A DNA stretch of 64,000 nucleotides from Sulfurospirillum diekertiae. GTDB taxonomy: Bacteria > Campylobacterota > Campylobacteria > Campylobacterales > Sulfurospirillaceae. A program made the position numbers and the translations under genes. Positions 1 to 64,000 of the stretch are shown here, piece after piece; within the stretch, counting starts at the first letter, position 1, and every line of letters begins with the position of its first letter. The stretch covers positions 496,001 to 560,000 of the forward strand of contig NZ_CP039734.2 of assembly GCF_011769985.2 (NCBI RefSeq), in the 5' to 3' direction. A model generated the notes under the pieces. The model searched no databases and was not told the DNA's origin. It saw nothing but the letters and a program-made list of their open reading frames with translations.

Positions 1-266
1 ATAAATAAAATACTTACGCCTGCAAGTTCACAAATTTTAATATCGGCTTGAGTACGCTTAGGGTAGGTATTAAAATCTTCTCCTACTAGAAATTGGGTAG
101 GGTTGACAAATACAGAGACAATGGCATGATCATTTTGAGCTACAGCATTTTGCATTAAAGAGAGGTGTCCATTGTGCAATGCTCCCATAGTTGGAACAAA
201 GCCTATGGTACCTTTTAACTCGCTTCTAGCGAGCTTGAGTTCATCAATCGTTTTTACTATTTTCAT
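1..266 (-). CDS. panC: Pantothenate synthetase, N-terminal part (cut by window edge)
   Basis: Reverse-strand reading from ATG at 266 gives MKIVKTIDEL, then FVPTMGALHNGHLSL and VSVFVNPTQF, the ATP-binding and pantoate-binding signatures of pantothenate synthetase, which joins pantoate and beta-alanine to make pantothenate in coenzyme A synthesis. About 88 codons are visible and the frame stays open to base 1, so the C-terminal two thirds lie outside. It is divergent from prfB, with about 100 bp between the starts. Identification rests on the HxGH-type motif HNGH and its surroundings, which are highly conserved in the family. Confidence 0.93.
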   Translation of the reverse strand, partial: MKIVKTIDELKLARSELKGTIGFVPTMGALHNGHLSLMQNAVAQNDHAIVSVFVNPTQFLVGEDFNTYPKRTQADIKICELAGVSILF

Positions 267-345
267 TTTAGGCACTTTTGAGTAAAATATAAGACTAGAC
301 TTCTAAGAAACGGCTTTTGTTGGAGGTCTCTTAAATTGAAGCGAG

Positions 346-351
346 TATTAT
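346..351 (+). promoter_or_regulatory. Putative -10 box for prfB
   Basis: TATTAT lies 16 bp upstream of the TTG start of prfB, in an AT-rich stretch. Its position would give a very short leader. No clear -35 is seen, which is usual for Campylobacterota sigma70 promoters. Confidence 0.35.
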
Positions 352-367
352 AGCAAAAGGAAACCAT

Positions 368-1462
368 TTGGATAGTTACGAATACACCGAACTTCTCAAA
401 AAATTAACCACAAAAGTGGATAACATCGCACAGATTATTAAGCCAGATGAGCTGATCTCAAGGCTTAAAGAGATCGAAACGATTGAACAAAACCCTGAGT
501 TTTGGAATGATGCCAAAAAAGCAGCGGAGTTACAAAAAGAAAAAACAGCACTCAACTCTTTACTCAATCGTTATACCAAAGCAAATACGGTTGTTGTGGA
601 TGCCGTGGATTTATATGAAATGGCAAACAGTGAAAACGATGAAACAACACTGGAAGAGCTTTATAAAGATGCACACCATTTGGAAGATCATATCACCAAT
701 TTAGAAATTGCCATGATGCTCAGTGGTGAAAATGACAATAACAATGCTATTATTTCTATTCATCCAGGCGCTGGTGGAACTGAGAGTCAAGATTGGGCGA
801 GTATCTTATACAGAATGTATCTAAGATGGGCAGAGCGCTTAGGCTTTAAAGTCGAAGTCCTTGACTACCAAGAGGGCGAAGAGGCTGGGCTTAAAGATGT
901 CAGCTTTATCATCAGTGGGGAAAATGCTTATGGCTACCTCAAGGTCGAAAATGGTATTCATCGTTTGGTACGTATTAGTCCCTTTGATGCCAATGCAAAA
1001 CGTCACACATCGTTTAGTTCTGTCATGGTTTCTCCTGAAGTGGATGATGATATTGACATTGTCATCGAAGATCGTGATCTTAAAGTCGATACCTATCGCT
1101 CTGGTGGAGCGGGTGGTCAGCACGTCAATAAAACGGACAGTGCGATTCGAATTACTCATATGCCAACCGGTATTGTGGTACAGTGCCAAAATGACAGATC
1201 TCAGCACAAAAATAGAGCAACCGCTATGAAAATGTTGAAATCTCGTTTGTATGAATATGAGCTTGAAAAACAACAAGCTGTGAAAGATGGTGTTGAAAAA
1301 AGTGATAATGGCTGGGGACATCAGATTCGCAGTTACGTTTTAGCACCGTATCAGCAAGTGAAAGACACTCGAAGCAATATTGCGTATTCTCAAGTGAGCA
1401 ATATTTTGGATGGTGATATTTCAAAAATGATTGAAGATGTACTCATTGCACAAAAACGCTAG
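368..1462 (+). CDS. prfB: Peptide chain release factor 2
   Basis: RF2 recognises UGA and UAA stop codons and triggers peptide release at the ribosome. The 364-residue frame has the RF2 recognition tripeptide SPF at residues 204-206 and the catalytic GGQ at 249-251, followed by the conserved [11 protein letters not shown] block. The start is TTG, preceded by AAAAGGAAA at good spacing; no better ATG exists in frame. The reading frame is continuous: the in-frame UGA with a CUU-UGA slip site that autoregulates RF2 in E. coli is absent. Length matches the family. Confidence 0.96.
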
Positions 1463-1509
1463 AGAACTTTGCATTTTGACGAATAAAAAATATTAAAAGG
1501 AAAAAACGT

Positions 1510-1833
1510 ATGGAAAAACAGGCGATCTTAACACAACTAGGTTATGGGGTTACTCCAAATGCACAAGCGCAACTTGAGCGCGTTATTAACAATACTATAG
1601 GTTTTGAACATATTGAAAAACATCTTCTTGCACTGCATGATGCCCTCAAAGTTCACCACTCATTTGTGGCGCTTTCTAGTAACAAAGATTACTTTAAAAT
1701 CAAAAATGAAGCTACAGGTGAAGATCTCATTGCTGAGGTGAATGAGTTAATTAGTAAATGGGCCACAAAGTTCAAAATTACTTTGGAAAAAGTTCCTAAC
1801 AAAAATACCTATTATGTTATAGGTTATAAATAA
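1510..1833 (+). CDS. Conserved hypothetical protein, 107 aa
   Basis: A small soluble protein with no signal peptide or membrane segment and no motif I recognise. It starts at ATG after AAAAGGAAAAAA, 47 bp after prfB, and is followed 12 bp later by the DUF945-like gene, so the three are probably co-transcribed. The composition is mixed alpha/beta, ending in a Tyr-rich strand (YYVIGYK). The coding call rests on the ribosome binding site, tight spacing and codon use like its neighbours. Function unknown. Confidence 0.8.
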   Translation: MEKQAILTQLGYGVTPNAQAQLERVINNTIGFEHIEKHLLALHDALKVHHSFVALSSNKDYFKIKNEATGEDLIAEVNELISKWATKFKITLEKVPNKNTYYVIGYK

Positions 1834-1845
1834 TAAAGGCCCTGT

Positions 1846-3240
1846 ATGTCAAAAATAAAATATATCGTTATATCTTCTGTTGTGGTGGCAGCATTAGCTG
1901 CAACACCTCTTGTTGTTTCGCATAAAGTTGACAGTAGTATAGAAACCAACAGAGTATTGCTTGAACAAAATGGTCAAAAACTAGAGATTTTAAGTAAAAG
2001 CGGTTACATGACGGGCACACGAACCTTTAGTCTTGAAGTGGTTGATGCGAAAAAAGCACGCGACTTTTTGCTCTCGACATTGGTTGAAAAAAATGCTCAA
2101 TATAAGCTCTTTGCAGAAAGCTTGAAAACGGAAACTGATGAGGGTATCAATGACGCATTTGATGGTTTAAAATTTAAAGGTGAGATAACGAATTCAAATT
2201 TTTTACCCAGCGATGTCAAAGTCTCTTTGAGTCTTAATCAATTACCTCGTTCTATTCAGGAATCCATTGCGAATGATAAAGTGGCAAGTGATGCCATTTT
2301 ACCCCTTTTAACGCGAGGTGTTTTAGCGCTTGATATGACATTTGGTAGTGACCAAAAACTCAAAGACGTGAAATTTAAAGATATCAAAGAAGAGATCAAA
2401 GCAGAAGGTACTGTTCTGAGCATTGATACGGAAAAACAGATGCTGACACTGACAGAACGTGGTGGTAGTGTTCAAGGTGTTCTTGGTGTTGGCAAACAAA
2501 ATTTTGGCATTAACAGTGATATGTTTATGTTTAAAAGCGAGCTTCAAGACTTTGTTTATAACTTTAGCTATCAAGACGATCTCAATAACAAAGGTGACCT
2601 TAAAATTGGTAAGTACGCTTTTGAAATTAATGATGAATATACCAATGCCAAGTTTGATCTAGGTTCGCTCAAAGCCAACAGTAGTGTAGAAGATGTCAAA
2701 AAAGATCTTCAAATCAAAGCAGACTATACGTTTGATGATATTGCTCTCAATAACAGTAGTGCAGATATCACACTCAAAAAACTTTTTGCAAAACTTTTCT
2801 TACGAGGCATTAATTCGGATACAATGAAAAAAGTACAAGCGGATTATAATATGTTGCTTCTTGGAACAACACCGCTTGAAGATAAAGTTCTTATTGATGA
2901 TTTTATAGCACTTGTCAATCATGGGGTGAAGCTTGATTTAGGGATTGCACTGCAAGGGTTTAGCACAGAGATGATCAATCTTAAAGATGTCAGCATTGAC
3001 ACAACACTGGTTGTGGCAGAAAATAACTATAGTGACAAACAAAGTCCTCTCGCACTTCTTGGGCTTTTAGATATTACTTCCAAAGTCAAAGTTCATAAAG
3101 AAGATCGTGCAACCCTTGAGAGCTTGGGTCTGACATCCGCTGAAGATTTTGCATTAGGAAAAGAGGAAGGTGACTTTTTCATTTACGAAATAGCAATGAA
3201 AAATGGTGCCATTAGTGTTAATGGTCAAACGATTCAGTAA
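1846..3240 (+). CDS. DUF945-like membrane-anchored protein
   Basis: A 464-residue protein with a single N-terminal hydrophobic segment (residues about 6-24), an uncleaved anchor or signal peptide, then a long periplasmic region rich in beta-strand-like repeats. The pattern resembles the YdgA/DUF945 family of Gram-negative envelope proteins of unknown function. ATG follows AAAGGCCCTGT. It sits between the 107-aa gene and the EI24-like membrane protein (7-bp gap), probably in one operon. The family assignment is by overall look, not by a defining catalytic motif. Confidence 0.7.
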   Translation: MSKIKYIVISSVVVAALAATPLVVSHKVDSSIETNRVLLEQNGQKLEILSKSGYMTGTRTFSLEVVDAKKARDFLLSTLVEKNAQYKLFAESLKTETDEGINDAFDGLKFKGEITNSNFLPSDVKVSLSLNQLPRSIQESIANDKVASDAILPLLTRGVLALDMTFGSDQKLKDVKFKDIKEEIKAEGTVLSIDTEKQMLTLTERGGSVQGVLGVGKQNFGINSDMFMFKSELQDFVYNFSYQDDLNNKGDLKIGKYAFEINDEYTNAKFDLGSLKANSSVEDVKKDLQIKADYTFDDIALNNSSADITLKKLFAKLFLRGINSDTMKKVQADYNMLLLGTTPLEDKVLIDDFIALVNHGVKLDLGIALQGFSTEMINLKDVSIDTTLVVAENNYSDKQSPLALLGLLDITSKVKVHKEDRATLESLGLTSAEDFALGKEEGDFFIYEIAMKNGAISVNGQTIQ

Positions 3241-3246
3241 ATTATA

Positions 3247-3996
3247 ATGACACAACCAATACCCAAAACGAATATTTTCGCACTGGCTCTTGGGGATACT
3301 TTTTCTCCAAGAGTTTTGCTGATTTCTCTCCTCTCTTTTATTCTCACACTCTTCGTCTTTATTGGAGCTATTTGGCTTCTTTTTGGAGGTGTTGGTGCTT
3401 TGTCTGCATGGATTGCACAGAGTTTACAGAGTTTTGAAGGCAGTGTGGAACAGAGTTGGTTTTTGAGTATGATTTCACTCCTTTTCATCACCAAAACGAT
3501 TGTAGCCATTCTCTTTTTCTTTACGTCTGCTATGGTTGTTTACTATCTTTTTTTGATGGTCTATTCGGTGATTGTTGGACTTTTTGCAAGCTATTTTATC
3601 AAAGAGATAGGCATACTCTATTATCCTAGTGTGGCATTTCGAGGCATTGGTTTGCTTAGTTACGTGTGGATAGTGCTTAAAACGCTTTTGTGGACAACAT
3701 TGATGTTTTTGCTACTTTCACCTTTAGTTTTTATTCCACTCTTTAACTTTGTGCTTTTAGTGCCTGTATTTTATCTGTTTCATAAACTTTTGGTGCTAGA
3801 TGTCGCTTCAATGATTAATTCTAAAGAAGAGTATTTGGCGTTGAAGAAATTATATGCGGGGCAAATGAGAGGGATTTCTTTGATCTGCTTTGCCCTAACG
3901 GTGATTCCTTTTTTAGGGGTTGTGATCTATCCGTACTATGTAATTGTCATGAGTCACTTTCTGTTTCGTAAAACAGAGGAGTTACGAGCCCTTTAA
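3247..3996 (+). CDS. EI24/CysZ-like integral membrane protein
   Basis: A 249-residue polytopic membrane protein with about six hydrophobic segments; early helices carry long Leu/Phe runs and the last lies near residues 215-240. The pattern and length fit the EI24 domain family, which includes the sulfate permease CysZ. The substrate cannot be read from sequence. ATG at 3247 is 7 bp after the DUF945-like stop. Its TAA overlaps the stop codon of the convergent asparaginase-like gene within the four bases TTAA (3993-3996). Confidence 0.72.
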   Translation: MTQPIPKTNIFALALGDTFSPRVLLISLLSFILTLFVFIGAIWLLFGGVGALSAWIAQSLQSFEGSVEQSWFLSMISLLFITKTIVAILFFFTSAMVVYYLFLMVYSVIVGLFASYFIKEIGILYYPSVAFRGIGLLSYVWIVLKTLLWTTLMFLLLSPLVFIPLFNFVLLVPVFYLFHKLLVLDVASMINSKEEYLALKKLYAGQMRGISLICFALTVIPFLGVVIYPYYVIVMSHFLFRKTEELRAL

Positions 3997-4490
3997 CAGA
4001 GCTCGAAAATTCCTTTTTGTCTATTTTTATAGATACTTCCATGGCTGGCAATTGCCCCATGCATGGCAAGATTGACCCCATTTTTTTCTCGGCACATTAA
4101 ATCACCCAACGCCATCATGAAATTGCTGGTTGCTTCAACGGTATCAATGCTAAAAGGCACCATGGCACCTGTGAGGGTAATGATCTTATCTTTTACATGT
4201 AACGCTAAAAAAGTAGCGGTAACATCCATGGTATCCGTACCATGAACAATTAAAATTTTATGACATTGTGAAGATTGAATGGTTTTAACCATCAATTCAC
4301 GATCCTCCTCACTCATCTCAAGACTGTCTTTGTGAATGATATTCAACAGTTCATAGGAGGTATTATAGCAGTAGCGTAAAATGGACTCTACGGCGATGCC
4401 ATCTTGTGGAACTTCAAGCTCACCTTTAAGAGGATTGTAGCGTTTATTAAACGTGCCACCTGTGTTAATAATCAGGATTTTTTCCATCAT
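3993..4490 (-). CDS. Asparaginase-domain protein, single N-terminal domain
   Basis: Has the two threonine signatures of the type I/II L-asparaginase N-terminal domain: INTGGTF near residues 7-13 with the nucleophile Thr, and VHGTDTMDVTA near residue 85 with the second catalytic Thr-Asp pair. Full asparaginases are about 330 residues; this protein stops at 165, so the C-terminal domain that completes the dimeric active site is missing. The frame is clean, so it looks like a genuine short form, not decay. The start overlaps the dnaX stop (TAATGATG); the second ATG has better spacing from AAAAGG. It may hydrolyse an amide or bind a ligand; activity is unproven. Confidence 0.78.
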   Translation of the reverse strand: MMEKILIINTGGTFNKRYNPLKGELEVPQDGIAVESILRYCYNTSYELLNIIHKDSLEMSEEDRELMVKTIQSSQCHKILIVHGTDTMDVTATFLALHVKDKIITLTGAMVPFSIDTVEATSNFMMALGDLMCREKNGVNLAMHGAIASHGSIYKNRQKGIFELC

Positions 4491-6166
4491 TAAACCTTTT
4501 GGTGAATTTGAATTTTTTGTGGGTCAAAAAGCTCTGTTGCTCTTTGAACGAAAGGGGTATTAAGAACTTCTTTAGCGTCAATTTCCCGTTGACCTGCCAT
4601 TATGGCTCCTGCGGCACAGCTGTCGCTTTGAGGTGCATCTTCAAACGCTACACTTTCGATCATCGAAGCGCTTTGATCGTTTGCGCTCAGTTCTGCTTCA
4701 CTCATTTGCAATTCATAGTTAGGATCAAACGAAGGTTCAGGTTTTGGCTCAGGTGGAAGCACGTGCATTTTAGTGATTTTTATTTTTGTTTCCAAACCAA
4801 AAAGCTCTTGGACAAAGTGCTTGATAATGCTGTAATGAGTATTCAGCGTTTTACTCGCTTCTCCTTCTGCACTTGAACTGAGCATCAGCTGTTCTTCTGA
4901 AAAACTATCAAACCGAATATGCTTTTTAAAACAATCACCTAGCTCCGCGTTACGATCGAGCAATTTGTCGCACAGGCGGGCAAAAAGCATCTCCGAAGTG
5001 ACGCCTTGATCTTTTACATGTAAAGATGTTTCTTCAACTTCCACAGGAGTTGTTGGTGCTTCTGAAACATCTGTTTTAGCATGAGCCGTTGTTGGAAGGC
5101 GAAATTTTTCATTTTCAAGTGAGTCGATCATCTCTTCAATGGTTTTAATGTTGGTTGCTTCAATCATCTTAAAGAAGATTAACGAGAGCACAAAACCGTT
5201 GTTTGCATTGATGTACAAAAGACTTTTAGATTCACTGAGAATCTTGAAAAAACGTTCATACAGCAGTGTTGAAAAACGGCGATCTTGTGCAAAAAAGGCA
5301 TTTTTAAGATAAGCAATTAACTCATCTATGACGATTTCGCACTCATAACTTTCAAGCTCTTTAATAATGCCGAGCATCTCATTTTTATTGCCACTTAAAA
5401 TCGTTGTAAAAATTGTTTCAAGTTGATTAGGATCTAAAAGCCCTAACATCGTTGCAACATTCTCAGGCGTAATGTAGCCTTTGGAATAAATAATGGCTTG
5501 ATCCATGAGAGTCAACGTATCGCGCAGTGAACCATTGCCTGCACGGCTGAGCATCTCTAATGCCTCTTTTTCATATTCAATATTTTCAAGATGGAGAATA
5601 TGGCAAAGGTGATTAACGACGTCACTTTGCTTAATCTGTTTAAAACGAAAGTGCTGTGCACGCGATAAAATTGTTGCTGGAAGCTTTAGAGGATCAGTGG
5701 TTGCAAGGATGAATTTCACATAACTTGGAGGCTCTTCCAGTGTCTTTAAAAGCGCATTAAACGCTTGCGTGGTCAGCATATGGACTTCATCGATAATGAA
5801 GATTTTAAAACGCGCACTGGTAGGTTTGTATTTGGTACTTTCAATGAGTTCACGAATGTCATCAATACCACGATTGGATGCTGCGTCCATCTCGATGATG
5901 TCGATATGACGGTTTTCGTTGGCACTTAAGCAGTGTTCACACACTTCGCAGGGTGTTGAGGTTGGACCTTGCTCACAGACAAGAGCCTTAGCAAAGATAC
6001 GTGCTGTTGAAGTTTTTCCACTTCCACGAAGCCCAGAAAAGAGATAGGCATGAGAGAGTCTATCTTGGTTAAGTGCTAAACTAAGCGTTTGAGTAATCGA
6101 CTCTTGGCCGATTAGCTTATCAAAGGATGAAGGACGATATTTTAGAGCAAGTACTTGATGTGACAC
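4490..6166 (-). CDS. dnaX: DNA polymerase III subunit gamma/tau
   Basis: Clamp-loader ATPase of the replicative polymerase. N-terminal AAA+ module: Walker A GLRGSGKT at residues 45-52, a four-Cys zinc module (Cys64, 73, 76, 79), then Walker B FIIDEVHML and sensor 1 ILATTDP. The C-terminal half is divergent and acidic, typical for tau in this phylum. The start is GTG, with AAAGG 7 bp upstream; the frame opens MSHQVLALKYRP, the conserved DnaX start. At 558 aa it is of normal length. No strong A-rich slippery site was noticed. The asparaginase-like gene follows with a one-base overlap. Confidence 0.96.
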   Translation of the reverse strand: MSHQVLALKYRPSSFDKLIGQESITQTLSLALNQDRLSHAYLFSGLRGSGKTSTARIFAKALVCEQGPTSTPCEVCEHCLSANENRHIDIIEMDAASNRGIDDIRELIESTKYKPTSARFKIFIIDEVHMLTTQAFNALLKTLEEPPSYVKFILATTDPLKLPATILSRAQHFRFKQIKQSDVVNHLCHILHLENIEYEKEALEMLSRAGNGSLRDTLTLMDQAIIYSKGYITPENVATMLGLLDPNQLETIFTTILSGNKNEMLGIIKELESYECEIVIDELIAYLKNAFFAQDRRFSTLLYERFFKILSESKSLLYINANNGFVLSLIFFKMIEATNIKTIEEMIDSLENEKFRLPTTAHAKTDVSEAPTTPVEVEETSLHVKDQGVTSEMLFARLCDKLLDRNAELGDCFKKHIRFDSFSEEQLMLSSSAEGEASKTLNTHYSIIKHFVQELFGLETKIKITKMHVLPPEPKPEPSFDPNYELQMSEAELSANDQSASMIESVAFEDAPQSDSCAAGAIMAGQREIDAKEVLNTPFVQRATELFDPQKIQIHQKV

Positions 6167-6278
6167 GTAAAGACCTTTATCTAATTTATAACCAATTTTA
6201 CACTATTTTGAGATTTTTTCCAAAACCTTGCTCTGCCAATATCCTTGGCAATTTTTAGTGTCATAGTGGCTAACTCAA

Positions 6279-6333
6279 TCAAAAAAGTTTTGCTTTTTTG
6301 ACGTTCTGAACTAGACTTTTAAAAAAAGTCTAG
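6279..6333 (-). terminator. Tandem hairpins after rho
   Basis: Two perfect AT-rich hairpins follow rho. CTAGACTTTT at 6311-6320 pairs with AAAAGTCTAG at 6324-6333 and includes the rho TAG stop; TCAAAAAAG at 6279-6287 pairs with CTTTTTTGA at 6293-6301. The T runs lie within the stems. They would separate rho from dnaX transcription. Confidence 0.6.
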
Positions 6334-7745
6334 TCATTCATAATAGAGAGTAGTTCTTCATTGTCCTTGGTTTTAAGCATTTTTGCATACAAGAATTTAA
6401 GTGCTTCAATGTCATCCATTTGGCTGATAGCACTTCTAAGAGCCCAAATTTTTTGAAGACGATCAGGGGTAAGAAGAAGTTCTTCTTTACGTGTGCCAGA
6501 TTTCATGATATTAATCGCTGGGTAGATTCTTCGATCTGAGATATTTCTATCAAGAACAATTTCGCTGTTACCTGTACCTTTAAACTCTTCAAAGATAACT
6601 TCGTCCATTCGACTTCCAGTCTCGATCAATGCTGTTGAGATGATGGTTAAACTGCCGCCATTTTCGATATTTCTCGCCGCTCCAAAAAAACGTTTTGGTT
6701 TATGAAGCGCGTTGGCATCGACACCACCACTTAAAACTTTACCACTGGAAGGGGTCACCGTATTGTAAGCACGAGCAAGTCTCGTGATAGAATCTAAAAG
6801 GATAATGACATCTTTACCCATTTCCACACGACGTTTGGCTTTTTCAATGACAAGGTTAGCGACACGAACATGGTTCGATGCGGGCATATCAAAGGTTGAG
6901 CTATACACTTCACCTTGGACACAACGTTGCATATCGGTCACCTCTTCAGGTCTCTCATCAACCAATAAAACAATGAGTTCAGATTCAGGATGATTGCGAG
7001 CGATGCCGTGTGCAAGTTCTTTCATAAGTTCGGTTTTACCACTTCTTGGAGGTGCAACGATCAATCCACGTTGACCTTTACCGATTGGGGTAAAAAGATC
7101 CAGTACGCGACCTGTGATTTTCATTGGATCGTATTCAAGTTTAATTTTTTCGGTAGGGTAAAGAGGTGTTAGGTTTTCAAAAAGAGGGCGTTTTTTGCTC
7201 TCTACAAGAGGGAGATAGTTAATGGCTTCAATTTTAAGAAGGGCGTAGTAACGCTCTTGGTCTTTTGGAGGTCTCACTTGTCCTGTGACAATGTCACCGG
7301 TACGAAGCGCAAATTTTTTGACTTGGGTACTGCTGACGTAGGCATCGTTGGCGCTGTCTGAGAAGTTGGCATCGGTGGCACGTAGGAAACCATACCCTTC
7401 ACCCGCAATCTCCAAAATACCCGTAAAAAGAATGAATCCACCTTGGTTAACTTGCGATTTTAAGATCTCAAACATCAAATCTTGGCGTTTAAGTTCATTG
7501 GGGTTTTCAATGCCAAGTTCTGCAGCAATCTCTAAAAGTTTTTCAAGTGGCGTAGTTCGAAGCCCCTCTATTTTGTAACCATCTACGGGAATATGGGTTC
7601 GTGATTTGTTATAGTGTGTTGGTTTTGCTTGTACGTTTCCATTTGTATTACCGTTGGGTTGGGCTGTATTCGCGCAGGGTTGATTGTTTGAGGTGGGAGT
7701 GTTTCCGCTCATTGTGCCTTCTTTGTTGTTAGTTTGATCGTTCAT
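6330..7745 (-). CDS. rho: Transcription termination factor Rho
   Basis: Hexameric RNA helicase for factor-dependent termination. After an Asn/Gln/Thr-rich low-complexity N-terminal extension (about residues 1-50) come the Rho N-terminal helical domain, the cold-shock-like RNA-binding fold ([13 protein letters not shown]) and the ATPase core with Walker [13 protein letters not shown], the DERPEEVTD block and the [15 protein letters not shown] region. 471 aa. ATG at 7745 is the chosen start. The extension before the conserved core is longer than in E. coli Rho but similar extensions occur in many bacteria. Confidence 0.96.
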
Positions 7746-7813
7746 GAAGCTAGAGTCTCTTAATATGGTGAAAGATTCCCAAAGATAGAGTTGCTTGAGT
7801 CGATTGTTATGAG

Positions 7814-7843
7814 ACTACTTTGTGAGAATTTCTAAAAAGTAGT
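7814..7843 (-). promoter_or_regulatory. Hairpin in rho upstream region
   Basis: ACTACTTT (7814-7821) pairs with AAAGTAGT (7836-7843), with a possible inner AGAA/TTCT stem. It lies about 70 bp upstream of the rho start, within the 200-bp divergent spacer to uppS, and would be in the rho leader if transcription starts upstream of it. A regulatory role is inference. Confidence 0.3.
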
Positions 7844-7945
7844 GATGGTGTAATTTTAGTCAAAGTGGCAAGATTTGTCAAGGTGGGCTAAAGAGAAAAA
7901 AGATAAAATGGCGCTCATAAATTGTAAGCTCAAAAGAAGTAAAGA

Positions 7946-8623
7946 ATGAATGATTTAGTGCATTTGGCAATTATTATGGATGGCAATGGCAGATGGGCAC
8001 AGCGTCAAGGCAAAGAGCGCTCTTTTGGACACAAGGAAGGCGCTAAAAAGGTACGAGAGATTACCAAATATGCTGCAAAAATGGGCATCAAATACCTCAC
8101 ACTCTACGCCTTTAGCACTGAAAACTGGAATCGCCCAAAAGCCGAAGTTAGCGTTTTGATGAAACTGCTTTCCAAGTATTTGCACAGTGAAATTCCTATA
8201 CTTCTTGAAAATAATATCTGTTTTGATGTCATTGGTGATATGAGCAAACTTTCATCTTCTTTGCAAAAAGAGATCGCTTATGCGAAAGAGGCAACACAGC
8301 ACTGCACGGGGCTAAGGCAAATCTTGGCGATCAATTATGGTGCCCAAGATGAGATTCTTCGCGCCATCAATAAATCTTTACATGTAAAGGGTGAAATAAC
8401 CAAAGAGATTTTAGAAGCGCATCTTGATACAGCAGGCATTCCGTCTGTGGATCTGCTCCTTCGAACAGGGGGCGATTGTCGTCTTTCGAATTTTTTACTA
8501 TGGCAATCTGCCTATGCGGAACTTTTCTTCACAAAAACCTTATGGCCTGAATTTTCAATGGGAGAATTAGAAGCTATTATTTCCGAATATAAAACATCTG
8601 AAAGACGATATGGCAAAGTTTAG
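7946..8623 (+). CDS. uppS: Isoprenyl diphosphate (undecaprenyl) synthase
   Basis: Cis-prenyltransferase that elongates farnesyl diphosphate with isopentenyl diphosphate to make the C55 lipid carrier for peptidoglycan and other envelope polymers. The family signature IIMDGNGRWAQ lies at residues 9-19 (catalytic Asp12), followed by TLYAFSTENWNRP and the C-terminal LLLRTGGDCRLSNFLLWQSAYAEL block. 225 aa, normal length. A copy of the window's iterated palindrome lies inside the gene at 8377-8388 and is read as SLHVKGE, a position with no known conserved function. Confidence 0.96.
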   Translation: MNDLVHLAIIMDGNGRWAQRQGKERSFGHKEGAKKVREITKYAAKMGIKYLTLYAFSTENWNRPKAEVSVLMKLLSKYLHSEIPILLENNICFDVIGDMSKLSSSLQKEIAYAKEATQHCTGLRQILAINYGAQDEILRAINKSLHVKGEITKEILEAHLDTAGIPSVDLLLRTGGDCRLSNFLLWQSAYAELFFTKTLWPEFSMGELEAIISEYKTSERRYGKV

Positions 8624-8656
8624 TCAAGAAACAAAAGTATGACATTTTAAAAATGG

Positions 8657-8662
8657 TATAAT
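8657..8662 (+). promoter_or_regulatory. -10 box upstream of the GGDEF-EAL gene
   Basis: A perfect TATAAT in the AT-rich spacer after uppS, 87 bp upstream of the ATG at 8750, implying a leader of about 80 nt. Confidence 0.5.
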
Positions 8663-8749
8663 TAGAAAGAATTACAAATATCAATAAACAGAATAGTGCT
8701 ATACTAATGTGAAAAGTTTTGATAATTCGTTAAACTATAGTGAGTTATC

Positions 8750-11700
8750 ATGAAAAAAATTATTTTAATTGTCTTGTTTTGCTTATGTCAATATGTGAGT
8801 GCTGAAGAGGCTCTTCGCCTTGGAATTTTAGCGTTTCGCCCAAAAGAGCAGGCGTTACTTCAGTGGCAACCTTTTGCAACTTACCTCCAAAATACCATCG
8901 GGAAACCTATATCCCTTCAAATCTATAATTATCCAGAATTCACACAAGCAGTTGCCAATCACGAGGTTGACATCATCTTGACCAATCCAGGGCATTACAT
9001 CGTTTTAAAAAATAAGTTCAAACTCTCTGCCCCTCTTGTGACACAAATCACACAAAAAGATCATTTTACACTCACCCAATTTGCAGGCGTTATATTTACA
9101 CGCCACGATTCACCGATTTTAACATTACATGATATAGAATATAAACAGATTGCTGTAACCAATACCAATTCTCTTGGTGGGTATCAGATGCAAGCCTATG
9201 AGTTGGCAAATAGCGGTATTGCTCCTCATGATACACGTTTAGTCATAACAGGAATGCCCCACGACAAGGTTATTGAAGCAGTACTTTCGCATAAAGCCGA
9301 TGTGGGATTCGTGCGTACGAATGTCCTTGAAGATATGATTCATGAGGGAAAATTAGCATTATCCGATATTAAAATTATCAATGAACAAACAGATCAAAAA
9401 TTTCCATTTATTCACTCTACTAAACTTTATCCCGAATGGCCTTTGGTTGTTGTGCCAAACTTTGATGAGCATATTGCGCGTGACTTAACCGTAGCGCTTT
9501 TAGCACTTCCCTCCCAGAGTGAAGCTGCTACTCGTGCTCATATTCATGGATTCACAGTTCCTGCGGATTACAAAGGGGTAGAAGATGCGCTGCGAACGCT
9601 TCGTGTACCACCTTTTGAAAAAGCGCCCAATTTTACCTTAGCAGATTTTTGGTCACGATATTCTAATTACATCACAGGAATATTATCTATTTTTCTTGTT
9701 TTTCTTATGAGCATTGGTGTGCAGTTGTATAGGCAAAACAAACAAATACGTCAAAATGAAAAATACCTACTTTCAGCTCAAGATAGCTTGCAAAGCACTA
9801 TAGATGCTATTCCTGATACGCTGTTTGAAATGAGTTTAGATGGCGTTTATTTTCGTGTGGGAAGAGCGCATGCTCATTTTTCTTCTATGTTGGAAAATTT
9901 TATTGGTAAAAATGTCAATGATATTTATCCAAGTCACGTTGCTCTTGTTTTTATGGAAGCACTTCAGGAAGCCAATAAAAAAGGGCGTGCCTTTGGGTTT
10001 CAGTATGCTTTAGAGGGAACGCATAAACTCTTTTGGTTTGAGCTTTCGGTTTCTAAGAAAAAAGAATCTCATGACATGGCACATTTTATTGTGTTATCGC
10101 ATGATATTACCGATCGCAAAGAGACAGAAGCACGACTCAAACTCGCCGCAAGTGTGTTTACGTATGCGCGAGAAGGTATTATGATTACCAATGCTTCAGG
10201 CGAGATCGTTGAGGTCAATGACACCTTTACATGTATTACTGGGTATGCCCATGAAGAAGTTATTGGACACAATCCACGCCTGCTAAAATCGGGAAGACAA
10301 GGGAACTCTTTTTACAAGCAAATGTGGCAGTCACTCCTTGAAAAAGGGCATTGGTACGGTGAAATCTCTAACCGCCGTAAGTCGGGTGAAGTGTATATTC
10401 AGATGACCAGCATCAGTGCTGTCTACGATGAAAAAAAGGTTGTCCAGTCATATGTCGCTCTTTTTACAGACATCACAACAATGAAGGAGCATGAAAAACA
10501 GCTTGAATATATCGCTCATTACGATGCGCTCACTTCTCTTCCAAATCGTGTTTTATTTGCAGATCGACTCAGACAAGCGATGGTGCAAACAGAGCGAAGG
10601 AAAAAAGAGTTAGCGGTTGTCTATTTAGACCTTGATGGTTTTAAAGCGATTAATGATCAATATGGGCATCACATTGGTGATGAGCTTTTAGTCATTATTG
10701 CAGAACGTATGGAGGAGGCTCTTCGTCAGGGCGATACGATCTCAAGGCTTGGTGGTGATGAGTTTGTTGCTGTTTTGACGGACCTTGAGAGTTTAGAAGA
10801 GTGTAGACCTATTTTAGATCGTCTTTTGCAAGCAACATCTGACCCTATTGTGATCAATGACAACATCATCCAAGTCTCTAGTAGCATTGGTGTTACGCTG
10901 TACCCAAAAGATGGTGTGGATGCAGAACAGCTTTTAAGGCATGCAGACCTTGCAATGTATCAGTCAAAACAGGGAGGGAAAAACCGTTACCACTTCTTTG
11001 ATATAGAGTATGACAAAGCGATCCAACAGCAAAATGCAAGTCTTGGAAATATTTTATCTGCGATTGCAAACGATGAATTTATTCTCTACTACCAGCCAAA
11101 AGTAAATCTTAAAACACATGAACTTATCAGTGTTGAAGCGTTGATACGGTGGCAACATCCCGAGCAAGGCTTTTTGCTTCCGCATGCTTTTTTGCCGATC
11201 GTGGAAGATCATGTCCTAAGCATTAAGCTAGGTGAGTGGGTTATTGAGCGAGCATTTAAACAGATGAGTGATTGGATCAAAAAAGGGTTACCTCTCGCTG
11301 TGAGCATTAACGTCGGTGCGAGACAACTTCAAGATGCGAACTTTACGGATTACATCCAAACCATGTTGCTTCGCTATCCAGAGGTTCCATCACATCTTAT
11401 TATATTAGAAATTTTAGAGACCAGTGCGTTGGAAGACATGGTGCATGTTTCGCAAATCATGCATGCGTGTAAAGCACTGGGAGTTCGCTTTGCACTGGAT
11501 GATTTTGGTACGGGGTATTCATCGCTGAGTTATCTACGAAAATTGCCAATCGATATTTTAAAAATTGATCAAAGTTTTATTTGTAATCTTCTGCATGACC
11601 GAGATGACCTTGCCATTGTTGAAGCGATTGTGGGCTTAAGTAAAGCATTTGATTTGAGTGTCGTTGCGGAAGGTGTTGAAACACAAGAACATGCCGAGCT

Positions 11701-11803
11701 TCTCTTAAAGCATGGCTGTGAGTTAGCACAAGGCTACGGCATCGCACGCCCCATGCACCCCGATGCTATCATTGATTGGAAAAAATCCAGTTCTTACATG
11801 TAA
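8750..11803 (+). CDS. PhnD-like/PAS/PAS/GGDEF/EAL cyclic-di-GMP receptor
   Basis: A 1017-residue membrane signalling protein. Order: signal peptide (about 1-19, cleavage near VSAEE); periplasmic PhnD/PBP2-type ligand-binding domain (about 20-290; DIILTNPGHYIVL and ADVGFVRTNVLE are typical); one membrane helix (about 310-330); two PAS domains (about 345-460 and 465-580); GGDEF with intact RLGGDEF and an inhibitory RxxD site (RQGD) five residues before it; and EAL with intact EALIRW and the DDFGTGYSS loop. Both cyclase and phosphodiesterase parts keep key residues, so either activity is possible. The ligand may be an oxyanion such as a phosphonate or phosphite, which is inference. Its TAA lies inside a copy of the iterated palindrome. 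Confidence 0.93.
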   Translation: MKKIILIVLFCLCQYVSAEEALRLGILAFRPKEQALLQWQPFATYLQNTIGKPISLQIYNYPEFTQAVANHEVDIILTNPGHYIVLKNKFKLSAPLVTQITQKDHFTLTQFAGVIFTRHDSPILTLHDIEYKQIAVTNTNSLGGYQMQAYELANSGIAPHDTRLVITGMPHDKVIEAVLSHKADVGFVRTNVLEDMIHEGKLALSDIKIINEQTDQKFPFIHSTKLYPEWPLVVVPNFDEHIARDLTVALLALPSQSEAATRAHIHGFTVPADYKGVEDALRTLRVPPFEKAPNFTLADFWSRYSNYITGILSIFLVFLMSIGVQLYRQNKQIRQNEKYLLSAQDSLQSTIDAIPDTLFEMSLDGVYFRVGRAHAHFSSMLENFIGKNVNDIYPSHVALVFMEALQEANKKGRAFGFQYALEGTHKLFWFELSVSKKKESHDMAHFIVLSHDITDRKETEARLKLAASVFTYAREGIMITNASGEIVEVNDTFTCITGYAHEEVIGHNPRLLKSGRQGNSFYKQMWQSLLEKGHWYGEISNRRKSGEVYIQMTSISAVYDEKKVVQSYVALFTDITTMKEHEKQLEYIAHYDALTSLPNRVLFADRLRQAMVQTERRKKELAVVYLDLDGFKAINDQYGHHIGDELLVIIAERMEEALRQGDTISRLGGDEFVAVLTDLESLEECRPILDRLLQATSDPIVINDNIIQVSSSIGVTLYPKDGVDAEQLLRHADLAMYQSKQGGKNRYHFFDIEYDKAIQQQNASLGNILSAIANDEFILYYQPKVNLKTHELISVEALIRWQHPEQGFLLPHAFLPIVEDHVLSIKLGEWVIERAFKQMSDWIKKGLPLAVSINVGARQLQDANFTDYIQTMLLRYPEVPSHLIILEILETSALEDMVHVSQIMHACKALGVRFALDDFGTGYSSLSYLRKLPIDILKIDQSFICNLLHDRDDLAIVEAIVGLSKAFDLSVVAEGVETQEHAELLLKHGCELAQGYGIARPMHPDAIIDWKKSSSYM

Positions 11804-11804
11804 A
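11794..11804. repeat. Iterated palindrome copy carrying a stop codon
   Basis: TTACATGTAAA; the last codons of the GGDEF-EAL gene read TAC ATG TAA, so the palindrome supplies the terminal Tyr-Met and the stop. It lies 5 bp upstream of the FNR-like box of hcp. Confidence 0.85.
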
Positions 11805-11808
11805 AGTC

Positions 11809-11826
11809 TTGATTGAGATCAATCAA
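11809..11826 (+). promoter_or_regulatory. FNR/CRP-family binding site upstream of hcp
   Basis: TTGATTGAGATCAATCAA contains a perfect FNR consensus TTGAT-N4-ATCAA. Its centre (11817.5) is about 42-44 bp upstream of the start site expected from the -10 hexamer TAAGAT at 11849-11854, the arrangement of a class II activated promoter. Hcp genes in many bacteria are under FNR, NssR or HcpR control; which regulator binds here cannot be told from the site alone. Confidence 0.85.
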
Positions 11827-11848
11827 TGACATAAATATTTCCTCTTGC

Positions 11849-11854
11849 TAAGAT
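11849..11854 (+). promoter_or_regulatory. -10 box of hcp
   Basis: TAAGAT, 34 bp upstream of the hcp ATG and correctly spaced from the FNR-like box. AGAGGA at 11871-11876 is the ribosome binding site. Confidence 0.6.
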
Positions 11855-11882
11855 GCTGGAAATTTTTGAAAGAGGATAAAAT

Positions 11883-13214
11883 ATGTCTTTAAACATGTTA
11901 TGTGATCAATGCTCTATGAGTGCAATCGGTGGCTGTGGTTCAAAAGGTCAAGATGCGGGAACGTGCGGCAAAGATGCCAACTTGGCGAAACTTCAAGACA
12001 TCATGATTTACGGTCTTAAAGGGCTCAGTGCTTATAGAACACACGCGAATGAATTTGGTGCAGACACCAAAGAAGTCGATGACGTCATCGCGCAAACACT
12101 CTACTTCACCCTTACCAACGTTAACTTCAACTTTGACGACCACATCGCTCAACTGATGAAAATCGGCTCTGCGGGTGTTAGAATGATGGACATCCTAAGC
12201 GAAGCACACACGTCTCACCTTGGTGTTCCAACGCCTGTGAGCATTTCTCAAAACAAGGCTGAGGGCAAAGGCATCTTGGTCAGTGGTCACAACCTTGACA
12301 TGCTTTTAGAGCTTTTACGTCAAACAGAGGGTAAAGGCATCAACATCTACACCCATTCCGAGATGCTTCCAGCGCATGGTTACCCAGAACTTAGAAAATA
12401 CGCACACCTTAAAGGTAACATCGGTAAATCATGGTTTGACCAAACCAAACTCTTTGAGCAATGGGACGGAACCATCATCGTGAACACCAACTGTATCGTT
12501 CCTCCAAAATCAACATCAACCTATGTCGATAGACTTTATACCTACGACATCGTCGGCATCAAAGAGGGCAAAAAAATCCACAATAACGACTTTAGCGAAG
12601 TGATCGCTCAAACATTAGCACTCCCCGATGTTACAGGTTTTGACAGTGATGAGACACTCGTAACGGGTCACCACTATAAAACCATCTTAGGTCTTGCTCC
12701 ACAAATTCTTGAAGCGGTCAAAGCAGGTAAAATCAGCCAGTTCTTCGTCATCGCGGGTTGTGATGCTCCTGGCTCAGGCGGGGAATACTACCGAAAAATG
12801 GCAGAGAGTTTACCAAATGACTGCGTAATTTTGACATCAAGTTGTGGTAAATTTAGATTTAACGACATCGACTTTGGAACGGTTGCAGACACAGGCATTC
12901 CTCGCTACCTAGACCTTGGTCAATGCAACGACAGTAACGGCGCTGTTCACATCGCTCTAGCGCTTGCTGGCGCACTTGGCGTAACGGTGCATGACTTACC
13001 AGTCTCTATCGTTCTTAGCTGGATGGAGCAAAAAGCAGTTCTTATTCTTCTAGGACTCTTTAGCCTTGGCATCAAAAACATCTACCTAGGACCAAAACCA
13101 CCACAATTTGTGAACGATGACATCTTCTCATTTTTGCAAGAGAACTTTAATTTGCATTTGACCGATGATGCAACATCAGATATGGAAAAATTATTGATTA
13201 AAAAACCTGCGTAA
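11883..13214 (+). CDS. hcp: Hybrid cluster protein (hydroxylamine/NO reductase), short class
   Basis: Hcp carries a cubane Fe-S cluster and a hybrid Fe-S-O cluster and is linked to detoxifying nitric oxide and hydroxylamine under anaerobic nitrosative stress. The N-terminal cysteines are Cys7, 10, 18 and 28 (CDQCSMS...GGCGSKG...GTCGKD). Hybrid-cluster signatures follow: INIYTHSEMLPAHGYP, NTNCIVPP, ITSSCGKFRF and LGQCND. At 443 aa it is about 100 residues shorter than E. coli Hcp and fits the class lacking the three-helix insert. It is a single gene with its own FNR-type promoter and terminator; no hcr reductase lies next to it. Confidence 0.94.
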   Translation: MSLNMLCDQCSMSAIGGCGSKGQDAGTCGKDANLAKLQDIMIYGLKGLSAYRTHANEFGADTKEVDDVIAQTLYFTLTNVNFNFDDHIAQLMKIGSAGVRMMDILSEAHTSHLGVPTPVSISQNKAEGKGILVSGHNLDMLLELLRQTEGKGINIYTHSEMLPAHGYPELRKYAHLKGNIGKSWFDQTKLFEQWDGTIIVNTNCIVPPKSTSTYVDRLYTYDIVGIKEGKKIHNNDFSEVIAQTLALPDVTGFDSDETLVTGHHYKTILGLAPQILEAVKAGKISQFFVIAGCDAPGSGGEYYRKMAESLPNDCVILTSSCGKFRFNDIDFGTVADTGIPRYLDLGQCNDSNGAVHIALALAGALGVTVHDLPVSIVLSWMEQKAVLILLGLFSLGIKNIYLGPKPPQFVNDDIFSFLQENFNLHLTDDATSDMEKLLIKKPA

Positions 13215-13216
13215 GG

Positions 13217-13230
13217 TTTTACATGTAAAA
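13217..13230. repeat. Iterated palindrome copy after hcp
   Basis: TTTTACATGTAAAA begins 3 bp after the hcp stop and directly precedes the hcp terminator. Confidence 0.9.
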
Positions 13231-13232
13231 CA

Positions 13233-13259
13233 AGGAAGCTTCAGGAGAGGCTTCTTTTG
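13233..13259 (+). terminator. Rho-independent terminator of hcp
   Basis: A GGAAGC/GCTTCT stem with a purine-rich loop is followed by TTTGT, immediately after hcp and the palindrome copy. Confidence 0.65.
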
Positions 13260-13332
13260 TCTCTAATGTATGCTAAATATTAAACACATAGGTTAGATTT
13301 AAGATCAGCATCAAAAGAGCCTTTTTTGAGTG

Positions 13333-13338
13333 TATACT
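13333..13338 (+). promoter_or_regulatory. -10 box of the lipocalin gene
   Basis: TATACT preceded by TG (extended -10), 28 bp upstream of the chosen ATG. It rules out the upstream in-frame GTG at 13330 as the start. Confidence 0.5.
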
Positions 13339-13365
13339 TTTAACATCACTCAAAAGGGAGTCTCT

Positions 13366-13875
13366 ATGTTCAAAATATTCATTACTTTTATATGCTCCTT
13401 CATTTTTCTAGGCTGCGCAAAACACTATGCACCACTTCCAACGGTCGAAAAAGTTGATCTAACCCGATACCTTGGCACATGGTATGAAATAGCACGGTAC
13501 GACCACTCGTTTGAAAAAGGCTGTACCAATGTGTCGGCGACATACGCGTTAAATGAAAACGGAAGCATCAACGTCCTCAATCAATGCACCAAAGAAGATG
13601 GAACCCACAAAGAAGCCCAAGGCATCGCCTACGCAGAAGATAAGACACATTCAAAATTAAAAGTGAGCTTCTTTAGACCTTTTTACGGTAATTATTGGGT
13701 GTTGATGCTCGATGAAGACTATACCTACGCACTTATAGGTGAACCCAGCCGCGAATACTTATGGATACTTTCTCGCTCAAAAAGCATCGATGAAGCAACA
13801 AAACAGAAGATATTAACCAAAGCGCAAGAGTATCACTACGACACCAGTAAGCTTTTGTGGGTGCAACAGAAGTGA
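13366..13875 (+). CDS. Lipocalin-family outer-membrane lipoprotein (Blc-like)
   Basis: 169 aa from ATG 13366, preceded by AAAGGGAG. A lipoprotein signal peptide ends in the lipobox LGCA. The lipocalin signature GTWYEIARYDHSFEKGC follows near residues 40-56, with N.SATYALNENGSINVLNQC and the C-terminal LWILSRS box. Bacterial Blc proteins bind fatty acids or lysophospholipids at the outer membrane and aid envelope maintenance; the ligand here is unknown. An in-frame GTG 36 bp upstream is unlikely because it would remove the signal peptide from the N terminus and overlaps the promoter. Confidence 0.92.
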   Translation: MFKIFITFICSFIFLGCAKHYAPLPTVEKVDLTRYLGTWYEIARYDHSFEKGCTNVSATYALNENGSINVLNQCTKEDGTHKEAQGIAYAEDKTHSKLKVSFFRPFYGNYWVLMLDEDYTYALIGEPSREYLWILSRSKSIDEATKQKILTKAQEYHYDTSKLLWVQQK

Positions 13876-13906
13876 AGAAAGTGTAATGATTCACCTGCGT
13901 AGAAGG

Positions 13907-13918
13907 TTTACATGTAAA
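13907..13918. repeat. Iterated palindrome copy
   Basis: Exact TTTACATGTAAA between the lipocalin gene and the convergent nuclease-like operon, just before a terminator hairpin. Confidence 0.9.
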
Positions 13919-13921
13919 GAT

Positions 13922-13942
13922 GAGGAAGCCTTTCAAGGCTTT
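13922..13942 (+). terminator. Terminator of the lipocalin gene
   Basis: GAAGCC and GGCTTTT form a short GC stem around TTTCAA and are followed by TG. It lies 47 bp after the lipocalin stop and only 12 bp from the end of the convergent operon. Confidence 0.5.
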
Positions 13943-13953
13943 TGCACAAAAAT

Positions 13954-15990
13954 CTAAGTTTTAGTCTCCTTTGCATGTTTTTTTAACTTTTTATACTCAT
14001 TGTACGAATCATAGATATTATTTGTATCATATTTCATAAATAATAGACCTAAAATATGATGAATTAAATTTTTATCATGCTCATTTTCGCTTAATAGCTC
14101 CAATGGGATAAATAAACTACTAAATAATATATTGTCTAAATTATTGCTTTGATTAAGTTCTTCTATAATCTTAGTTAGCTTGTCTAAGTCTTTGTTTGTA
14201 TCTGTAAAACTTTTAATAACATCAACTGGAGCCTCTTCTTTAAACGTAAACCTTATACGTATTAAAGCCAATAGCAGACTTTGAAGTCTATTATTCATTA
14301 TGCTATACCAATTATTGGGAGATAAAGAAATTTTAATGATTCTTTCATTATTGTAGTTGAGTACTTTACCATTTAAAAAATTTAATTGTTTTTTTTCTGT
14401 TAAATGCTTTTCATGTCTTAAAAGCTGTTGTTGTGAAGTTGCAAATGCTCTTATGAAATCTTGCAGAATATGCAAGTTTGACCCAGCAAAAGCATTTTTT
14501 GTGAGTGCTTTATTTTTGTTCTCAATAAATACGATTTTGTCATCTATCTTAATAACCAAATCGCACTCATATACTTCTCTTTTTGATAGAGCATATTTTC
14601 CTGAATATATATCAAAATTATTGTTTTCAAATATGGCTTCTACATAGTTATCTATATTCTTACCTATCTTAGTTGTAATATCTTCATCTATTTGAGATTT
14701 TATTTTTTCAACTAGGGCATTATAAAAGTACATTTTAAAATATTTAAAGCCAATAATATAATATTCATTTTTATAGTGAATGATTGGGTTGTGAACAAAA
14801 AGATTTTGCTCTTCAGTAGTATTTATAGGAACAGAATATCTTGAATTGATATTTTTTGAATCAATACAAAAGAACTTAATAATCTGTTCAAAATGTTTAA
14901 AAACTGTTATGTCGAGTTTTATAATATGTTGATTATTGCCAAATAGTTCTACTTGGTGCAGAAAATCAATTAAATTATTTTTTGAAAAGCCAAATTGTTT
15001 TTCAAATGTTGTGTTCAATGCAGAGTTACCAATTAGATTATTTATATAATTTATAACTGTCGAAGTTTTGAGTGGATAACTGAGCAAATATAAACTAGAA
15101 TGTAAAATTTGTTTTTTAAGTTTTTCTTGAATATTTGTTTCATCAATAAATATATATTCCCATTGATTAAAAGATCTAAGTTGAAATAAATTAATAAATT
15201 GTTTGAAATAGTTTGTCATAGACTTTAGAGTTTCTAAATTCTTCTTTTTAAAATTTGAATGATGGATATTTTTTATTGCAATATTAATTATATAGTTGAA
15301 TGGTATGGTTTTGTCATGACGGCTTTGACTGAGTATGAAATGAATAAAGTGAAATATATCAACTTGTTGCAATTTTTTTTCTATGATTGACGCGATTTTT
15401 TTATCTTGCCCTTTTTGAAAATTAATTTCCCCATCAATACAGTTTAAATTGATATTTACATACTTCTTAAAAAATATAATAGCATCGACAAGATGAGGGA
15501 TTTCAGTATTATAATCTTCTCTTAGATTTGCAAAAAATCCATTTTGGCTCAATAAGTTAAGTAAATAGAGTTTTTTTATCAGTTCTTTCCAAAATAACTT
15601 GTTTGAAAAATCTATAATCTTTTCTTCGTTATATATTCCATAATCTCTTATTGTTTTAGCTAAGGAATAATAAATATGTCCCTTTTCTAATTTCTTATCA
15701 TTCACCAAATGATCTATATGAATTTGCTTTGATACATGATATAAAGTACTCATATCCATAGTGCAATTATCTTGACTGGATAGTATAAATTGTTTAATTT
15801 GTTCTACAAATAAATCTTGAGCCTTGTTCCCATTTATAGGATAATCTATTTCGTAATCGTTTAAAATCTTTTTTTCTATAGAAGGAAAGTCTAATTTTTT
15901 AATATTTTCTAATTCATTAAAATAACTTTTTTCAGTATCTAAAACATCATTTACAAGGTTGATAAAGAGTTGAGTATAGTTTTTGCTCAT
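13954..15990 (-). CDS. Large protein with C-terminal PD-(D/E)xK nuclease-like motif
   Basis: A 678-residue protein I do not recognise as a named family. Residues 1-440 are mostly helical, Lys/Asn/Ile rich, without clear motifs. At 470-492 the pattern Y-E-C-D477-L-V-I then I-E490-N-K492 sits on two strands and matches the D...ExK metal site of PD-(D/E)xK nucleases. A helical tail with Gln- and Lys-rich stretches follows. Base composition is clearly more AT-rich than the flanking genes, suggesting transfer. The ATG overlaps the stop of the upstream NERD gene by 4 bp (ATGA), so the two are translationally coupled. No methyltransferase is nearby, so a classical restriction pair is unlikely. Role unknown; a defence function is inference. 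Confidence 0.85.
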   Translation of the reverse strand: MSKNYTQLFINLVNDVLDTEKSYFNELENIKKLDFPSIEKKILNDYEIDYPINGNKAQDLFVEQIKQFILSSQDNCTMDMSTLYHVSKQIHIDHLVNDKKLEKGHIYYSLAKTIRDYGIYNEEKIIDFSNKLFWKELIKKLYLLNLLSQNGFFANLREDYNTEIPHLVDAIIFFKKYVNINLNCIDGEINFQKGQDKKIASIIEKKLQQVDIFHFIHFILSQSRHDKTIPFNYIINIAIKNIHHSNFKKKNLETLKSMTNYFKQFINLFQLRSFNQWEYIFIDETNIQEKLKKQILHSSLYLLSYPLKTSTVINYINNLIGNSALNTTFEKQFGFSKNNLIDFLHQVELFGNNQHIIKLDITVFKHFEQIIKFFCIDSKNINSRYSVPINTTEEQNLFVHNPIIHYKNEYYIIGFKYFKMYFYNALVEKIKSQIDEDITTKIGKNIDNYVEAIFENNNFDIYSGKYALSKREVYECDLVIKIDDKIVFIENKNKALTKNAFAGSNLHILQDFIRAFATSQQQLLRHEKHLTEKKQLNFLNGKVLNYNNERIIKISLSPNNWYSIMNNRLQSLLLALIRIRFTFKEEAPVDVIKSFTDTNKDLDKLTKIIEELNQSNNLDNILFSSLFIPLELLSENEHDKNLIHHILGLLFMKYDTNNIYDSYNEYKKLKKHAKETKT

Positions 15991-16739
15991 GAAGTACCTT
16001 TCACTATATTCCTACACTTCGGATATCCACTACATCCATAAAATTCTTCCCCTGTTTGTCTATTGTGTCTTAAAACCATTTCTTTCCCACATCGTGAGCA
16101 TATTTTAGTTGTTTGTGTTGGAGTAGGCTTGGTATTGTGTCGTGCAGATAAGTTTGCAACATGTTCCCTATCGGTTGTAAAACTTTGTTTGAGGCGTTTT
16201 TGGCTTAAGGTTTCAATCGTCATGTCAAATTGATACGCGGAGAGTTTTTCTTCTTGGAAAGATTGGATGTAGGAAGTGTATTTGGCGTTGATAAAAACAT
16301 TTTTTGGCATCGTGGTTTTAAATTTGCAATCACCGATAAAAACAACGATAGACATAATGTTTTCAGTCGGTAGTGCCAATATCTCTTCTAAAGCTTTGGT
16401 GTGTCGATAGTTTTGTCGTAAAGGGTTTTGAAAGCGGTGTTTTTCTTTGAAGATTTGCTGTGTCCACATACTCTGATGCTCATCTCCAAAAATCCACCCT
16501 TTCATGTTTTTGGTTTCAATCACAAAAACACCATAACGAGAGACGATAATATGGTCTATCTGTGTGGTTGAGCCATCATTCAATTGCAAGGTGATGTTTC
16601 TAATATTGATATATTCGTTTTTGTTAAGATGCAAAGAAGTCGCAACATTCACCGTAAATTCGCCGACTTTACCTTTCATCCACGGTGTTTTAAATAAAAT
16701 ACCCAGCACAAAAACAGAACCAATAAGCCAGAAAATCAC
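15987..16739 (-). CDS. NERD nuclease-domain protein with C-terminal topoisomerase-type zinc finger
   Basis: 250 aa. A hydrophobic N-terminal segment (about 2-17) predicts membrane anchoring. The NERD domain follows: GE at 26-27, QIDH with Asp62, and IETK with Glu75 and Lys77, the PD-(D/E)xK-type active site. The C terminus is a four-Cys zinc ribbon of topoisomerase I type (Cys214, 217, 236, 242; CSRCGKEMVLR and YGCSGYPKC). NERD-plus-zinc-finger architecture is known, usually of unknown function, and implies DNA handling. First gene of the two-gene operon. A palindrome copy lies 11 bp upstream of the start. Confidence 0.9.
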   Translation of the reverse strand: MIFWLIGSVFVLGILFKTPWMKGKVGEFTVNVATSLHLNKNEYINIRNITLQLNDGSTTQIDHIIVSRYGVFVIETKNMKGWIFGDEHQSMWTQQIFKEKHRFQNPLRQNYRHTKALEEILALPTENIMSIVVFIGDCKFKTTMPKNVFINAKYTSYIQSFQEEKLSAYQFDMTIETLSQKRLKQSFTTDREHVANLSARHNTKPTPTQTTKICSRCGKEMVLRHNRQTGEEFYGCSGYPKCRNIVKGTS

Positions 16740-16749
16740 TTTATTTGCC

Positions 16750-16761
16750 TTTACATGTAAA
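16750..16761. repeat. Iterated palindrome copy upstream of the NERD gene
   Basis: Exact TTTACATGTAAA. Together with the copy at 13907 it brackets the two-gene nuclease-like operon, which contains no copy itself; with an average spacing near 2 kb this may be chance. Confidence 0.9.
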
Positions 16762-16812
16762 AAATAAAATTACGTTATTGTATCTTTTTTGAAAAGAACC
16801 TTTCGCCTATCT

Positions 16813-17688
16813 TCACTCCTCCTCAACCAACCTCTGCCTAATCGCCTGCAACTCTTCTTGTCGCTTGTCGTCCGCTTCAGGGTAGTGCATATCAAGTGCT
16901 TTGAAGGTGTCTAAAAGAATGTTTGAGATGATGAGGCGGGCATTTTTTTTGTCGTCTGCGGGGACGATGTACCATGGGGCGTGTTTGGTGCTGGTGGCGC
17001 TGAGGCAGGATTCGTAGGCGTGCATGTATGCTTTCCAGTATTGGCGCTCTTCCAAGTCTGCGAGGCTAAATTTCCAGTTTTTATTGGGTTTGTCGATACG
17101 CTCAAGAAAGCGTTTTTTCTGTTCGTCTTTGGAGAGATGGAGAAAAAATTTGACGATTTTCGTGCCGTTTCGGTGCAGGTGATTTTCCAAGTCCATGATG
17201 GAGCGGTATCGCTCCCTCCAAATGCTCTCTTCATCTAACACGCTATCAGGCAGTCTTTGTCCTTTTAAAATCTCAGGGTGAACCCGAACGATGAGCACTT
17301 CTTCATAATACGAACGGTTAAAAACGCCTATCTTCCCGCGTTCGGGTAAAACGCACGTCGTGCGCCAGAGAAAATCATGCGCGAGTTCTGTGGCGGCTGG
17401 GTGTTTGAAACTGAAAACCTGACAGCCTTGTGGGTTGATGCCTGAGAGAACATGACGAATCACGCCATCTTTCCCTGCCGCGTCCATCGCTTGAAAGATG
17501 AGTAAAACGGCGTATTTGTTGGAGGCATAGAGGAGTTGTTGGAGGTCGCTTAACGCTTCTATATTTTCCTTCAGCGTCTCTTCATACGCTTCTTTGGAGG
17601 CATAAAATGCTTTGACAAGCGTGGGGAATTTTTTAAGCTCAACTTTTGCGCCTTCTGGCACGAGGAAATCTTCGGTTTTTAGTTTCAT
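16813..17688 (-). CDS. ppk2: Polyphosphate kinase 2 family protein
   Basis: PPK2 enzymes transfer phosphate from polyphosphate to nucleotides (NDP or NMP). The protein shows the Walker A-like [11 protein letters not shown] at residues 65-75, the lid region [16 protein letters not shown], the Walker B-like [11 protein letters not shown], and the conserved [15 protein letters not shown]. 291 aa is the usual length for one-domain PPK2. Substrate (AMP, ADP or GDP) cannot be settled by eye. It is a single gene between two palindrome copies, transcribed from an AT-rich spacer near 17700. Confidence 0.92.
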
Positions 17689-17703
17689 GATACGTTTTTC
17701 TCC

Positions 17704-17714
17704 TTACATGTAAA
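17704..17714. repeat. Iterated palindrome copy upstream of ppk2
   Basis: TTACATGTAAA, 15 bp upstream of the ppk2 start codon and overlapping the region where its ribosome binding site lies (AAGGAG, 17698-17703). Confidence 0.85.
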
Positions 17715-17791
17715 GAATCATAGAACCCAAAAAAGTCAAAAAGAACGTACGATCATTGTAACAAAATAGAGATCATTTTGGAGCTTTTACT

Positions 17792-17803
17792 TTTACATGT
17801 AAA
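17792..17803. repeat. Iterated palindrome copy
   Basis: Exact TTTACATGTAAA, four bases beyond the stop codon of the membrane/cytidylate-kinase-like gene. Confidence 0.9.
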
Positions 17804-17807
17804 GATT

Positions 17808-19094
17808 CTAGTGCGCAAAATCCTTCAGTAGCTCGATAATCTTTTGAGCTGCTTTTTCAGAACCGTACAAAGAAGCATCCAGCGTGACATGGTAGTTGGT
17901 TGCGTCTTTCCAATCGTGTTTGGTGTAGTGAAGGCAGTAATTGGCGCGATTTTTATCGGACATCTCTAAGTCTTTGTCGCTGCACGGTGGGGTGGCTTTG
18001 TATTTTTCATTGACTTTTGTTTTACGATACGCCATGTTGGCATGAATGAAAACATTGAAACAATTTGGGTCATCTTTTAAGATAAAATTAGCACAACGCC
18101 CGACAATCACACATGCATCTTTGGCGCAAATATCGCGGATAATCTTACTTTGCACCATAAACAAAACATCGGCAGGCGGAAGTTGGTCATCCACGTAGGC
18201 GTAGTTTTGTTCGTAGAGTTCATAAAGTAGTTCACTGGCTAAGTGTTGTTCGTTGGCTTGAATGTATTCCGCCGTGTAGCCCGTCTCTTCGGCGGTTAGT
18301 TTGATAAGCTCTTTATCGTAAAAAGGAATGCCAAGCTTTTGGGCGATCATCTCTCCTATCTCATGTCCGCCGCTACCGTACTCTCGTGAGATGGTAATGA
18401 CCAGAGAATTGAGCGCTGCTTCTTGGGTGCTTTGAGTTTGAGGAGCGACATACGTCCCCAGCCATTGTTCGACAAACACCAATTTGGTGCTGTACAATTT
18501 AATCAACGCTCCAACAAGCAACGCCGCAACAACACTGCCTTCGCGTATGCCCTCCAGGCGATTTAAAAAGGTAAACGAGCTGATGACACCAATGATGACC
18601 ATCGAGCTGTCTAAACTGATTTTGACTTTACCAAACTCTTTGTGGTACGTGTGCGAGATTGCAACCGCCAAACCATCGAGCGGTAAATAGGTCAGTTTTG
18701 TTTTTAAGAGTAAAAAAATGCCAAATGCCAACACACTACACGCCGCTAAACACCAAAAAGCTTGTGCGACATACGACGTGGGGCTTAGCGAAGAGATCAG
18801 ATGCATCGTCAAATCAATGCAGTACCCAAAAACGATGACAGAAGGGAGTTGAACCAGTTGTGTCCATTGGTAGTTTTTGCGCAGAACCGCCATTTGCGAG
18901 GCAATAAAAACAAGGTTGAGCAAAATGGTCAATTCGCCCAAACTAAGAGGCATCGTTAAGCTGTATACATACGGTACACACGAGATAGGCGAAACCCCAA
19001 GATTGGCTTTAACCGAGAGTGAGACACCTAACGCCATAATGAATTGCCCTAAAATAAAAACGACAATTCGCTTCGTCATATTCAAATTTAGCAT
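17808..19094 (-). CDS. Fusion of YczE/YitT-like membrane domain and cytidylate-kinase-like domain
   Basis: 428 aa from ATG 19094, chosen because AAGGA lies 10 bp upstream; a longer frame to 19184 adds about 30 unlike residues. Residues about 5-215 form a five- to six-helix membrane domain of the YczE/DUF6198 type (FIMALGVSLSVKANLGVSPISC is diagnostic in style). Residues about 240-425 form a cytidylate-kinase-like P-loop domain beginning ITISREYGSGGHEIGE, with VGRCANFIL and a lid. The domain pair recurs in anaerobes as far as I know but its role is undefined. A cytosolic kinase tethered to a transporter-like domain suggests nucleotide sensing or salvage; this is inference. Confidence 0.87.
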   Translation of the reverse strand: MLNLNMTKRIVVFILGQFIMALGVSLSVKANLGVSPISCVPYVYSLTMPLSLGELTILLNLVFIASQMAVLRKNYQWTQLVQLPSVIVFGYCIDLTMHLISSLSPTSYVAQAFWCLAACSVLAFGIFLLLKTKLTYLPLDGLAVAISHTYHKEFGKVKISLDSSMVIIGVISSFTFLNRLEGIREGSVVAALLVGALIKLYSTKLVFVEQWLGTYVAPQTQSTQEAALNSLVITISREYGSGGHEIGEMIAQKLGIPFYDKELIKLTAEETGYTAEYIQANEQHLASELLYELYEQNYAYVDDQLPPADVLFMVQSKIIRDICAKDACVIVGRCANFILKDDPNCFNVFIHANMAYRKTKVNEKYKATPPCSDKDLEMSDKNRANYCLHYTKHDWKDATNYHVTLDASLYGSEKAAQKIIELLKDFAH

Positions 19095-19230
19095 AGTTGA
19101 GTCTTCCTTCATGAATGCAGTAGCGACAAAAAACGTTTTGAGGGTGCATGGGAGTGTTGAAATGAAGGAGAAACTATACTCCAAACTAAATTAGAGAAAC
19201 AAAAGTTTTTTAAAGTAGATGCGTTTCATT

Positions 19231-19446
19231 TCACATCGAAATGGCTTCAACTTCGATGATTTCACCGCACGCTTCGATCTTTTCGCCTGCAACGATTTTC
19301 GCGCGCTTCCTCGTCTCTACTTCGCCGTTTCGCTTTACTTGTCCCTCTTCGATGAGCATCTTCGCTTGCGCACCACTTTCGGCTACGCCAGTGACTTTAA
19401 GCAGTTTAAACAATTCGATAAAATCTTCTTCTAATTCAAATGTCAT
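19231..19446 (-). CDS. Small S4-domain RNA-binding protein
   Basis: 71 aa, YbcJ-like. A single S4 fold: FIELFKLLKVTGVAESGAQAKMLI, then the turn EGQVKRNGEVETRKRAKI and a final strand. Proteins of this type bind structured or ribosomal RNA. ATG at 19446 follows AAAGGAATAAAA. It is a single gene between the membrane/kinase fusion and the Rieske operon. Confidence 0.9.
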   Translation of the reverse strand: MTFELEEDFIELFKLLKVTGVAESGAQAKMLIEEGQVKRNGEVETRKRAKIVAGEKIEACGEIIEVEAISM

Positions 19447-19487
19447 TTTTATTCCTTTGTTGATGTGAAATCATATCCGAATCCATC

Positions 19488-19498
19488 TTTACATGTAA
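19488..19498. repeat. Iterated palindrome copy (11 of 12)
   Basis: TTTACATGTAA followed by T, in the divergent spacer between the S4 gene and petA. Confidence 0.8.
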
Positions 19499-19568
19499 TC
19501 CTTCTCAAACCTCTATTGATGAAAGTTTTTGGTAAAATAGTCACACGCAAAGTGGGGAATAAAGGAAA

Positions 19569-20075
19569 ATGGGAATGGATAGAAACCGAAGAGTGGTGAA
19601 TTACTCGCTCTTAGCATTGACGGGAACGGGGATGTATTTTAGTATCGGTACGATGTTCCAAACCTTAGAACCACCCAAAAAAGCGCGACTGGATGCGGCT
19701 ACGTTTATTGATACGACGACATTACCCTTGAATGAAATCTCCTATTTTATGTGGCAGAAAAAACCGCTTTTTATTCTTAAAAAAGATGCTTCGATGACGC
19801 TTGATAAAAAGCGCGACATTCACATTGGTGAGTATTATTACACCTTAATGATTGGGATTTGCACGCATTTAGGCTGTGTGCCAAAGTACGATGCGAGCGT
19901 TAAACGTTTTATTTGTCCCTGTCATAATGGGCAGTTTGACTCCAATGGCAACGCCCTTGCGAGTCCTGTGAGCAAGCCCTTGGTGATTCCGCCGTTTAAA
20001 CTAAACGGTGAGGTGATTATCGTCGGTGAAGTGGGCGAGGCGTACCTTCAACTCATGGAGGAAGCCAAGGCATGA
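19569..20075 (+). CDS. petA: Rieske iron-sulfur subunit of a quinol-oxidising cytochrome b complex
   Basis: 168 aa. One N-terminal membrane helix (about 11-30; no twin-arginine pair of classic form, but DRNRRVVNYS precedes it). Rieske cluster ligands are intact: Cys98-T-His100-L-G-Cys103 and Cys116-P-Cys118-His119, giving the 2Fe-2S centre with the inter-box disulfide. It accepts one electron from quinol at the Qo site and passes it to a cytochrome. First gene of a three-gene operon. A second in-frame ATG at 19575 (MDRNRR) is better spaced from AAAGGA and may be the true start. Confidence 0.93.
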   Translation: MGMDRNRRVVNYSLLALTGTGMYFSIGTMFQTLEPPKKARLDAATFIDTTTLPLNEISYFMWQKKPLFILKKDASMTLDKKRDIHIGEYYYTLMIGICTHLGCVPKYDASVKRFICPCHNGQFDSNGNALASPVSKPLVIPPFKLNGEVIIVGEVGEAYLQLMEEAKA

Positions 20076-21232
20076 ATCTAAGACTGAAGAACTTCAATAT
20101 TTTACTCTACACGGGCGCCATCATGGTGGTTTTGTGCCTGTTGCTATTGTGCTCAGGCATTTTCCTTGCGATGCATTACATTCCTGATGCGGATAAAGCT
20201 TTTGAGAGTGTTCATACCACGATTATGCAAGAGGTCAATTACGGTTGGTTGTGGCGCAAAATCCACGCGGTTGGCTCAACGTTTTTCTTTTTACTGCTGT
20301 ACATTCACCTCTTAGGCATGCTCTATTTTGGGTTTTACAAACACGGCAAAACGAAGTATTGGTACAGTGGCATGGTACTTTATTTTTGTTGTATGGTCAT
20401 CGGGTTTACGGGTTATGTGCTTCCGATGGGACAGATGAGTTACTGGGCGGCGCAAGTCATCACCAGTTTATTAGAGTACATACCAGGAGCAGGTGAGGAC
20501 ATCGTACTGTGGGTACGAGGTGATTTTAGCGTGAGTGGCATTACGTTACTGCGCTTTTACACTTTGCACATTGTGGTGATGCCTTTACTGATTAGTCTGA
20601 TGATTTTGGTGCATACGGATTTTGTGAAATGGTACGCCACGACAAAGCTTTCATGGAACCGCAAAGGCTTACATGTCTGCAAAGAAGAGCGTTTTAGTAA
20701 ACGCGACATCAATCTCAAAGAGCCAAAACCATTTTTCTCCAATGCTGTTTTAAAGCCACTACTGGCGTGTACGCTCTTTTTGGTACTCTTTTTTTATTGC
20801 GCTTTTTTTCACGATGAAATAGCGTTTGATGCGCTCAATCTCACCCCTGCCAATCCAAGCGATACGCCTGCTCATATCTATCCTGAGTGGTATTTTTTAT
20901 GGATGTTGCAACTGTTGAAAAGCTTTTTCTTTGACATCGGCATGATCAAAGGCTCATACATCGGCATGGCGTCTTTGGTGGTGGTCAATGTCGGGTTTTT
21001 ACTGATGCCCCTTCTTGATCGAAACCCTCGTCGCATTCCCGCGCATCAGCGTCCGTACTTTTTGGTGTGGTTTTGGGCGTTGGTCATCTCTTTGATAGGA
21101 CTTACGATTCTTGGAAAACTGCCGAGTTCGACGCTGACTTTGTGGGTTGGATTGTTCTTCTCCACGGTGCTGATGGCACTTTTTTTCATCTTGCCGTTTC
21201 TCTCCAAAAAGGAGTCTCATGCCAAATCTTAA
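20072..21232 (+). CDS. petB: Cytochrome b subunit of the Rieske/cytochrome b complex
   Basis: 386-residue integral membrane protein with eight or so helices. Haem b ligands appear as two His pairs (HAVGSTFFFLLLYIHLLG and TLHIVVMPLLISLMILVH). The Qo-site PEWY motif is present in HIYPEWYFLW. It oxidises menaquinol and bifurcates electrons to the Rieske centre and the low-potential haems. The start overlaps petA by 4 bp (ATGA). The family assignment is firm; the downstream acceptor is unclear because no cytochrome c gene follows. Confidence 0.94.
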   Translation: MNLRLKNFNILLYTGAIMVVLCLLLLCSGIFLAMHYIPDADKAFESVHTTIMQEVNYGWLWRKIHAVGSTFFFLLLYIHLLGMLYFGFYKHGKTKYWYSGMVLYFCCMVIGFTGYVLPMGQMSYWAAQVITSLLEYIPGAGEDIVLWVRGDFSVSGITLLRFYTLHIVVMPLLISLMILVHTDFVKWYATTKLSWNRKGLHVCKEERFSKRDINLKEPKPFFSNAVLKPLLACTLFLVLFFYCAFFHDEIAFDALNLTPANPSDTPAHIYPEWYFLWMLQLLKSFFFDIGMIKGSYIGMASLVVVNVGFLLMPLLDRNPRRIPAHQRPYFLVWFWALVISLIGLTILGKLPSSTLTLWVGLFFSTVLMALFFILPFLSKKESHAKS

Positions 21233-21491
21233 AATATTTGCAGCCATCGTTGTATGTGTTTTCGTTCTCGTTGTCGGGCTTGAGTGGTTACCCAAACAGT
21301 ATGCCACACAAACAAGCGCCATTGTGACGGAGCAAACACTAAAGGCTCCAACGAATGAAGAAAAAGCGATTTATGAAAAAGAGATGAGCAGACGTGATGT
21401 GATCGGGTACAGCATCGTGGGGTACTTTTTGTTACTCTCAGCATTGCTATACTTTAAAATTTTGCTACAACGCTCCAAGCCAACGGAGTAA
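21219..21491 (+). CDS. Small two-helix membrane protein in the Rieske/cytochrome b operon
   Basis: 90 aa with two hydrophobic segments (about 5-20 and 63-82) separated by a charged loop. It has no CXXCH haem motif, so it is not cytochrome c1. It overlaps the petB 3' end by 14 bp, so it is almost certainly an operon member and may be a small structural subunit. I know of no named family. ATG is preceded by AAAAAGGAG inside petB. Confidence 0.82.
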   Translation: MPNLKIFAAIVVCVFVLVVGLEWLPKQYATQTSAIVTEQTLKAPTNEEKAIYEKEMSRRDVIGYSIVGYFLLLSALLYFKILLQRSKPTE

Positions 21492-21499
21492 CGAAACGC

Positions 21500-21511
21500 T
21501 TTACATGTAAA
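21500..21511. repeat. Iterated palindrome copy between convergent genes
   Basis: Exact TTTACATGTAAA in the 22-bp gap between the petB-operon end (21491) and the hemJ stop (21514). It could fold in either transcript. Confidence 0.9.
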
Positions 21512-21513
21512 GA

Positions 21514-22029
21514 TTAGGGCTTCTTTTTTCCATCCAAAATCACGTCGATAATCATGGCAAAGATGCCTAAGGTAATCAGTGTAAAAGCCCATGAAAAGCT
21601 CTTTGTGACCACATACCCGACAATCAAAATAGCCAATGCCGTCGGGACTTCGTTGTAGGCTCTGAAAAATTTGCCACTTTTGGTGCAGGTATCATGGGCA
21701 AGCTCTAGGCGGTACTTTTCCAGCGAAAAAGAGTAGAGTGCAAGGGTAATGAGTACAGTAAATTTCGCATAAATCCACCCACCACTTGAGAGCAGTTGAG
21801 GGTCAATTAAAATCATGCCAAGTCCACTAGCAAGGGTTGCCCAAAAGGCAGGAAGCCCAATGTATTTATAAATCTTGTACTCTTGAATTTTCACCACTTC
21901 CACAAACGCTTTTTTTTCGGCATATTCGACATGATACACAAAAAGCCGTGGCAAATAAAACAACATCGCCATCCACGACATTAACGCGATAACGTGAAAT
22001 GCAAGCAACCATTTATAGTGATCCACCAT
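21514..22029 (-). CDS. hemJ: HemJ-type protoporphyrinogen IX oxidase
   Basis: 171-residue membrane protein with four or five helices. The N terminus HVIALMSWMAMLFYLPRLFVYH is the HemJ signature, with the conserved His in helix 1. KFFRAYNEVPTALAILIVGYVV is the conserved C-terminal block. HemJ oxidises protoporphyrinogen IX to protoporphyrin IX in haem synthesis. ATG at 22029 follows AAAGGATAA. It is also annotated as a CopD-like or UPF0093 protein in some genomes. Confidence 0.9.
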   Translation of the reverse strand: MVDHYKWLLAFHVIALMSWMAMLFYLPRLFVYHVEYAEKKAFVEVVKIQEYKIYKYIGLPAFWATLASGLGMILIDPQLLSSGGWIYAKFTVLITLALYSFSLEKYRLELAHDTCTKSGKFFRAYNEVPTALAILIVGYVVTKSFSWAFTLITLGIFAMIIDVILDGKKKP

Positions 22030-22086
22030 TTATCCTTTGACATTTTACAGACGTATTATAACACCAAAAACTTACCCTAAACTGCC

Positions 22087-22097
22087 TTTACATGTAA
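22087..22097. repeat. Iterated palindrome copy (11 of 12)
   Basis: TTTACATGTAA in the divergent spacer between hemJ and the helicase gene. Confidence 0.8.
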
Positions 22098-22163
22098 TCC
22101 TTAAAACCTCCCCTAAAGTGAAACTATTCTACAATGACGAAAAGACTCAAAGGATGCCAGCCC

Positions 22164-23405
22164 ATGCCATTTTCCACGCTCAAACTCTGCCCACAAATTC
22201 TCCAAGCACTGAGTGAAGTAGGACATACCACTCCCACGCCGATTCAAAAAAAAGTGATTCCGCTTGTGTTGAAACGTAAAGATGTTTTGGCGAGGGCGCA
22301 AACGGGTAGTGGCAAGAGTGCTTCGTTTGTCCTGCCGATGTTAGAGCTTTGGAGTGCGAACAAAGGCGAGGGAAAAGCGAAGATCAAGGCATTGGTTTTA
22401 ACGCCCACCAGAGAGCTGACCGTGCAAGTCGCTGAAGCGTTTACTACCTTTGGAAAATTTTTACATGTAAAGCCAAAGGTGGTGAGTGTCATCGGTGGCG
22501 AGAAGATCGGCGAGCAACTTTTTGACATCCAACAAGGGTGCGACATCGTAGTCGCAACATCGGGTCGTTTGCTTGACATCATGAGCAAAAAGCAGATCAA
22601 TCTCTCCAGTGTGGAGTTCTTTGTGCTTGATGAAGCGGACAAGATGCTTGACCTTGGTTTTGAGCAAGAGTTAAGTTCCATTCTAGAAGCCTTACCAAAA
22701 GAACGCCAAAATCTTCTTTTCTCCGCGACGTATCCCGAAAAGATGCAAACCATTGCTTCTAAAATAACCAAAAGTGCCGTGGAAGTGAGCATCGAAGCTG
22801 AAGCGCCAACGGTGGAACTGATCAAACAACGAGCTATTGAAGTCAATAAAGAGAACCGTGCTCCACTGTTGCGTCAGTTACTGCGTGAAAACAAATGGGA
22901 ACTCGTCTTAGTTTTTATGGCAAACAAACGCGCTGCCGATAATATCGCTGTGAAGTTTCGCAAACATGGTTTTTTAGCCGAATCGTTTCATGGCGACCTC
23001 ATTCAAGAAGACAGAGCGTGGACGTTGAAGTCGTTTAAAGAGCGCAAGATTCGCGTTTTGTTTGCCACGGACATCGCTTCACGTGGACTGGATATTGATG
23101 ATGTGAGTTGTGTCATTAACTTTGATTTACCGCGTGCAACCGAAGACTACATCCACCGCATCGGACGAACAGGGCGTGCGGGGAAAGAGGGTGTGGCGAT
23201 CTCATTTATCGACCATGAGGACAAAGCACATTTTGCGTTGATCGAAAAACGTTGTGGCATAAAACTTAAAAAAGAGCAGATCAAAGGCTTTGAGCTTGAA
23301 GGTGAGGCACCTCAAAAAGAGAAAGGGAGCGCGCCCATCAAAGGCAAACGTAAAAGTAAAAAAGACAAGTTAAGAGAGCAAGCGGCTTGCAAACCTGCTC
23401 TTTAA
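22164..23405 (+). CDS. DEAD-box ATP-dependent RNA helicase (RhlE-like)
   Basis: 413 aa from ATG 22164 (AAAGGA 9 bp upstream; an in-frame ATG at 22134 is poorly placed). Motifs in order: Q motif TPIQKKVIP, I ARAQTGSGKS, Ia PTRELT, Ib ATSGRLLD, II DEAD, III SAT, V ATDIASRGLDI, VI HRIGRTGRAG. It has a Lys-rich tail (KGKRKSKKDKL) that likely binds RNA. It unwinds short RNA duplexes in ribosome assembly or mRNA decay. An internal palindrome copy (22460-22471) is read as FLHVKPK. Confidence 0.94.
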   Translation: MPFSTLKLCPQILQALSEVGHTTPTPIQKKVIPLVLKRKDVLARAQTGSGKSASFVLPMLELWSANKGEGKAKIKALVLTPTRELTVQVAEAFTTFGKFLHVKPKVVSVIGGEKIGEQLFDIQQGCDIVVATSGRLLDIMSKKQINLSSVEFFVLDEADKMLDLGFEQELSSILEALPKERQNLLFSATYPEKMQTIASKITKSAVEVSIEAEAPTVELIKQRAIEVNKENRAPLLRQLLRENKWELVLVFMANKRAADNIAVKFRKHGFLAESFHGDLIQEDRAWTLKSFKERKIRVLFATDIASRGLDIDDVSCVINFDLPRATEDYIHRIGRTGRAGKEGVAISFIDHEDKAHFALIEKRCGIKLKKEQIKGFELEGEAPQKEKGSAPIKGKRKSKKDKLREQAACKPAL

Positions 23406-23425
23406 ATCTTTACATGTAAAGATTT
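23404..23425. terminator. 22-bp perfect palindrome between convergent helicase and ycaO genes
   Basis: The iterated palindrome TTTACATGTAAA is extended here to a perfect 22-bp inverted repeat (AAATC...GATTT), with T-rich sequence on both sides. It begins at the helicase stop and ends one base before the ycaO stop. It could act as a bidirectional terminator. Confidence 0.55.
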
Positions 23426-25048
23426 TTAAGCGACGATAGACGCCTTCTTAACTTCGAGCCTATCGTACATATCGAGGATATTGACATAGTGCTGGTGCAA
23501 GCTAACGTCGATGAGGTAGGCTTTACCATCTAAGATGTTCACTGCGTGTTCAACGTTTTCTTTACCAAAAATGTCCCATAGGGCACTTTCATATTCACTC
23601 CAGATAAGATTTTGTCCCCTTAACGAGAGGATTTCACACAGAAGTTTGCTCATAGGATTTTGACTAAAGCCAAGGAGCATGTGTGCCTCTTCGTAATTTT
23701 CCAAAAGGAGATTGACTTGTGCTTTAAGGTCAATCATCTGAAAATTTTGCTCAAAAATAACACCGATGTATTTTTCCATATTGAGTGAATCTTCTAATGG
23801 CTCAATGGTTTCTAAAAGCGTTTCGTGATTTTCTTCTTTGAAGTTCAGCACTGCATGACGGATGAATTTCCCACAGTTACGATTTTGGTAGACCATATCG
23901 TCGATAGGATAGACCTCAGAAATACTTGGCACAATCATGTGGCATGAGTAAAAGTCTAAATAAGTGTATTCACGTAGGTAAATCTCTTTGTTCATAGATT
24001 TGACGATGTTGCACAAGAAGGCGTACTCCGCTTCGCTTCCCTCGTCCTTATACTTCCATGGAGCATATTCAAAACTTTTGGTTGCATTTAAAAAGCCAAA
24101 GCCTATTTTTCCGTTAGAATCGATGAAGTGTGCTTCAAGGTTAAACGTGTCTTCTACGATGCTCATGTCAAAGGTTGGCATCTCAAAAGCATCAAGGTTT
24201 TCAACACCTCTTCCTTGCATGAGTTCGCTCATGGTGCGCTCTAGGCTTACTTCTAAAATGGGATGAGCACCAAATGAGACAAAGAGGGTGCCATTGCGTG
24301 GGTTGATGAGCGAGATAGCCGTTACGGGGAATTTTCCACCCAAAGATGCATCCAGAATTTCAACAATGAAGCCTGCTTTTCTTAGTTCTATCACATCCGC
24401 ATGCAGTTTCGGGAAAGTTGCGATGATACTCTCTGGATATATTGGAAGTGCATAACCATTTTTGATGATCTCAATTTTAGCATGACGTTCAAAGATTTCA
24501 CTCAGAGCCTGAACTTTGGCTTCATCAGGCGTATTGCCACTGGCAAGTCCATTGCTGACGTAAAGATTGCTGAGGATATTTAAAGGAATGTAAACTTGCT
24601 CATTTCCAAAAAAGCTTTGAAACGGGAGTGCGACGATCTTATCGGTATAGTCGCTGTTAAAATCAACTAAGTCTTCGTTGCTCATTTCGTTGGATGGATT
24701 GTAGATTACATGTAAAGCAGGATTGAGGTAATTTCCGCCAAATTCAAACACCTTTTGGTCTGGATAGTACGCACGATTGGGAAGGTGAAAGTCGATAAAA
24801 CAGTTGTTGGTTTGAAGGCGCTCGATGTACTCACCCAGCGCGCTTGCTTTCGACGCCCCTGAAAGGGTGCCTTTGCCGTTAGAATAAATATGATTGGGGG
24901 CTTCGGTGGAAGCTAAGTTTACTGAGTAGCAGTTTTGAAGAGGATGCTTTTCCGTTGCAAAGGTAATGCCACACCCAAGGTCACTTAAGATGGTTTCCAT
25001 TTTTAAAATAGAGACTTCGAGTGGGGCGTTTTTTGAGAGTATATTCAT
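23426..25048 (-). CDS. ycaO: YcaO-domain protein
   Basis: 540 aa from ATG 25048, chosen because AAGGAA precedes it and the residues upstream of it look random. It is similar in layout to E. coli YcaO (about 586 aa): an N-terminal YcaO ATP-binding domain with GKGTLSGASKASALGEYIER and SEIFERHA (Glu-rich ATP/Mg site), and a C-terminal tetratricopeptide-like tail. YcaO proteins activate amides with ATP; the E. coli protein is linked to RimO methylthiolation of ribosomal protein S12. No precursor peptide or cyclodehydratase partner is nearby, so it is not a natural-product cluster. It lies downstream of tmRNA on the same strand. Confidence 0.9.
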   Translation of the reverse strand: MNILSKNAPLEVSILKMETILSDLGCGITFATEKHPLQNCYSVNLASTEAPNHIYSNGKGTLSGASKASALGEYIERLQTNNCFIDFHLPNRAYYPDQKVFEFGGNYLNPALHVIYNPSNEMSNEDLVDFNSDYTDKIVALPFQSFFGNEQVYIPLNILSNLYVSNGLASGNTPDEAKVQALSEIFERHAKIEIIKNGYALPIYPESIIATFPKLHADVIELRKAGFIVEILDASLGGKFPVTAISLINPRNGTLFVSFGAHPILEVSLERTMSELMQGRGVENLDAFEMPTFDMSIVEDTFNLEAHFIDSNGKIGFGFLNATKSFEYAPWKYKDEGSEAEYAFLCNIVKSMNKEIYLREYTYLDFYSCHMIVPSISEVYPIDDMVYQNRNCGKFIRHAVLNFKEENHETLLETIEPLEDSLNMEKYIGVIFEQNFQMIDLKAQVNLLLENYEEAHMLLGFSQNPMSKLLCEILSLRGQNLIWSEYESALWDIFGKENVEHAVNILDGKAYLIDVSLHQHYVNILDMYDRLEVKKASIVA

Positions 25049-25143
25049 AATGTAATAATTCCTTTTGGGTGTAACGCAATGTCGAAAATTGGGTAAAATT
25101 GAGTAGATTAGGAAGGTAACAGGGAGGAAATAGAAGTTATGAA

Positions 25144-25163
25144 AACTCCCATTTTGCCGAGTT
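25144..25163 (-). terminator. Putative terminator of tmRNA
   Basis: AACTC (25144-25148) pairs with GAGTT (25159-25163) and the reverse strand continues with a short T tract. It lies 15 bp past the tmRNA 3' end. Weak stem. Confidence 0.35.
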
Positions 25164-25177
25164 AAAATCAATTCGAA

Positions 25178-25553
25178 TGGTGGAGCTGTGGGGGATTGAA
25201 CCCCAGTCCAAAAATAGCCACCTATGACGTCTACATGCTTAGATATTGTTGATAGTGTTTAATTTTGCTTCGTACAACAATCAGAAAACTACGCAAAACG
25301 AGCCTTTAACTTCGCTGCATGTAAAGGCGTTCATGCAGTATATCTATCATAGCTATGATACTTCTCAATCCTCCTTAGATAGCATTAAAGGGAGAAGCAG
25401 TCCTTATGTATTAAACTTATGCAGCTAGTGCGTAAGCAGGACGATAGTTACTGTTGTTAGCAGTTATTGTTTGAAGGTTGTGTAACGGAAGACCCTCACT
25501 TCCGACATGCAGCCATAAGCTAAAACTACTCCTGTCGAAGCCATGTCAGCCCC
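25178..25553 (-). ncRNA. ssrA: Transfer-messenger RNA (tmRNA)
   Basis: 376 nt. The 5' end GGGGCTGACATGGCTTCGAC and the 3' end ...CAGCTCCACCA form the tRNA-like acceptor stem with an encoded CCA; the T-arm GGGGGATTGAACCCC is visible at 25190-25204 in plus orientation. The tag frame (25461 to 25417) encodes ANNSNYRPAYALAA and then TAA, with the AA end that marks proteins for ClpXP-type proteases. It rescues stalled ribosomes with SmpB. One-piece type, not permuted. Confidence 0.97.
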
Positions 25554-25565
25554 ATTCGGAAACGG

Positions 25566-25571
25566 ATTTTA
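25566..25571 (-). promoter_or_regulatory. -10 box of tmRNA
   Basis: TAAAAT on the reverse strand, 12 bp before the first base of mature tmRNA. Confidence 0.45.
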
Positions 25572-25594
25572 CCATAATAAACAAAAAACTTTGC

Positions 25595-25600
25595 TATAAT
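25595..25600 (+). promoter_or_regulatory. -10 box of the lipoprotein gene
   Basis: TATAAT, about 25 bp upstream of the TTG start at 25626 with AAGGA between. It is divergent from the tmRNA promoter. Confidence 0.5.
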
Positions 25601-25625
25601 CCGCAAAAATGTATAAGGATTTGTT

Positions 25626-26129
25626 TTGAAAAGATTGATATTGCCTCTTTGTGTAGTTCTCTTGTTTATGTTTATACAAGGTTGCGCACCAAAATCACCG
25701 CCTCCAGCATCAACACTTAAAACCTATAATACTGAAAAAGAGACAACTAACCCAAAACTCACTAAGCTGGTTGGTAAAAATTACATCAAGGGTATTGTTC
25801 GCACTTTGAAACAAGAGGCGAATTCGTCATTATGGAATTATGAAATTGATGGTATTGATAAAACCAATGGAAAATTATCTTATGTAAACTTCGATCATAA
25901 ATCCGTGCTTGCTAATGAAGGAGATCTTGTCTATGCTTCTTTTGATGGTATGCGTTTAACAGAGATGTTTGTAATCAAAGCAGTCAAAAATACTACCTAT
26001 ACACCGCCTTTAAAGAAAAAGAGCTCGGCTAAAAAGAGTAGTAGTGATGATGATGGCGGCGCTGGTAAACGTAATAAATCACATCAAGTGATTGGTGTTC
26101 CACAAGAAGAGTCTATTAAATTAAATTAA
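25626..26129 (+). CDS. Hypothetical lipoprotein, 167 aa
   Basis: TTG start after AAGGATTTG. A lipoprotein signal peptide (residues 1-19) ends in the lipobox IQGCA. The mature part is a short beta-rich domain (about 45-120; GIVRTLKQE, YVNFDHKSV, YASFDGMRLTEMFVI) and a Lys/Ser/Asp-rich low-complexity tail (KKKSSAKKSSSDDDGGAGK). No family recognised. It is a stand-alone gene with its own promoter. Confidence 0.82.
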   Translation: MKRLILPLCVVLLFMFIQGCAPKSPPPASTLKTYNTEKETTNPKLTKLVGKNYIKGIVRTLKQEANSSLWNYEIDGIDKTNGKLSYVNFDHKSVLANEGDLVYASFDGMRLTEMFVIKAVKNTTYTPPLKKKSSAKKSSSDDDGGAGKRNKSHQVIGVPQEESIKLN

Positions 26130-26213
26130 TTTTACTTTTGTTAACCGATCGTTTACTTTGAGTTTCTATACTTCTCTTAGCGAATTTCATATTTTCTTCT
26201 GAATTATGGAGAC

Positions 26214-27812
26214 TCAAAGGGGCGATCCGCCAAGCGCCTCTTTGAAACCTTTTTCTAACTCTATCGTAAAAATAGCTCCCCCATTTTCATTCTTCACTTC
26301 AAGTTTACCTTTCATACTTTTTTCGATGATAAGTTTTGACATATAAAGCCCAATGCCTGTACCTTCATTTTGTTCTTTACTACTAATATAGGGTTCAAAA
26401 ATCTTTTCAATAGGCTTTATTTTAATGCCACCACCATTATCTTGGATAATCAAACGTACCACATTTTCATCGCTCTCTAAGCTAATAGTAATCTTCCCCC
26501 CTTGTTGTCCTGAAGCAAGGATGGCATCTTTCGCATTGGAAAGTAAATTTAAAACAACTTGTTCATACTCATTTTTGTATCCCACAATATACTCATCATG
26601 TGGAATGTTAACTTCGACAGTAATCTCTTGATTTGTAATAGACATACCAATAATCCTCAAGACTTCATCAACAGATACTTGTATGCTAAATGTTTTTTTA
26701 TCTTTATTGGGCATAAAGAAGTTACGAAAGTCGTCAATGGTATGTGACATATATTCGACGATGTTTTCTGCCTCAATACATTTAATTTCCATGGCGGTTT
26801 TATCGAGCTTGTCCATGTTGTATTTGAGTTTGAGTGTCATCAAGAGCGCTGAGAGCTGAGAGAGAGGTTGTCTCCATTGGTGAGCGATGTTGCTGATCAT
26901 CTCTCCTAGTGCTATAAATTTAGATTTTTGGATCAAAAGCTGTTCTTGTTCTCTGTTTTTTTGAATCTCTTCGCTGACACGGCTTTCCAGAGTACGATTA
27001 AGATTTTCAAGCTCAAGTGTTTTTTGCTGAACTTGTTTATGGTAGGTTTGCAAAAAGCGTTCAATGCGTTTTCCCAACATAACGGCGAAAGTATTGGCAA
27101 TAAGGGCAAAGAGCAAGAAGATAATAATAGCTGAAGTCACTTCAAGTTTCATTTTCTTTTGAAAATCAGCTTTAGCAATGCCTATCTCTTTTTCAATATC
27201 ATCTGTATAGGCACCCGCTGCGATAATGAGGTTCCATTTTGGGTAGAGTTTAAAATAAGATACTTTTGGACGTATGATATTGCTCTCAGGTTTTTTGTAC
27301 ATGTAATTGACAAAAGAGTAGCCTTTTTCGTGAATATCTTGAAGAAAGATTTTACGAAAAGCTTTCCCGTTTTCATCCGTATAGGCATCGGAGATATATT
27401 CACCTTCTATATCGGGACGATTAGGATTAATGAGCATTTTGGCAAATTTATTACCACCTTCTATCTGTTCAACTTGATAGACAAAAATATAGTTATGTTC
27501 TTCCCCACCATAACGAATATGGCGTATCCAGTCATAGACCTCTAATTTGAGCGCTTCTTCTTCTTTAGCGGAGGTCAATGGTTTTCTTTGTGTTTTGAAC
27601 TCTATAAATTCGATGATTGCATCAACTTCGCGTTTTAAAACATTGCGTTTATTCTCAACAAACGTTTTTTTGCTGTCTTCAATTTGTGCGGAAAGAATTT
27701 CATACTGTTTGGTGATAAAAAAATAGCCATTAAACAGCATTAAAGAGCTAATAATAAAGATGTTACTAAAGATGATGATCGTAGAGATATTGCTCTCTTT
27801 GATAATTTTCAT
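26214..27812 (-). CDS. Cache-domain sensor histidine kinase
   Basis: 532 aa. Membrane helix (about 11-32), periplasmic Cache domain (about 35-205; typical NYIFVYQV and YPKWNLIIAAGAYTDDIEKEI), second helix (about 217-238), coiled coil, then a histidine kinase core with phospho-acceptor His311 in HQWRQPL, N box NLLSNAKDAI, and G boxes DNGGGIKI and GTGIGLYMSKL. No HAMP is obvious. It is divergent from a response regulator 30 bp away, its probable partner. The ligand is likely a small carboxylate given the neighbouring TRAP binding protein; this is inference. Confidence 0.92.
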   Translation of the reverse strand: MKIIKESNISTIIIFSNIFIISSLMLFNGYFFITKQYEILSAQIEDSKKTFVENKRNVLKREVDAIIEFIEFKTQRKPLTSAKEEEALKLEVYDWIRHIRYGGEEHNYIFVYQVEQIEGGNKFAKMLINPNRPDIEGEYISDAYTDENGKAFRKIFLQDIHEKGYSFVNYMYKKPESNIIRPKVSYFKLYPKWNLIIAAGAYTDDIEKEIGIAKADFQKKMKLEVTSAIIIFLLFALIANTFAVMLGKRIERFLQTYHKQVQQKTLELENLNRTLESRVSEEIQKNREQEQLLIQKSKFIALGEMISNIAHQWRQPLSQLSALLMTLKLKYNMDKLDKTAMEIKCIEAENIVEYMSHTIDDFRNFFMPNKDKKTFSIQVSVDEVLRIIGMSITNQEITVEVNIPHDEYIVGYKNEYEQVVLNLLSNAKDAILASGQQGGKITISLESDENVVRLIIQDNGGGIKIKPIEKIFEPYISSKEQNEGTGIGLYMSKLIIEKSMKGKLEVKNENGGAIFTIELEKGFKEALGGSPL

Positions 27813-27834
27813 AAAAAACTCCCATAGCGACTGC

Positions 27835-27840
27835 TATAAT
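27835..27840 (+). promoter_or_regulatory. -10 box of the response regulator gene
   Basis: TATAAT. The expected start site (about 27847) lies after the in-frame ATG at 27842, which supports translation from ATG 27896. Confidence 0.5.
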
Positions 27841-27895
27841 AATGAAAAAGAAAAAGTATCATAGTGATTCTTTGGAGAAATGTAAAGGGTGTTTG

Positions 27896-28570
27896 ATGGA
27901 TGAAAAGATGCTGAAAAAGCTTGCTCACTATAGAGTTTTGTATGCGGAAGATGAAGTTGGAGTCAGAAAAAATGTCAATGAACTGCTCAGTCTTCTTTTT
28001 AAAGAGGTCTATTTGGCAAATGACGGAGAAGAAGCCTATAAACTTTTTTTACAGCACAAACCTGATCTCATTATCACCGATATTAAAATGCCACATTTAA
28101 GTGGTATCGAATTGACAAAAAAGATCCGAGAGAGCGATAGCAAAGCGCATGTTATTATTATTACGGCGTACACAGAAGTTGATTTTATGTTGGAGGCCAT
28201 TGAACTCTCACTCCTTCGTTATATTGTTAAACCCATTACAGAGACGAAACTTTTTGATGCACTGGAAAAGTTTTTACAGTCTAAAGACAAAGCGCACCTC
28301 CAAGAGATAGCCCTTGATTGGTACTATGACTCAATGCAAAAAATGATTACACATAAAAATGAGATTTACGAATTAACCAAAAAAGAGGCTAAGCTCATTG
28401 AGTTATTGTTAGAAAAAGATTCGATTATTACCTATGAAGAGATCGAGCAATATTTGTGGGAGAGTGAATATATGAGTCTTAATGCCCTTCGTTTGATGAT
28501 TAAAAACTTAAGAAAAAAATTGCCAGAGGGGACATTGAAAAATATTCAAGGGATAGGATACAAACTCTAA
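27896..28570 (+). CDS. OmpR-family response regulator
   Basis: 224 aa from ATG 27896 (AAAGGG six bases upstream). The receiver domain has acidic residues AEDE near residue 18, phospho-acceptor Asp62 in ITDIKMP, the Thr of ITAY and the Lys of VKPI. A C-terminal winged-helix DNA-binding domain ends in IQGIGYKL. An in-frame ATG at 27842 would add 18 residues but lies upstream of the likely transcription start. It pairs with the divergent Cache kinase and likely controls nearby genes such as the TRAP binding protein. Confidence 0.92.
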   Translation: MDEKMLKKLAHYRVLYAEDEVGVRKNVNELLSLLFKEVYLANDGEEAYKLFLQHKPDLIITDIKMPHLSGIELTKKIRESDSKAHVIIITAYTEVDFMLEAIELSLLRYIVKPITETKLFDALEKFLQSKDKAHLQEIALDWYYDSMQKMITHKNEIYELTKKEAKLIELLLEKDSIITYEEIEQYLWESEYMSLNALRLMIKNLRKKLPEGTLKNIQGIGYKL

Positions 28571-28636
28571 AAATAAACCTTTAAAATAGCGTTACAAAAA
28601 GAAGCTTTTAAGAGCATAGTGATAGAGCTTTGACGA

Positions 28637-28648
28637 TTTACATGTAAA
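28637..28648. repeat. Iterated palindrome copy
   Basis: Exact TTTACATGTAAA between the response regulator and the dctP-like gene, 18 bp upstream of a TATAAT. Confidence 0.9.
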
Positions 28649-28665
28649 GAAAATTATTTTTCATC

Positions 28666-28671
28666 TATAAT
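28666..28671 (+). promoter_or_regulatory. -10 box of the TRAP binding-protein gene
   Basis: TATAAT, 35 bp upstream of the ATG at 28706, with AAGGAA as ribosome binding site. Confidence 0.5.
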
Positions 28672-28705
28672 CAAATTTACACCTAAATCTATATAAGGAA
28701 TCAAC

Positions 28706-29695
28706 ATGTTCATCTTTATTAGAGTGATAGTTCTCATAACGTTGTGTATCTCCTCTTCTATTTCAGCGGAATATACAATCAAACTTACGCATGTTGTAAG
28801 CCCCAATACACCCAAAGGGAAAGGTGCTATTTTCTTAGCCAAAAGAGTAAGCGAGCTCACACACGGTAGGGTAGAGGTTATTGTCTATCCCAATTCACAG
28901 CTTTATGGTGATGGTGAAGAGATCAAAGCTTTGAAACTAGGTAACGTCCACATTGCTATGCCAAGTCTCTCAAAATTTACCAGCATGGTACCTGAAATGC
29001 AACTTTTTGATTTGCCATTTTTGTTCAGAGATGCAAACCATGTTCATGCCGTATTGGATGGAGAAGTAGGACAAATCATCAAAGATAAAGTAACAGCAAA
29101 AGGTTTTGTTGCCATTGATTATTGGGATGCAGGTTTCAAACATTTTTCCTCCAGTAAAAAAGCGATTATAATGCCTCATGATGCGCAAGGTCAAAAATTA
29201 AGAATTATGAAATCTCATGTCCTCGAATCTCAATGCAATGTCATGGGTGCTATTCCTGTCATTCTGCCCTTTGCTTTAGTCTATTCTGCTCTCCGTCAAG
29301 GAAGTGTCGATGGAGCTGAAAATCCACTTTCTAACTTTTACACAAAGAATTTTTACGAAGTACAAATGAACTTGACGCTGTCATCGCATGGTTACCTTGG
29401 GTATCTTGTCATTATGAGTGAGAGTTTTTGGAGAAAATTTCCAGCCGATCTCAAGCCGATGATACTGCAAGCCGTGAAAGAGGCAACTGCATATGAGCGC
29501 AAACTTGTGGCGCAAGATGATGAAGAGACCTTGGCAAAGCTAGAAATGTATGCCAAAACGTCTAATCATTTTAAAATTTATACATTGAGTTTAGAACAAA
29601 AAGAAGTATGGCAAAAAACAATGGAAGCACTTTATCCACAGTTTTACAGTGTCATTGGTGAAGATCTTATTAAAAAAGTACAAATAACAAGATAA
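28706..29695 (+). CDS. TRAP-type solute-binding protein (DctP family), orphan
   Basis: 329 aa. Signal peptide (1-20, ISA-EY), then the DctP fold: LTHVVSPNTPKGKGA, VYPNSQLYGDGEEIKALKLG, and DGAENPLSNFYTKNFYEVQ with the conserved Arg of the carboxylate clamp in LRIMKSHVLESQ. Normally it delivers C4-dicarboxylates or other organic acids to DctQM permeases. Neither dctQ nor dctM is in the window, and a two-component system lies directly upstream, so it may act in ligand sensing, as known for some TRAP binding proteins. Confidence 0.92.
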   Translation: MFIFIRVIVLITLCISSSISAEYTIKLTHVVSPNTPKGKGAIFLAKRVSELTHGRVEVIVYPNSQLYGDGEEIKALKLGNVHIAMPSLSKFTSMVPEMQLFDLPFLFRDANHVHAVLDGEVGQIIKDKVTAKGFVAIDYWDAGFKHFSSSKKAIIMPHDAQGQKLRIMKSHVLESQCNVMGAIPVILPFALVYSALRQGSVDGAENPLSNFYTKNFYEVQMNLTLSSHGYLGYLVIMSESFWRKFPADLKPMILQAVKEATAYERKLVAQDDEETLAKLEMYAKTSNHFKIYTLSLEQKEVWQKTMEALYPQFYSVIGEDLIKKVQITR

Positions 29696-29813
29696 GTAAA
29701 ATATATTTTACATAGCATTTAAAAGTTATTTTTTTTAATAACAATTTGATAACAAAAAGCGAATGAGTAGGGTGTTTATTGAAAGATTTATTGTAATTTA
29801 TTATTTTTTGTGA

Positions 29814-29819
29814 TAGACT
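29814..29819 (+). promoter_or_regulatory. Putative -10 box of the first porin gene
   Basis: TAGACT in the context TTTTTTGTGATAGACTT, which parallels TTTTTTTGTGTATACTT upstream of the second porin, so the promoters look duplicated too. Confidence 0.4.
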
Positions 29820-29852
29820 TGTCTCGCCTTTAAAAAAATTCAAGGAGATAAT

Positions 29853-31175
29853 ATGAAATTAGCTAAACTTAGCTTGGCGGCTATCGTAGTTGCTGGATTA
29901 GCATCTAGCTCATTTGCAGAGAGCACAACTCTTGCAGATGCATTTAAAAACGGAAAAGTAAACGGCGAATTAAGAGCTTGGTACTTTAATAGAGACAATG
30001 GTACAGCAACTGAAAATATTTTCAATACAGGTGTTGATCTTACGTATGTAACAGATTCATTGTATGGTTTAAGTCTTGGTTTGACAATGCAGTCAAACTA
30101 TTCTCCATTTGCAAATAATGCTGAGAAAACAATGTACACTTCTGATATGTATGGTTCAGGTGCAGTTCTTTCTGAAGCGTATATCCAATACCAAATTGGT
30201 AAAACAACCGCTAAAGTTGGTCGCCAATATATTGCTACACCTCTTGTCAATGGTTCTGGCTCACGTATGATCAAAGAAGCATTCGAAGGTGCAGTTATTG
30301 TTAACACAGATATCCCTTCAACAACATTATTTGGTGGTTATGCTGATAAATTCCAAGGCAGAACAACAAATATTGATAAAACTTTAACAGATAAGACTGC
30401 AAGTGATATCGGTGAATTCAAAAAAACAGCAGTATTCTATGGCGCAGGTACTACTGCAGGATCAAATGTTTTTGGATTTGATGGAGCCTACACAATGGGC
30501 GCAATCAACAACTCTATTTCAAACCTAACATTAACAGCTCAATATTTATATGTTAATGATGTTAGTAAACTTGATGGCACTGTACTTGGTGATGCAAATG
30601 GTTTCTATGGTGAGGGTAACTATGTATTGCCTTTAAGCAATATGAAAGTAATCTTGGATGCTGGTTACCGTGGTTCAAGAACAACGAGTGTTCTTGATAC
30701 TGCACATCTTGAAGGTGATATGTTTCAAGCGCGTGTTGGCTTTAAAGAGCTAGCAGGATTTGGTGCATCTTTTGCATATAGTACCGTATCAAGTGACCAA
30801 AGTGTTCTCTTGGGTGCAGGTAATGGCCCAACAACTTATACTGCTCCACTGATCAAGGCTGCTGAAGTTACTTCAGGTGCAAATACAGATGCATACAAAG
30901 TTGAAGCAACTTATGATTTCAGCAAAGTAGGTGTTGTAGGTCTTAAGGTATTAGGACAATATGTATATGTTGATCAAGACGCTGTAACAGGTACTGTATT
31001 CAATGGCGTAGCTGCTAAAACAAAAAATAAATTTTGGGAAGGACAAGTTTCATATGACATCCCAAATCTTAAAGGTTTAACACTATCTCTTGAGTATGAA
31101 AATGCTACAAAAGAAGTCGCAAATGCTGATGTAGATTCAAATGAAATGAGATTTAGAGCTAACTACAAATTCTAA
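29853..31175 (+). CDS. Outer-membrane porin 1 (OprD-like, Campylobacterota type)
   Basis: 440 aa. Signal peptide MKLAKLSLAAIVVAGLASSS (cleaved after SFA), then ADAFKNGKVNGELRAWYFNRDNG, typical of Campylobacterota porins, many amphipathic strands, and a C-terminal Phe (FRANYKF) recognised by the BAM machinery. RBS CAAGGAGATA. First of two tandem paralogues. The conserved blocks SEAYIQYQIGKTTAKVGRQYI and GSGSRMIKEAFEGAVI are shared with porin 2. Likely a general or organic-acid channel. Confidence 0.92.
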   Translation: MKLAKLSLAAIVVAGLASSSFAESTTLADAFKNGKVNGELRAWYFNRDNGTATENIFNTGVDLTYVTDSLYGLSLGLTMQSNYSPFANNAEKTMYTSDMYGSGAVLSEAYIQYQIGKTTAKVGRQYIATPLVNGSGSRMIKEAFEGAVIVNTDIPSTTLFGGYADKFQGRTTNIDKTLTDKTASDIGEFKKTAVFYGAGTTAGSNVFGFDGAYTMGAINNSISNLTLTAQYLYVNDVSKLDGTVLGDANGFYGEGNYVLPLSNMKVILDAGYRGSRTTSVLDTAHLEGDMFQARVGFKELAGFGASFAYSTVSSDQSVLLGAGNGPTTYTAPLIKAAEVTSGANTDAYKVEATYDFSKVGVVGLKVLGQYVYVDQDAVTGTVFNGVAAKTKNKFWEGQVSYDIPNLKGLTLSLEYENATKEVANADVDSNEMRFRANYKF

Positions 31176-31200
31176 TTTGTACCTCTCTTAAATCTATAAA

Positions 31201-31230
31201 ACAGTGGCGATTTTCGCCACTGTCCCTTTT
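31201..31230 (+). terminator. Terminator of porin 1
   Basis: ACAGTGGCGA (31201-31210) pairs perfectly with TCGCCACTGT (31214-31223) around TTT, followed by CCCTTTT. Strong rho-independent terminator. Confidence 0.9.
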
Positions 31231-31311
31231 AAAATCTTCTTTTACCTCTTAAATTTCTAAAAAGCTTATTTTTTCATCACACGTTTTATTTTATTTTACT
31301 ATTTTTTTGTG

Positions 31312-31317
31312 TATACT
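31312..31317 (+). promoter_or_regulatory. -10 box of the second porin gene
   Basis: TATACT after a T-rich stretch, 46 bp upstream of the ATG. Confidence 0.5.
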
Positions 31318-31362
31318 TCGCCTTGTAACCAAATGGTAATCAAACATTTTCAAGGAGAAAAT

Positions 31363-32598
31363 ATGAAATTAGCTAAACTTAGCTTGGCGGCTATCGTTGT
31401 TGCTGGACTCGCATCTAGCTCATTCGCAGCAGATACACTTGCTGACGCATTTAAAAATGGAACAGTAAATGGTGAGCTTAAAGCTTATTATTTTACAAAT
31501 GATAATGGTAAATCAAGTGAAGATATTTTTAGTACAGGTGTTCTACTTGGCTATAAAACAGCTTCATTATACGGTTTGTCATTAGGATTAACATTCCAAG
31601 GTAGTGCTTCACCATTTGCTGATGATGGTGGGAAAGATAGATTTAATAGTAGTATGTACGGACCAGGTGCTGTTCTTTCAGAAGCATATGTAGCATACAA
31701 CATTGGTAAAACAACTGCAATGGTTGGTCGTATGTTCTTAGATACTCCACTTGTTGCAAGTTCTGGTTCAAGAATTGTTAAAGAAGCATTTGAAGGTGCT
31801 GCAGTTATTAATACTGATCTTCCAAATACAACTTTAATCGCTGGTTATGTTCAAAAATTTCAATCTAGAACAAATCGCGACGGCAAAATTGGTGAATTTA
31901 CTAAAAGCTTCGCAACAAACTCTTGGAATAATGTAGATGTTGAAGATGGCGCTTATACATTAGCAGCTATCAATAAATCAGTTACTGGTTTAACATTAAC
32001 TGCTGCATATGCAGATGTAAATAATATTATTCAAGTAGCATACGCTGAAGCATTGTACGAAGGAAAAGCTGGTGAGATTGGTTATACCCTTGGTGGTCAA
32101 TACTACTACAATAAGCTAGATAGTAGCTTGGTTGCACCTGATGATACAATCGGCCTCTATGCTGTCAAAGCTGGATTAAGCTTTAAAGGTATCAATGGTA
32201 CCGTTGCTTACTCAAAAGTAGGTAATGATGATGTTGCTACTGGTGTTGTTATTTCTGGTTTAGGTAATGGTGCGGATCTTCTTTATACTGACGCAGTTAT
32301 TGCGATGAACGGCTATAACAGAGATACAGCATCATATCTTGTTGATTTAAACTATGATTTAACAGCAGCTGCAAATATCGGTGCACGCTACGTTGTTGCA
32401 GACGGGTATTTGGATGCAGGTCTTGTTGGTGCTACAAAAACAACTACAGCAGACAAATATAAAGCTTCTTCTACAGCAGTTTACGGTACTTACAAATTTG
32501 AATCCCTCAAAGGCTTTAGCCTTGGCGCTCAATATGAACACCAAGATAAAGATGTAGATGGCGACGATCTTTGGGTTAAAGCTAACTACAAATTCTAA
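31363..32598 (+). CDS. Outer-membrane porin 2 (paralogue of porin 1)
   Basis: 411 aa from ATG 31363 (AAGGAGAAAAT upstream; a longer in-frame start at 31309 would bury the signal peptide). The first 23 residues match porin 1 and the nucleotide sequence there is nearly identical; the 3' end (ANYKF) is also near identical, while the middle has diverged in length and loops. C-terminal Phe present. Tandem duplication followed by divergence of surface loops is the simplest reading. It has its own promoter and terminator, so the two can be expressed separately. Confidence 0.92.
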   Translation: MKLAKLSLAAIVVAGLASSSFAADTLADAFKNGTVNGELKAYYFTNDNGKSSEDIFSTGVLLGYKTASLYGLSLGLTFQGSASPFADDGGKDRFNSSMYGPGAVLSEAYVAYNIGKTTAMVGRMFLDTPLVASSGSRIVKEAFEGAAVINTDLPNTTLIAGYVQKFQSRTNRDGKIGEFTKSFATNSWNNVDVEDGAYTLAAINKSVTGLTLTAAYADVNNIIQVAYAEALYEGKAGEIGYTLGGQYYYNKLDSSLVAPDDTIGLYAVKAGLSFKGINGTVAYSKVGNDDVATGVVISGLGNGADLLYTDAVIAMNGYNRDTASYLVDLNYDLTAAANIGARYVVADGYLDAGLVGATKTTTADKYKASSTAVYGTYKFESLKGFSLGAQYEHQDKDVDGDDLWVKANYKF

Positions 32599-32612
32599 TT
32601 TCTGCCTTTTAC

Positions 32613-32645
32613 TTCCACCCCTTTCTCGGGGTGGAACGCTTTTCT
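32613..32645 (+). terminator. Terminator of porin 2
   Basis: TTCCACCCC (32613-32621) pairs with GGGGTGGAA (32628-32636) around TTTCTC, followed by CGCTTTTCTTTC. Confidence 0.88.
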
Positions 32646-32725
32646 TTCTTTTTAATATTTCTTATCTGCATATTTTTTATACAACTCTTCCCAAACTTTA
32701 CATTCAATCTTAAGTAACTTTTTTG

Positions 32726-32731
32726 TACTAT
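32726..32731 (+). promoter_or_regulatory. Putative -10 box of livJ
   Basis: TACTAT after TTTTTTG, about 30 bp upstream of the livJ ATG. AAGGAG is the ribosome binding site. Confidence 0.4.
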
Positions 32732-32759
32732 ATTTCCATTACTACACTAAGGAGTATTC

Positions 32760-33878
32760 ATGAGAAAACTAGCTCTACTCGCTACATCTGTTGCGCTTTT
32801 AGCATCATCATCTTTTGCTAAAGACGTCAGTGTTGGTGTCGCCATGTCTATGAGTGGACCACTCGCGGCATATGGTCAAACTGCCTATGAAGGTATTGAG
32901 TTTGCAAATTCCTTGCAACCAAAACTTAAAAATGGGGATACCATTAAATTGGTGCTTATTGATACCAAAGGTGATAAAGTTGAGTCAGCCAATGCTGCAA
33001 CGAGACTGATCAGTTCTGACAAAGTTGTGGGAATTCTTGGTGAGTTAACCAGTACAAACACGGCACAAGTCATGGCAATCGCTGAGAAAAAACAGATTCC
33101 AGTTATCTCTCCTGTTGCAACAAACGACAAACTCACTGAGCAAAAAGAGTTTGCAAATCGTGTTTGTTTTACTGACTCATTCCAAGGTGCGGTTGTTGCA
33201 AACTATGCAACAAAAGATCTTAAACTCAAAACTGCGGTTGTTGTCGTTGATCAAGCGCAAGTTTATTCACTAGGTCTTGCAAAAGCATTTACGGATGCAT
33301 TTACAAAAGCAGGTGGCAAAGTGATTAAAGAGATTAAAGTTAGCTCAGGTGACAAAGACTTTAAAGCCGTTGTCTCTCAAATCAAAGCAGCAAATCCTGA
33401 TATGTTGTTCTTACCAATGTATCATCCAGAAGTTTCTATGATTGCTCGTCAAGCAAAACAAATTGGTTTGGTTAAACCAATGTTCTCAGGCGACGGTGTT
33501 GCCAATCAAACCTTTATTGACTTAGGCGGTGATGCGGTTGAGGGTTACATGTTTACAGACTTCTTTGACTATGCTGCGCCTCCAACACAACGCTCAAAAG
33601 ATTTTATTGCAGCCTATGCTCAAAAAACAGGAAAACAAGAGGTTAACTCTTTTGTTGCTCTTGGTGCAGATGCCTATAATGTTATGATTGATGCGATGAA
33701 TCGTTGTGCAAATCCAGAAGACAGCGTATGTGTCAACAAAGAGATCAAAGCTACAGCTAACTTTGAAGGTGTATCGGGTGTTATCAACATGGATAAAACG
33801 GGTAACTCTACACGTTCAGCTGTTATCAAAGTTGTTCAAAATGGTAAAGCGGTTTATAAAGCAACCGTCAATCCATAA
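32760..33878 (+). CDS. livJ: Branched-chain amino-acid ABC transporter, periplasmic binding protein
   Basis: 372 aa. Signal peptide (MRKLALLATSVALLASSSFA-KD), then a type I periplasmic binding fold: VGVAMSMSGPLAAYGQ, GILGELTSTNTAQVMAIAE, IPVISPVATND, and AVVVVDQAQVYSLGLAKAF. It captures Leu/Ile/Val, or a related amino acid or amide, for the LivHMGF permease encoded next. Separated from livH by 101 bp with two strong hairpins, which fits the usual excess of binding protein over permease. Confidence 0.93.
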   Translation: MRKLALLATSVALLASSSFAKDVSVGVAMSMSGPLAAYGQTAYEGIEFANSLQPKLKNGDTIKLVLIDTKGDKVESANAATRLISSDKVVGILGELTSTNTAQVMAIAEKKQIPVISPVATNDKLTEQKEFANRVCFTDSFQGAVVANYATKDLKLKTAVVVVDQAQVYSLGLAKAFTDAFTKAGGKVIKEIKVSSGDKDFKAVVSQIKAANPDMLFLPMYHPEVSMIARQAKQIGLVKPMFSGDGVANQTFIDLGGDAVEGYMFTDFFDYAAPPTQRSKDFIAAYAQKTGKQEVNSFVALGADAYNVMIDAMNRCANPEDSVCVNKEIKATANFEGVSGVINMDKTGNSTRSAVIKVVQNGKAVYKATVNP

Positions 33879-33886
33879 TTGTTCAT

Positions 33887-33916
33887 CTCTCTTTACATGT
33901 AAAAGTGTAAAGAGAG
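33887..33916 (+). terminator. Intercistronic hairpin 1 (livJ-livH)
   Basis: CTCTCTTTACA (33887-33897) pairs perfectly with TGTAAAGAGAG (33906-33916). The 5' arm contains part of an iterated palindrome copy (33892-33903), so two alternative folds are possible. It begins 8 bp after livJ. Confidence 0.7.
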
Positions 33917-33917
33917 A

Positions 33918-33961
33918 TTTTAGAGCAATCTCCACTTATAAAAGTGGGAATTGCTCTAAAA
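33918..33961 (+). terminator. Intercistronic hairpin 2 (livJ-livH)
   Basis: TTTTAGAGCAAT (33918-33929) pairs with ATTGCTCTAAAA (33950-33961); inside it CCACTT pairs with AAGTGG across a CT/GA internal loop. It is directly followed by TATTTTAGGAG and the livH start. It likely acts as partial terminator or 3' stabiliser of livJ mRNA. Confidence 0.75.
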
Positions 33962-33979
33962 TATTTTAGGAGAATCTAT

Positions 33980-34876
33980 TTGGATTTAACAATGTTTATG
34001 CAACAGATGGTCAATGGCTTCAGCCTTGGCAGTATGTACGCGCTCATTGCCATTGGTTATACGATGGTATATGGAGTCTTAAGACTTATCAATTTTGCGC
34101 ATGGCGATATTATGATGGTGGGTGGATTTTTAGGTTATTTTGGCATTGCCATTCTTGGTCTTCCTTTTGGTGCAGCAGTCCTTTTAGCTATTGTGGGTTC
34201 TGCCATTTTAGGTATGGCGAGTGATTTTATTGCATACCGACCTTTGCGTAGTGCTCCAAAAATCTCACTTTTAATTACAGCGATTGGTGTTAGTTTTTTT
34301 CTTGAAAATGCTTTTAACGTCTTTTTCGGAGGCGTTCCTAGAGCCTTTCCGGTGCCTGCTTACCTTGAAGAAATTGTTGACATTATGGGTTTAACGATGC
34401 CCGTTTCCGCAATTATAGTACCTATTATTACTGCTTTCTTATTGGCTGCTATTCTATGGGTACTTTTTAAAACTAAATACGGTATGGCTATTCGTGCGCT
34501 AGCTTTTGATGTTGGAACGGTCAATCTTATGGGAATTGATGCAAACCGCATTATTACGCTGGTGTTTGGTATGGGTTCAGCCCTTGCCGCAGTTGGGGGT
34601 ATCTTTTGGGCAGTTAATTACCCTTCTGTTGAACCAATGATGGGTGTCCTTGTGGGTCTAAAAGCCTTTGCCGCAGCTGTTGTTGGTGGCATTGGAAGTG
34701 TCGGTGGTGCTGTTCTTGGTGGATTGATTATTGGCTTTACAGAAGTCGTTGTTATTGCTTTTTTCCCAGAATTGGGCGGTTATAAAGATGCTTTTGCTTT
34801 TATCTTTTTAATTCTCATTCTTTTGTTTAAACCCACAGGAATTTTGGGTATTGATTTTGAAAAAAGTAGGTTTTAA
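33980..34876 (+). CDS. livH: Branched-chain amino-acid ABC transporter, permease LivH
   Basis: 298 aa from TTG 33980 (AGGAG six bases upstream; an upstream in-frame ATG at 33944 lies inside the hairpin region). Integral membrane permease of about eight helices with the LivH signatures MYALIAIGYTMVYGVLRLINFAHGD and GLKAFAAAVVGGIGSVGGAVLGG. Works with LivM in the inner membrane. Stop is one base before livM. Confidence 0.93.
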   Translation: MDLTMFMQQMVNGFSLGSMYALIAIGYTMVYGVLRLINFAHGDIMMVGGFLGYFGIAILGLPFGAAVLLAIVGSAILGMASDFIAYRPLRSAPKISLLITAIGVSFFLENAFNVFFGGVPRAFPVPAYLEEIVDIMGLTMPVSAIIVPIITAFLLAAILWVLFKTKYGMAIRALAFDVGTVNLMGIDANRIITLVFGMGSALAAVGGIFWAVNYPSVEPMMGVLVGLKAFAAAVVGGIGSVGGAVLGGLIIGFTEVVVIAFFPELGGYKDAFAFIFLILILLFKPTGILGIDFEKSRF

Positions 34877-34877
34877 T

Positions 34878-35918
34878 ATGAACAGCCTTATCCTAAAAAA
34901 AGAGCTATTGATCAAGCTCACTATCGTTGCATTAACACTATGGTTTATTTGGTTTTCCAACACACATTTTGATGAATATACCGTAAGAATTTTAAATAAT
35001 ATTGCTATTTTTGTTATTTTAGCGGTGAGCTACAATCTTATTAACGGTGTAACCGGTCAGTTTTCTCTTGAGCCTAATGGCTTTGTTGCCATCGAAGCCT
35101 ATGTAACGGCACTTTTACTGGTAAGCCCTGAGTCGAAACAGTATCAATATGCCATTGTTGATCCTTATCCATTTATATTAACACTGCATGCTAACTTTGT
35201 TGTAGCACTTTTGTTGGGTGGTATATTTTCAGCCATACTGGCAGCATGTCTCTCTTTCCCTGTGTTTAGAGTACGCGGAGATTACCTTGCAATCGTAACA
35301 CTTGGCTTTGGATTTATCATTAAAATTTTAGCGATTAATGTACCTGAAGCGACGAATGGTTCTCTTGGGCTTAATGACATTCCAGAATTTTCTAATCTTT
35401 ACTGGACCGGTGGCATTGCAATGATTGCTGTTATTGTTGTGCTCAATATCATCAATTCTAAATTTGGTCGTGCAATGAAAGCGGTTCGTGATGATGAAGA
35501 TGCTGCCATTGCAATGGGTGTGAATACCTTTAAAGCCAAAACATTGGCGTTTTGTACAAGTGCCTTCTTTGAAGGAGTCGGTGGTGGACTTCTAGCCGCA
35601 CTCTTAACAAGTATTTCCCCTGATCTTTTTGACTTTTTCTTTACTTTCCAGTTACTTATTATTATTGTTTTGGGTGGTCTTGGTAGTACGACAGGAGCAA
35701 TTATTGGTACTGTTTTAGTGATGGGTGGAAGTGAATGGATGCGTTTCTTGGATGAGCCAATACATCTCTTTGGTTACAATGCCCCTGCAATGCCGGGTAT
35801 GCGTATGGTTGTTTTTTCTCTTGGCCTTATTTTGATCATGCTCTTTGCCCGAGAAGGCATTATGGGCAAACGAGAACTAACAGACTTTTTTAAACCGCGT
35901 AAAAAGGGTGACAAATGA
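34878..35918 (+). CDS. livM: Branched-chain amino-acid ABC transporter, permease LivM
   Basis: 346 aa from ATG 34878, one base after the livH stop (AGTAGG upstream). About ten helices. LivM features: LAVSYNLINGVTGQFSLEPNGF, FPVFRVRGDYLAIVTLGFG, RAMKAVRDDEDAAIAMGVN (coupling loop to the ATPase), and IVLGGLGSTTGAIIGT. Overlaps livG by 4 bp. Confidence 0.93.
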   Translation: MNSLILKKELLIKLTIVALTLWFIWFSNTHFDEYTVRILNNIAIFVILAVSYNLINGVTGQFSLEPNGFVAIEAYVTALLLVSPESKQYQYAIVDPYPFILTLHANFVVALLLGGIFSAILAACLSFPVFRVRGDYLAIVTLGFGFIIKILAINVPEATNGSLGLNDIPEFSNLYWTGGIAMIAVIVVLNIINSKFGRAMKAVRDDEDAAIAMGVNTFKAKTLAFCTSAFFEGVGGGLLAALLTSISPDLFDFFFTFQLLIIIVLGGLGSTTGAIIGTVLVMGGSEWMRFLDEPIHLFGYNAPAMPGMRMVVFSLGLILIMLFAREGIMGKRELTDFFKPRKKGDK

Positions 35919-36688
35919 TCTTGAAAATTGACAATGTCACTAAAAATTTTGGTGGTGTCACAGCCATAAAAGAGACCAGTTTTAGCGTTGCGCCTAAAGA
36001 AATTTTTGGACTAATTGGACCCAATGGTGCAGGTAAAACCACGATGTTTAATATCATTACGGGTAATTATACACCGACATCAGGAGAGGTTATTTTCAGA
36101 AATGAAGCCATTAGTGGTTTAAAACCTCACCATATTGTACGAAAAGGTATTGCAAGAACGTTCCAAAATATTAGACTTTTTTCAAGCATGAGTGTTTTGG
36201 ATAATATATTAATCGGCTTTGATTTCCAAGCACGTTATGGATTTTTAGAATCGATTTTGCGTTTCCCTCGTTTTATTGGGGAAGAAAAGCGTATTAAAAC
36301 ACGTTCAATGGAAATTTTAGACTACTTTGGCATGAGCTCTTATGCCCATGATAAAGCGGTTGATTTGAGCTATGGCCAACAACGTAAAGTTGAAATAGCA
36401 CGCGCTCTTGCAACCAATCCTGATCTTTTACTGCTTGATGAACCAGCTGCTGGTATGAATCCATCAGAGACAGAAGAGTTGGGTGAGATTATTAAAAAGG
36501 CTCGAGTTGATTTTGATTTGACGGTTCTTTTGATTGAACATGATATGAAATTTGTCAATCAATTGTGCGATAAAGTTTTAGTTTTAGATTATGGTAAAAC
36601 TATTTTTGAGGGCAAACCCGCAGATGCGATACAAGACCCTGAAGTGATATCTGCGTATTTAGGAGATTTTCTTAATGATCAGTGTTAA
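35915..36688 (+). CDS. livG: Branched-chain amino-acid ABC transporter, ATPase LivG
   Basis: 257 aa ATP-binding subunit. Walker A GPNGAGKTT, Q loop FQNIRLF, signature LSYGQQRKVEIAR, Walker B LLLLDEPAAGMN, H loop LIEHDM, and the C-terminal extension ISAYLGD typical of LivG. Starts within the livM stop (ATGA overlap) and overlaps livF by 14 bp. Confidence 0.95.
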   Translation: MILKIDNVTKNFGGVTAIKETSFSVAPKEIFGLIGPNGAGKTTMFNIITGNYTPTSGEVIFRNEAISGLKPHHIVRKGIARTFQNIRLFSSMSVLDNILIGFDFQARYGFLESILRFPRFIGEEKRIKTRSMEILDYFGMSSYAHDKAVDLSYGQQRKVEIARALATNPDLLLLDEPAAGMNPSETEELGEIIKKARVDFDLTVLLIEHDMKFVNQLCDKVLVLDYGKTIFEGKPADAIQDPEVISAYLGDFLNDQC

Positions 36689-37370
36689 AAATTTACATGT
36701 CTATTATGGACTCATTGAAGCTGTTAAGGGAATTGATTTTGAAGTCAAAGAGGGACAAATTGTCTCTTTGATTGGCTCAAATGGTGCAGGAAAAAGTTCA
36801 ACTTTGAAAGCGTTGTTGAACAGTGTTAAAAAAACGGGGGATATCAATTTCTTAGGTTACGATACCCATAACCATAAAACACACACGCTGGTACAACATG
36901 GTTTATCTCTCGTTCCAGAGGGAAGAAAGATTTTTATTAATTTGACAGTAGAAGAGAACCTTCGTATGGGGGCATTTAATAACGATGAAAATTTTGATCA
37001 TCTTAGAGATGCTATGTATGAGCTTTTCCCGCGTATCAAAGATAAACGCTATCAACTAGCAGGGACAATGAGCGGTGGTGAGCAACAAATGTTAGCGATT
37101 TCACGTGCCTTAATGGGTGAACCGAAGCTCTTAATGCTTGATGAACCAAGCCTTGGACTTGCGCCTAAAATTGTTGGTGAAGTTTTTGAGATCATTACAC
37201 GATTACGTAATGAGGGAATCACCATTCTTTTAGTTGAGCAAAATGCTTTTGCTGCTCTCAAAATTTCAGATTATGCCTATGTTTTAGAGAATGGTAAAAT
37301 TGTTATGAATGGCGTTGCATCTGCAATGATTGGTGATGATACTATTCGTAAAAAATATCTCGGTGGATAA
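36675..37370 (+). CDS. livF: Branched-chain amino-acid ABC transporter, ATPase LivF
   Basis: 231 aa second ATP-binding subunit. Walker A GSNGAGKSS, PEGRKIF after the Q loop, signature MSGGEQQMLAISRAL, Walker B LLMLDEPSLGLAP, H loop LVEQNAF. Last gene of the liv operon. A partial palindrome (TTTACATGT) near its start encodes NLHVYYG. Confidence 0.95.
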   Translation: MISVKNLHVYYGLIEAVKGIDFEVKEGQIVSLIGSNGAGKSSTLKALLNSVKKTGDINFLGYDTHNHKTHTLVQHGLSLVPEGRKIFINLTVEENLRMGAFNNDENFDHLRDAMYELFPRIKDKRYQLAGTMSGGEQQMLAISRALMGEPKLLMLDEPSLGLAPKIVGEVFEIITRLRNEGITILLVEQNAFAALKISDYAYVLENGKIVMNGVASAMIGDDTIRKKYLGG

Positions 37371-37387
37371 AAAATTCACATCTTCTG

Positions 37388-37420
37388 TTTACATGTAAAT
37401 CTCTCTTAGCGGAGGTTTAC
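37388..37420 (+). terminator. Palindrome copy and hairpin after livF
   Basis: Exact TTTACATGTAAA at 37388-37399, whose right half (GTAAATCTCT) can also pair with GGAGGTTTAC at 37411-37420 using two G-T pairs. Probable end of the liv operon. The rest of the 271-bp spacer to ccsBA is AT-rich with no gene seen. Confidence 0.5.
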
Positions 37421-37641
37421 ATTTCTATTAAACTCTTCTATAAAAATTCACCCCATTAGAGCAAACAAGTACAAATGATTTTAGTGCAATATTTTACTTA
37501 TAGAATGAAAAAAAGGGTATCAAAGTGTATTTTTTTTGTTTTTTCTAAATTAAATAACGCTGTGCAAGGGACATGTATGATTTATAAATTATTTACTCTA
37601 AAAAGGTAACATAACTTAATTTTTCCAGACAAGGGAGTTTT

Positions 37642-40600
37642 ATGGATTTTGTATTGAAGCAGATTTTTTCGATGAAATCGGCTATCATCCTGATGGTGCT
37701 TTTTGGACTTTTTTGTGGTGTAGCAACGTTTATTGAAAATGATTTTGGTGTCGAGACGAGTTGGGCACTGATCTATACTGCATGGTGGTTTGAACTGATT
37801 CAAGTTGCTTTAGCACTTATTTTAATCTCTAATATTATTCGATATAAACTCTACAAACTCGATAAATTACCTGCATTTTTATTTCATATTAGTTTTATTT
37901 TTATTCTTATTGGTTCTGGGATCACGCGCTATTATGGCTTTGAGGGAACTTTACATGTAAGAAATGGTATGCAAGAGGATAAAGTTTTATCAAGTAGTAC
38001 TTTTATTCAAGTTAGTGCTTTAAAAGACACTAAAACTTATAGCTATAGTCATCCTCAGCTTATTTCTCGTGCAGGTGGCAATGGCTTTTCATTCTCATTT
38101 GATGTAGGTGGCGACAAAGCAGAAGTGAAATTTAAACAATATCTACCCAATGCTACTGCAAAAGTTGTTGATGATCCACAAGGTGTTCCAATGATTTCAA
38201 TGATGCTCAGTGGGTATGGCGAAAGTCTCAATGTTGTTTTAAAAGAGGGCGATACTTACGAGTCAAGTGAATATATTTTTAGTTTTAATGCCCAAGTTCC
38301 TCAAACCAAGAAGACCATTATCCAATTTACATTGGAAGATGGGAAATTTTATTTTTACTCCAAAGAAAAAATTGCATGGTTTAAAATGGCTGAAAACAAG
38401 CGTGGGGAATACGCAGCCGATAATAAGCAAGATTTTGTAACAGGGCAGCTTTATACCATTGGAAATGTGAATTTTGCACCACGTTATATTGGTCTTAAAG
38501 GGCAAGAAAAAGTTGTTGAAGATAAAAATCCTATGATAAAAGCAAGTGGAGTATCTGCAATTATCGTTGATGCAAAATATAAAGGCGAAACAAAAGAAAT
38601 TGCTATGTTTGGACAAGGAAAAGGGAGTGAAGGTGAGCCAACTAAGATCATGATCTCAGGTGTTCCTTTCATCTTTGAGTGGGGTGCACAAATTTTCACA
38701 CTGCCTTTTGCTATCCAACTTAATGAATTTCAATTGGATCGTTATGCTGGATCAATGTCTCCAATGTCTTATGCAAGTGAGGTTGAAGTGGTTGACAGTG
38801 AAAAAGGGGTTCATGTACCCTTTCGTATCTATATGAATCATGTATTGGATTATCGAGGCTTCCGCTTTTTCCAAAGTTCGTACGATAAAGATGAAAAAGG
38901 AACAATTTTGTCCGTAAATAATGATCCTGGAAAGTTACCAACTTATTTTGGGTACCTTCTTTTAGGGATTGGACTTTTCTTTAACTTGCTCAATCCAAAA
39001 AGTCGTTTCCGTAAACTTGCAGGCATGGTACAAAAAGATATGACTAAGGTAAAATCTATCTTGGTGGCACTTGTCTCCATCATTGCTTTGAGCCAAGGAT
39101 CTGTACTACACGCCTATACTACGGAAGAGTATATAGGATTTTTAAAACAGTACGATGCAAAACATGCTGATAAGTTTGGACGCGTCTTAGTCCAAAGTGT
39201 CGATGGAAGAATTAAGCCGATCGATACAATTTCGACGGAACTGCTCAATAAAATTTATGGTGGCTCCTCCTATGAAGGGCTAAGTGCAAATCAAGTTGCC
39301 CTGAGCATGATGAGTTCTCCGAGTGAATGGCAAGGTCTACCTATTATCAAAGTATTTCATCCTGAACTAAAAAAAATTATTGGTATTCCTGAAAATCAAA
39401 AATATGCCTCTTTTAATGATTTTTTCGAAAAAGAGGGTGATCATGCTTATAAATTGACCAAGTATTCTGAAGAAGCTAATCGCAAGAAGCCAGCGCTTCG
39501 TAATCAATTTGATAAAGATATACTCAAAGTGGATGAGCGTGTTAACATTTGTTATATGGTTTATACGGGCGAAGTGTTTAAGATGATTCCTAAGCAAAAT
39601 GACATCAGCAAAAAATGGTTTGCTCCACAAGAGGCTGTCATGAACTTTTCCAAACAAGAAGGTGATGAAGTTAGAGCGCTTCTTGGTGGATACTTTGACT
39701 CTATCAGTGAAGGATTGGAAAAAGGAAATTGGGAAAATGCTAACAAAGCTATCGACAAACTTCAATCGTATCAAGAGCAGTATGGCTCTGAGATTATCCC
39801 GAGCGATAGTCGTATAAAAGCAGAAATTTTCTTTAACCATGCGAAAATATTTGCACGATTAACCCCTGTGTATCTTCTCAGTGGCTTAGTTTTACTCTGC
39901 TTTATTTTTGCGAAAATGGTTAAGTCATCTTTAAATATCAAATTGGCAACAAAAATTGTTTTGACCATTAATTTTGTTGCTTTTTTAGCTCATACGGGTG
40001 GCCTTGGACTCAGATGGTATATCTCAACGCATGCCCCTTGGAGTGATGGTTATGAATCAATGATCTACATTGCTTGGGCCATAGCACTTGCGGGTATTTT
40101 CTTTTCTCGTCAATCTGTTGTCTCTCTTTCTCTGACATCAATCCTTGCAGGTGTAACGCTTTTTGTAGCACATCTTAGCTGGATGGATCCACAAATTACC
40201 AATCTAGTACCTGTTCTAAAATCTTACTGGCTCAATATCCATGTTTCGGTGATTACAGCAAGTTATGGATTCTTAGGACTATGTGCGCTTCTAGGCTTTT
40301 TTACATTGATCTTATTTATTATAAGAAGCACAAAGCAAACCAAACGTAATGTCGAAATTGAACGCAATATTATTGAAGCAACACGTATTAATGAAATGGC
40401 AATGATTCTAGGACTGAGCCTTTTAACCATTGGTAACTTCTTAGGAGGGGTTTGGGCCAATGAATCGTGGGGTAGATATTGGGGATGGGATCCAAAAGAG
40501 ACGTGGGCTTTAGTTTCGATTCTTTTTTATGCAGCTGTGGTACATTTAAGATTTATTCCAAAATTTAACACGCCTTTTGCATTTGCAGTTGCTTCAACGA

Positions 40601-40779
40601 TTGCTTTTGCTTCAATTATTATGACTTATTTTGGCGTTAATTTTTATCTTTCTGGTATGCACTCTTATGCCGCTGGTGACCCAATTCCAGTGCCATCTTT
40701 TGTCTATTATACCGTTGCCATCGTTGTACTTGTTATTGCTTTGGCTTATCCTAAACGGAGTATCTCTAAAACCTTATAA
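37642..40779 (+). CDS. ccsBA: Fused cytochrome c biogenesis protein CcsB-CcsA (system II)
   Basis: 1045 aa. The N-terminal ResB/CcsB part (helices near 10-30, 45-65, 75-95, then a long periplasmic domain) is fused to a C-terminal CcsA part with several helices and the haem-binding WWD motif (WGRYWGWDPKETWAL, about 943-957). Conserved His residues flank it. It exports and attaches haem to CXXCH motifs of c-type cytochromes in the periplasm. The fused form is characteristic of Campylobacterota. A signal-like segment sits at the CcsB/CcsA junction (about residues 472-492). Single gene with its own terminator. Confidence 0.95.
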   Translation: MDFVLKQIFSMKSAIILMVLFGLFCGVATFIENDFGVETSWALIYTAWWFELIQVALALILISNIIRYKLYKLDKLPAFLFHISFIFILIGSGITRYYGFEGTLHVRNGMQEDKVLSSSTFIQVSALKDTKTYSYSHPQLISRAGGNGFSFSFDVGGDKAEVKFKQYLPNATAKVVDDPQGVPMISMMLSGYGESLNVVLKEGDTYESSEYIFSFNAQVPQTKKTIIQFTLEDGKFYFYSKEKIAWFKMAENKRGEYAADNKQDFVTGQLYTIGNVNFAPRYIGLKGQEKVVEDKNPMIKASGVSAIIVDAKYKGETKEIAMFGQGKGSEGEPTKIMISGVPFIFEWGAQIFTLPFAIQLNEFQLDRYAGSMSPMSYASEVEVVDSEKGVHVPFRIYMNHVLDYRGFRFFQSSYDKDEKGTILSVNNDPGKLPTYFGYLLLGIGLFFNLLNPKSRFRKLAGMVQKDMTKVKSILVALVSIIALSQGSVLHAYTTEEYIGFLKQYDAKHADKFGRVLVQSVDGRIKPIDTISTELLNKIYGGSSYEGLSANQVALSMMSSPSEWQGLPIIKVFHPELKKIIGIPENQKYASFNDFFEKEGDHAYKLTKYSEEANRKKPALRNQFDKDILKVDERVNICYMVYTGEVFKMIPKQNDISKKWFAPQEAVMNFSKQEGDEVRALLGGYFDSISEGLEKGNWENANKAIDKLQSYQEQYGSEIIPSDSRIKAEIFFNHAKIFARLTPVYLLSGLVLLCFIFAKMVKSSLNIKLATKIVLTINFVAFLAHTGGLGLRWYISTHAPWSDGYESMIYIAWAIALAGIFFSRQSVVSLSLTSILAGVTLFVAHLSWMDPQITNLVPVLKSYWLNIHVSVITASYGFLGLCALLGFFTLILFIIRSTKQTKRNVEIERNIIEATRINEMAMILGLSLLTIGNFLGGVWANESWGRYWGWDPKETWALVSILFYAAVVHLRFIPKFNTPFAFAVASTIAFASIIMTYFGVNFYLSGMHSYAAGDPIPVPSFVYYTVAIVVLVIALAYPKRSISKTL

Positions 40780-40783
40780 ATAC

Positions 40784-40808
40784 AAAGAGGGATATTAATC
40801 CCTCTTTT
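40784..40808 (+). terminator. Terminator of ccsBA
   Basis: AAAGAGGGAT (40784-40793) pairs with ATCCCTCTTT (40798-40807) around ATTA, ending in T residues. Confidence 0.85.
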
Positions 40809-40851
40809 AAGTTTGTGCTATAATAGGCAAAAATTTAAGAGGCTCTCCTCC

Positions 40852-41298
40852 ATGCAAGAGAATTATCTCATAATAGCGATTGTTGCTGTTATTGCCATTG
40901 TTTTAATCACTCTTTTTATTATTGTTGCAAATTTACAAAAAACGGTTGTTGTAGAAGTGACGCATCATACACAAGAACAAGAAGATAAAGCTCGAAAAGT
41001 AGCGATTGAAGAGTTAGTCGATATTGCTGCCAAACGTACTTCTTCTCGCAATGATCTTACCAATGCAATCCTCAAGGTAGCCAAAGAGTGCCCTTTCCCT
41101 ACTAAAGAAAAAGGTGTAGCACCAAAACTCTCTAAAGTCTATCTCAATTTTATCTTGCTTATTGCAAGCCATCGTAATGCTGATGCAAAATTGATAGCAT
41201 TTATGGATGAGGAGCTTAAAAAAGCCAATCCAGAATATAAACGTGAAATTGATTTGTATGAAAATGAGGGAATTAATCAAAGAGGAAATAGAATTTAG
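40852..41298 (+). CDS. Hypothetical membrane-anchored protein, 148 aa
   Basis: Starts at ATG 40852, close after AAGAGG. One N-terminal membrane helix (about 5-26), then a cytoplasmic helical domain with the conserved-looking block EELVDIAAKRTSSRNDLTNAILKVAKECPFP and a charged C terminus. No enzyme motif. I take it to be a lineage-specific conserved protein; function unknown. Confidence 0.78.
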   Translation: MQENYLIIAIVAVIAIVLITLFIIVANLQKTVVVEVTHHTQEQEDKARKVAIEELVDIAAKRTSSRNDLTNAILKVAKECPFPTKEKGVAPKLSKVYLNFILLIASHRNADAKLIAFMDEELKKANPEYKREIDLYENEGINQRGNRI

Positions 41299-41308
41299 CT
41301 GAGGAAAA

Positions 41309-41383
41309 TGGCGACCCCAGGGGGACTTGAACCCCCGTTCCCGCCTTGAGAGGGCGGTGTCCTAACCACTAGACGATGGGGTC
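41309..41383 (-). tRNA. tRNA-Glu (anticodon CTC)
   Basis: 75 nt. Acceptor GACCCCA/TGGGGTC, discriminator G and encoded CCA; anticodon loop CTCTCAA gives CTC. Last tRNA of the cluster in transcription order. Confidence 0.95.
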
Positions 41384-41408
41384 GCACAAGTGTGTTTGTT
41401 TAGGACAA

Positions 41409-41484
41409 TGGTGACCCGTGATGGATTCGAACCATCGACCACCTCCTTAAAAGGGAGATGCTCTACCGACTGAGCTAACGAGTC
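41409..41484 (-). tRNA. tRNA-Lys (anticodon TTT), copy 1
   Basis: 76 nt. Acceptor GACTCGT/ACGGGTC with one G-T pair and encoded CCA; anticodon loop CTTTTAA. Identical in sequence to the copy at 41814-41889. Confidence 0.95.
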
Positions 41485-41537
41485 ATGCTCAGACAGTTTC
41501 ATAATACGATAAGAAAATGCTGAGGGAAAATAAAAAG

Positions 41538-41614
41538 TGGCGCGGCGGACGGGGCTCGAACCCGCGACCCCCGGCGTGACAGGCCGATATTCTAACCAAC
41601 TGAACTACCGCCGC
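41538..41614 (-). tRNA. tRNA-Asp (anticodon GTC)
   Basis: 77 nt. Acceptor GCGGCGG/CCGCCGC, discriminator G, CCA encoded; anticodon loop CTGTCAC. Confidence 0.95.
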
Positions 41615-41621
41615 GCATAAA

Positions 41622-41697
41622 TGGTGGTCGCTATAAGACTCGAACTTATGACATCCACCTTGTAAGGGTGGCGCTCTACCAACTGAGCTAAGCGACC
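41622..41697 (-). tRNA. tRNA-Val (anticodon TAC)
   Basis: 76 nt. Acceptor GGTCGCT/AGCGACC, discriminator A, CCA encoded; anticodon loop CTTACAA. Confidence 0.95.
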
Positions 41698-41725
41698 ATT
41701 ATGAACACTAAAGAAGAAATATCAA

Positions 41726-41801
41726 TGGCGACCCCAAGGGGATTTGAACCCCTGTAACCGCCGTGAAAGGGCGGGATCCTGGACCACTAGACGATGGGGT
41801 C
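41726..41801 (-). tRNA. tRNA-Glu (anticodon TTC)
   Basis: 76 nt. Same acceptor stem as the CTC copy; anticodon loop CTTTCAC gives TTC, the major Glu reader. CCA encoded. Confidence 0.95.
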
Positions 41802-41813
41802 GCACAGATAAAA

Positions 41814-41889
41814 TGGTGACCCGTGATGGATTCGAACCATCGACCACCTCCTTAAAAGGGAGATGCTCTACCGACTGAGCTAACGAGTC
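41814..41889 (-). tRNA. tRNA-Lys (anticodon TTT), copy 2
   Basis: 76 nt, first tRNA of the cluster in transcription order and identical to copy 1. The likely cluster promoter lies in the AT-rich 54 bp between it and the cinA-like stop at 41944. Confidence 0.95.
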
Positions 41890-41943
41890 ATTCACGTTCT
41901 TCTCGTAATGAGGCTGAAATTATAGAGAAAAAAAGTTCATTTG

Positions 41944-43053
41944 TCAAGACATTTTTTCACTTTTGAGAAAAATATTTTCGCCTACATGTAAAAGCAACTT
42001 TAAGGCATGGTAAGCACTTTGGGTTTGAATATACTCACGATCACCTTCCAAAAGAAGTCTTTCGATAAGAATCTTACCCTCTTTATTGCGAGCACCTACA
42101 TAGACCGTACCAACAGGTTTTTCAATACTTCCACCCGTTGGCCCTGCAATACCACTGGTAGCGATGGCAAAATCAGAAAGGCTAGCATTGAGAACACCTT
42201 CAAGCATTTCACGCACACAGAGCTCACTGACTGCTCCAAAACGTTCGATAGTGTCGTTACTGACTCCTAGCCATGACTCTTTGATTTCATTGGAGTAGGT
42301 TACAAGACCCCCTTTGAAAACAGTTGATACACCTGAACGTTTGGTAAGCATAGAAGCAATAAGCCCTCCTGTACAACTCTCTGCAATACTGAGTGTCTTA
42401 CCATGCGCTTGGAGTGATTCTGCGATATGTTCAATGACATCAGGGTGATTGATTACTTTTTGAGGAAGAAGCGATTTTGCTGCTTTAAAAAAGCTTTCTA
42501 AATTGCCATATTTATTGGAGATTGCTTCGATGGTCATCCAGCCATCAATAATTTTTGCGGGAGTAATGCGAATCTCAAAATTTTGGGCTAAGGGTTCAAG
42601 TAAGATTTTAAGAGAATCTTCATCAATATTGATAATGGAAAATAGGGCTGAACTATTTTTATTCTCGATTAAAACAGTAGGAAGCTTTTTATTTTCACTG
42701 GCTTTGATAACATTTATGAGTTTACTATCGCGTTCCAAAAGATAGCTGTTTTCTTCAAAATGGACTGTCTTAGAAGGAATGAGCATACCTCCTTTAAGTT
42801 CTAGGGACTCTTCCCCAAGCGTTGCAATGACTTTATTGACAAGATTAAAACTATCATTAGCTGTGACAATGACGATTTCATCAGCATGTGTGATAGACTC
42901 TTCTAAGACAAAGAAGAGGTCTTTATCATTTTTATCAATATAGACAGTTTGATCAGGAAGATCAAGATGTTTGATAATCGTTGCATGAATATAGTTTAAA
43001 AATGGCAGATTGTATCGCAGCGCTTTTCCAACTACGATCAAAGAGCTTTTCAT
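41944..43053 (-). CDS. cinA: CinA-family protein with C-terminal nicotinamide amidase-like domain
   Basis: 369 aa from ATG 43053 (AAGGGAT upstream; a frame from 43092 adds 13 residues without a better site). The C-terminal 160 residues are the CinA domain: SIAESCTGGLIASMLTKRSGVSTVFKGG, TYSNEIKESWLGV, AIATSGIAGPTGGS and PVGTVYVG. This domain deamidates nicotinamide mononucleotide in pyridine nucleotide recycling. The N-terminal half is a divergent molybdopterin-binding-like (MoCF) domain (VIVTANDSFNLVNKV). Divergent from ileS. Confidence 0.9.
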   Translation of the reverse strand: MKSSLIVVGKALRYNLPFLNYIHATIIKHLDLPDQTVYIDKNDKDLFFVLEESITHADEIVIVTANDSFNLVNKVIATLGEESLELKGGMLIPSKTVHFEENSYLLERDSKLINVIKASENKKLPTVLIENKNSSALFSIINIDEDSLKILLEPLAQNFEIRITPAKIIDGWMTIEAISNKYGNLESFFKAAKSLLPQKVINHPDVIEHIAESLQAHGKTLSIAESCTGGLIASMLTKRSGVSTVFKGGLVTYSNEIKESWLGVSNDTIERFGAVSELCVREMLEGVLNASLSDFAIATSGIAGPTGGSIEKPVGTVYVGARNKEGKILIERLLLEGDREYIQTQSAYHALKLLLHVGENIFLKSEKMS

Positions 43054-43356
43054 AGGAATCCCTTTTTTTGTTTTTTTAATAGAGTTCCGCAAGAACTCTT
43101 AGCACGTTTTGAAGCAAAGCTTTAAACATTACATTAACACTAGATTTTCTTTGGCACAAGCCATGCACCCTTTGATGCTTTGAACTACTACTAGGGCATT
43201 AAAGCTTGCCAACTGTATTGGCGGACTCAAACTTAGAGTCATAACGTATCTCGTATTATACCGTAAGTGCTTCTTAAATCGTTTTTAGATAAACTTGCCT
43301 CATTTTAAGAGACGCTTACATGTAAAGAGTTGTAGCTTCCAAGGAGAAATAAATAG
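43054..43356. other. Divergent spacer between cinA-like gene and ileS
   Basis: A 303-bp region without a protein gene. It holds a hairpin AGAGTTC/GAACTCT (43081-43099), a sigma54-like motif TTGGCACAAGCCATGCA (43151-43167, GG and GC ten bases apart), two consecutive small hairpins (GCCAA/TTGGC 43208-43222; GACTC/GAGTC 43224-43240), TATTAT/TATACC sequences near 43254-43262, and a palindrome copy at 43316-43326 close to ileS. No T-box features were recognised. Confidence 0.5.
43316..43326. repeat. Iterated palindrome copy upstream of ileS
   Basis: TTACATGTAAA, 31 bp upstream of the ileS start. Confidence 0.85.
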
Positions 43357-46119
43357 ATGGACTATAAAGAGACCTTGCTTCTTCCTCAAACCGATTTCCC
43401 AATGCGTGGCAATCTTCCTCAAAATGAGCCTGCACGTTATGCCAAGTGGTTTTCCAAAGAGGAGAGCGCTTATGCAAAAATGATCAAAAATAGAGAAAAT
43501 GCCCCAACGACATTTATTCTTCACGATGGTCCTCCGTATGCCAATGGACACATTCACATTGGACATGCCCTTAATAAAATTCTCAAAGATGTGATCGTCA
43601 AAACCCACTATTTTTTTGGTGAAAAAGTACGTTATGTTCCCGGTTGGGATTGTCACGGTTTGCCCATTGAGCAACAAGTGGAGAAAAATCTTGGGAAAGA
43701 GAAAAAAGATGCCCTTCCCAAAAGCAAAATTCGTGAGTTGTGTCGTGAACATGCACGTAAATTTATTGATATTCAACGTGAAGAGTTTAAATCCCTAGGT
43801 GTTATTGGCGATTGGGATAATCCCTATATGACGATGAAATTTAAATTTGAAGCCGACATCTACCGCGCATTGTGTGGCGTTGCCGATAAAGGACTTTTGG
43901 TTGAACGCAGTAAACCGGTTTACTGGTCATGGGCGGCACGTAGTGCGTTAGCCGAAGCCGAAGTCGAGTATGAGGACAAAGAAGATTATTCTATTTTCGT
44001 TGCTTTTGCACTGAGTCCTGAAGCTAAGGCAAAACTAGCAATCAGCACGGATGCTTCAGTTATTATCTGGACAACAACGCCGTGGACACTGCCTGCGAAT
44101 GTGGGAATTGCGTTTAGTCCTGATGAAAACTATGTGCTTACGAGTGACGGTTATATCGTCGCTGAGCCTTTACATGTAAAACTGTTAGAGCAAGGTGTGG
44201 TGAAAGGTGAAATCGTTAAAACCTTTAAAGCGAGTGTGCTTGAAAATAGTTTTGCTCTTAATCCACTGAATGGACGTAAATCACAGTTTGTTTTAGGGGA
44301 GCATGTAACGATGGATGGCGGAAGTGGCTGTGTTCATACCGCACCGGGGCACGGCGATGATGACTACAAAGTAGGGCTTCGTTACGGTCTTGAAGTGATT
44401 ATGCCTGTGGATGAGAGAGGTTGTTACGATGAAACTGTCGTTCGTTTAGGATTGCTTCCTGATGCGCAGAGTTTTGTCGGTGAGCATATTTTTAAATGCA
44501 ACGAGCGTATTTTGGAGCTTTTGGGCGACAAACTTCTGAAATGTTCAAAATTTACCCACTCCTACCCATTTTGTTGGAGAACACATCAACCGGTCATTTA
44601 CCGTGCAACCAAACAGTGGTTTGTGGCGATGGATGAAGCGGTTGACGGACGTGAGAGCCTTCGTAAAATGGCCATGGACGAGCTTCAAAAGGTTCGTTTC
44701 TACCCCAAATCTGGCATTAACCGTTTGGGCTCAATGATCGAAAATAGACCGGATTGGTGCATTTCCCGACAAAGAGATTGGGGTGTGCCAATTGCATTTT
44801 TTAGAGATAAAACGACGGGTAAACCGATTTTTGATGCGAACGTTGTCACGCATATCGCTAATATTTTTGAAGAAAAAGGTGCGGATGCGTGGTGGGATTT
44901 AGAGATTGAAGACCTTTTGGTCGCCAATAGCGGTTATAAGCCTGAGAATCTTGAAAAAGTGATGGACATCTTGGATGTTTGGTTTGACAGTGGTAGCACG
45001 TGGAAAGCGGTACTTCAATCTCCAGATTACGATGCGGGGGATTATCCTGCGTCAATGTATTTGGAAGGCAGTGATCAACATCGTGGTTGGTTCCAAAGTT
45101 CACTCTTGGTCAGTACTGCCAACAACGGCATTGCGCCGTACGGTAAAATCTTAACCCATGGTTTTACGGTTGATGAAAAAGGCGAGAAGATGAGCAAATC
45201 GAAAGGCAACGTTGTTGCGCCTACCGATATTGCAAAAAGCCATGGTGTCGAAATTCTTCGTCTTTGGGTTGGAACCAGTGAATACACGACGGATCTTAAA
45301 ATCAGTGACAATATCTTAAAACAAATCAGCGAACAGTACCGAAAAATTCGTAATACGTTCCGATTTTTATTGGCAAATATTAATGATTTAGAGACTCTTT
45401 TGCCCTACTCGCAAATGAGCGTTTTGGATCAATGGATTTTAGTCCACGCCAAAGCGGTTTTTGATGAGGCGCAGGGGTACTTTAGAGAGTATGAATTCTC
45501 CAAAGGATTTGCGCTTTTGAACCATTTTATCGCTGTGGAACTCAGCGGAATTTATCTCGATATTTCCAAAGATAGGCTTTATTGTAACGCTAAAAACGAC
45601 ACGATTCGTCTCTCTGCGCAAAGTGCGATGGCGATGATTGCCGAGAAATTGATGGTCTTGATGGCTCCAACGTTGACCTATACGATTGATGAGATGATGG
45701 AGTATGCACCTGCTATCTTAAAACAAAAAGGCGAAAGTGTTTTTGACCTTGTGTACGAGTCACTGCCAAATATGACAACATCGTTTGAAGAAGCTTATAT
45801 GGTCGAAGCGCGTGAAAAATTCTTTGAGATCGTTGATGCGCTCAAAAAAGAGAAAATCATCAAATCAACCCTAGAGTTGGTGCTTCAAACCAGTTCTCCT
45901 AAAATTGCAGCCTTGGAAAAAGTGGATGCGGAAGATTGGTTTACCGTGAGTAAGGTGATTGAACATATGGAAACAGGTGAAATGGGCGTATTTGAAGTCG
46001 CAGGCGATCACTTTAAAATCTTTAAAGCTGCCAAATGCAAATGTCCGCGTTGTTGGAAATATCGCGCTAAAAGCGAAGAAGAGCTGTGCCACCGCTGTAA
46101 TGAGGCTTTAAATGTTTAA
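43357..46119 (+). CDS. ileS: Isoleucyl-tRNA synthetase
   Basis: 920 aa class I synthetase that charges tRNA-Ile. HIGH motif at residues 67-70 in [15 protein letters not shown] at 611-615 in [10 protein letters not shown], the CP1 editing domain ([15 protein letters not shown]), the tRNA-binding [19 protein letters not shown] blocks and a C-terminal four-Cys zinc finger ([10 protein letters not shown] and CHRC). ATG at 43357 with AAGGAGAAA upstream. Palindrome copy inside the gene at 44169-44180 (PLHVKLL). Its last 8 bases overlap a 47-codon membrane-protein gene. Confidence 0.97.
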
Positions 46120-46255
46120 TTTCAGTGCTCCTGTGCCGTTAAGTTTTGTTTTTATAACCATTGGCGCGATTTTCGCAGTCATTGGTGTGTGTATTTATCT
46201 GATCAATGTCAAAACAAAAAAATTGAAATCTGCTGATAAAGGCAGTAAACTTTAA
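46112..46255 (+). CDS. 47-residue single-helix membrane protein
   Basis: Short frame starting at ATG 46112, which overlaps the ileS stop by 8 bp; GAGG lies six bases upstream. The product begins [12 protein letters not shown], has one membrane helix (about residues 9-33) and ends in a Lys-rich tail ([14 protein letters not shown]). The overlap, ribosome binding site and clear helix-plus-basic-tail design support a real gene coupled to ileS and gatA. No family recognised. Confidence 0.7.
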
Positions 46256-46333
46256 CAAACCACAAAGTGAAATGAGTTCTGTTTTGCGTGTCTTTGTGCA
46301 AAGTATTTTATAAATAACGATAAAGGAGAGGCG

Positions 46334-49154
<2,821 letters not shown>

Positions 49155-49159
49155 GCATT

Positions 49160-49183
49160 ATATTTTTTACATGTAAAAAATAT
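49160..49183. repeat. Iterated palindrome, extended to 24 bp
   Basis: TTTACATGTAAA at 49166-49177 flanked symmetrically (ATATTT...AAATAT) to make a perfect 24-bp palindrome just after guaB. It touches the structured repeat element that follows. Confidence 0.9.
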
Positions 49184-49257
49184 TCTGTCTCGAAAGAGAC
49201 AAGCTTCAGTGCCACAGCGGCGAGCGTAGGTTTTTGGGCTTTGCCTAAAAACCGTGG
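49184..49257 (+). repeat. Two-copy structured intergenic element, copy A (upstream of metX)
   Basis: Hairpin 1 GTCTCGAAAGAGAC (49187-49200) is a five-pair stem with a GAAA tetraloop. The linker AAGCTTCAGTGC is conserved in copy B. Hairpin 2 (49229-49253) pairs an 11-base arm starting GGTTTTT with an arm ending AAAAACC, one G-T pair; CCAC (49212-49215) can close it with GTGG (49254-49257). It ends 22 bp before the metX GTG. Confidence 0.7.
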
Positions 49258-49278
49258 TAAAAAGTAATAAGGAAATGT

Positions 49279-50388
49279 GTGAAAATTCAAACAGCTATTG
49301 CCCATTTTGATGAACCGCTCTATTTAGAGAGTGGTCGTATCTTAGAAATCTATGATCTTAAGTATGAGACGTATGGTGACATGAACGAGACCAAAAGCAA
49401 TGTCATTGTTGTCTTTCATGCCCTCACTGGAAGTTATCATGCGGCAGGTCGCTATGAAGGTGAAACAAAGGCTGGTTGGTGGGATCCTCTCATAGGCGAT
49501 GGAAAAATCATTGATACAACCAAGTTTTGTGTCATTTGCGTCAATATCCTAGGAAGTTGTTTTGGCTCAACGGGACCTATGAGCATCAATGCTAAAACCA
49601 AAGAACCACTACGCCTTAAATTTCCCGTTTTAACGATCAGTGATATGGTTAGAGCACAAATGAATCTTTTTACCAGATTGGGGATCAAAGAGGCGTATGC
49701 GATTATTGGGGGCTCTCTTGGGGGCATGCAAGGGCTGTGTATGTCCATTGAGTATCCTGATTTTGCTAAACGGGTTATACTGCTTGCAACCACATACGCG
49801 ACAGGTCCTTGGGCGATTGCATGGAATAAGATCGCGATAGAGGGTATCGTGAATGACCCACGTTTTAAAAATGGCAATTACGACGCCTCTGATTTTGAAG
49901 AAGAAGGGCTGCTCAGTTTTGCGATTGGTCGAATGGCGGGGCATATTAGCTTTTTAAGTCCTTATTCGATGAATAAAAAATTTGGACGCAATTACGTTGA
50001 GACTGACGGTCTGTACGAGCTTTTTGGACGTTTTCAGGTGGAGCGTTACATGGAGTATAATGGTTACAGTTTTGCCAAGCGATTTGATCCATTAAGCTAT
50101 CTCTACATCATTAAAGCGATGAATATATTTGATGCAACACGTAATTATGACTCGTTAGAAGACTCGCTTAAGTTTATCAAAGCAAAACTCACCCTTATTT
50201 CATTTCAAGGCGATTGTCTGTTTATGCCTGAAGAGATGGCTTTGATTAAGACAACGATGGAAAATATGGGCAGAGCTGATCGTGTGGATTATGTCTGCAT
50301 TGACAGTCAGTATGGGCACGACGCCTTTTTAGTTGAGTATGACAAGTTTGATTTTTACATTAAAAAAGCACTGGAAGCGAAGGTATAA
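49279..50388 (+). CDS. metX: Homoserine O-acetyltransferase
   Basis: 369 aa alpha/beta hydrolase that acetylates homoserine for methionine synthesis. The N-terminal YETYGDMNE and FHALTGSYHAAGRY lead to GWWDPLIGDGK, CVNILGSCFGSTGP, and the nucleophile elbow IIGGSLGGMQ. The catalytic Asp and His are near SFQGDCLF and YGHDAFLVE. GTG start after AAGGAAAT. It heads a likely operon with xseB, a CN-hydrolase, a ThiF-like gene and dapC. Confidence 0.95.
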   Translation: MKIQTAIAHFDEPLYLESGRILEIYDLKYETYGDMNETKSNVIVVFHALTGSYHAAGRYEGETKAGWWDPLIGDGKIIDTTKFCVICVNILGSCFGSTGPMSINAKTKEPLRLKFPVLTISDMVRAQMNLFTRLGIKEAYAIIGGSLGGMQGLCMSIEYPDFAKRVILLATTYATGPWAIAWNKIAIEGIVNDPRFKNGNYDASDFEEEGLLSFAIGRMAGHISFLSPYSMNKKFGRNYVETDGLYELFGRFQVERYMEYNGYSFAKRFDPLSYLYIIKAMNIFDATRNYDSLEDSLKFIKAKLTLISFQGDCLFMPEEMALIKTTMENMGRADRVDYVCIDSQYGHDAFLVEYDKFDFYIKKALEAKV

Positions 50389-50389
50389 G

Positions 50390-50593
50390 ATGAAAGAAGA
50401 GAAACAAAGTTTTGAAACAAAGCTTGAGAACGCCAAAGTGATTTTAGAGACACTTTCAAATCCTGAGCTCTCCTTGGAAGAGGGAATGAAAAAATACCAA
50501 GAAGGTATTGCCATTTTAAAAGAAGCAACCAAAATGCTTGAAGAGGCAAAACTGACCTATACAAAATTGCAAGAGAAGGAAGCATTGGCATGA
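50390..50593 (+). CDS. xseB: Exodeoxyribonuclease VII small subunit
   Basis: 67 aa from ATG 50390, one base after the metX stop. An all-helical coiled-coil protein with the family pattern SFETKLENAKVILETLSNPELSL-EEGMKKYQEGI. It binds the XseA large subunit, which degrades single-stranded DNA. xseA is not in the window. Confidence 0.9.
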   Translation: MKEEKQSFETKLENAKVILETLSNPELSLEEGMKKYQEGIAILKEATKMLEEAKLTYTKLQEKEALA

Positions 50594-51381
50594 AAATAGC
50601 GGCATTGCAACTCAGTACACTCCCAATGAGCGAAGCAAAACTCGATTATTACTTTCGCATTTGCAAACAAAAAGAGGTTGAGGTGGTGCTGTTAAGTGAA
50701 TACGCACTCAACAGTTTTTTCAAAGAGTTAGAAAGTATGCCACTTTCCATGATTAAAGAGCAATCCAATCATAAAATTGAAGTTTTGAAAAAATTGTGTG
50801 CGGATTATGATTTGCATGTCATTGCTCCGATTGTCAATATTAAAGGGGAGTTTTGCTACAAATGCAATGCTCATTTTTCGGCTAAATCGGTGCATTTTTT
50901 TGATCAACAATTTTTAATTAATTATAAACACTGGAATGAAGAGAAATTCTTTGCCAATACCGTTTCAAAATATGTATTGCCTATCTTTTTACACAATGGT
51001 ATTCGCTTTGGTATCGTCAGTGGGTATGAACTTCATTTTGACACTGTTTGGATGGAAGTCATGAAGAAAAATGTGGATGTAGTCCTTACACCGACTTCAT
51101 CCACATTTGATTCAGCACACCGTTGGGAAGAGCTTCTTAAAATGAGAGCCATGTTAAACAATGTTTATATTTTAAGAGCTAACCGTGTGGGAAGTTACAA
51201 AGAAGAAGAGACGTGGCAATTTTACGGCAAAAGCAGTCTGATTTCTCCTTTTGGCGAAGTCGAGCTCACCTTAGGCGATAAAGAAGAGATGCTGGTCGCG
51301 ACCATCGAAAAAGAAAGCCTTGCGGAAGCGCGAAAGCTTTGGGGATGGAAAAAACAGGTAAGTAAGCGAGAAAGCGTATGA
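50590..51381 (+). CDS. Carbon-nitrogen hydrolase (nitrilase superfamily)
   Basis: 263 aa. Layout of a nitrilase-like fold with catalytic Glu in LLSEYAL near residue 36 and Lys in NYKHWNEEKF near 117, but the usual Cys elbow reads GIVSGYELHF, so the expected cysteine nucleophile is replaced. VVLTPTSSTFDSAHRWEELLKMRAMLNNVYILRANRVG matches the family C-terminal region. It may therefore be a non-catalytic or altered member. ATG overlaps the xseB stop (ATGA); overlaps thiF-like gene by 4 bp. Confidence 0.85.
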   Translation: MKIAALQLSTLPMSEAKLDYYFRICKQKEVEVVLLSEYALNSFFKELESMPLSMIKEQSNHKIEVLKKLCADYDLHVIAPIVNIKGEFCYKCNAHFSAKSVHFFDQQFLINYKHWNEEKFFANTVSKYVLPIFLHNGIRFGIVSGYELHFDTVWMEVMKKNVDVVLTPTSSTFDSAHRWEELLKMRAMLNNVYILRANRVGSYKEEETWQFYGKSSLISPFGEVELTLGDKEEMLVATIEKESLAEARKLWGWKKQVSKRESV

Positions 51382-52043
51382 TGCACTATTTCCACAGACA
51401 AGTACAGCTCTGGGGAGAAGAGACACAACAAAGTTTACAAAGTAAAAAAATTGTCATCATTGGTTGTGGAGGGCTAGGAAGCTCTTTAGCGTACGCGCTA
51501 GGAAGTTCGGGTATTGGTGAAATTCACCTCGTGGATTTTGATGAAGTGAGTGTGCATAATATTCATCGTCAAATTGCTTTTAAAGTAGGGGATGAGGGAA
51601 AACTCAAAGCCGATGTGGTCAAAGAGAGCATTGAAGCGCGTTGCCCTTTTGTCAAAGTTTATGCGCATATCGGACGTTTGGAAGTCTTTACATGTAAAGA
51701 GATTGAAGTCGATCTTATCATCGATGCAACCGATAATTTACCAACACGTAGCTTAATTGATGCCTATGCCAAAGAGGTAAAAACACCGTGGGTTTATGGT
51801 TCTGTTGAAGCGTTTAATGGGCAAGTTTGCTTTTTTGAGCAGAGTAGTTTTTCTGCCTTTAAGATTAGTGACAAAAAACCTTCCGGTATTGCTGCTCCTA
51901 TTGTGATGCACATAGCCTCGTTGCAAGCCAATTTAGCATTGCGCTATCTAGCGGGGCTCAGCGTTAAAAAAGATTTGCTTTATTATCTGTTTATCAATGA
52001 AGAGGGTGAACTCATCACCCAAAAATTTGGAATGCTACACTAA
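51378..52043 (+). CDS. ThiF/MoeB/HesA-family adenylyltransferase
   Basis: 221 aa E1-like enzyme. Nucleotide-binding GCGGLGSSLAYALGSSGIGEI, then LVDFDEVSVHNIHRQIAF with the conserved Asp and Arg, and DATDNLPTRSLID. The zinc Cys pairs of MoeB/ThiF are absent at the C terminus. It could activate a ubiquitin-like sulfur carrier such as ThiS or MoaD; the partner is not next to it. Two adjacent ATGs (51378, 51381) are possible starts. An internal palindrome copy (51687-51698) is read as VFTCKEI. Confidence 0.9.
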   Translation: MMHYFHRQVQLWGEETQQSLQSKKIVIIGCGGLGSSLAYALGSSGIGEIHLVDFDEVSVHNIHRQIAFKVGDEGKLKADVVKESIEARCPFVKVYAHIGRLEVFTCKEIEVDLIIDATDNLPTRSLIDAYAKEVKTPWVYGSVEAFNGQVCFFEQSSFSAFKISDKKPSGIAAPIVMHIASLQANLALRYLAGLSVKKDLLYYLFINEEGELITQKFGMLH

Positions 52044-52049
52044 AAATTG

Positions 52050-52063
52050 TTTTACATGTAAAA
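52050..52063. repeat. Iterated palindrome copy feeding a ribosome binding site
   Basis: TTTTACATGTAAAA lies between the ThiF-like gene and dapC; its 3' arm runs straight into AAAAGGA, the dapC ribosome binding site. Confidence 0.9.
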
Positions 52064-52072
52064 GGAAAACCA

Positions 52073-53200
52073 TTGCATTTTGAACCTTATCCCTTTGAAA
52101 AATTAACGGAATTATTAAAAGATATTACGCCCAACAGTGCGTATCCAGCGGTTACATTAACCATTGGTGAGCCACAGTTTGAGACACCTGATTTTATTCA
52201 AAAAGCACTCAAAGAAAATGTGCATTTGCTCAAAAAATATCCTAAATCTTCGGGTGAAGCATCTGTTAATGAAGCGCAACGCAGTTTTGTGAAAAAGCGT
52301 TTTGGTGTTGAGCTTAAAGCCAGTGAGTTAATCTCTGTTTTTGGAACAAAAGAGGTGCTTTTTAATTTTCCTCAGTACCTCCTTCATGACAAGCCAAACC
52401 CTGTGATGGCGTATCCAAACCCGTTTTATCAAATCTACGAAGGTGCCGCCATTGCGAGTCGTGCTCGTGTGGTACATCTTAATTTGACTCAAGAGAACGG
52501 GTTTAAACCGGATATTCATTTAGCCGCCCTCAAAGAAGCAGATTTGATTATTCTTAATTCTCCCAACAACCCCACCACTTCGGTTTTAAGCCTTGAAGAA
52601 CTGGGTGAATGGGTGAAGTTTGCCCTCAAATACGATATTGTACTTCTTAATGATGAGTGTTACAGTGAACTTTACGTGGGCGAGAAGCCAGCCTCTTTGT
52701 TGGAAGCCTCTTTACATGTAGGAAATAATACATTTAGAAATATTTTGGTACTCAATTCTCTTTCCAAACGAAGTTCAGCGCCAGGGTTACGCTCAGGATT
52801 TATTGCAGGCGATGAGAAAATCCTCAGTGGTTACGCAAAGTATCGTACCTACGTGGGAGCAGCGATTCCCTTGCCACTCCAGAAAGCATCAGCTGCGGCG
52901 TGGAATGATATGGAACATGTGGAACTCACACGTGCACAATACGCGAAAAACCTTCGCTTAGCACACGATATCTTAGGTGTACCCGCAATCAATGCAACCT
53001 TTTACGTTTGGCTAGAAGTGAAGAATGATTTGGAATTTACATGTAAACTGTATGAGCAAAAAAATATCAAAGTTCTACCAGGTCGTTTCTTAGGACGTGG
53101 CGGTATGGGTGATGGATATGTCCGCATTGCGCTTGTTGAAAATAGCGAAAAAACGGAACAGATATTAAAAGAGATCAAAGAGGTTATCGCCTCTTTCTAA
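52073..53200 (+). CDS. dapC: Aminotransferase class I/II, probable succinyldiaminopimelate aminotransferase
   Basis: 375 aa PLP enzyme. NSPNNPTTSVLSLEEL, DECYSELY and the PLP-Lys block LNSLSKRSSAPGLRSGF are fold type I signatures. The Campylobacterota homologues act in lysine/diaminopimelate synthesis, which fits dapE 4 kb away; other aminotransferase activities cannot be excluded. TTG start 7 bp after AAAGGAA. Contains one exact palindrome copy (53036-53047, EFTCKLY) and one partial (SLHVGNN). Confidence 0.87.
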   Translation: MHFEPYPFEKLTELLKDITPNSAYPAVTLTIGEPQFETPDFIQKALKENVHLLKKYPKSSGEASVNEAQRSFVKKRFGVELKASELISVFGTKEVLFNFPQYLLHDKPNPVMAYPNPFYQIYEGAAIASRARVVHLNLTQENGFKPDIHLAALKEADLIILNSPNNPTTSVLSLEELGEWVKFALKYDIVLLNDECYSELYVGEKPASLLEASLHVGNNTFRNILVLNSLSKRSSAPGLRSGFIAGDEKILSGYAKYRTYVGAAIPLPLQKASAAAWNDMEHVELTRAQYAKNLRLAHDILGVPAINATFYVWLEVKNDLEFTCKLYEQKNIKVLPGRFLGRGGMGDGYVRIALVENSEKTEQILKEIKEVIASF

Positions 53201-53221
53201 AAAAGGTGAAGCCTTTCAAGC

Positions 53222-53233
53222 TTTACATGTAAA
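53222..53233. repeat. Iterated palindrome copy after dapC
   Basis: TTTACATGTAAA, extended to GCTTTACATGTAAAGC (53220-53235), 20 bp after dapC and just upstream of structured element copy B. Confidence 0.9.
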
Positions 53234-53240
53234 GCATAAA

Positions 53241-53322
53241 AGCGCTATATTTCTGCCTCGAAAGAGGCAAGCTTTAGTGCATAGCGCAGCGTAGCTTTTC
53301 AAGCTTAGCTTGTAAAGCGTGT
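53241..53322 (+). repeat. Two-copy structured intergenic element, copy B (upstream of murC)
   Basis: Hairpin 1 GCCTCGAAAGAGGC (53255-53268) keeps the GAAA tetraloop of copy A, with a T-A to C-G change on both arms. The linker AAGCTTTAGTGC matches copy A at 11 of 12 positions. GCGCTAT (53242-53248) and ATAGCGC (53281-53287) can form an outer stem. Hairpin 2 (53294-53318) pairs GCTTTTCAAGC with GCTTGTAAAGC (one mismatch), a different sequence from copy A but the same shape. It ends 30 bp before murC. Confidence 0.7.
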
Positions 53323-53351
53323 AAAAATAGATTATGTATGAAGGATAATGG

Positions 53352-54662
53352 TTGAAAAAGGTTCATTTTGTAGGAATCGGCGGAATAGGGCTTTCCGCAT
53401 TAGCAAAATATTTAAAACAAGAGGGTTATGAAATCACAGGCTCAGATGTTAAAGCCAGTAAAATTACAGCAGGCTTAGAAGCGATGGGTATTCCTGTGCA
53501 TATTCCTCATGATCCAGCGTGTATTACCGATCAAGATTTAGTGGTGTTTTCAGCGGTTATTAAACCTGATAACATTGAGTTAGTCAGAGCACGTGAGAAA
53601 AACATGACGATCATGCCACGTCGTGAAGCTCTTTTGTTTATCTTGAAAAATAGACGTGTTTTTTCAGTCTGTGGAGCACATGGTAAAAGTACAACGAGTG
53701 CGATGCTCGCTTCCATGGTAGAGGGCTCTTTGGTTATTGGTGCGGAGAGTAAGCAATATGGCTCTAATATGTACTACAAAGAGGGCAATAATGTCATTTT
53801 TGAAGCCGATGAGAGTGATGCGAGTTTCTTAAACTCCAATCCCTACATTGCTATTGTCACCAATGCTGAGCCTGAACATATGGAATATTATAACTACGAT
53901 TATGACCGATTCTACGGAGCTTACAGACACTTTTTAGAGAGTGCTAAGATTCGTGTCATTAATGCAGAAGATCCTTTCTTGAGCACGTTAACGGAATTGG
54001 AAGCGGATCGTCTTTATCCGAGTCGAGACATTCGTGAGATTGAGACCGTGATGCGCAATGGTGAGCCTTTTACCTCGTTTGTTCTTAAAGATTTAGGACG
54101 TTTTGAAGTGTGGGGTATTGGCGCGCACATGGCACTGGATGCCTCTTTAGCTATTTTAGCAAGTTTACATGAAATGGACGTGGATACGGCACGTGAGAAA
54201 CTCAAAAACTACCAAGGGATTAAAAAGCGTTTTGATCTTTTAACGAAGGGTGAAACTTTTGCATTGATTGATGATTACGGTCATCATCCCACTGAGATCA
54301 AAGCAACACTGCAATCAGCTAAAAAATATGCTGAACTCATGGGGCTTACGAAGATTACTGCCATTTGGCAACCGCACAAATACTCACGTACGATTGATAA
54401 TTTAGAGAGTTTTGTTAACTGCTTTGAAGGCGTGGATCAGCTTATTATTTTACCGGTTTGGAAAGCAGGTGAAAAAGAGGTTTTCATTGATTTTGAAAAA
54501 GAGTTCGCACGTTATTCGCCTCTTTTCCCACCGCGTATTTACCGAAATGAGAATAGTATTGAAGTATTCCCTTGTGAAGCGAATCAGCAGATGTTTAATG
54601 AAGGTTTGGTGATTAGTTTTGGTGCGGGGGATATAACCTATCAACTCAGAGGAGTTATGTGA
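53352..54662 (+). CDS. murC: UDP-N-acetylmuramate--L-alanine ligase
   Basis: 436 aa Mur ligase adding L-Ala to UDP-MurNAc, first peptide step of peptidoglycan synthesis. N-terminal VHFVGIGGIGLSALA, ATP loop SVCGAHGKSTTSAM, EADESDASFL, TNAEPEHMEYY and the C-terminal IDDYGHHPTEIKATL. TTG start with AAGGA upstream; ATG at 53348 is out of frame. Slightly shorter than E. coli MurC. Overlaps the next gene by one base. Confidence 0.96.
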   Translation: MKKVHFVGIGGIGLSALAKYLKQEGYEITGSDVKASKITAGLEAMGIPVHIPHDPACITDQDLVVFSAVIKPDNIELVRAREKNMTIMPRREALLFILKNRRVFSVCGAHGKSTTSAMLASMVEGSLVIGAESKQYGSNMYYKEGNNVIFEADESDASFLNSNPYIAIVTNAEPEHMEYYNYDYDRFYGAYRHFLESAKIRVINAEDPFLSTLTELEADRLYPSRDIREIETVMRNGEPFTSFVLKDLGRFEVWGIGAHMALDASLAILASLHEMDVDTAREKLKNYQGIKKRFDLLTKGETFALIDDYGHHPTEIKATLQSAKKYAELMGLTKITAIWQPHKYSRTIDNLESFVNCFEGVDQLIILPVWKAGEKEVFIDFEKEFARYSPLFPPRIYRNENSIEVFPCEANQQMFNEGLVISFGAGDITYQLRGVM

Positions 54663-55021
54663 TGCAACTTTTACTTTTTTTAGCACTCGTGTTTCTTATT
54701 GCTTCTGTTATCGCTGCCAAAAAGAGCACTTTTTCTAAAAAAGCAAAAGGAGGACTGTTTATGGTCCTTGCCTTTCTCCTCGCTCTTGCTTGGTGGTATG
54801 AAGCACAAAGTCGACAGAGCAGTGAAGAAAACCGTTTGATGATTAGTGCATTTAAACAAGGTAAATCGCTCTATTGTGATGGTCGAGAAATTTCTTTGGA
54901 CACCTTTGTTTTTGTGAATGGAACGCTTAGTTTTATTGCAAACAATAATAACCAAAATGACAGAGGTGTTGTCATCGATTTAGAAACATGTAAGCTTGAA
55001 AAAGCGAAAGTAAATCCCTAA
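54662..55021 (+). CDS. Small two-helix membrane protein, 119 aa
   Basis: ATG 54662 shares a base with the murC stop (TGATG); AGGAG is seven bases upstream. Two hydrophobic segments (about 2-18 and 30-46) are followed by a small periplasmic domain with two Cys residues (YCDGREIS and ETCKLEK) that may pair. It sits tightly between murC and mutS2 (one-base overlaps). No family recognised. Confidence 0.8.
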   Translation: MQLLLFLALVFLIASVIAAKKSTFSKKAKGGLFMVLAFLLALAWWYEAQSRQSSEENRLMISAFKQGKSLYCDGREISLDTFVFVNGTLSFIANNNNQNDRGVVIDLETCKLEKAKVNP

Positions 55022-57222
55022 TGGAAAAACTTTTTTCAAAACTGGATTTGGTCGATTATGCCCAAAGTTTTAAGCACTTTTTAGCACGTGAAAAACCCCT
55101 TTTTATGGAGGGTGACGCAAATTTACATTATAAATTGATTCATGAGCTTCTTACCTGTGATCGCCTCAAGCCTCTGCCTGAAGTTCCTTCTTTGGATGTA
55201 GCACTCATGCATCTAAGCAAGATGGGCATACTGCGTCTCAATGAAATTTTTGCGTTTGTTCAAATAATCAAGTATATGCAGTATCTCAAAAATATGTTGA
55301 TTGATCAAAGTCTTGGCGAATGGATGGAACGAATTCTGATTCCCCAAGAGATTACACACATTTGTGACTATTTTGATGAGAAAGGGGAACTAAAACCTAG
55401 TGTTGATGAGCAATTTGCCAACATCGCACAAAGTCTCAAAATGGTGAAAGATGAAATGAACAGCACCCTTCGCCGTCTCATTTCCACCGAAAAAATAGCA
55501 CTTTACCTCGCCGATAAACAGATTCACTATATCAATAATCAAGAAGCACTTTTGGTTCGCGGTGGATTTAATCATGTGCTTAAAGGCAATGTTATTGGGC
55601 GCAGTAGTAGCGGATTTTTTTATGTCGTACCTGAATCTTTAGGCAAACTGGTAAGTCGCGAAAGTGAATTGATAGACCGCAAAGAAGAGCTGGTTTATAA
55701 GTACGCCAAACAGATCTCTGCCGTGTTTACCAAGCAACTTAAATTTTTGGGCTTTGTGAACAAAGAATTTGACCGTTTTGATGCCTATTATGCGAGAGTT
55801 GCGTATGCGAGAGAAAAAGATATGGAGTTTGTGCTTCCTTCAAAAACACATTCGATCAAGCTTGAAAACTTTGCCCATCCTGCTCTTGTGAATCCAAAAC
55901 CCATCACGATTGATTTTTCCAAACAAGTTTTGATGATCACAGGTGTGAATGCGGGGGGTAAGACGATGCTTTTAAAGTCGATTCTCTCAGCGGCAATCTT
56001 AAGTAAATATCTGCTTCCGATGCGCATTGACGCGAGACATTCGAGCATTGGCTCTTTTAAAGAAGTCTTTGCCATTTTGGATGATCCTCAAAATGTCAAA
56101 AATGACATCTCCACCTTTGCCGGGCGGATGAATGAGTTTAGTAAACTCTTTGGGAAAAAAGCAGCACTCATTGGTGTGGATGAAATTGAGCTGGGAACGG
56201 ACGCTGATGAAGCGGCGAATCTCTTTAAAGTGATGATCGAAAAACTCATCGACAAAGAGATGAAAATCGTCATTACCACCCACCATAAGCGCTTAGCTTC
56301 CTTGCTTGCCACCCACCCAGAAGTGGAGCTTTTGGCCGCAATTTACGATGAAAAGAGCGAACGTCCCACATACGGCTTTCTCAAAGGAACGATTGGTCGA
56401 AGTTATGCGTTTGAAACAGCCCTTCGTTATGGGATTCCGCAGAGCTTAGTTGCCGAAGCACGTGTTTTGTATGGCGAAGACAAAGAAAAACTCAATGAGC
56501 TCATTCAAAAAAATATTGATTTAGAGCTTGAGATGCGCAAAACCTCGGAAGAACTGGATGCGAGACTTCGTGAGGTAGAAAAACTCAAAGAGTCTTTGCG
56601 CGATGAAAAAGAGCGCGTGAGAGAAGAGTTTGATCATGCCTATTCGAAGATGTCTAAAGAGTTCAATCAAGCGATTGGCGAAGCAAAAAAAGCGATTAAA
56701 AGTTCCGATACCAAAGAGTCGCATCGTCTGTTAAACAAAGCCAATCAGTTGCATCAAGAGACACGCAAAGTGATTCCCGATCAAAAGGCCGAACCTTTAC
56801 ATGTAAACGATAAAATCAAATATGGAAGCTCCAAAGGGGTGATTAAAAGCATCAAAAAAGAGGAAGCAACCATCGAATGCGATGGCATTATGCTTCGCGT
56901 GCCACTCTCTAAGCTCAAACGCAGTGGTAATCAACCTAAAGTGCATAAAGCGGGCGTGGTGATTTCTAAAGAGACACCGAGTGGCTCAATGATTTTGGAT
57001 TTACATGGTCTGCGAGCCGATGAAGCCGTTGAAAAACTGGATAAATTTTTAAGTGACGCATTGATGAGTGGTTTTGATGAGGTTTTGGTCTATCATGGCA
57101 TTGGGACAGGCAAATTAGCGTATGCGGTACGAACCTTTTTAAGCACCTATCCATCACTTGTTTCCTATGGTGATGCACCGATTAATATGGGTGGATATGG
57201 TGCTACATTGATTAAACTTTAA
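55021..57222 (+). CDS. mutS2: MutS2 family ATPase/endonuclease
   Basis: 733 aa. MutS core helices, ATPase with Walker A TGVNAGGKTMLLKS, Walker B ALIGVDEIELGTD and the dimer-interface ITTHHKRLASL, a long coiled coil (about 490-600), a KOW-like segment (GVIKSIKKEEATIECDG) and a C-terminal Smr nuclease domain with LDLHGLRADEAVEKL and YHGIGTGKL. MutS2 suppresses recombination and in some bacteria rescues collided ribosomes. The mismatch-recognition domain is absent, as usual. An internal palindrome copy (56796-56807) is read as PLHVNDK. Confidence 0.95.
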   Translation: MEKLFSKLDLVDYAQSFKHFLAREKPLFMEGDANLHYKLIHELLTCDRLKPLPEVPSLDVALMHLSKMGILRLNEIFAFVQIIKYMQYLKNMLIDQSLGEWMERILIPQEITHICDYFDEKGELKPSVDEQFANIAQSLKMVKDEMNSTLRRLISTEKIALYLADKQIHYINNQEALLVRGGFNHVLKGNVIGRSSSGFFYVVPESLGKLVSRESELIDRKEELVYKYAKQISAVFTKQLKFLGFVNKEFDRFDAYYARVAYAREKDMEFVLPSKTHSIKLENFAHPALVNPKPITIDFSKQVLMITGVNAGGKTMLLKSILSAAILSKYLLPMRIDARHSSIGSFKEVFAILDDPQNVKNDISTFAGRMNEFSKLFGKKAALIGVDEIELGTDADEAANLFKVMIEKLIDKEMKIVITTHHKRLASLLATHPEVELLAAIYDEKSERPTYGFLKGTIGRSYAFETALRYGIPQSLVAEARVLYGEDKEKLNELIQKNIDLELEMRKTSEELDARLREVEKLKESLRDEKERVREEFDHAYSKMSKEFNQAIGEAKKAIKSSDTKESHRLLNKANQLHQETRKVIPDQKAEPLHVNDKIKYGSSKGVIKSIKKEEATIECDGIMLRVPLSKLKRSGNQPKVHKAGVVISKETPSGSMILDLHGLRADEAVEKLDKFLSDALMSGFDEVLVYHGIGTGKLAYAVRTFLSTYPSLVSYGDAPINMGGYGATLIKL

Positions 57223-57250
57223 AAAAGCTTGATGTTAGAGAATAAACGAA

Positions 57251-57284
57251 GAAAGAGTATCAACTCTAAACGATACTTCTTTAA
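57251..57284 (+). terminator. Hairpin after mutS2
   Basis: AAAGAGTATC pairs with GATACTTCTTT with a one-base bulge, in the 71-bp gap to dapE. It may terminate mutS2 or lie in the dapE leader. Confidence 0.35.
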
Positions 57285-57293
57285 AATAGAGGA

Positions 57294-58409
57294 ATGATGT
57301 TAACAACAGAAGAACTTTTCTTAAAACTTTTACGCTTTGTCTCCGTAACACCTCATGATGATGGGGCTTTTGCGTTTATAAAAGAGTATTTAAATGATTT
57401 TAACGTTATGGAAGTGAACGTTGAAGAAACGAAAAATCTCTTTTTATATAAACGCTTTAGTGAAGGTCCACATCTTTGCTTTGCAGGGCATATTGATGTT
57501 GTACCAGCGGGTCATGGATGGCAGAGTGAGCCGTTTGAACCTATCATGAAAGAGGGTATCGTTTATGCGAGGGGTGCGCAAGATATGAAAAGTGGTGTGT
57601 GTGCATTTTTACAAGCACTCAAACAAACAGAAAATTTTAAGGGCACACTCTCAGCACTTCTCACCAGTGACGAAGAGGGTGATGCTAAACACGGTACCAT
57701 AGAAGTTCTCAAAGCATTAAAAAGTCGTTCCTTCTTACCCGACTACGCCATTGTGGCAGAACCTACATCCGAAACAGTTTTTGGAGATGCTATCAAAATT
57801 GGGCGTAGAGGTTCTGTCAATGGGGTCATTGAAATTACAGGCAAGCAAGGTCATGCGGCTTATCCTGAAAAAGCGGTCAATCCTGTCCATCAAGTAGCTT
57901 CCGTACTGCACAAGCTTGCAGGTCATTTACTCGATAATGGTGATGAGGATTTTACCCCTTCCCAAATGGTTATTACCGATATTCGCGGCGGTATGGAAGT
58001 CACCAATGTCACTCCTGGAAATCTCAAGATTATGTTCAATGTCCGCAACTCAACTCAAACCGATATAGAAAAAATTCGTCTCTATGTAGAAGACGTTCTT
58101 CAGGGAATGAACTTTAGCCTCAGCCTCAGCCAAAGTGCGCAACCTTTTATTACATGTAAAGACTCTTTAATTATCAAAACACTCAAGAATGCGCTTTTAC
58201 ATGTAAACGGAAAAGTACCTAAACTTTCCACGGCGGGTGGAACCAGTGATGCACGTTTCTTTGGTAATTTTGGTGTTGCAACCGTCGAGTGCGGCGTGGT
58301 TAATGACACGATTCATGCTCCCAATGAGTGCTGCCCTTTAAGCGAAGTAGACTCTTTGGTGTCGGTATTTAAAACTGTAATTGAAAACTTTAAAAAGGAA
58401 GTTCTATGA
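57294..58409 (+). CDS. dapE: Succinyl-diaminopimelate desuccinylase
   Basis: 371 aa M20 metallopeptidase-type enzyme that removes succinate to give LL-diaminopimelate for lysine and peptidoglycan. Metal ligands in [36 protein letters not shown], and the C-terminal His in [10 protein letters not shown]. Two adjacent ATGs (57294, 57297) follow GAGG; the second is better spaced. Contains two palindrome copies 46 bp apart (58150-58160 as FITCKDS; 58196-58207 as LLHVNGK). ridA overlaps its stop. Confidence 0.95.
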
Positions 58410-58777
58410 AGATTGTTTCAACAACCAATGCACCTGCTGCTATTGGACCCTATTCGCAAGCCATTGTTGTGAACGACATGGTGTTTACTTCGGGACAAAT
58501 TGCACTCAAACCCGATGGTAGCTTTCTAGAAGGTGATGTGGAAGCGCAAACCACTCAAGTATTGGAAAACCTCAAAGCAGTGCTTAAAGAGGCGGGAAGT
58601 AGTTTGAAAAAAGTGGTTAAAACAACCATTTTCTTAGCAAATATGGATGACTTTGCAAAAGTCAATGAGGTGTATGGCTCTTTCTTTACGGAAAACAAAC
58701 CTGCACGCAGTACGGTTGGCGTGAAATCACTGCCTAAAAATGCCTTAGTTGAAATCGAAGCAATCGCTGTAAAGTAA
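58406..58777 (+). CDS. ridA: RidA-family enamine/imine deaminase
   Basis: 123 aa, ATGA overlap with dapE. The family signatures [21 protein letters not shown] near the N terminus and the conserved Arg/Glu in [22 protein letters not shown] are present. It hydrolyses reactive 2-aminoacrylate formed by PLP enzymes. Co-transcription with dapE is likely. Confidence 0.95.
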
Positions 58778-58801
58778 AAATTTTATTTTAAAGGTCTAAA
58801 A

Positions 58802-58819
58802 TCAACTTTATTTAAAGTT
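58802..58819 (+). terminator. Hairpin after ridA
   Basis: CAACTTTA pairs with TAAAGTTG around TT, followed by TTGTAGGACTTTTT, 25 bp after ridA. Confidence 0.45.
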
Positions 58820-58833
58820 GTTGTAGGACTTTT

Positions 58834-58839
58834 TATAAT
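58834..58839 (+). promoter_or_regulatory. -10 box of mqo
   Basis: TATAAT after a T run, 44 bp upstream of the chosen mqo ATG. Confidence 0.5.
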
Positions 58840-58882
58840 AGAATATCGCACCCTAAAATCTTAGAGTAGGAAGTTGTTTAGC

Positions 58883-60223
58883 ATGACAAAAAATCACTAT
58901 GACGTCTTGGTCGTCGGTGGCGGAATCTCAGGTGCAGCTCTTTTTTATGAGCTTGCAAAATATACAGACGTTAAGCGCATTGCGCTTGTCGAAAAATATG
59001 AGCGTTTAGCAAAATTAAATTCTGCTGGAACGTCAAATTCTCAAACCATTCACTGTGGTGATATCGAGACTAACTATACTCTAGAAAAAGCGAAAAAAGT
59101 CAAAGAGACTGCAAGCATGATTGCAAAATATTGTGTTGCGCATGGACACGAAGGTAAATTCTTATTTTCGCACCAAAAAATGGCAATCGGTGTGGGTGAT
59201 ACCGAAGTTGCTTATATGAAAAATAGATACGAAGAGTTCAAAGAACTTTATCCGTATTTAGAAGTCTTTGACAAAGAAAAACTCGCCAAAATTGAGCCAA
59301 AACTCATTTATGACCTTGATGGCAAAGAACGCCCTGATAACATTGTTGGTGTGGGCGTCGAAGGTGGTCAGTACAGTACCGTTGATTTTGGTGCCATGAC
59401 AGAGAGTTTGGTTCATGAAGCGCAAAAGATTGAAGGCAAAGTCGCTGATGTCTTTTTGAACTCTCAAGTAACCAATATTACCAAACTTGGTGATATGCAT
59501 GTTGTGATGACCAAAGATCAAACGTTTACGGCTGATTTTGTGGTAGTAAACGCTGGTGCACACTCCCTTTATCTTGCACACGATATGGGATTTGGTCTTG
59601 ACTTTGCATGTTTACCCGTTGCAGGTAGCTTTTATATGACAAAGAAAAAAATGCTTAATGGTAAAGTTTACATGGTTCAACACCCAAAACTTCCATTTGC
59701 AGCATTGCATGGTGATCCTGATATTTTAGCCGATGGTTGTACCCGTTTTGGACCAACGGCGTTGGTTCTTCCAAAATTGGAGCGTTATACAGGCGGTACG
59801 TATCTTGATTTCTGGCAAACATTACAGTTTGATGGTAAAGTAGCGAAAGTCTTTTATGATTTGATGAAAGATAGCGACATTCGAAATTATATCTTTAGAA
59901 ACTTCTTCTTTGAAGTTCCTAAATTTGGTAAAGAACTTTTCATCAAAGATGCGCGCAAAATTGTTCCATCATTGCAACTAGACGAGATTGAGTACGCCCA
60001 TCACTTTGGTGGAGTAAGACCTCAAGTAATCAACAAAACAGAGAAAAAATTGATGTTAGGTGAAGCAAGCATCAATCCGGGAACGGGTATTATCTTTAAT
60101 ATGACGCCAAGCCCAGGTGCTACAAGTTGTCTTGGTAATGCCAGACGTGACGTAAGAATCGTTTGTGAATACCTAGGTCGTACTTTCAACGAAGCGCTCT
60201 TTAAACAAGAACTCGTCGACTAA
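58883..60223 (+). CDS. mqo: FAD-dependent malate:quinone oxidoreductase
   Basis: 446 aa from ATG 58883 (AGGAAG nine bases upstream; in-frame TTG at 58874 abuts it). FAD-binding VLVVGGGISGAALFYEL near the N terminus, then SNSQTIHCGDIETNY, QYSTVDFGAM and a C-terminal FNMTPSPGATSCLGNA. Membrane-associated enzyme oxidising malate to oxaloacetate with electrons to menaquinone, part of the Campylobacterota TCA cycle. Closely related 2-hydroxyacid:quinone reductases share these motifs. Confidence 0.88.
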   Translation: MTKNHYDVLVVGGGISGAALFYELAKYTDVKRIALVEKYERLAKLNSAGTSNSQTIHCGDIETNYTLEKAKKVKETASMIAKYCVAHGHEGKFLFSHQKMAIGVGDTEVAYMKNRYEEFKELYPYLEVFDKEKLAKIEPKLIYDLDGKERPDNIVGVGVEGGQYSTVDFGAMTESLVHEAQKIEGKVADVFLNSQVTNITKLGDMHVVMTKDQTFTADFVVVNAGAHSLYLAHDMGFGLDFACLPVAGSFYMTKKKMLNGKVYMVQHPKLPFAALHGDPDILADGCTRFGPTALVLPKLERYTGGTYLDFWQTLQFDGKVAKVFYDLMKDSDIRNYIFRNFFFEVPKFGKELFIKDARKIVPSLQLDEIEYAHHFGGVRPQVINKTEKKLMLGEASINPGTGIIFNMTPSPGATSCLGNARRDVRIVCEYLGRTFNEALFKQELVD

Positions 60224-60229
60224 ATCTTA

Positions 60230-60252
60230 TGGGGCTTTGAAATAAAGCCCCA
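60230..60252 (+). terminator. Hairpin after mqo
   Basis: TGGGGCTTT (60230-60238) pairs perfectly with AAAGCCCCA (60244-60252). It lacks a T tail, so it may be a transcript-end stabiliser or rho-linked. Confidence 0.55.
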
Positions 60253-60266
60253 AACAAAGCTTATCT

Positions 60267-60956
60267 ATGATAAATCCTCTTGATCTTTACGCCAAAATCG
60301 AATCTTTAATCGGTTTTGATGCACAATATGAAAAACTCTACCAGATCTATTTGAGTTTGTTAAAACCTTTACATGTAAAGACTGTTTTAGATGTTGGATG
60401 TGGTAATGGCACGTTTTTGAAGCATTTGCAAAACGAGCAATTTGATGCCTATGGCATTGATAGAAGTGTTGCAATGGTTGAACGCTCCCTTACTTTAGGT
60501 ATGAATGCAAGTACCAAAGAGCTAGAGGAGTTTGGTGAAGCTTCGTTTGAATGCGTGGTTGCCATCGCAGATGTTCTTAATTACATCTCCCCTACAGAGA
60601 TGGACTCTTTTTTGGAAGCAGTCGCAAGAGTTTTGCCCAAAGAGGGTTATTTTATCTTCGATGTTAACACGCTGTATGGTTTTGAAGGTGTGGCAGATGG
60701 CGTCATGTGTCAAGATAAGGAAAACCAATTTTTATGCGTTGATGCAACATTTTCTGATAAAGAATTGTTAACAAAGATCGTTTTATTTGAAAAAGAGGAT
60801 GAGCTTTACCGTAAAGTTGAGGGCTCGATAACACAATACTTTCATCCACTTTCATTTTTCAAAAAGCTTAAAATGTTTAAACTCTGCTCTACCAAACCCG
60901 TCACACTTTTTGGCGACGAGCCTGATAAAACTATTTTAATTTTGCAAAAACGTTAA
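60267..60956 (+). CDS. Class I SAM-dependent methyltransferase
   Basis: 229 aa. Rossmann motif I VLDVGCGNGTFLKHL near residue 40, then YGIDRSVAMVERS (motif II) and ECVVAIADVLNYIS (motif IV). Substrate unknown. Palindrome copy at 60368-60379 sits just before motif I (PLHVKTV). Stop codon shared within TTAA (60953-60956) with the convergent gene. Confidence 0.9.
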   Translation: MINPLDLYAKIESLIGFDAQYEKLYQIYLSLLKPLHVKTVLDVGCGNGTFLKHLQNEQFDAYGIDRSVAMVERSLTLGMNASTKELEEFGEASFECVVAIADVLNYISPTEMDSFLEAVARVLPKEGYFIFDVNTLYGFEGVADGVMCQDKENQFLCVDATFSDKELLTKIVLFEKEDELYRKVEGSITQYFHPLSFFKKLKMFKLCSTKPVTLFGDEPDKTILILQKR

Positions 60957-61429
60957 CCCATTTTTTGTAAAAATGTGTTGAGCATTGAGTTTTGCTGATC
61001 TATCTTAGTGTCCGTATTAAGTTTATCCATGAGTTGTTTGCGAAAATCACTCAACATTTGGTCTAAACTTGCTAGTGCTTCGGCTCGCGCATTCCCCGTT
61101 AATGGAGGTTGAGCATCGGCACTTAATCCTAGTTTGTCTTCTAATTCTGCTTTTTTCTCTTCAATCATTTTTTCAATTTTTTCATTGTTATAATCTTGGA
61201 AAAAAGTCAGAGCACCTTTGCTTCCCAACGTCTTCTTAAACTCTTCAACCATTGCATCTGATTCACTTGGTTCTGTGATAGCGGACTGATTCATGGTTGT
61301 TTTTGTGGCAATTTGTTTTTGGAATTCTTCTGCAAAAGAAGATGTTGTAGAAGCACTATCGTCTTTGAGCACAGATTGCGTGCTACTAAACAATTGACTG
61401 AGGTTATTTTTTGCATCGCTGATAGTCAT
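60953..61429 (-). CDS. Hypothetical helical protein, 158 aa
   Basis: Soluble, Ser/Thr/Gln-rich N terminus and a helical C-terminal half (NNEKIEKMIEEKKAELEDKLGLSAD; ALASLDQMLSDFRKQLMDKL) ending in NTFLQKMG. No signal peptide. RBS AAGGAG and a TATAAT near 61457 upstream. The composition recalls flagellar rod or chaperone-type accessory proteins, but I cannot assign a family. Confidence 0.78.
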   Translation of the reverse strand: MTISDAKNNLSQLFSSTQSVLKDDSASTTSSFAEEFQKQIATKTTMNQSAITEPSESDAMVEEFKKTLGSKGALTFFQDYNNEKIEKMIEEKKAELEDKLGLSADAQPPLTGNARAEALASLDQMLSDFRKQLMDKLNTDTKIDQQNSMLNTFLQKMG

Positions 61430-61508
61430 AAAAACTCCTTATAACATAGTAATTATAACAAGCAAAAAAGGTTCCTATGTTACAATAATAAAAAAGTAAA
61501 GGTCTGCT

Positions 61509-61964
61509 ATGTTCACGGTTGAAGAGGCAAAACTTTCGGATATAGAGAGTTTAATTGATTTGCTAACACTACTTTTTTCACAAGAAGCAGAGTTTGCTCC
61601 TGCAAGAGATATCCAAAAAAGAGGGCTTCAAACGATCTTAGAAGATAAAAAAATTGGTACGATTTTTGTTCTCAAAGATAAGCAAAAAATCATCGGCATG
61701 GTCAGCCTTTTATGGACAATCAGCACAGCATTGGGTGGACGTGTTGCTTTTTTAGAAGATATGGTAGTTGATACTGCATGGCGAGGAAGAGGCGGTGGAC
61801 ATATACTGGTTGAACATGCCATTGCTTATGCAAAAAAACTTACATGTAAACGCATTACACTTTTAACGGACACTGACAATTTAGCCGCACATCGTTTTTA
61901 TCAGCAGTTTGGATTTCAAACCTCTGTGATGCAACCTATGCGTTTGATACTGAATGATCAATAA
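61509..61964 (+). CDS. GNAT-family N-acetyltransferase
   Basis: 151 aa. Motif A VAFLEDMVVDTAWRGRGGGHILVEHAI provides the acetyl-CoA pyrophosphate loop (RGRGGG); motif B RITLLTDTDNLAAHRFYQQFGFQ follows. Substrate unknown. Palindrome copy at 61840-61850 encodes KLTCKRI between the two motifs. Confidence 0.92.
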   Translation: MFTVEEAKLSDIESLIDLLTLLFSQEAEFAPARDIQKRGLQTILEDKKIGTIFVLKDKQKIIGMVSLLWTISTALGGRVAFLEDMVVDTAWRGRGGGHILVEHAIAYAKKLTCKRITLLTDTDNLAAHRFYQQFGFQTSVMQPMRLILNDQ

Positions 61965-62030
61965 AAAGAGTATGTCATAAGTGCATAAACATTTTTGCAA
62001 AAAATATCTGAAAGTAGTACCATACAACAT

Positions 62031-62036
62031 TATGAT
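62031..62036 (+). promoter_or_regulatory. Putative -10 box of ctpA
   Basis: TATGAT, 19 bp upstream of the TTG start of the protease gene; implies a very short leader. Confidence 0.35.
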
Positions 62037-62054
62037 AGAGCTTAGGAGATATTT

Positions 62055-63212
62055 TTGAGACGTTTTTTTGTGTTAGCCTTCACTCTTTTGAGTATGCTTA
62101 ATGCTGCCAATACACCAGCATATGATCCTGCGACTTTGTATCAAGAGGTTGTTCAGAAAATTAAAGATGAGTCCATAACTTCTGTTGATGAAAAACGACT
62201 GATGAACAGATGTTTGGATGGAATGGTCAATAGTGTTGATCCAAATGGGCGCTATTTGAACGAAGAAGAATATGAAACGTTATACCTCAGTTCTAAAGCA
62301 GTAGCTGGAGTTGGACTATTTTTGGCAGAAAAGCATAATCATATCTTTGTAAAATCGGTTGTCGATCACTCTCCTGCACAAAAAGCAAATCTTCAAAAAG
62401 ACGATGAAATTGTTCAGATTGATGGAATATTGGTTCGTGACTTAAATTTTGAAGAAGTTGTCGCAGCACTAAGGGGGTCACCCAATACGAAAGTAAAATT
62501 AGGTATCTTAAAACCTAATAGTTTTAAATCTATTGAAGTACAAGTCATGCGTAAAGTTGTGACGATTGATTATATTACTTCCTTGATGTTTGAAGGCGAT
62601 ATAGCCTATGTTAAGGTAAGTTCTTTTGCACAAAATGCCCTTTTAGAAATGTTAGATGACATACAGTATCTTTATAATCTTCAACACAATAAACTAGACG
62701 GAATGATTTTGGATCTTCGCGATAATCCCGGTGGGTATTTCATCAGTGGCATAGCCCTTACGTCACTCTTTTTAGAGAAAGACAAGCCTATCATTAATGT
62801 GAAAAGTCGGCACAAAGAAGAAAAAAAGCAGTATATCAATACACCACAAGATTATGACGGAATGGAATATGTTGAAAAAATTGAAGCACTCTCTTTTTTA
62901 AAAACCATTCCATTGGTCATTTTAGTCAATAATGACTCCTCTGGTAGTTCTGAAATCGTAGCTTCGGTATTGCAAGAGTATAATCGTGCAATAATTATCG
63001 GCACTCCAACGTTTGGCAAAGATACTTTTGCCACTCTTTTCCCTCTATCTACTACTTCGTCAGCCGTAAAATTTGCAACAGCAAGGTGGAGCACTCCAAA
63101 AGGGAAAAGTGTTTGGCCCAATGGAGTAACACCCAATATTGAGGTTATGCAAGAGAGCGAAGAAGACGATAAACCTTTAAGTGAGGCTTTACGTGTTTTA
63201 AAAAAGAAGTAA
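62055..63212 (+). CDS. ctpA: C-terminal processing serine protease (S41 family)
   Basis: 385 aa. TTG start after TAGGAGA; signal peptide (1-18, LNA-AN). A PDZ domain (about 75-165; VGLFLAEKHNHIFVKSVV and DEIVQIDGILVRDL) is followed by the S41 core: LDLRDNPGGYF, VNNDSSGSSEIVAS with the catalytic Ser, and IGTPTFGKD with the catalytic Lys. It cleaves C termini of periplasmic substrates. The FGKD and GSSE variants differ slightly from the common FGKG and SASE but keep Ser and Lys. Confidence 0.92.
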   Translation: MRRFFVLAFTLLSMLNAANTPAYDPATLYQEVVQKIKDESITSVDEKRLMNRCLDGMVNSVDPNGRYLNEEEYETLYLSSKAVAGVGLFLAEKHNHIFVKSVVDHSPAQKANLQKDDEIVQIDGILVRDLNFEEVVAALRGSPNTKVKLGILKPNSFKSIEVQVMRKVVTIDYITSLMFEGDIAYVKVSSFAQNALLEMLDDIQYLYNLQHNKLDGMILDLRDNPGGYFISGIALTSLFLEKDKPIINVKSRHKEEKKQYINTPQDYDGMEYVEKIEALSFLKTIPLVILVNNDSSGSSEIVASVLQEYNRAIIIGTPTFGKDTFATLFPLSTTSSAVKFATARWSTPKGKSVWPNGVTPNIEVMQESEEDDKPLSEALRVLKKK

Positions 63213-64000
63213 TTACTTCGTGATAAACATGTAAAATGGTTTTTCATCCAACTGCATATCAATCCAAACGCCATTAGAACCCAAAGTATCGTTAAGGGCA
63301 ACTTGTAAAGAGAGATAGGTTTTAGGAAGTTCAAAGAGCACTTTGAGTTTTTTGTTAGAAAAAATTGCTTTTGCTGAACCTGTAATAATATTACAAAACT
63401 CTGCAACCCCATCAACAATCGCAGCCGTGTCATCTGCTTCAAGGCTCTCTCCTAGCATAGCCTCAAGTGCAATAAGGGCAAGTTCTCTTGGAAATATAAG
63501 AAAGAAAGAACCGGAAATCTCACCTTTAAATTTCATAGCCGCAATAATCACTTGCGGTGGAATTTTTTCATTAAACGGTCTGATCTCGTGTTTGATTTTT
63601 TGAGCTTCAAGACCTGTAATTGTGACGAGGGAATTAACGGCCGTATCAATAAAAACAGGGAGATTCATAATGAGTTGTCTAGAAAGTCCTAAACTTTGTG
63701 TAGCCGAAACTTTGCTTTTTGATTGGTTGATCGCCGTATGGGTAATGGTCATATCGTATTTTTTAGCAGAGGCTTTGAGTTTAAAATCTTCTGCATCATG
63801 GGCATGAACAATCGAATATCCAAGCTTGATAAGTTCACTGGAAATTTTATCAGCATTCTCTTTATCATCATCATAAATCAGTACCGCAAGCTCTTTTTTG
63901 AGCGCACTTGGGTTAAAAAAAAGAAGGGCGGTGTTAATGTTTTGAAAGAGTTTAACCGATGTATTTGCGCTAAGTTTTTTGAGATAGGTAAACGTATCTT
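63213..64000 (-). CDS. CheX-like chemotaxis phosphatase protein (5' end cut by window edge)
   Basis: The frame is open from the right edge to a TAA at 63213, about 262 codons seen. The C-terminal 150 residues resemble CheX/CheC-type phosphatase domains: PVFIDTAVNSLVTITGL, AAMKFKGEISGSFFLIFPRELA and DGVAEFCNIITGSAKAIF with the Glu/Asn pair typical of CheY-P phosphatases. The part upstream (ELAVLIYDDDKENADKISSELIKLGYSIV) looks receiver-like, and a still earlier segment may be STAS-like. An internal ATG at 63752 gives a shorter form but falls inside this continuous domain. It is convergent with ctpA, whose stop directly abuts this stop at 63212/63213. Confidence 0.75.
   Translation of the reverse strand, partial: DTFTYLKKLSANTSVKLFQNINTALLFFNPSALKKELAVLIYDDDKENADKISSELIKLGYSIVHAHDAEDFKLKASAKKYDMTITHTAINQSKSKVSATQSLGLSRQLIMNLPVFIDTAVNSLVTITGLEAQKIKHEIRPFNEKIPPQVIIAAMKFKGEISGSFFLIFPRELALIALEAMLGESLEADDTAAIVDGVAEFCNIITGSAKAIFSNKKLKVLFELPKTYLSLQVALNDTLGSNGVWIDMQLDEKPFYMFITK

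Follow-up and report, generated by a model that had tools for sequence, protein, structure and literature searches.

The cyanobacterial palindrome HIP1 and the alternate HIPs are present at hundreds of copies per Mb, as is the palindrome that we describe here in Sulfurospirillum diekertiae and its relatives (Elhai 2015, PMC4390886). The inner part of HIP1 is described as the target of orphan methyltransferase(s) (DmtA, a type II alpha m6A enzyme for GATC, plus an enzyme for CGATCG), and low motif counts as occurring mostly where the enzyme is missing (PMC4390886); here, too, low counts accompany the absence of an orphan methyltransferase, MTase1, whose CATG specificity we infer from its relatives. 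The uptake sequences USS (PMC1626085) and DUS (PMC3630211) have about one copy per kb, compared with about 0.4 per kb here. As with our motif, their perfect copies far outnumber one-offs, they lie in coding and spacer DNA and they are common to related species (PMC1626085, PMC3630211), and the Pasteurellaceae USS also has AT-rich flanks about a helical turn from the core (PMC1626085). Uptake has been proven experimentally for USS and DUS and would be assigned here by analogy. Because the core of our motif is a perfect palindrome, we do not file it as a USS or DUS. We know of no characterised USS or DUS core that is a palindrome, nor of a methyltransferase that maintains either.

Campylobacter jejuni, which belongs to the same order as Sulfurospirillum (Campylobacterales), uses a short motif, RAATTY, that is not known to be iterated. 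It imports only DNA methylated at this motif by CtsM, a methyltransferase that marks the palindrome with m6A (RAm6ATTY; PMC10046745), much as we propose for MTase1. In the H. pylori CATG restriction-modification system HpyI (IceA/NlaIII type), the modification enzyme beside IceA is homologous to MTase1, and H. pylori hp1208 is described as an alpha-class m6A methyltransferase of CATG (PMC3936762). The cognate nuclease adjoins the methyltransferase in IceA/NlaIII-type systems, whereas by inspection, with three neighbour proteins scanned with Pfam, no restriction-nuclease-like protein was seen beside MTase1, the usual neighbours being a response regulator or sensor kinase and a transglutaminase-like protein.

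The 64-kb window (the whole stretch of DNA that was analysed) contains 31 copies of the core TTACATGTAA, a perfect ten-letter palindrome with CATG at its centre, and 21 copies of its commonest form, the 12-mer TTTACATGTAAA, for which 100 dinucleotide shuffles gave expectations of 0.13 and 0.00, respectively. Both totals had been given by a sequence-only reading of the window and were reproduced by exact recount; its list of starts, a mix of 12-mer and core positions, was right to within 1 bp (24707 becomes 24706), and independent ORF calls returned the same division, with 14 genic copies against 17 that sit in a spacer or at a stop codon. In the following list motif matches have no strand, the signs being those of the genes, and gene context is from our own ORF calls.

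4193..4202, core, within ORF 3993-4490 (-)
5013..5024, 12-mer, within ORF 4490-6166 (-)
8377..8388, 12-mer, within ORF 7946-8623 (+)
11794..11803, core, overlaps the stop codon of GGDEF/EAL gene 8750-11803 (+)
13218..13229, 12-mer, spacer directly past the 3' end of prismane-family gene 11883-13214 (+)
13907..13918, 12-mer, convergent spacer
16750..16761, 12-mer, tandem spacer
17704..17713, core, tandem spacer
17792..17803, 12-mer, tandem spacer close to a gene 3' end
19489..19498, core, divergent spacer
21500..21511, 12-mer, convergent spacer, gene 3' end 8 bp away
22088..22097, core, divergent spacer
22460..22471, 12-mer, within DEAD-box helicase gene 22134-23405 (+)
23409..23420, 12-mer, convergent spacer, gene 3' end 9 bp away
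24706..24715, core, within ORF 23426-25171 (-)
28637..28648, 12-mer, tandem spacer
33892..33903, 12-mer, tandem spacer
37388..37399, 12-mer, tandem spacer
37951..37960, core, within cytochrome c assembly gene 37642-40779 (+; ResB and Cytochrom_C_asm domains)
43316..43325, core, divergent spacer upstream of class I tRNA synthetase gene 43357-46119 (+), a marker gene
44169..44180, 12-mer, within the same class I tRNA synthetase gene 43357-46119 (+)
49166..49177, 12-mer, spacer past IMP dehydrogenase gene 47706-49154 (+)
51687..51698, 12-mer, within ORF 51378-52043 (+)
52051..52062, 12-mer, short tandem spacer
53036..53047, 12-mer, within ORF 52073-53200 (+)
53222..53233, 12-mer, tandem spacer
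56796..56807, 12-mer, within MutS_V/Smr-domain gene 55021-57222 (+)
58150..58159, core, within ORF 57294-58409 (+), first of a pair 47 bp apart
58196..58207, 12-mer, within ORF 57294-58409 (+), second of the pair with 58150
60368..60379, 12-mer, within ORF 60267-60956 (+)
61840..61849, core, within ORF 61509-61964 (+)

The excess is not confined to the window, a possibility that the sequence-only reading had raised: the 2.78-Mb genome of S. diekertiae holds 1,220 cores against 8 in a reversed-sequence control. In a 464-kb sample made up of the window and 20 stretches of 20 kb (~17% of the genome), 224 cores were present where Markov models of orders 3, 4 and 5, trained on the same 464 kb with the motif left in, expect 0.69, 2.5 and 29.7; with the motif masked, the order-3 expectation falls to 0.36. 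The genome thus has the palindrome excess of orders of magnitude that is typical of a HIP. Low-GC stretches, presumed to be recent arrivals, have fewer copies (Spearman 0.80 across 23 pieces, each of 20 kb). That the copies might be fragments of a longer mobile repeat was ruled out by base composition, which is near even beyond ~8 bp on either side. The earlier statement that no description of the motif was known agrees with our search of one open-access library, in which none of the papers containing the motif strings was, by its title, on a repeated motif.

The motif is strict, with 224 perfect cores against 28 that have a single mismatch at any position in the 464 kb, and perfect copies also exceed one-offs in the other MTase1-positive genomes compared (41:8, 35:10, 42:14, and 37:7), as is typical of USS and DUS. 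Outside TTTACATGTAAA, C/G follows in about half of the copies; T is found at -1 in ~80% and C at -2 in ~50%, and positions -4 to -8 are A/T-rich, these AT-rich flanks being symmetric and about one helical turn off the dyad. The 122 copies in coding DNA and the 102 in spacers have the same flank pattern. About half of the cores (119-122 of 224) are inside genes, spacers making up 7.5% of the 464 kb, and 22 genes have at least two copies (16.4 expected). Even spacing was rejected, as the coefficient of variation of the gaps (0.98, vs. 1.05 for random placement) is that of random spacing. The motif may also have left its mark on proteins: Leu-His-Val, which corresponds to TTA-CAT-GTA, has the highest z-score among tripeptides with an expectation above 2 (114 vs. 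22.5 in 142,608 codons). In G009, a nearly motif-less genome, 16 such tripeptides remain (5.3 expected), one of them still motif-coded, and we regard this excess as a fossil of past motif copies.

Five gene families were profiled for co-variation with the motif and one of them tracks it, although a gene outside these five may match it better. This family, MTase1, is an orphan D12-class adenine methyltransferase (PF02086, E 4.2e-47). It is present in 14 of the 23 genus members (in two pieces in G006), all of which have 362-520 motifs/Mb, and missing from nine, which have 19-467. In six of these nine the absence is clean, with both flanking genes adjacent on one contig and no trace of MTase1 by tblastn at E<=1, and these six have 19-233 motifs/Mb, so that the motif is low without the enzyme, as for HIPs. 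The exceptions are G017 (389 motifs/Mb without MTase1), G001 (467 motifs/Mb without it, in an assembly 86% complete), and G026, a member of another genus with 567 copies and no D12 homologue; further motif-rich genomes, such as G365 (1,059 copies), lie outside the family. A marker tree requires at least four changes of state and offers only two independent pairs on well-supported branches; its outgroup is unstable and few of its branches are starred, and a pairs test on it cannot reach significance. In early-branching genomes the absence of MTase1 may be ancestral rather than a loss.

Whatever their motif content, nearly all genomes (57 of 60) have ComEC, with an open frame even in G009 and a partial or stop-containing one in a few genomes (e.g., G003, G007, G011, and G036); the one competence gene profiled is thus present and does not co-vary with the motif, as would be expected for an uptake sequence that depended on it. 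N6_N4 methyltransferases (PF01555) are missing from eight genus genomes with at least 840 copies, including S. diekertiae. The EcoRI-type methyltransferases (PF13651), the family to which we take CtsM to belong, were found in only three of the 23 genus members (G005, G013, and G018) with no match to the motif, which does not point to a licence of the CtsM type by such an enzyme.

The fate of individual sites also follows MTase1. In G008, an MTase1-positive genome 17.5% diverged from S. diekertiae, 23 of 26 orthologous sites are kept (3.8 expected if neutral), and core divergence is 0.031 vs. 0.171 in the next 10 bp. In the MTase1-negative G009 (18.7% diverged), 1 of 22 is kept (2.8 expected if neutral; Fisher p 3.6e-9 between the two). 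Measured per perfect copy, the excess of inner one-offs was -0.01 to 0.09 in the MTase1-positive genomes sampled (five of 14) and 0.12, 0.66, 1.31, 2.11, 5.3, and 12.5 in the MTase1-negative ones (six of nine), and eroded copies were found in all five of the six clean-absence genomes that were sampled. In other genera, G025 has no copy and no excess, and G036 has no perfect copy and four one-offs (0.8 expected). Within the genus, sampled genomes with MTase1 therefore preserve individual motif sites in their exact letters and those without it lose them, with decay in G009, the most eroded genome, resembling that of neutral DNA. At 80-84% identity six loci were compared: 27 of 28 sites are kept across five of them, and 1 of 4 in the motif-poor L033. 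At 76-77% identity retention falls to 4/6 (L035), 4/8 (L047), 2/6 (L038), 2/7 (L039), and 1/5 (L037); L040 (77.6%) keeps 0/2, and more distant loci keep no site or one. No consistent drop in divergence around sites, as a footprint of recombination, was seen in two genomes: divergence is lower nearby in G244, for which only ~64 kb aligned as most of its stretches lie outside those of G000, but higher in G015. No substitute palindrome stood out in motif-poor genomes (16-63 kb of G009, G010, G011, G025, and G036; single loci).

The specificity of MTase1 can be judged from its relatives. At 28 of 30 IceA (PF05315) loci fetched, the adjoining methyltransferase is related to MTase1, with 46-53% identity where full-length. 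In all, 103 positions, including DPPY, are shared: none of them varies among 12 clade-1 sequences, and at least 11 of 12 IceA-linked ones have the same residue there. Nine positions (one of these a gap) are fixed differently in the two groups. By its D12 class, DPPY, and family-wide conserved positions, MTase1 belongs with the partners of IceA/NlaIII, and it probably methylates the central CATG of the motif. ICEA itself was matched in 41 genomes, none from the window's family. That motif upkeep tracks an orphan methyltransferase of a CATG-type family lends indirect support to the suggestion of the sequence-only reading that the motif is a methylation target. A second clade of MTase1 relatives, presumably also CATG-specific, does not halt erosion in G021 and is present in four g4 genomes with only 7-23 motif copies; its failure to stop erosion implies that either CATG methylation alone is insufficient or the second-clade enzymes read something else.

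The reading that we favour, at a little under even confidence, is that TTACATGTAA is a highly iterated mark of self-DNA, driven by transmission and dependent on MTase1 for its upkeep. MTase1 would methylate CATG within motif copies, a receptor would read the extended, methylated site, and methylated copies would license DNA uptake or exchange among relatives, so that each copy would help the DNA around it to spread. Sites would build up where they do little harm, mutated copies would be replaced, and upon loss of MTase1 no copy would be marked and all would erode. By analogy, the most likely function of such a mark is that of an uptake sequence, its strictness and AT-rich flanks recalling the Haemophilus USS and the proposed licence by methylation recalling C. 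jejuni; the lower copy number in low-GC stretches also fits. More tentatively still, it may be a palindromic uptake sequence that is valid only once a CATG methyltransferase, domesticated and without a nuclease, has methylated it.

It is less probable, but worth serious consideration, that the motif needs no function of its own and is a HIP1-like by-product of methyl-directed repair, in which MTase1 marks CATG and a repair or nicking system that recognises the extended, methylated site biases mismatch correction, keeping changes towards the palindrome and reversing changes away from it. HIP1 likewise has a methyltransferase for the inner part of its palindrome (PMC4390886), and the dependence on MTase1 fits, as does upkeep that is strictly local in genes and spacers. 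However, lowered mutation alone cannot account for ~1,220 sites: starting from the ~2 expected by chance, we estimate that it would take tens of substitutions per site. One-off sites would have to be actively converted, but the number of inner ones is that expected by chance, with no clear depletion (11 vs. 14.1 in 464 kb). To our knowledge, Campylobacterota have no canonical MutS1/MutL, and repair of the MutS/MutL type is what Elhai's version requires.

We consider it improbable that the motif is bound by a chromosome-organising or cell-cycle protein sensitive to methylation state (SeqA- or Noc-like). The strict dyad with weaker symmetric flanks does resemble the site of a dimeric DNA-binding protein, and all 20 sampled stretches contain copies (4-14 per 20 kb). 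Redundancy among ~1,220 sites should nevertheless allow one-offs and turnover, at odds with the positions kept in G008; the sampled stretches, which with the window cover ~17% of the genome, show no region short of copies, such as a gap at the terminus, and no ParB-family protein tracks the motif, ParB_N being matched in 57 of 60 genomes whatever their motif content. Of the interpretations offered by the sequence-only reading, the likeness to HIP1 and uptake sequences has stood, in density, strictness, and occurrence in unrelated genes and spacers, and the chromosome-organising protein is less favoured as it explains site-by-site conservation and strictness less well.

That the copies act mainly at gene ends, to terminate or obstruct transcription, is very improbable, for while spacer copies cluster at gene 3' ends (44 of 100 within 20 bp vs. 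14.6 expected), convergent spacers are 14-fold enriched (24 copies vs. 1.7) and close pairs form mutual inverted repeats, 119 of 224 copies are genic, a single site gives by inspection only a short AT-rich stem, and the methyltransferase link and strictness are left unexplained. Termination is, by analogy, probably a secondary use of the motif; pairs of USS or DUS are also used as terminators.

The function of HIPs has been an open question since HIP1, and here close relatives provide a natural experiment in which a single gene is gone between unchanged neighbours and the motif decays site by site, leaving a named gene and a named motif in environmental bacteria, several of them cultured. If the self-DNA mark that we favour does serve in uptake, a restriction-modification enzyme would have been turned into a species-recognition device, and a transmission signal could reshape protein sequences, as at Leu-His-Val. 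If, in addition, the palindrome is read only when methylated, there would be a third type of self-DNA code in nature, in which the uptake sequence of Haemophilus/Neisseria and the methylation licence of Campylobacter are joined as principles.

The window holds 31 copies of the 10-bp palindromic core TTACATGTAA (hereafter the motif) and 21 of the full 12-mer TTTACATGTAAA, exactly as the sequence-only reading had counted, where dinucleotide shuffles give 0.13 and 0.00, respectively. The whole genome (2,777,717 bp in two contigs) carries 1,220 cores vs. 8 in the reversed sequence used as a control. A 464-kb sample, consisting of the window and 20 stretches of 20 kb, contains 224 cores, of which 148 extend to the full 12-mer, and the ten letters of the core are almost invariant. 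Copies with a single mismatch inside the outermost T/A (inner one-offs) number 11, with 14.1 expected under an order-3 model of the masked sequence; at the outermost T/A itself some change is tolerated (17 one-offs vs. 1.5 expected). In the flanks, T occurs at -1 in ~80% and C at -2 in ~50% of copies, and A/T-rich DNA lies at -4 to -8, approximately one helical turn from the dyad, all mirrored on the opposite side. Coding (122) and spacer (102) copies share these preferences, which are therefore a property of the site rather than of gene ends. In two loci of more distant relatives (L041 and L044, samples of 14 kb each) the motif may be looser, with TACATGTA as its constant part; CTACATGTAG occurs three times in L041.

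By simple ORF calls, genes contain 119 of the 224 copies in the sample, vs. 206 expected from their length. Convergent spacers contain 24 (1.7 expected), tandem spacers 56 (10.3 expected) and divergent spacers 20 (4.8 expected); three copies fall on stop codons and two at stretch ends. A gene 3' end is at most 20 bp away in 44 of 100 spacer copies (expected 14.6 +/- 3.4). The spacing of copies is close to random, and motif density climbs with GC content (Spearman 0.80 across 23 pieces of 20 kb), the sole 2-kb bin of 232 below 30% GC having no copies. Among the coding copies, 87 are translated as Leu-His-Val and 32 in the Thr-Cys frame. Leu-His-Val has the top z-score among all tripeptides in the sample (114 vs. 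22.5 expected), and its occurrences not encoded by the motif number 27, near expectation, so that the motif has changed proteins and not only codons.

Individual features of the window, of the larger contig of the same genome (C1) and of other fetched loci (L numbers)
Window 13954-15990 (-): ORF of 678 aa in a stretch of 24.8% GC, with no Pfam match and no motif copy; it looks like a recent arrival
Window 15987-16739 (-): NERD-nuclease/zinc-ribbon gene adjoining that ORF
Window 25178-25553 (-): tmRNA gene, tag ANNSNYRPAYALAA
C1:8789-9678 (L004): five motif copies inside 0.9 kb, lying in a uracil-DNA glycosylase gene and a MutY-like (HhH-GPD plus NUDIX) gene
L074:8831-8859, L076:17254-17276, L077:16299-16322, L082:17882-17906, L090:3486-3515: spacer motif pairs following gene ends, the two copies 13-20 bp apart and forming an inverted repeat

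Established uptake sequences reportedly favour genome-maintenance genes. The close spacer pairs could form hairpins, terminator-like as in paired uptake sequences.

Sulfurospirillum diekertiae JPD-1 has a class I tRNA synthetase marker 100% identical to that of our genome, with 95.6% identity over the aligned DNA of the locus. The compared genome G244 contains 1,211 cores. Counts range from 49 to 1,496 in the 22 genus members other than our genome; four further genera of the family have 7-733 copies, and 23 genomes from elsewhere in the order have 0-6. A count across 397 genomes of the class identified motif-rich genomes outside the family (194-1,059 copies), scattered among relatives almost without the motif: G365 (family f11, genus g72) with 1,059 copies, G395 (f17, g47) with 380, G161 (f17, g47) with 367, G385 (f17, g75) with 354, G172 (f17, g21) with 340 and G337 (f17, g47) with 194. 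Five further genomes outside the family have 31-96 copies, and the remaining ones at most 19. This scatter suggests that the system arose convergently or was transferred as a whole.

Five gene families were profiled over 41-60 genomes, and D12 methylases were the sole family to follow the motif; EcoRI-type methylases, ComEC, ParB and N6_N4 methylases did not. The D12 gene concerned, MTase1, encodes an orphan (PF02086) putative m6A methyltransferase with 61-92% identity to our copy across the genus, and the 13 full-length sequences group together (support 100/100). At loci with enough flank, it lies between a transglutaminase-like gene and a response-regulator or sensor-kinase gene, and no restriction-nuclease-like neighbor was seen by inspection of the loci. 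Of the 23 genus genomes, 14 have MTase1, all at 362-520 motifs/Mb (most genome sizes rounded); in G006 the gene is split in two at the end of a contig.

MTase1 and associated features (C1 and C2, contigs of our genome)
C1:2,481,820-2,482,794 (-): MTase1, 325 aa
C2:1692-2600 (L183): divergent second MTase1 homolog on the 39.9-kb second contig, 55% identical, frame of 366 aa
C2:33922-34107: weak ParB_N match on the same contig
L154:1-1131 (-), genome G004: cut ORF beside MTase1, its start Cas9-like by eye (RuvC-I-like motif)

Genus genomes in which MTase1 was not found: motifs/Mb (most genome sizes rounded) and, for the six sampled, inner one-off excess per perfect copy
G009: 19; excess 12.5
G011: 60; excess 5.3
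G020: 85; excess 2.11
G021: 152; excess 1.31
G010: 153; excess 0.66
G002: 233
G018: 276 (genome 77% complete)
G017: 389; excess 0.12
G001: 467 (genome 86% complete)

Six of these genomes (G002, G009, G010, G011, G020, and G021) have the response-regulator gene directly next to the transglutaminase-like gene on one contig, with no MTase1 remnant between the two. The contig of G018 is cut at the locus, and in G017 and G001 the MTase1 neighbor gene itself was not found.

The abundance, strictness and conservation of the motif are all associated with MTase1. The inner one-off excess in the five genomes sampled that have the gene is -0.01 (our genome), 0.00 (G008), 0.03 (G015), 0.09 (G014) and 0.05 (G016). 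Orthologous sites are kept at 30/31 in G244 (neutral expectation 23.1), 25/29 in G015 (12.6), 23/26 in G008 (3.8), 15/21 in G014 (1.8) and 12/18 in G016 (1.5), vs. 1/22 (2.8 expected) in G009, which lacks MTase1 and has about the divergence of G008. In G008, 3.1% of core positions differ vs. 17.1% of the next ten bases; in G009, 27.7% of core positions differ. A Leu-His-Val excess is left in G009 (16 vs. 5.3, one still motif-coded), G010 (26 vs. 6.1, 8 motif-coded) and G020 (14 vs. 6.1, 5 motif-coded). Hence the ancestors of these three genomes probably had the motif, and the force holding it vanished.

A marker tree built without G001 requires a minimum of four changes of MTase1 state. Because the position of MTase1 is shared by distantly related members (G007 and our genome), we read its history as one early acquisition followed by loss in four lines (G010 and G011; G017; G002 and G021; G009 and G020), with G018 a further loss if the absence is real. 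Original absence is a possible alternative in the early-branching lines. Judged from the tree, loss is clear in G009 and G020, as they fall inside a well-supported group having MTase1.

Relatives of MTase1 bear on its likely specificity. IceA (PF05315), the NlaIII-like nuclease, was found in 41 of the 397 genomes, and 28 of 30 loci fetched have an MTase1-related methyltransferase beside it, 46-53% identical where full-length. MTase1 keeps the DPPY motif and has 103 positions in common with these IceA-linked enzymes, with nine positions fixed differently. In H. pylori, hp1208 is presumably the methyltransferase adjoining IceA. The centre of our palindrome is CATG, and hp1208, a CATG enzyme, is reported to be an alpha-class m6A methyltransferase (PMC3936762). 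Three lines therefore meet, and we infer that MTase1 methylates CATG, the agreement being not fully blind as the D12 family was chosen partly because CATG enzymes belong there.

Several observations complicate this picture. Both G002 and G021 carry second-clade MTases and a sparse motif, seen to erode in G021, which alone of the two was sampled; four genomes of genus g4 with 7-23 copies have such enzymes as well. Either methylating CATG does not suffice by itself, then, or the second-clade enzymes have another target. With 567 copies, G026 is motif-rich but has no D12 homolog, and ComEC, too, varies independently of the motif. No consistent recombination footprint was found around the sites.

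The force behind the motif would act on every copy individually, wherever in the genome it lies, would be missing where MTase1 is missing and would be so strong that decaying copies do not visibly accumulate. Were the motif a redundant structural site, imperfect copies should be tolerated. Lower mutation alone cannot have produced some 1,220 copies. A transmission advantage would act on every copy locally with no local function needed. Known uptake sequences have the same strictness and AT-rich flanks as the Sulfurospirillum motif (PMC1626085), and uptake licensed by methylation is reported for C. jejuni (PMC10046745), a precedent within the same order. Taken together, these considerations favor a methylation-coupled uptake or exchange signal, for which MTase1 would be the cause, uptake the drive and a putative protein the reader.

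The sequence-only reading knew of no description of this motif, which agrees with the open-access literature as far as titles and the starts of abstracts reveal. Open-access papers containing the exact strings number 3 and 18, none of them by title on a repeated bacterial motif. By title and abstract start, no paper was found that deals with a repeated motif of this kind in Sulfurospirillum or with competence in the genus, most subscription papers lying outside the search. What is new here is that highly iterated palindromes extend to another phylum, where the absence of one gene allows a clean comparison; the motif may also be a new type of uptake code.

Follow-up and report, generated by a model that had tools for sequence, protein, structure and literature searches.

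A probable one-gene PD-(D/E)xK defence nuclease in a variable chromosomal slot of Sulfurospirillum diekertiae

A 678-aa protein encoded by Sulfurospirillum diekertiae, a member of a genus noted for organohalide respiration, is probably a one-gene, horizontally mobile nuclease acting against phages or plasmids. Its gene lies in the window (the whole stretch of 64,000 nucleotides that was analysed) directly behind a gene for a membrane-anchored protein with a NERD domain. The earlier note on this DNA had read the two together as a compact anti-phage or plasmid-defence module of two nuclease-like proteins. Its proposal of a defence function has held up as a candidate assignment for the 678-aa gene, which lies in a defence hotspot and has relatives with defence genes as neighbours, but the two-gene module has not. 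The features discussed below are collected in Table 1.

Table 1. Features of the locus, in window positions
Feature	Position	Strand	Basis
678-aa stand-alone PD-(D/E)xK nuclease-like candidate defence protein (cargo gene)	13954..15990	-	family alignment, AF2 models, GC 24.8%
Predicted PD-(D/E)xK core, residues 443-556 (G443, D447, D477, E490, K492, Q522)	14323..14664	-	invariant columns, AF2 order, Foldseek matches mostly PD-(D/E)xK
Mainly helical N-terminal region, residues ~1-370; putative sensing/regulatory part	14881..15990	-	secondary structure, lower conservation
Membrane-anchored NERD and zinc-ribbon protein, resident in part of the genus, not the cargo's partner	15987..16739	-	Pfam; found with different cargos at this locus in G019, G007 and G014
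Segment replaced by mcrB-mcrC in G015 (hotspot cargo slot)	13929..16806		blastn homology stops at 13928 and resumes at 16807
Approximate variable hotspot interval across Sulfurospirillum, hcp to Rieske gene; ppk2 itself varies	13254..19246		genome comparison

The 678-aa gene starts with ATG and the NERD gene (250 aa) with GTG, and the two share four base pairs (ATGA). At 24.8%, the GC content of the 678-aa gene is the lowest among the 51 ORFs of the window, about 4 standard deviations under their mean (39.5%, sd 3.6), and that of the NERD gene is 37.1%. The neighbours are metabolic, with names read from the sequence: hcp (hybrid-cluster protein), a lipocalin-like gene and ppk2. Reading frames, overlap, AT-richness and metabolic surroundings are thus as the earlier note described them. 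The region shares 98.3% DNA identity with S. diekertiae JPD-1. Two similar stretches of about 70 bp follow hcp (13189-13253) and the lipocalin gene (13863-13937), a palindrome, TTTACATGTAAA, occurs at 13909 and again near 16750, and TTACATGTAAA, conserved in four species, precedes the NERD gene.

Alignment and predicted structure make it very probable that the 678-aa protein is PD-(D/E)xK nuclease-like around residues 443-556, and confidence in this fold assignment is high. The assignment is well supported because the key residues are invariant and the predicted core is of the PD-(D/E)xK type. Across 12 aligned members, down to 16-17% overall identity, D477, E490, K492, G443, Y466 and Q522 are unchanged in every row, as are F488 and G503, and position 447 (D447 in the window protein) is always an acid; the D...(D/E)-x-K motif that is catalytic in this superfamily is therefore present in 12 of 12. 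The D477...E490-N-K492 motif first picked out in a single protein is thus a property of the family. Conservation is highest in residues 441-560, with 54% in the core versus 37-41% in the N-terminal region, which is mainly helical in the AF2 models. These were built on six rows (the window protein and the whole-genome relatives, leaving out the plasmid rows) and are of moderate quality, with mean pLDDT of 66.7 and 58.9, the core blocks being the better, confident parts. They predict, in the same order in a separate model of the domain, a helix (415-455), three strands (460-463, 478-482 and 485-491), a second helix (505-533) and a last strand (550-557), which is the alpha-beta-beta-beta-alpha-beta core expected round the motif. 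D477 opens one strand, E490 is on the following strand with K492 right after it, and two long helices flank them. In Foldseek searches against the PDB, the matches were individually weak (best 3.3e-3, none with E < 0.001) and largely to PD-(D/E)xK enzymes, including R2 endonuclease, RPA0323, AF1548, Bax1, the BspD6I small subunit, RecB nuclease, MGME1, McrC and XisH. A nuclease fold around residues 470-500, on which the original reading depended, is thus predicted.

The 678-aa protein has no significant match in the Pfam, NCBIfam and PADLOC libraries or among PDB sequences; the PDB searches, run with the protein itself and with profiles, turned up no related nuclease. The literature search returned no description of its family, none of whose members is a characterised defence protein. 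Within these libraries it thus belongs to no named system, as the earlier note had supposed. A HisKA_2 match (0.047) fell under the Pfam cut-off and was rejected. Six further Campylobacterota species have relatives (39-63% identity, and 54-63% across families), and others, at 16-23% identity, lie on several plasmids of Pseudomonadota, mostly conjugative ones. The spread is patchy: 8 of 397 Campylobacterota genomes (~2%), the window's own included, carry the gene, and all other sampled Sulfurospirillum species lack it. A scan of genome contigs returned the same species only. Phage records and viral contigs held no relative, and therefore no prophage origin is indicated.

The best view of the mobile unit comes from G185 (comparison genomes and loci are designated here by G and L numbers), where the gene for a 63%-identical protein lies between secA and lolA in an insertion of 2.3 kb that holds only this gene. 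The insertion is absent from G412 and G226, and secA and lolA are directly adjacent in related genomes. Since the insertion contains nothing else, the mobile unit is, on this genome comparison, a single gene. No terminal repeats are evident by eye at its ends, and at the boundaries of the cargo segment neither clear repeats nor the ends of known insertion elements were found.

A comparison of Sulfurospirillum genomes marks the interval between hcp and the Rieske gene as a defence hotspot, and the literature search found no description of one in this genus. The interval holds McrB and McrC in G015, a PD-Lambda-4_A-like protein in G019 and, by similarity, in G007, a kinase in G014, HipA in G004, a pair of RT_UG35/UG36 reverse transcriptases in G012, a TIR protein in G002 and PDC-S31 in G009. 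G010 has a GHKL ATPase, an HNH-like ORF and an M.Eco57I-type methylase, and G020 an HSDR_N/N6-methylase protein with an HsdS-like ORF, the HNH-like and HsdS-like labels being read from the sequence. Non-defence genes are found there too, namely lipocalin, ppk2 and a cupin in G013, in which only the cupin and a small S4-like ORF occupy the less than 1 kb between the anchors. The hotspot was seen in the window and at loci L049-L059 and L077-L082. Its cargo in G021 (L080:7177-9027) is a 616-aa AT-rich protein of unrecognised kind. Beside hcp in several species there recurs a small gene pair that resembles, by eye, DUF433/DUF5615-type toxin-antitoxin genes (L049:1651-2251, L050:1625-2177, L056:4151-4751, L059:5657-6047 and L080:9185-9737).

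The 678-aa gene thus has the hotspot location expected of an anti-phage gene, and relatives elsewhere adjoin GajA/GajB, i.e., Gabija (G236), a TnsA/TnsB Tn7-like transposon (G264), AbiEii (G414) and an FRG protein (G096). The G236 copy (L073:7348-8573) is broken by a stop and adjoins an intact-looking GajA/GajB pair, and at L071:3704-10543 the family member adjoins a Tn7-like tnsA-tnsB-(tnsC-like) set and may be its cargo. On this genomic context the 678-aa gene is probably a defence gene, by a link that is strong but indirect.

The clean single-gene insertion, the members on plasmids and the one beside a Tn7-like transposon would also fit a nuclease that is selfish or plasmid-borne, with a role such as addiction or homing in place of immunity. 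This is unlikely: no antitoxin is associated with the gene, no terminal repeats are evident by eye at the G185 ends, insertion sites vary and defence surroundings recur. Still less likely is a housekeeping nuclease for DNA repair or RNA processing that happens to be of AT-rich origin. Repair nucleases do occur among PD-(D/E)xK enzymes and one member is annotated as YraN family, but so patchy a gene, missing from the other sampled Sulfurospirillum species and found in about 2% of Campylobacterota genomes, would be an odd housekeeper.

The gene upstream is what it had been taken for. Pfam finds a NERD domain (PF08378; 4.8e-32, residues 22-135) that spans D62, E75 and K77 and scores 111.2 bits against a cut-off of 22.1, a Topo-I C4 zinc ribbon (3.1e-10, residues 213-247) follows, and a hydrophobic N-terminus precedes both domains. 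The same gene, 88-89% identical, is found at the same locus in G019, G007 and G014, where DNA similarity to the window ends inside its last codons (the end reads AAAGGTACATAA in G007 versus AAAGGTACTTCATGA in the window). What follows it there is different: a protein of 1243-1257 aa in G019 and G007, and a protein kinase gene with a 224-aa gene in G014. The PD-Lambda-4_A match was tested in the G019 protein (1.2e-24), and the G007 copy is similar at its start. These large proteins are AT-rich (L049:2354-6085 and L050:2275-6048), and the match at L049 covers the first 705 residues. Nor does the 678-aa family keep company with NERD genes: none is nearby in the six other species, being absent or hundreds of kilobases away, and none lies beside the relatives on Pseudomonadota plasmids. 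By this comparison the NERD gene is a resident of the locus, with different defence genes exchanged behind it, and not a partner of the 678-aa gene. That the two proteins cooperate as a translation-coupled defence unit is therefore very improbable and, on the genomes compared, largely refuted: the ATGA overlap and shared strand in S. diekertiae, and the fact that relative to G015 both genes occupy the slot as a single segment, speak for it, but NERD stays put with two unrelated cargo types, relatives of the 678-aa gene do without NERD, the G185 insertion holds one gene, and in the three other NERD-keeping species the cargo starts about 60-360 bp past the NERD stop, so the overlap is not conserved. 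The pair was not found together elsewhere, an outcome that the earlier note had named in advance as counting against it. More generally, overlapping start and stop codons are no proof of functional pairing, as cargo may join precisely at the stop of a resident gene.

The 678-aa protein, then, would act alone. Its C-terminal core is predicted to cut nucleic acid in a metal-dependent manner, using the acid at 447, D477, E490-x-K492 and Q522. The helical N-terminal region (1-370) may detect the invader, foreign DNA or a signal of infection and would hold the nuclease off until then; once activated, the enzyme would degrade nucleic acid, whether the invader's or that of the entire cell. Such latency would explain why neither a methyltransferase nor an antitoxin accompanies it; as had been noted, none lies next to the window gene. 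The gene appears to have joined the hcp-ppk2 slot exactly at the stop codon of the resident NERD gene, and it is therefore probably translated from the NERD message, the ATGA junction giving the cargo use of that transcript. No recognisable promoter of its own was found above chance.

If this is true, a one-gene immune nuclease with a predicted active site open to direct testing is added to those known, missing from the defence catalogues searched, and the hcp-to-Rieske interval becomes a Sulfurospirillum defence slot that can be mined for unrecognised cargo. There is about an even chance that the protein represents a widespread, unnamed family of single-protein immune nucleases on Campylobacterota chromosomes and Pseudomonadota plasmids, without methyltransferase or antitoxin and with an N-terminal sensor unlike known families.

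Several known systems share some of these features. Restriction-modification was rejected because no cognate methyltransferase or specificity subunit adjoins the window gene, and the G185 insertion holds the gene alone. UPF0102/YraN and DpnII-type nucleases gave weak single-member matches (0.015 and 2.7e-4, respectively), and a Rhizobium member is annotated as YraN, but the family is 650-700 aa at full length, has no methyltransferase partner and has only one member matching each. Three of the 12 members have a brief match to the PADLOC candidate defence models PDC-M29B and HEC-02B at the nuclease motif (best 3.4e-4), but it spans only about 35-45 residues of models of 164-169 positions, and the window protein is unmatched. 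NERD (PF08378) belongs to the same nuclease superfamily, and its true representative here is the upstream gene; the 678-aa protein has no PF08378 match, one of 12 members matches weakly (0.013), and membership was rejected. Shedu was rejected in the same way, since none of the 12 members matches DUF4263 or PADLOC Shedu and the Foldseek comparison with SduA gave only E = 1.6, probability 0.11. Nevertheless, the layout of the 678-aa protein resembles that of Shedu (SduA), in which a single gene encodes a defence protein whose PD-(D/E)xK nuclease is C-terminal and set apart from an N-terminal region; the SduA structure 8ps5 is among the weak Foldseek matches.
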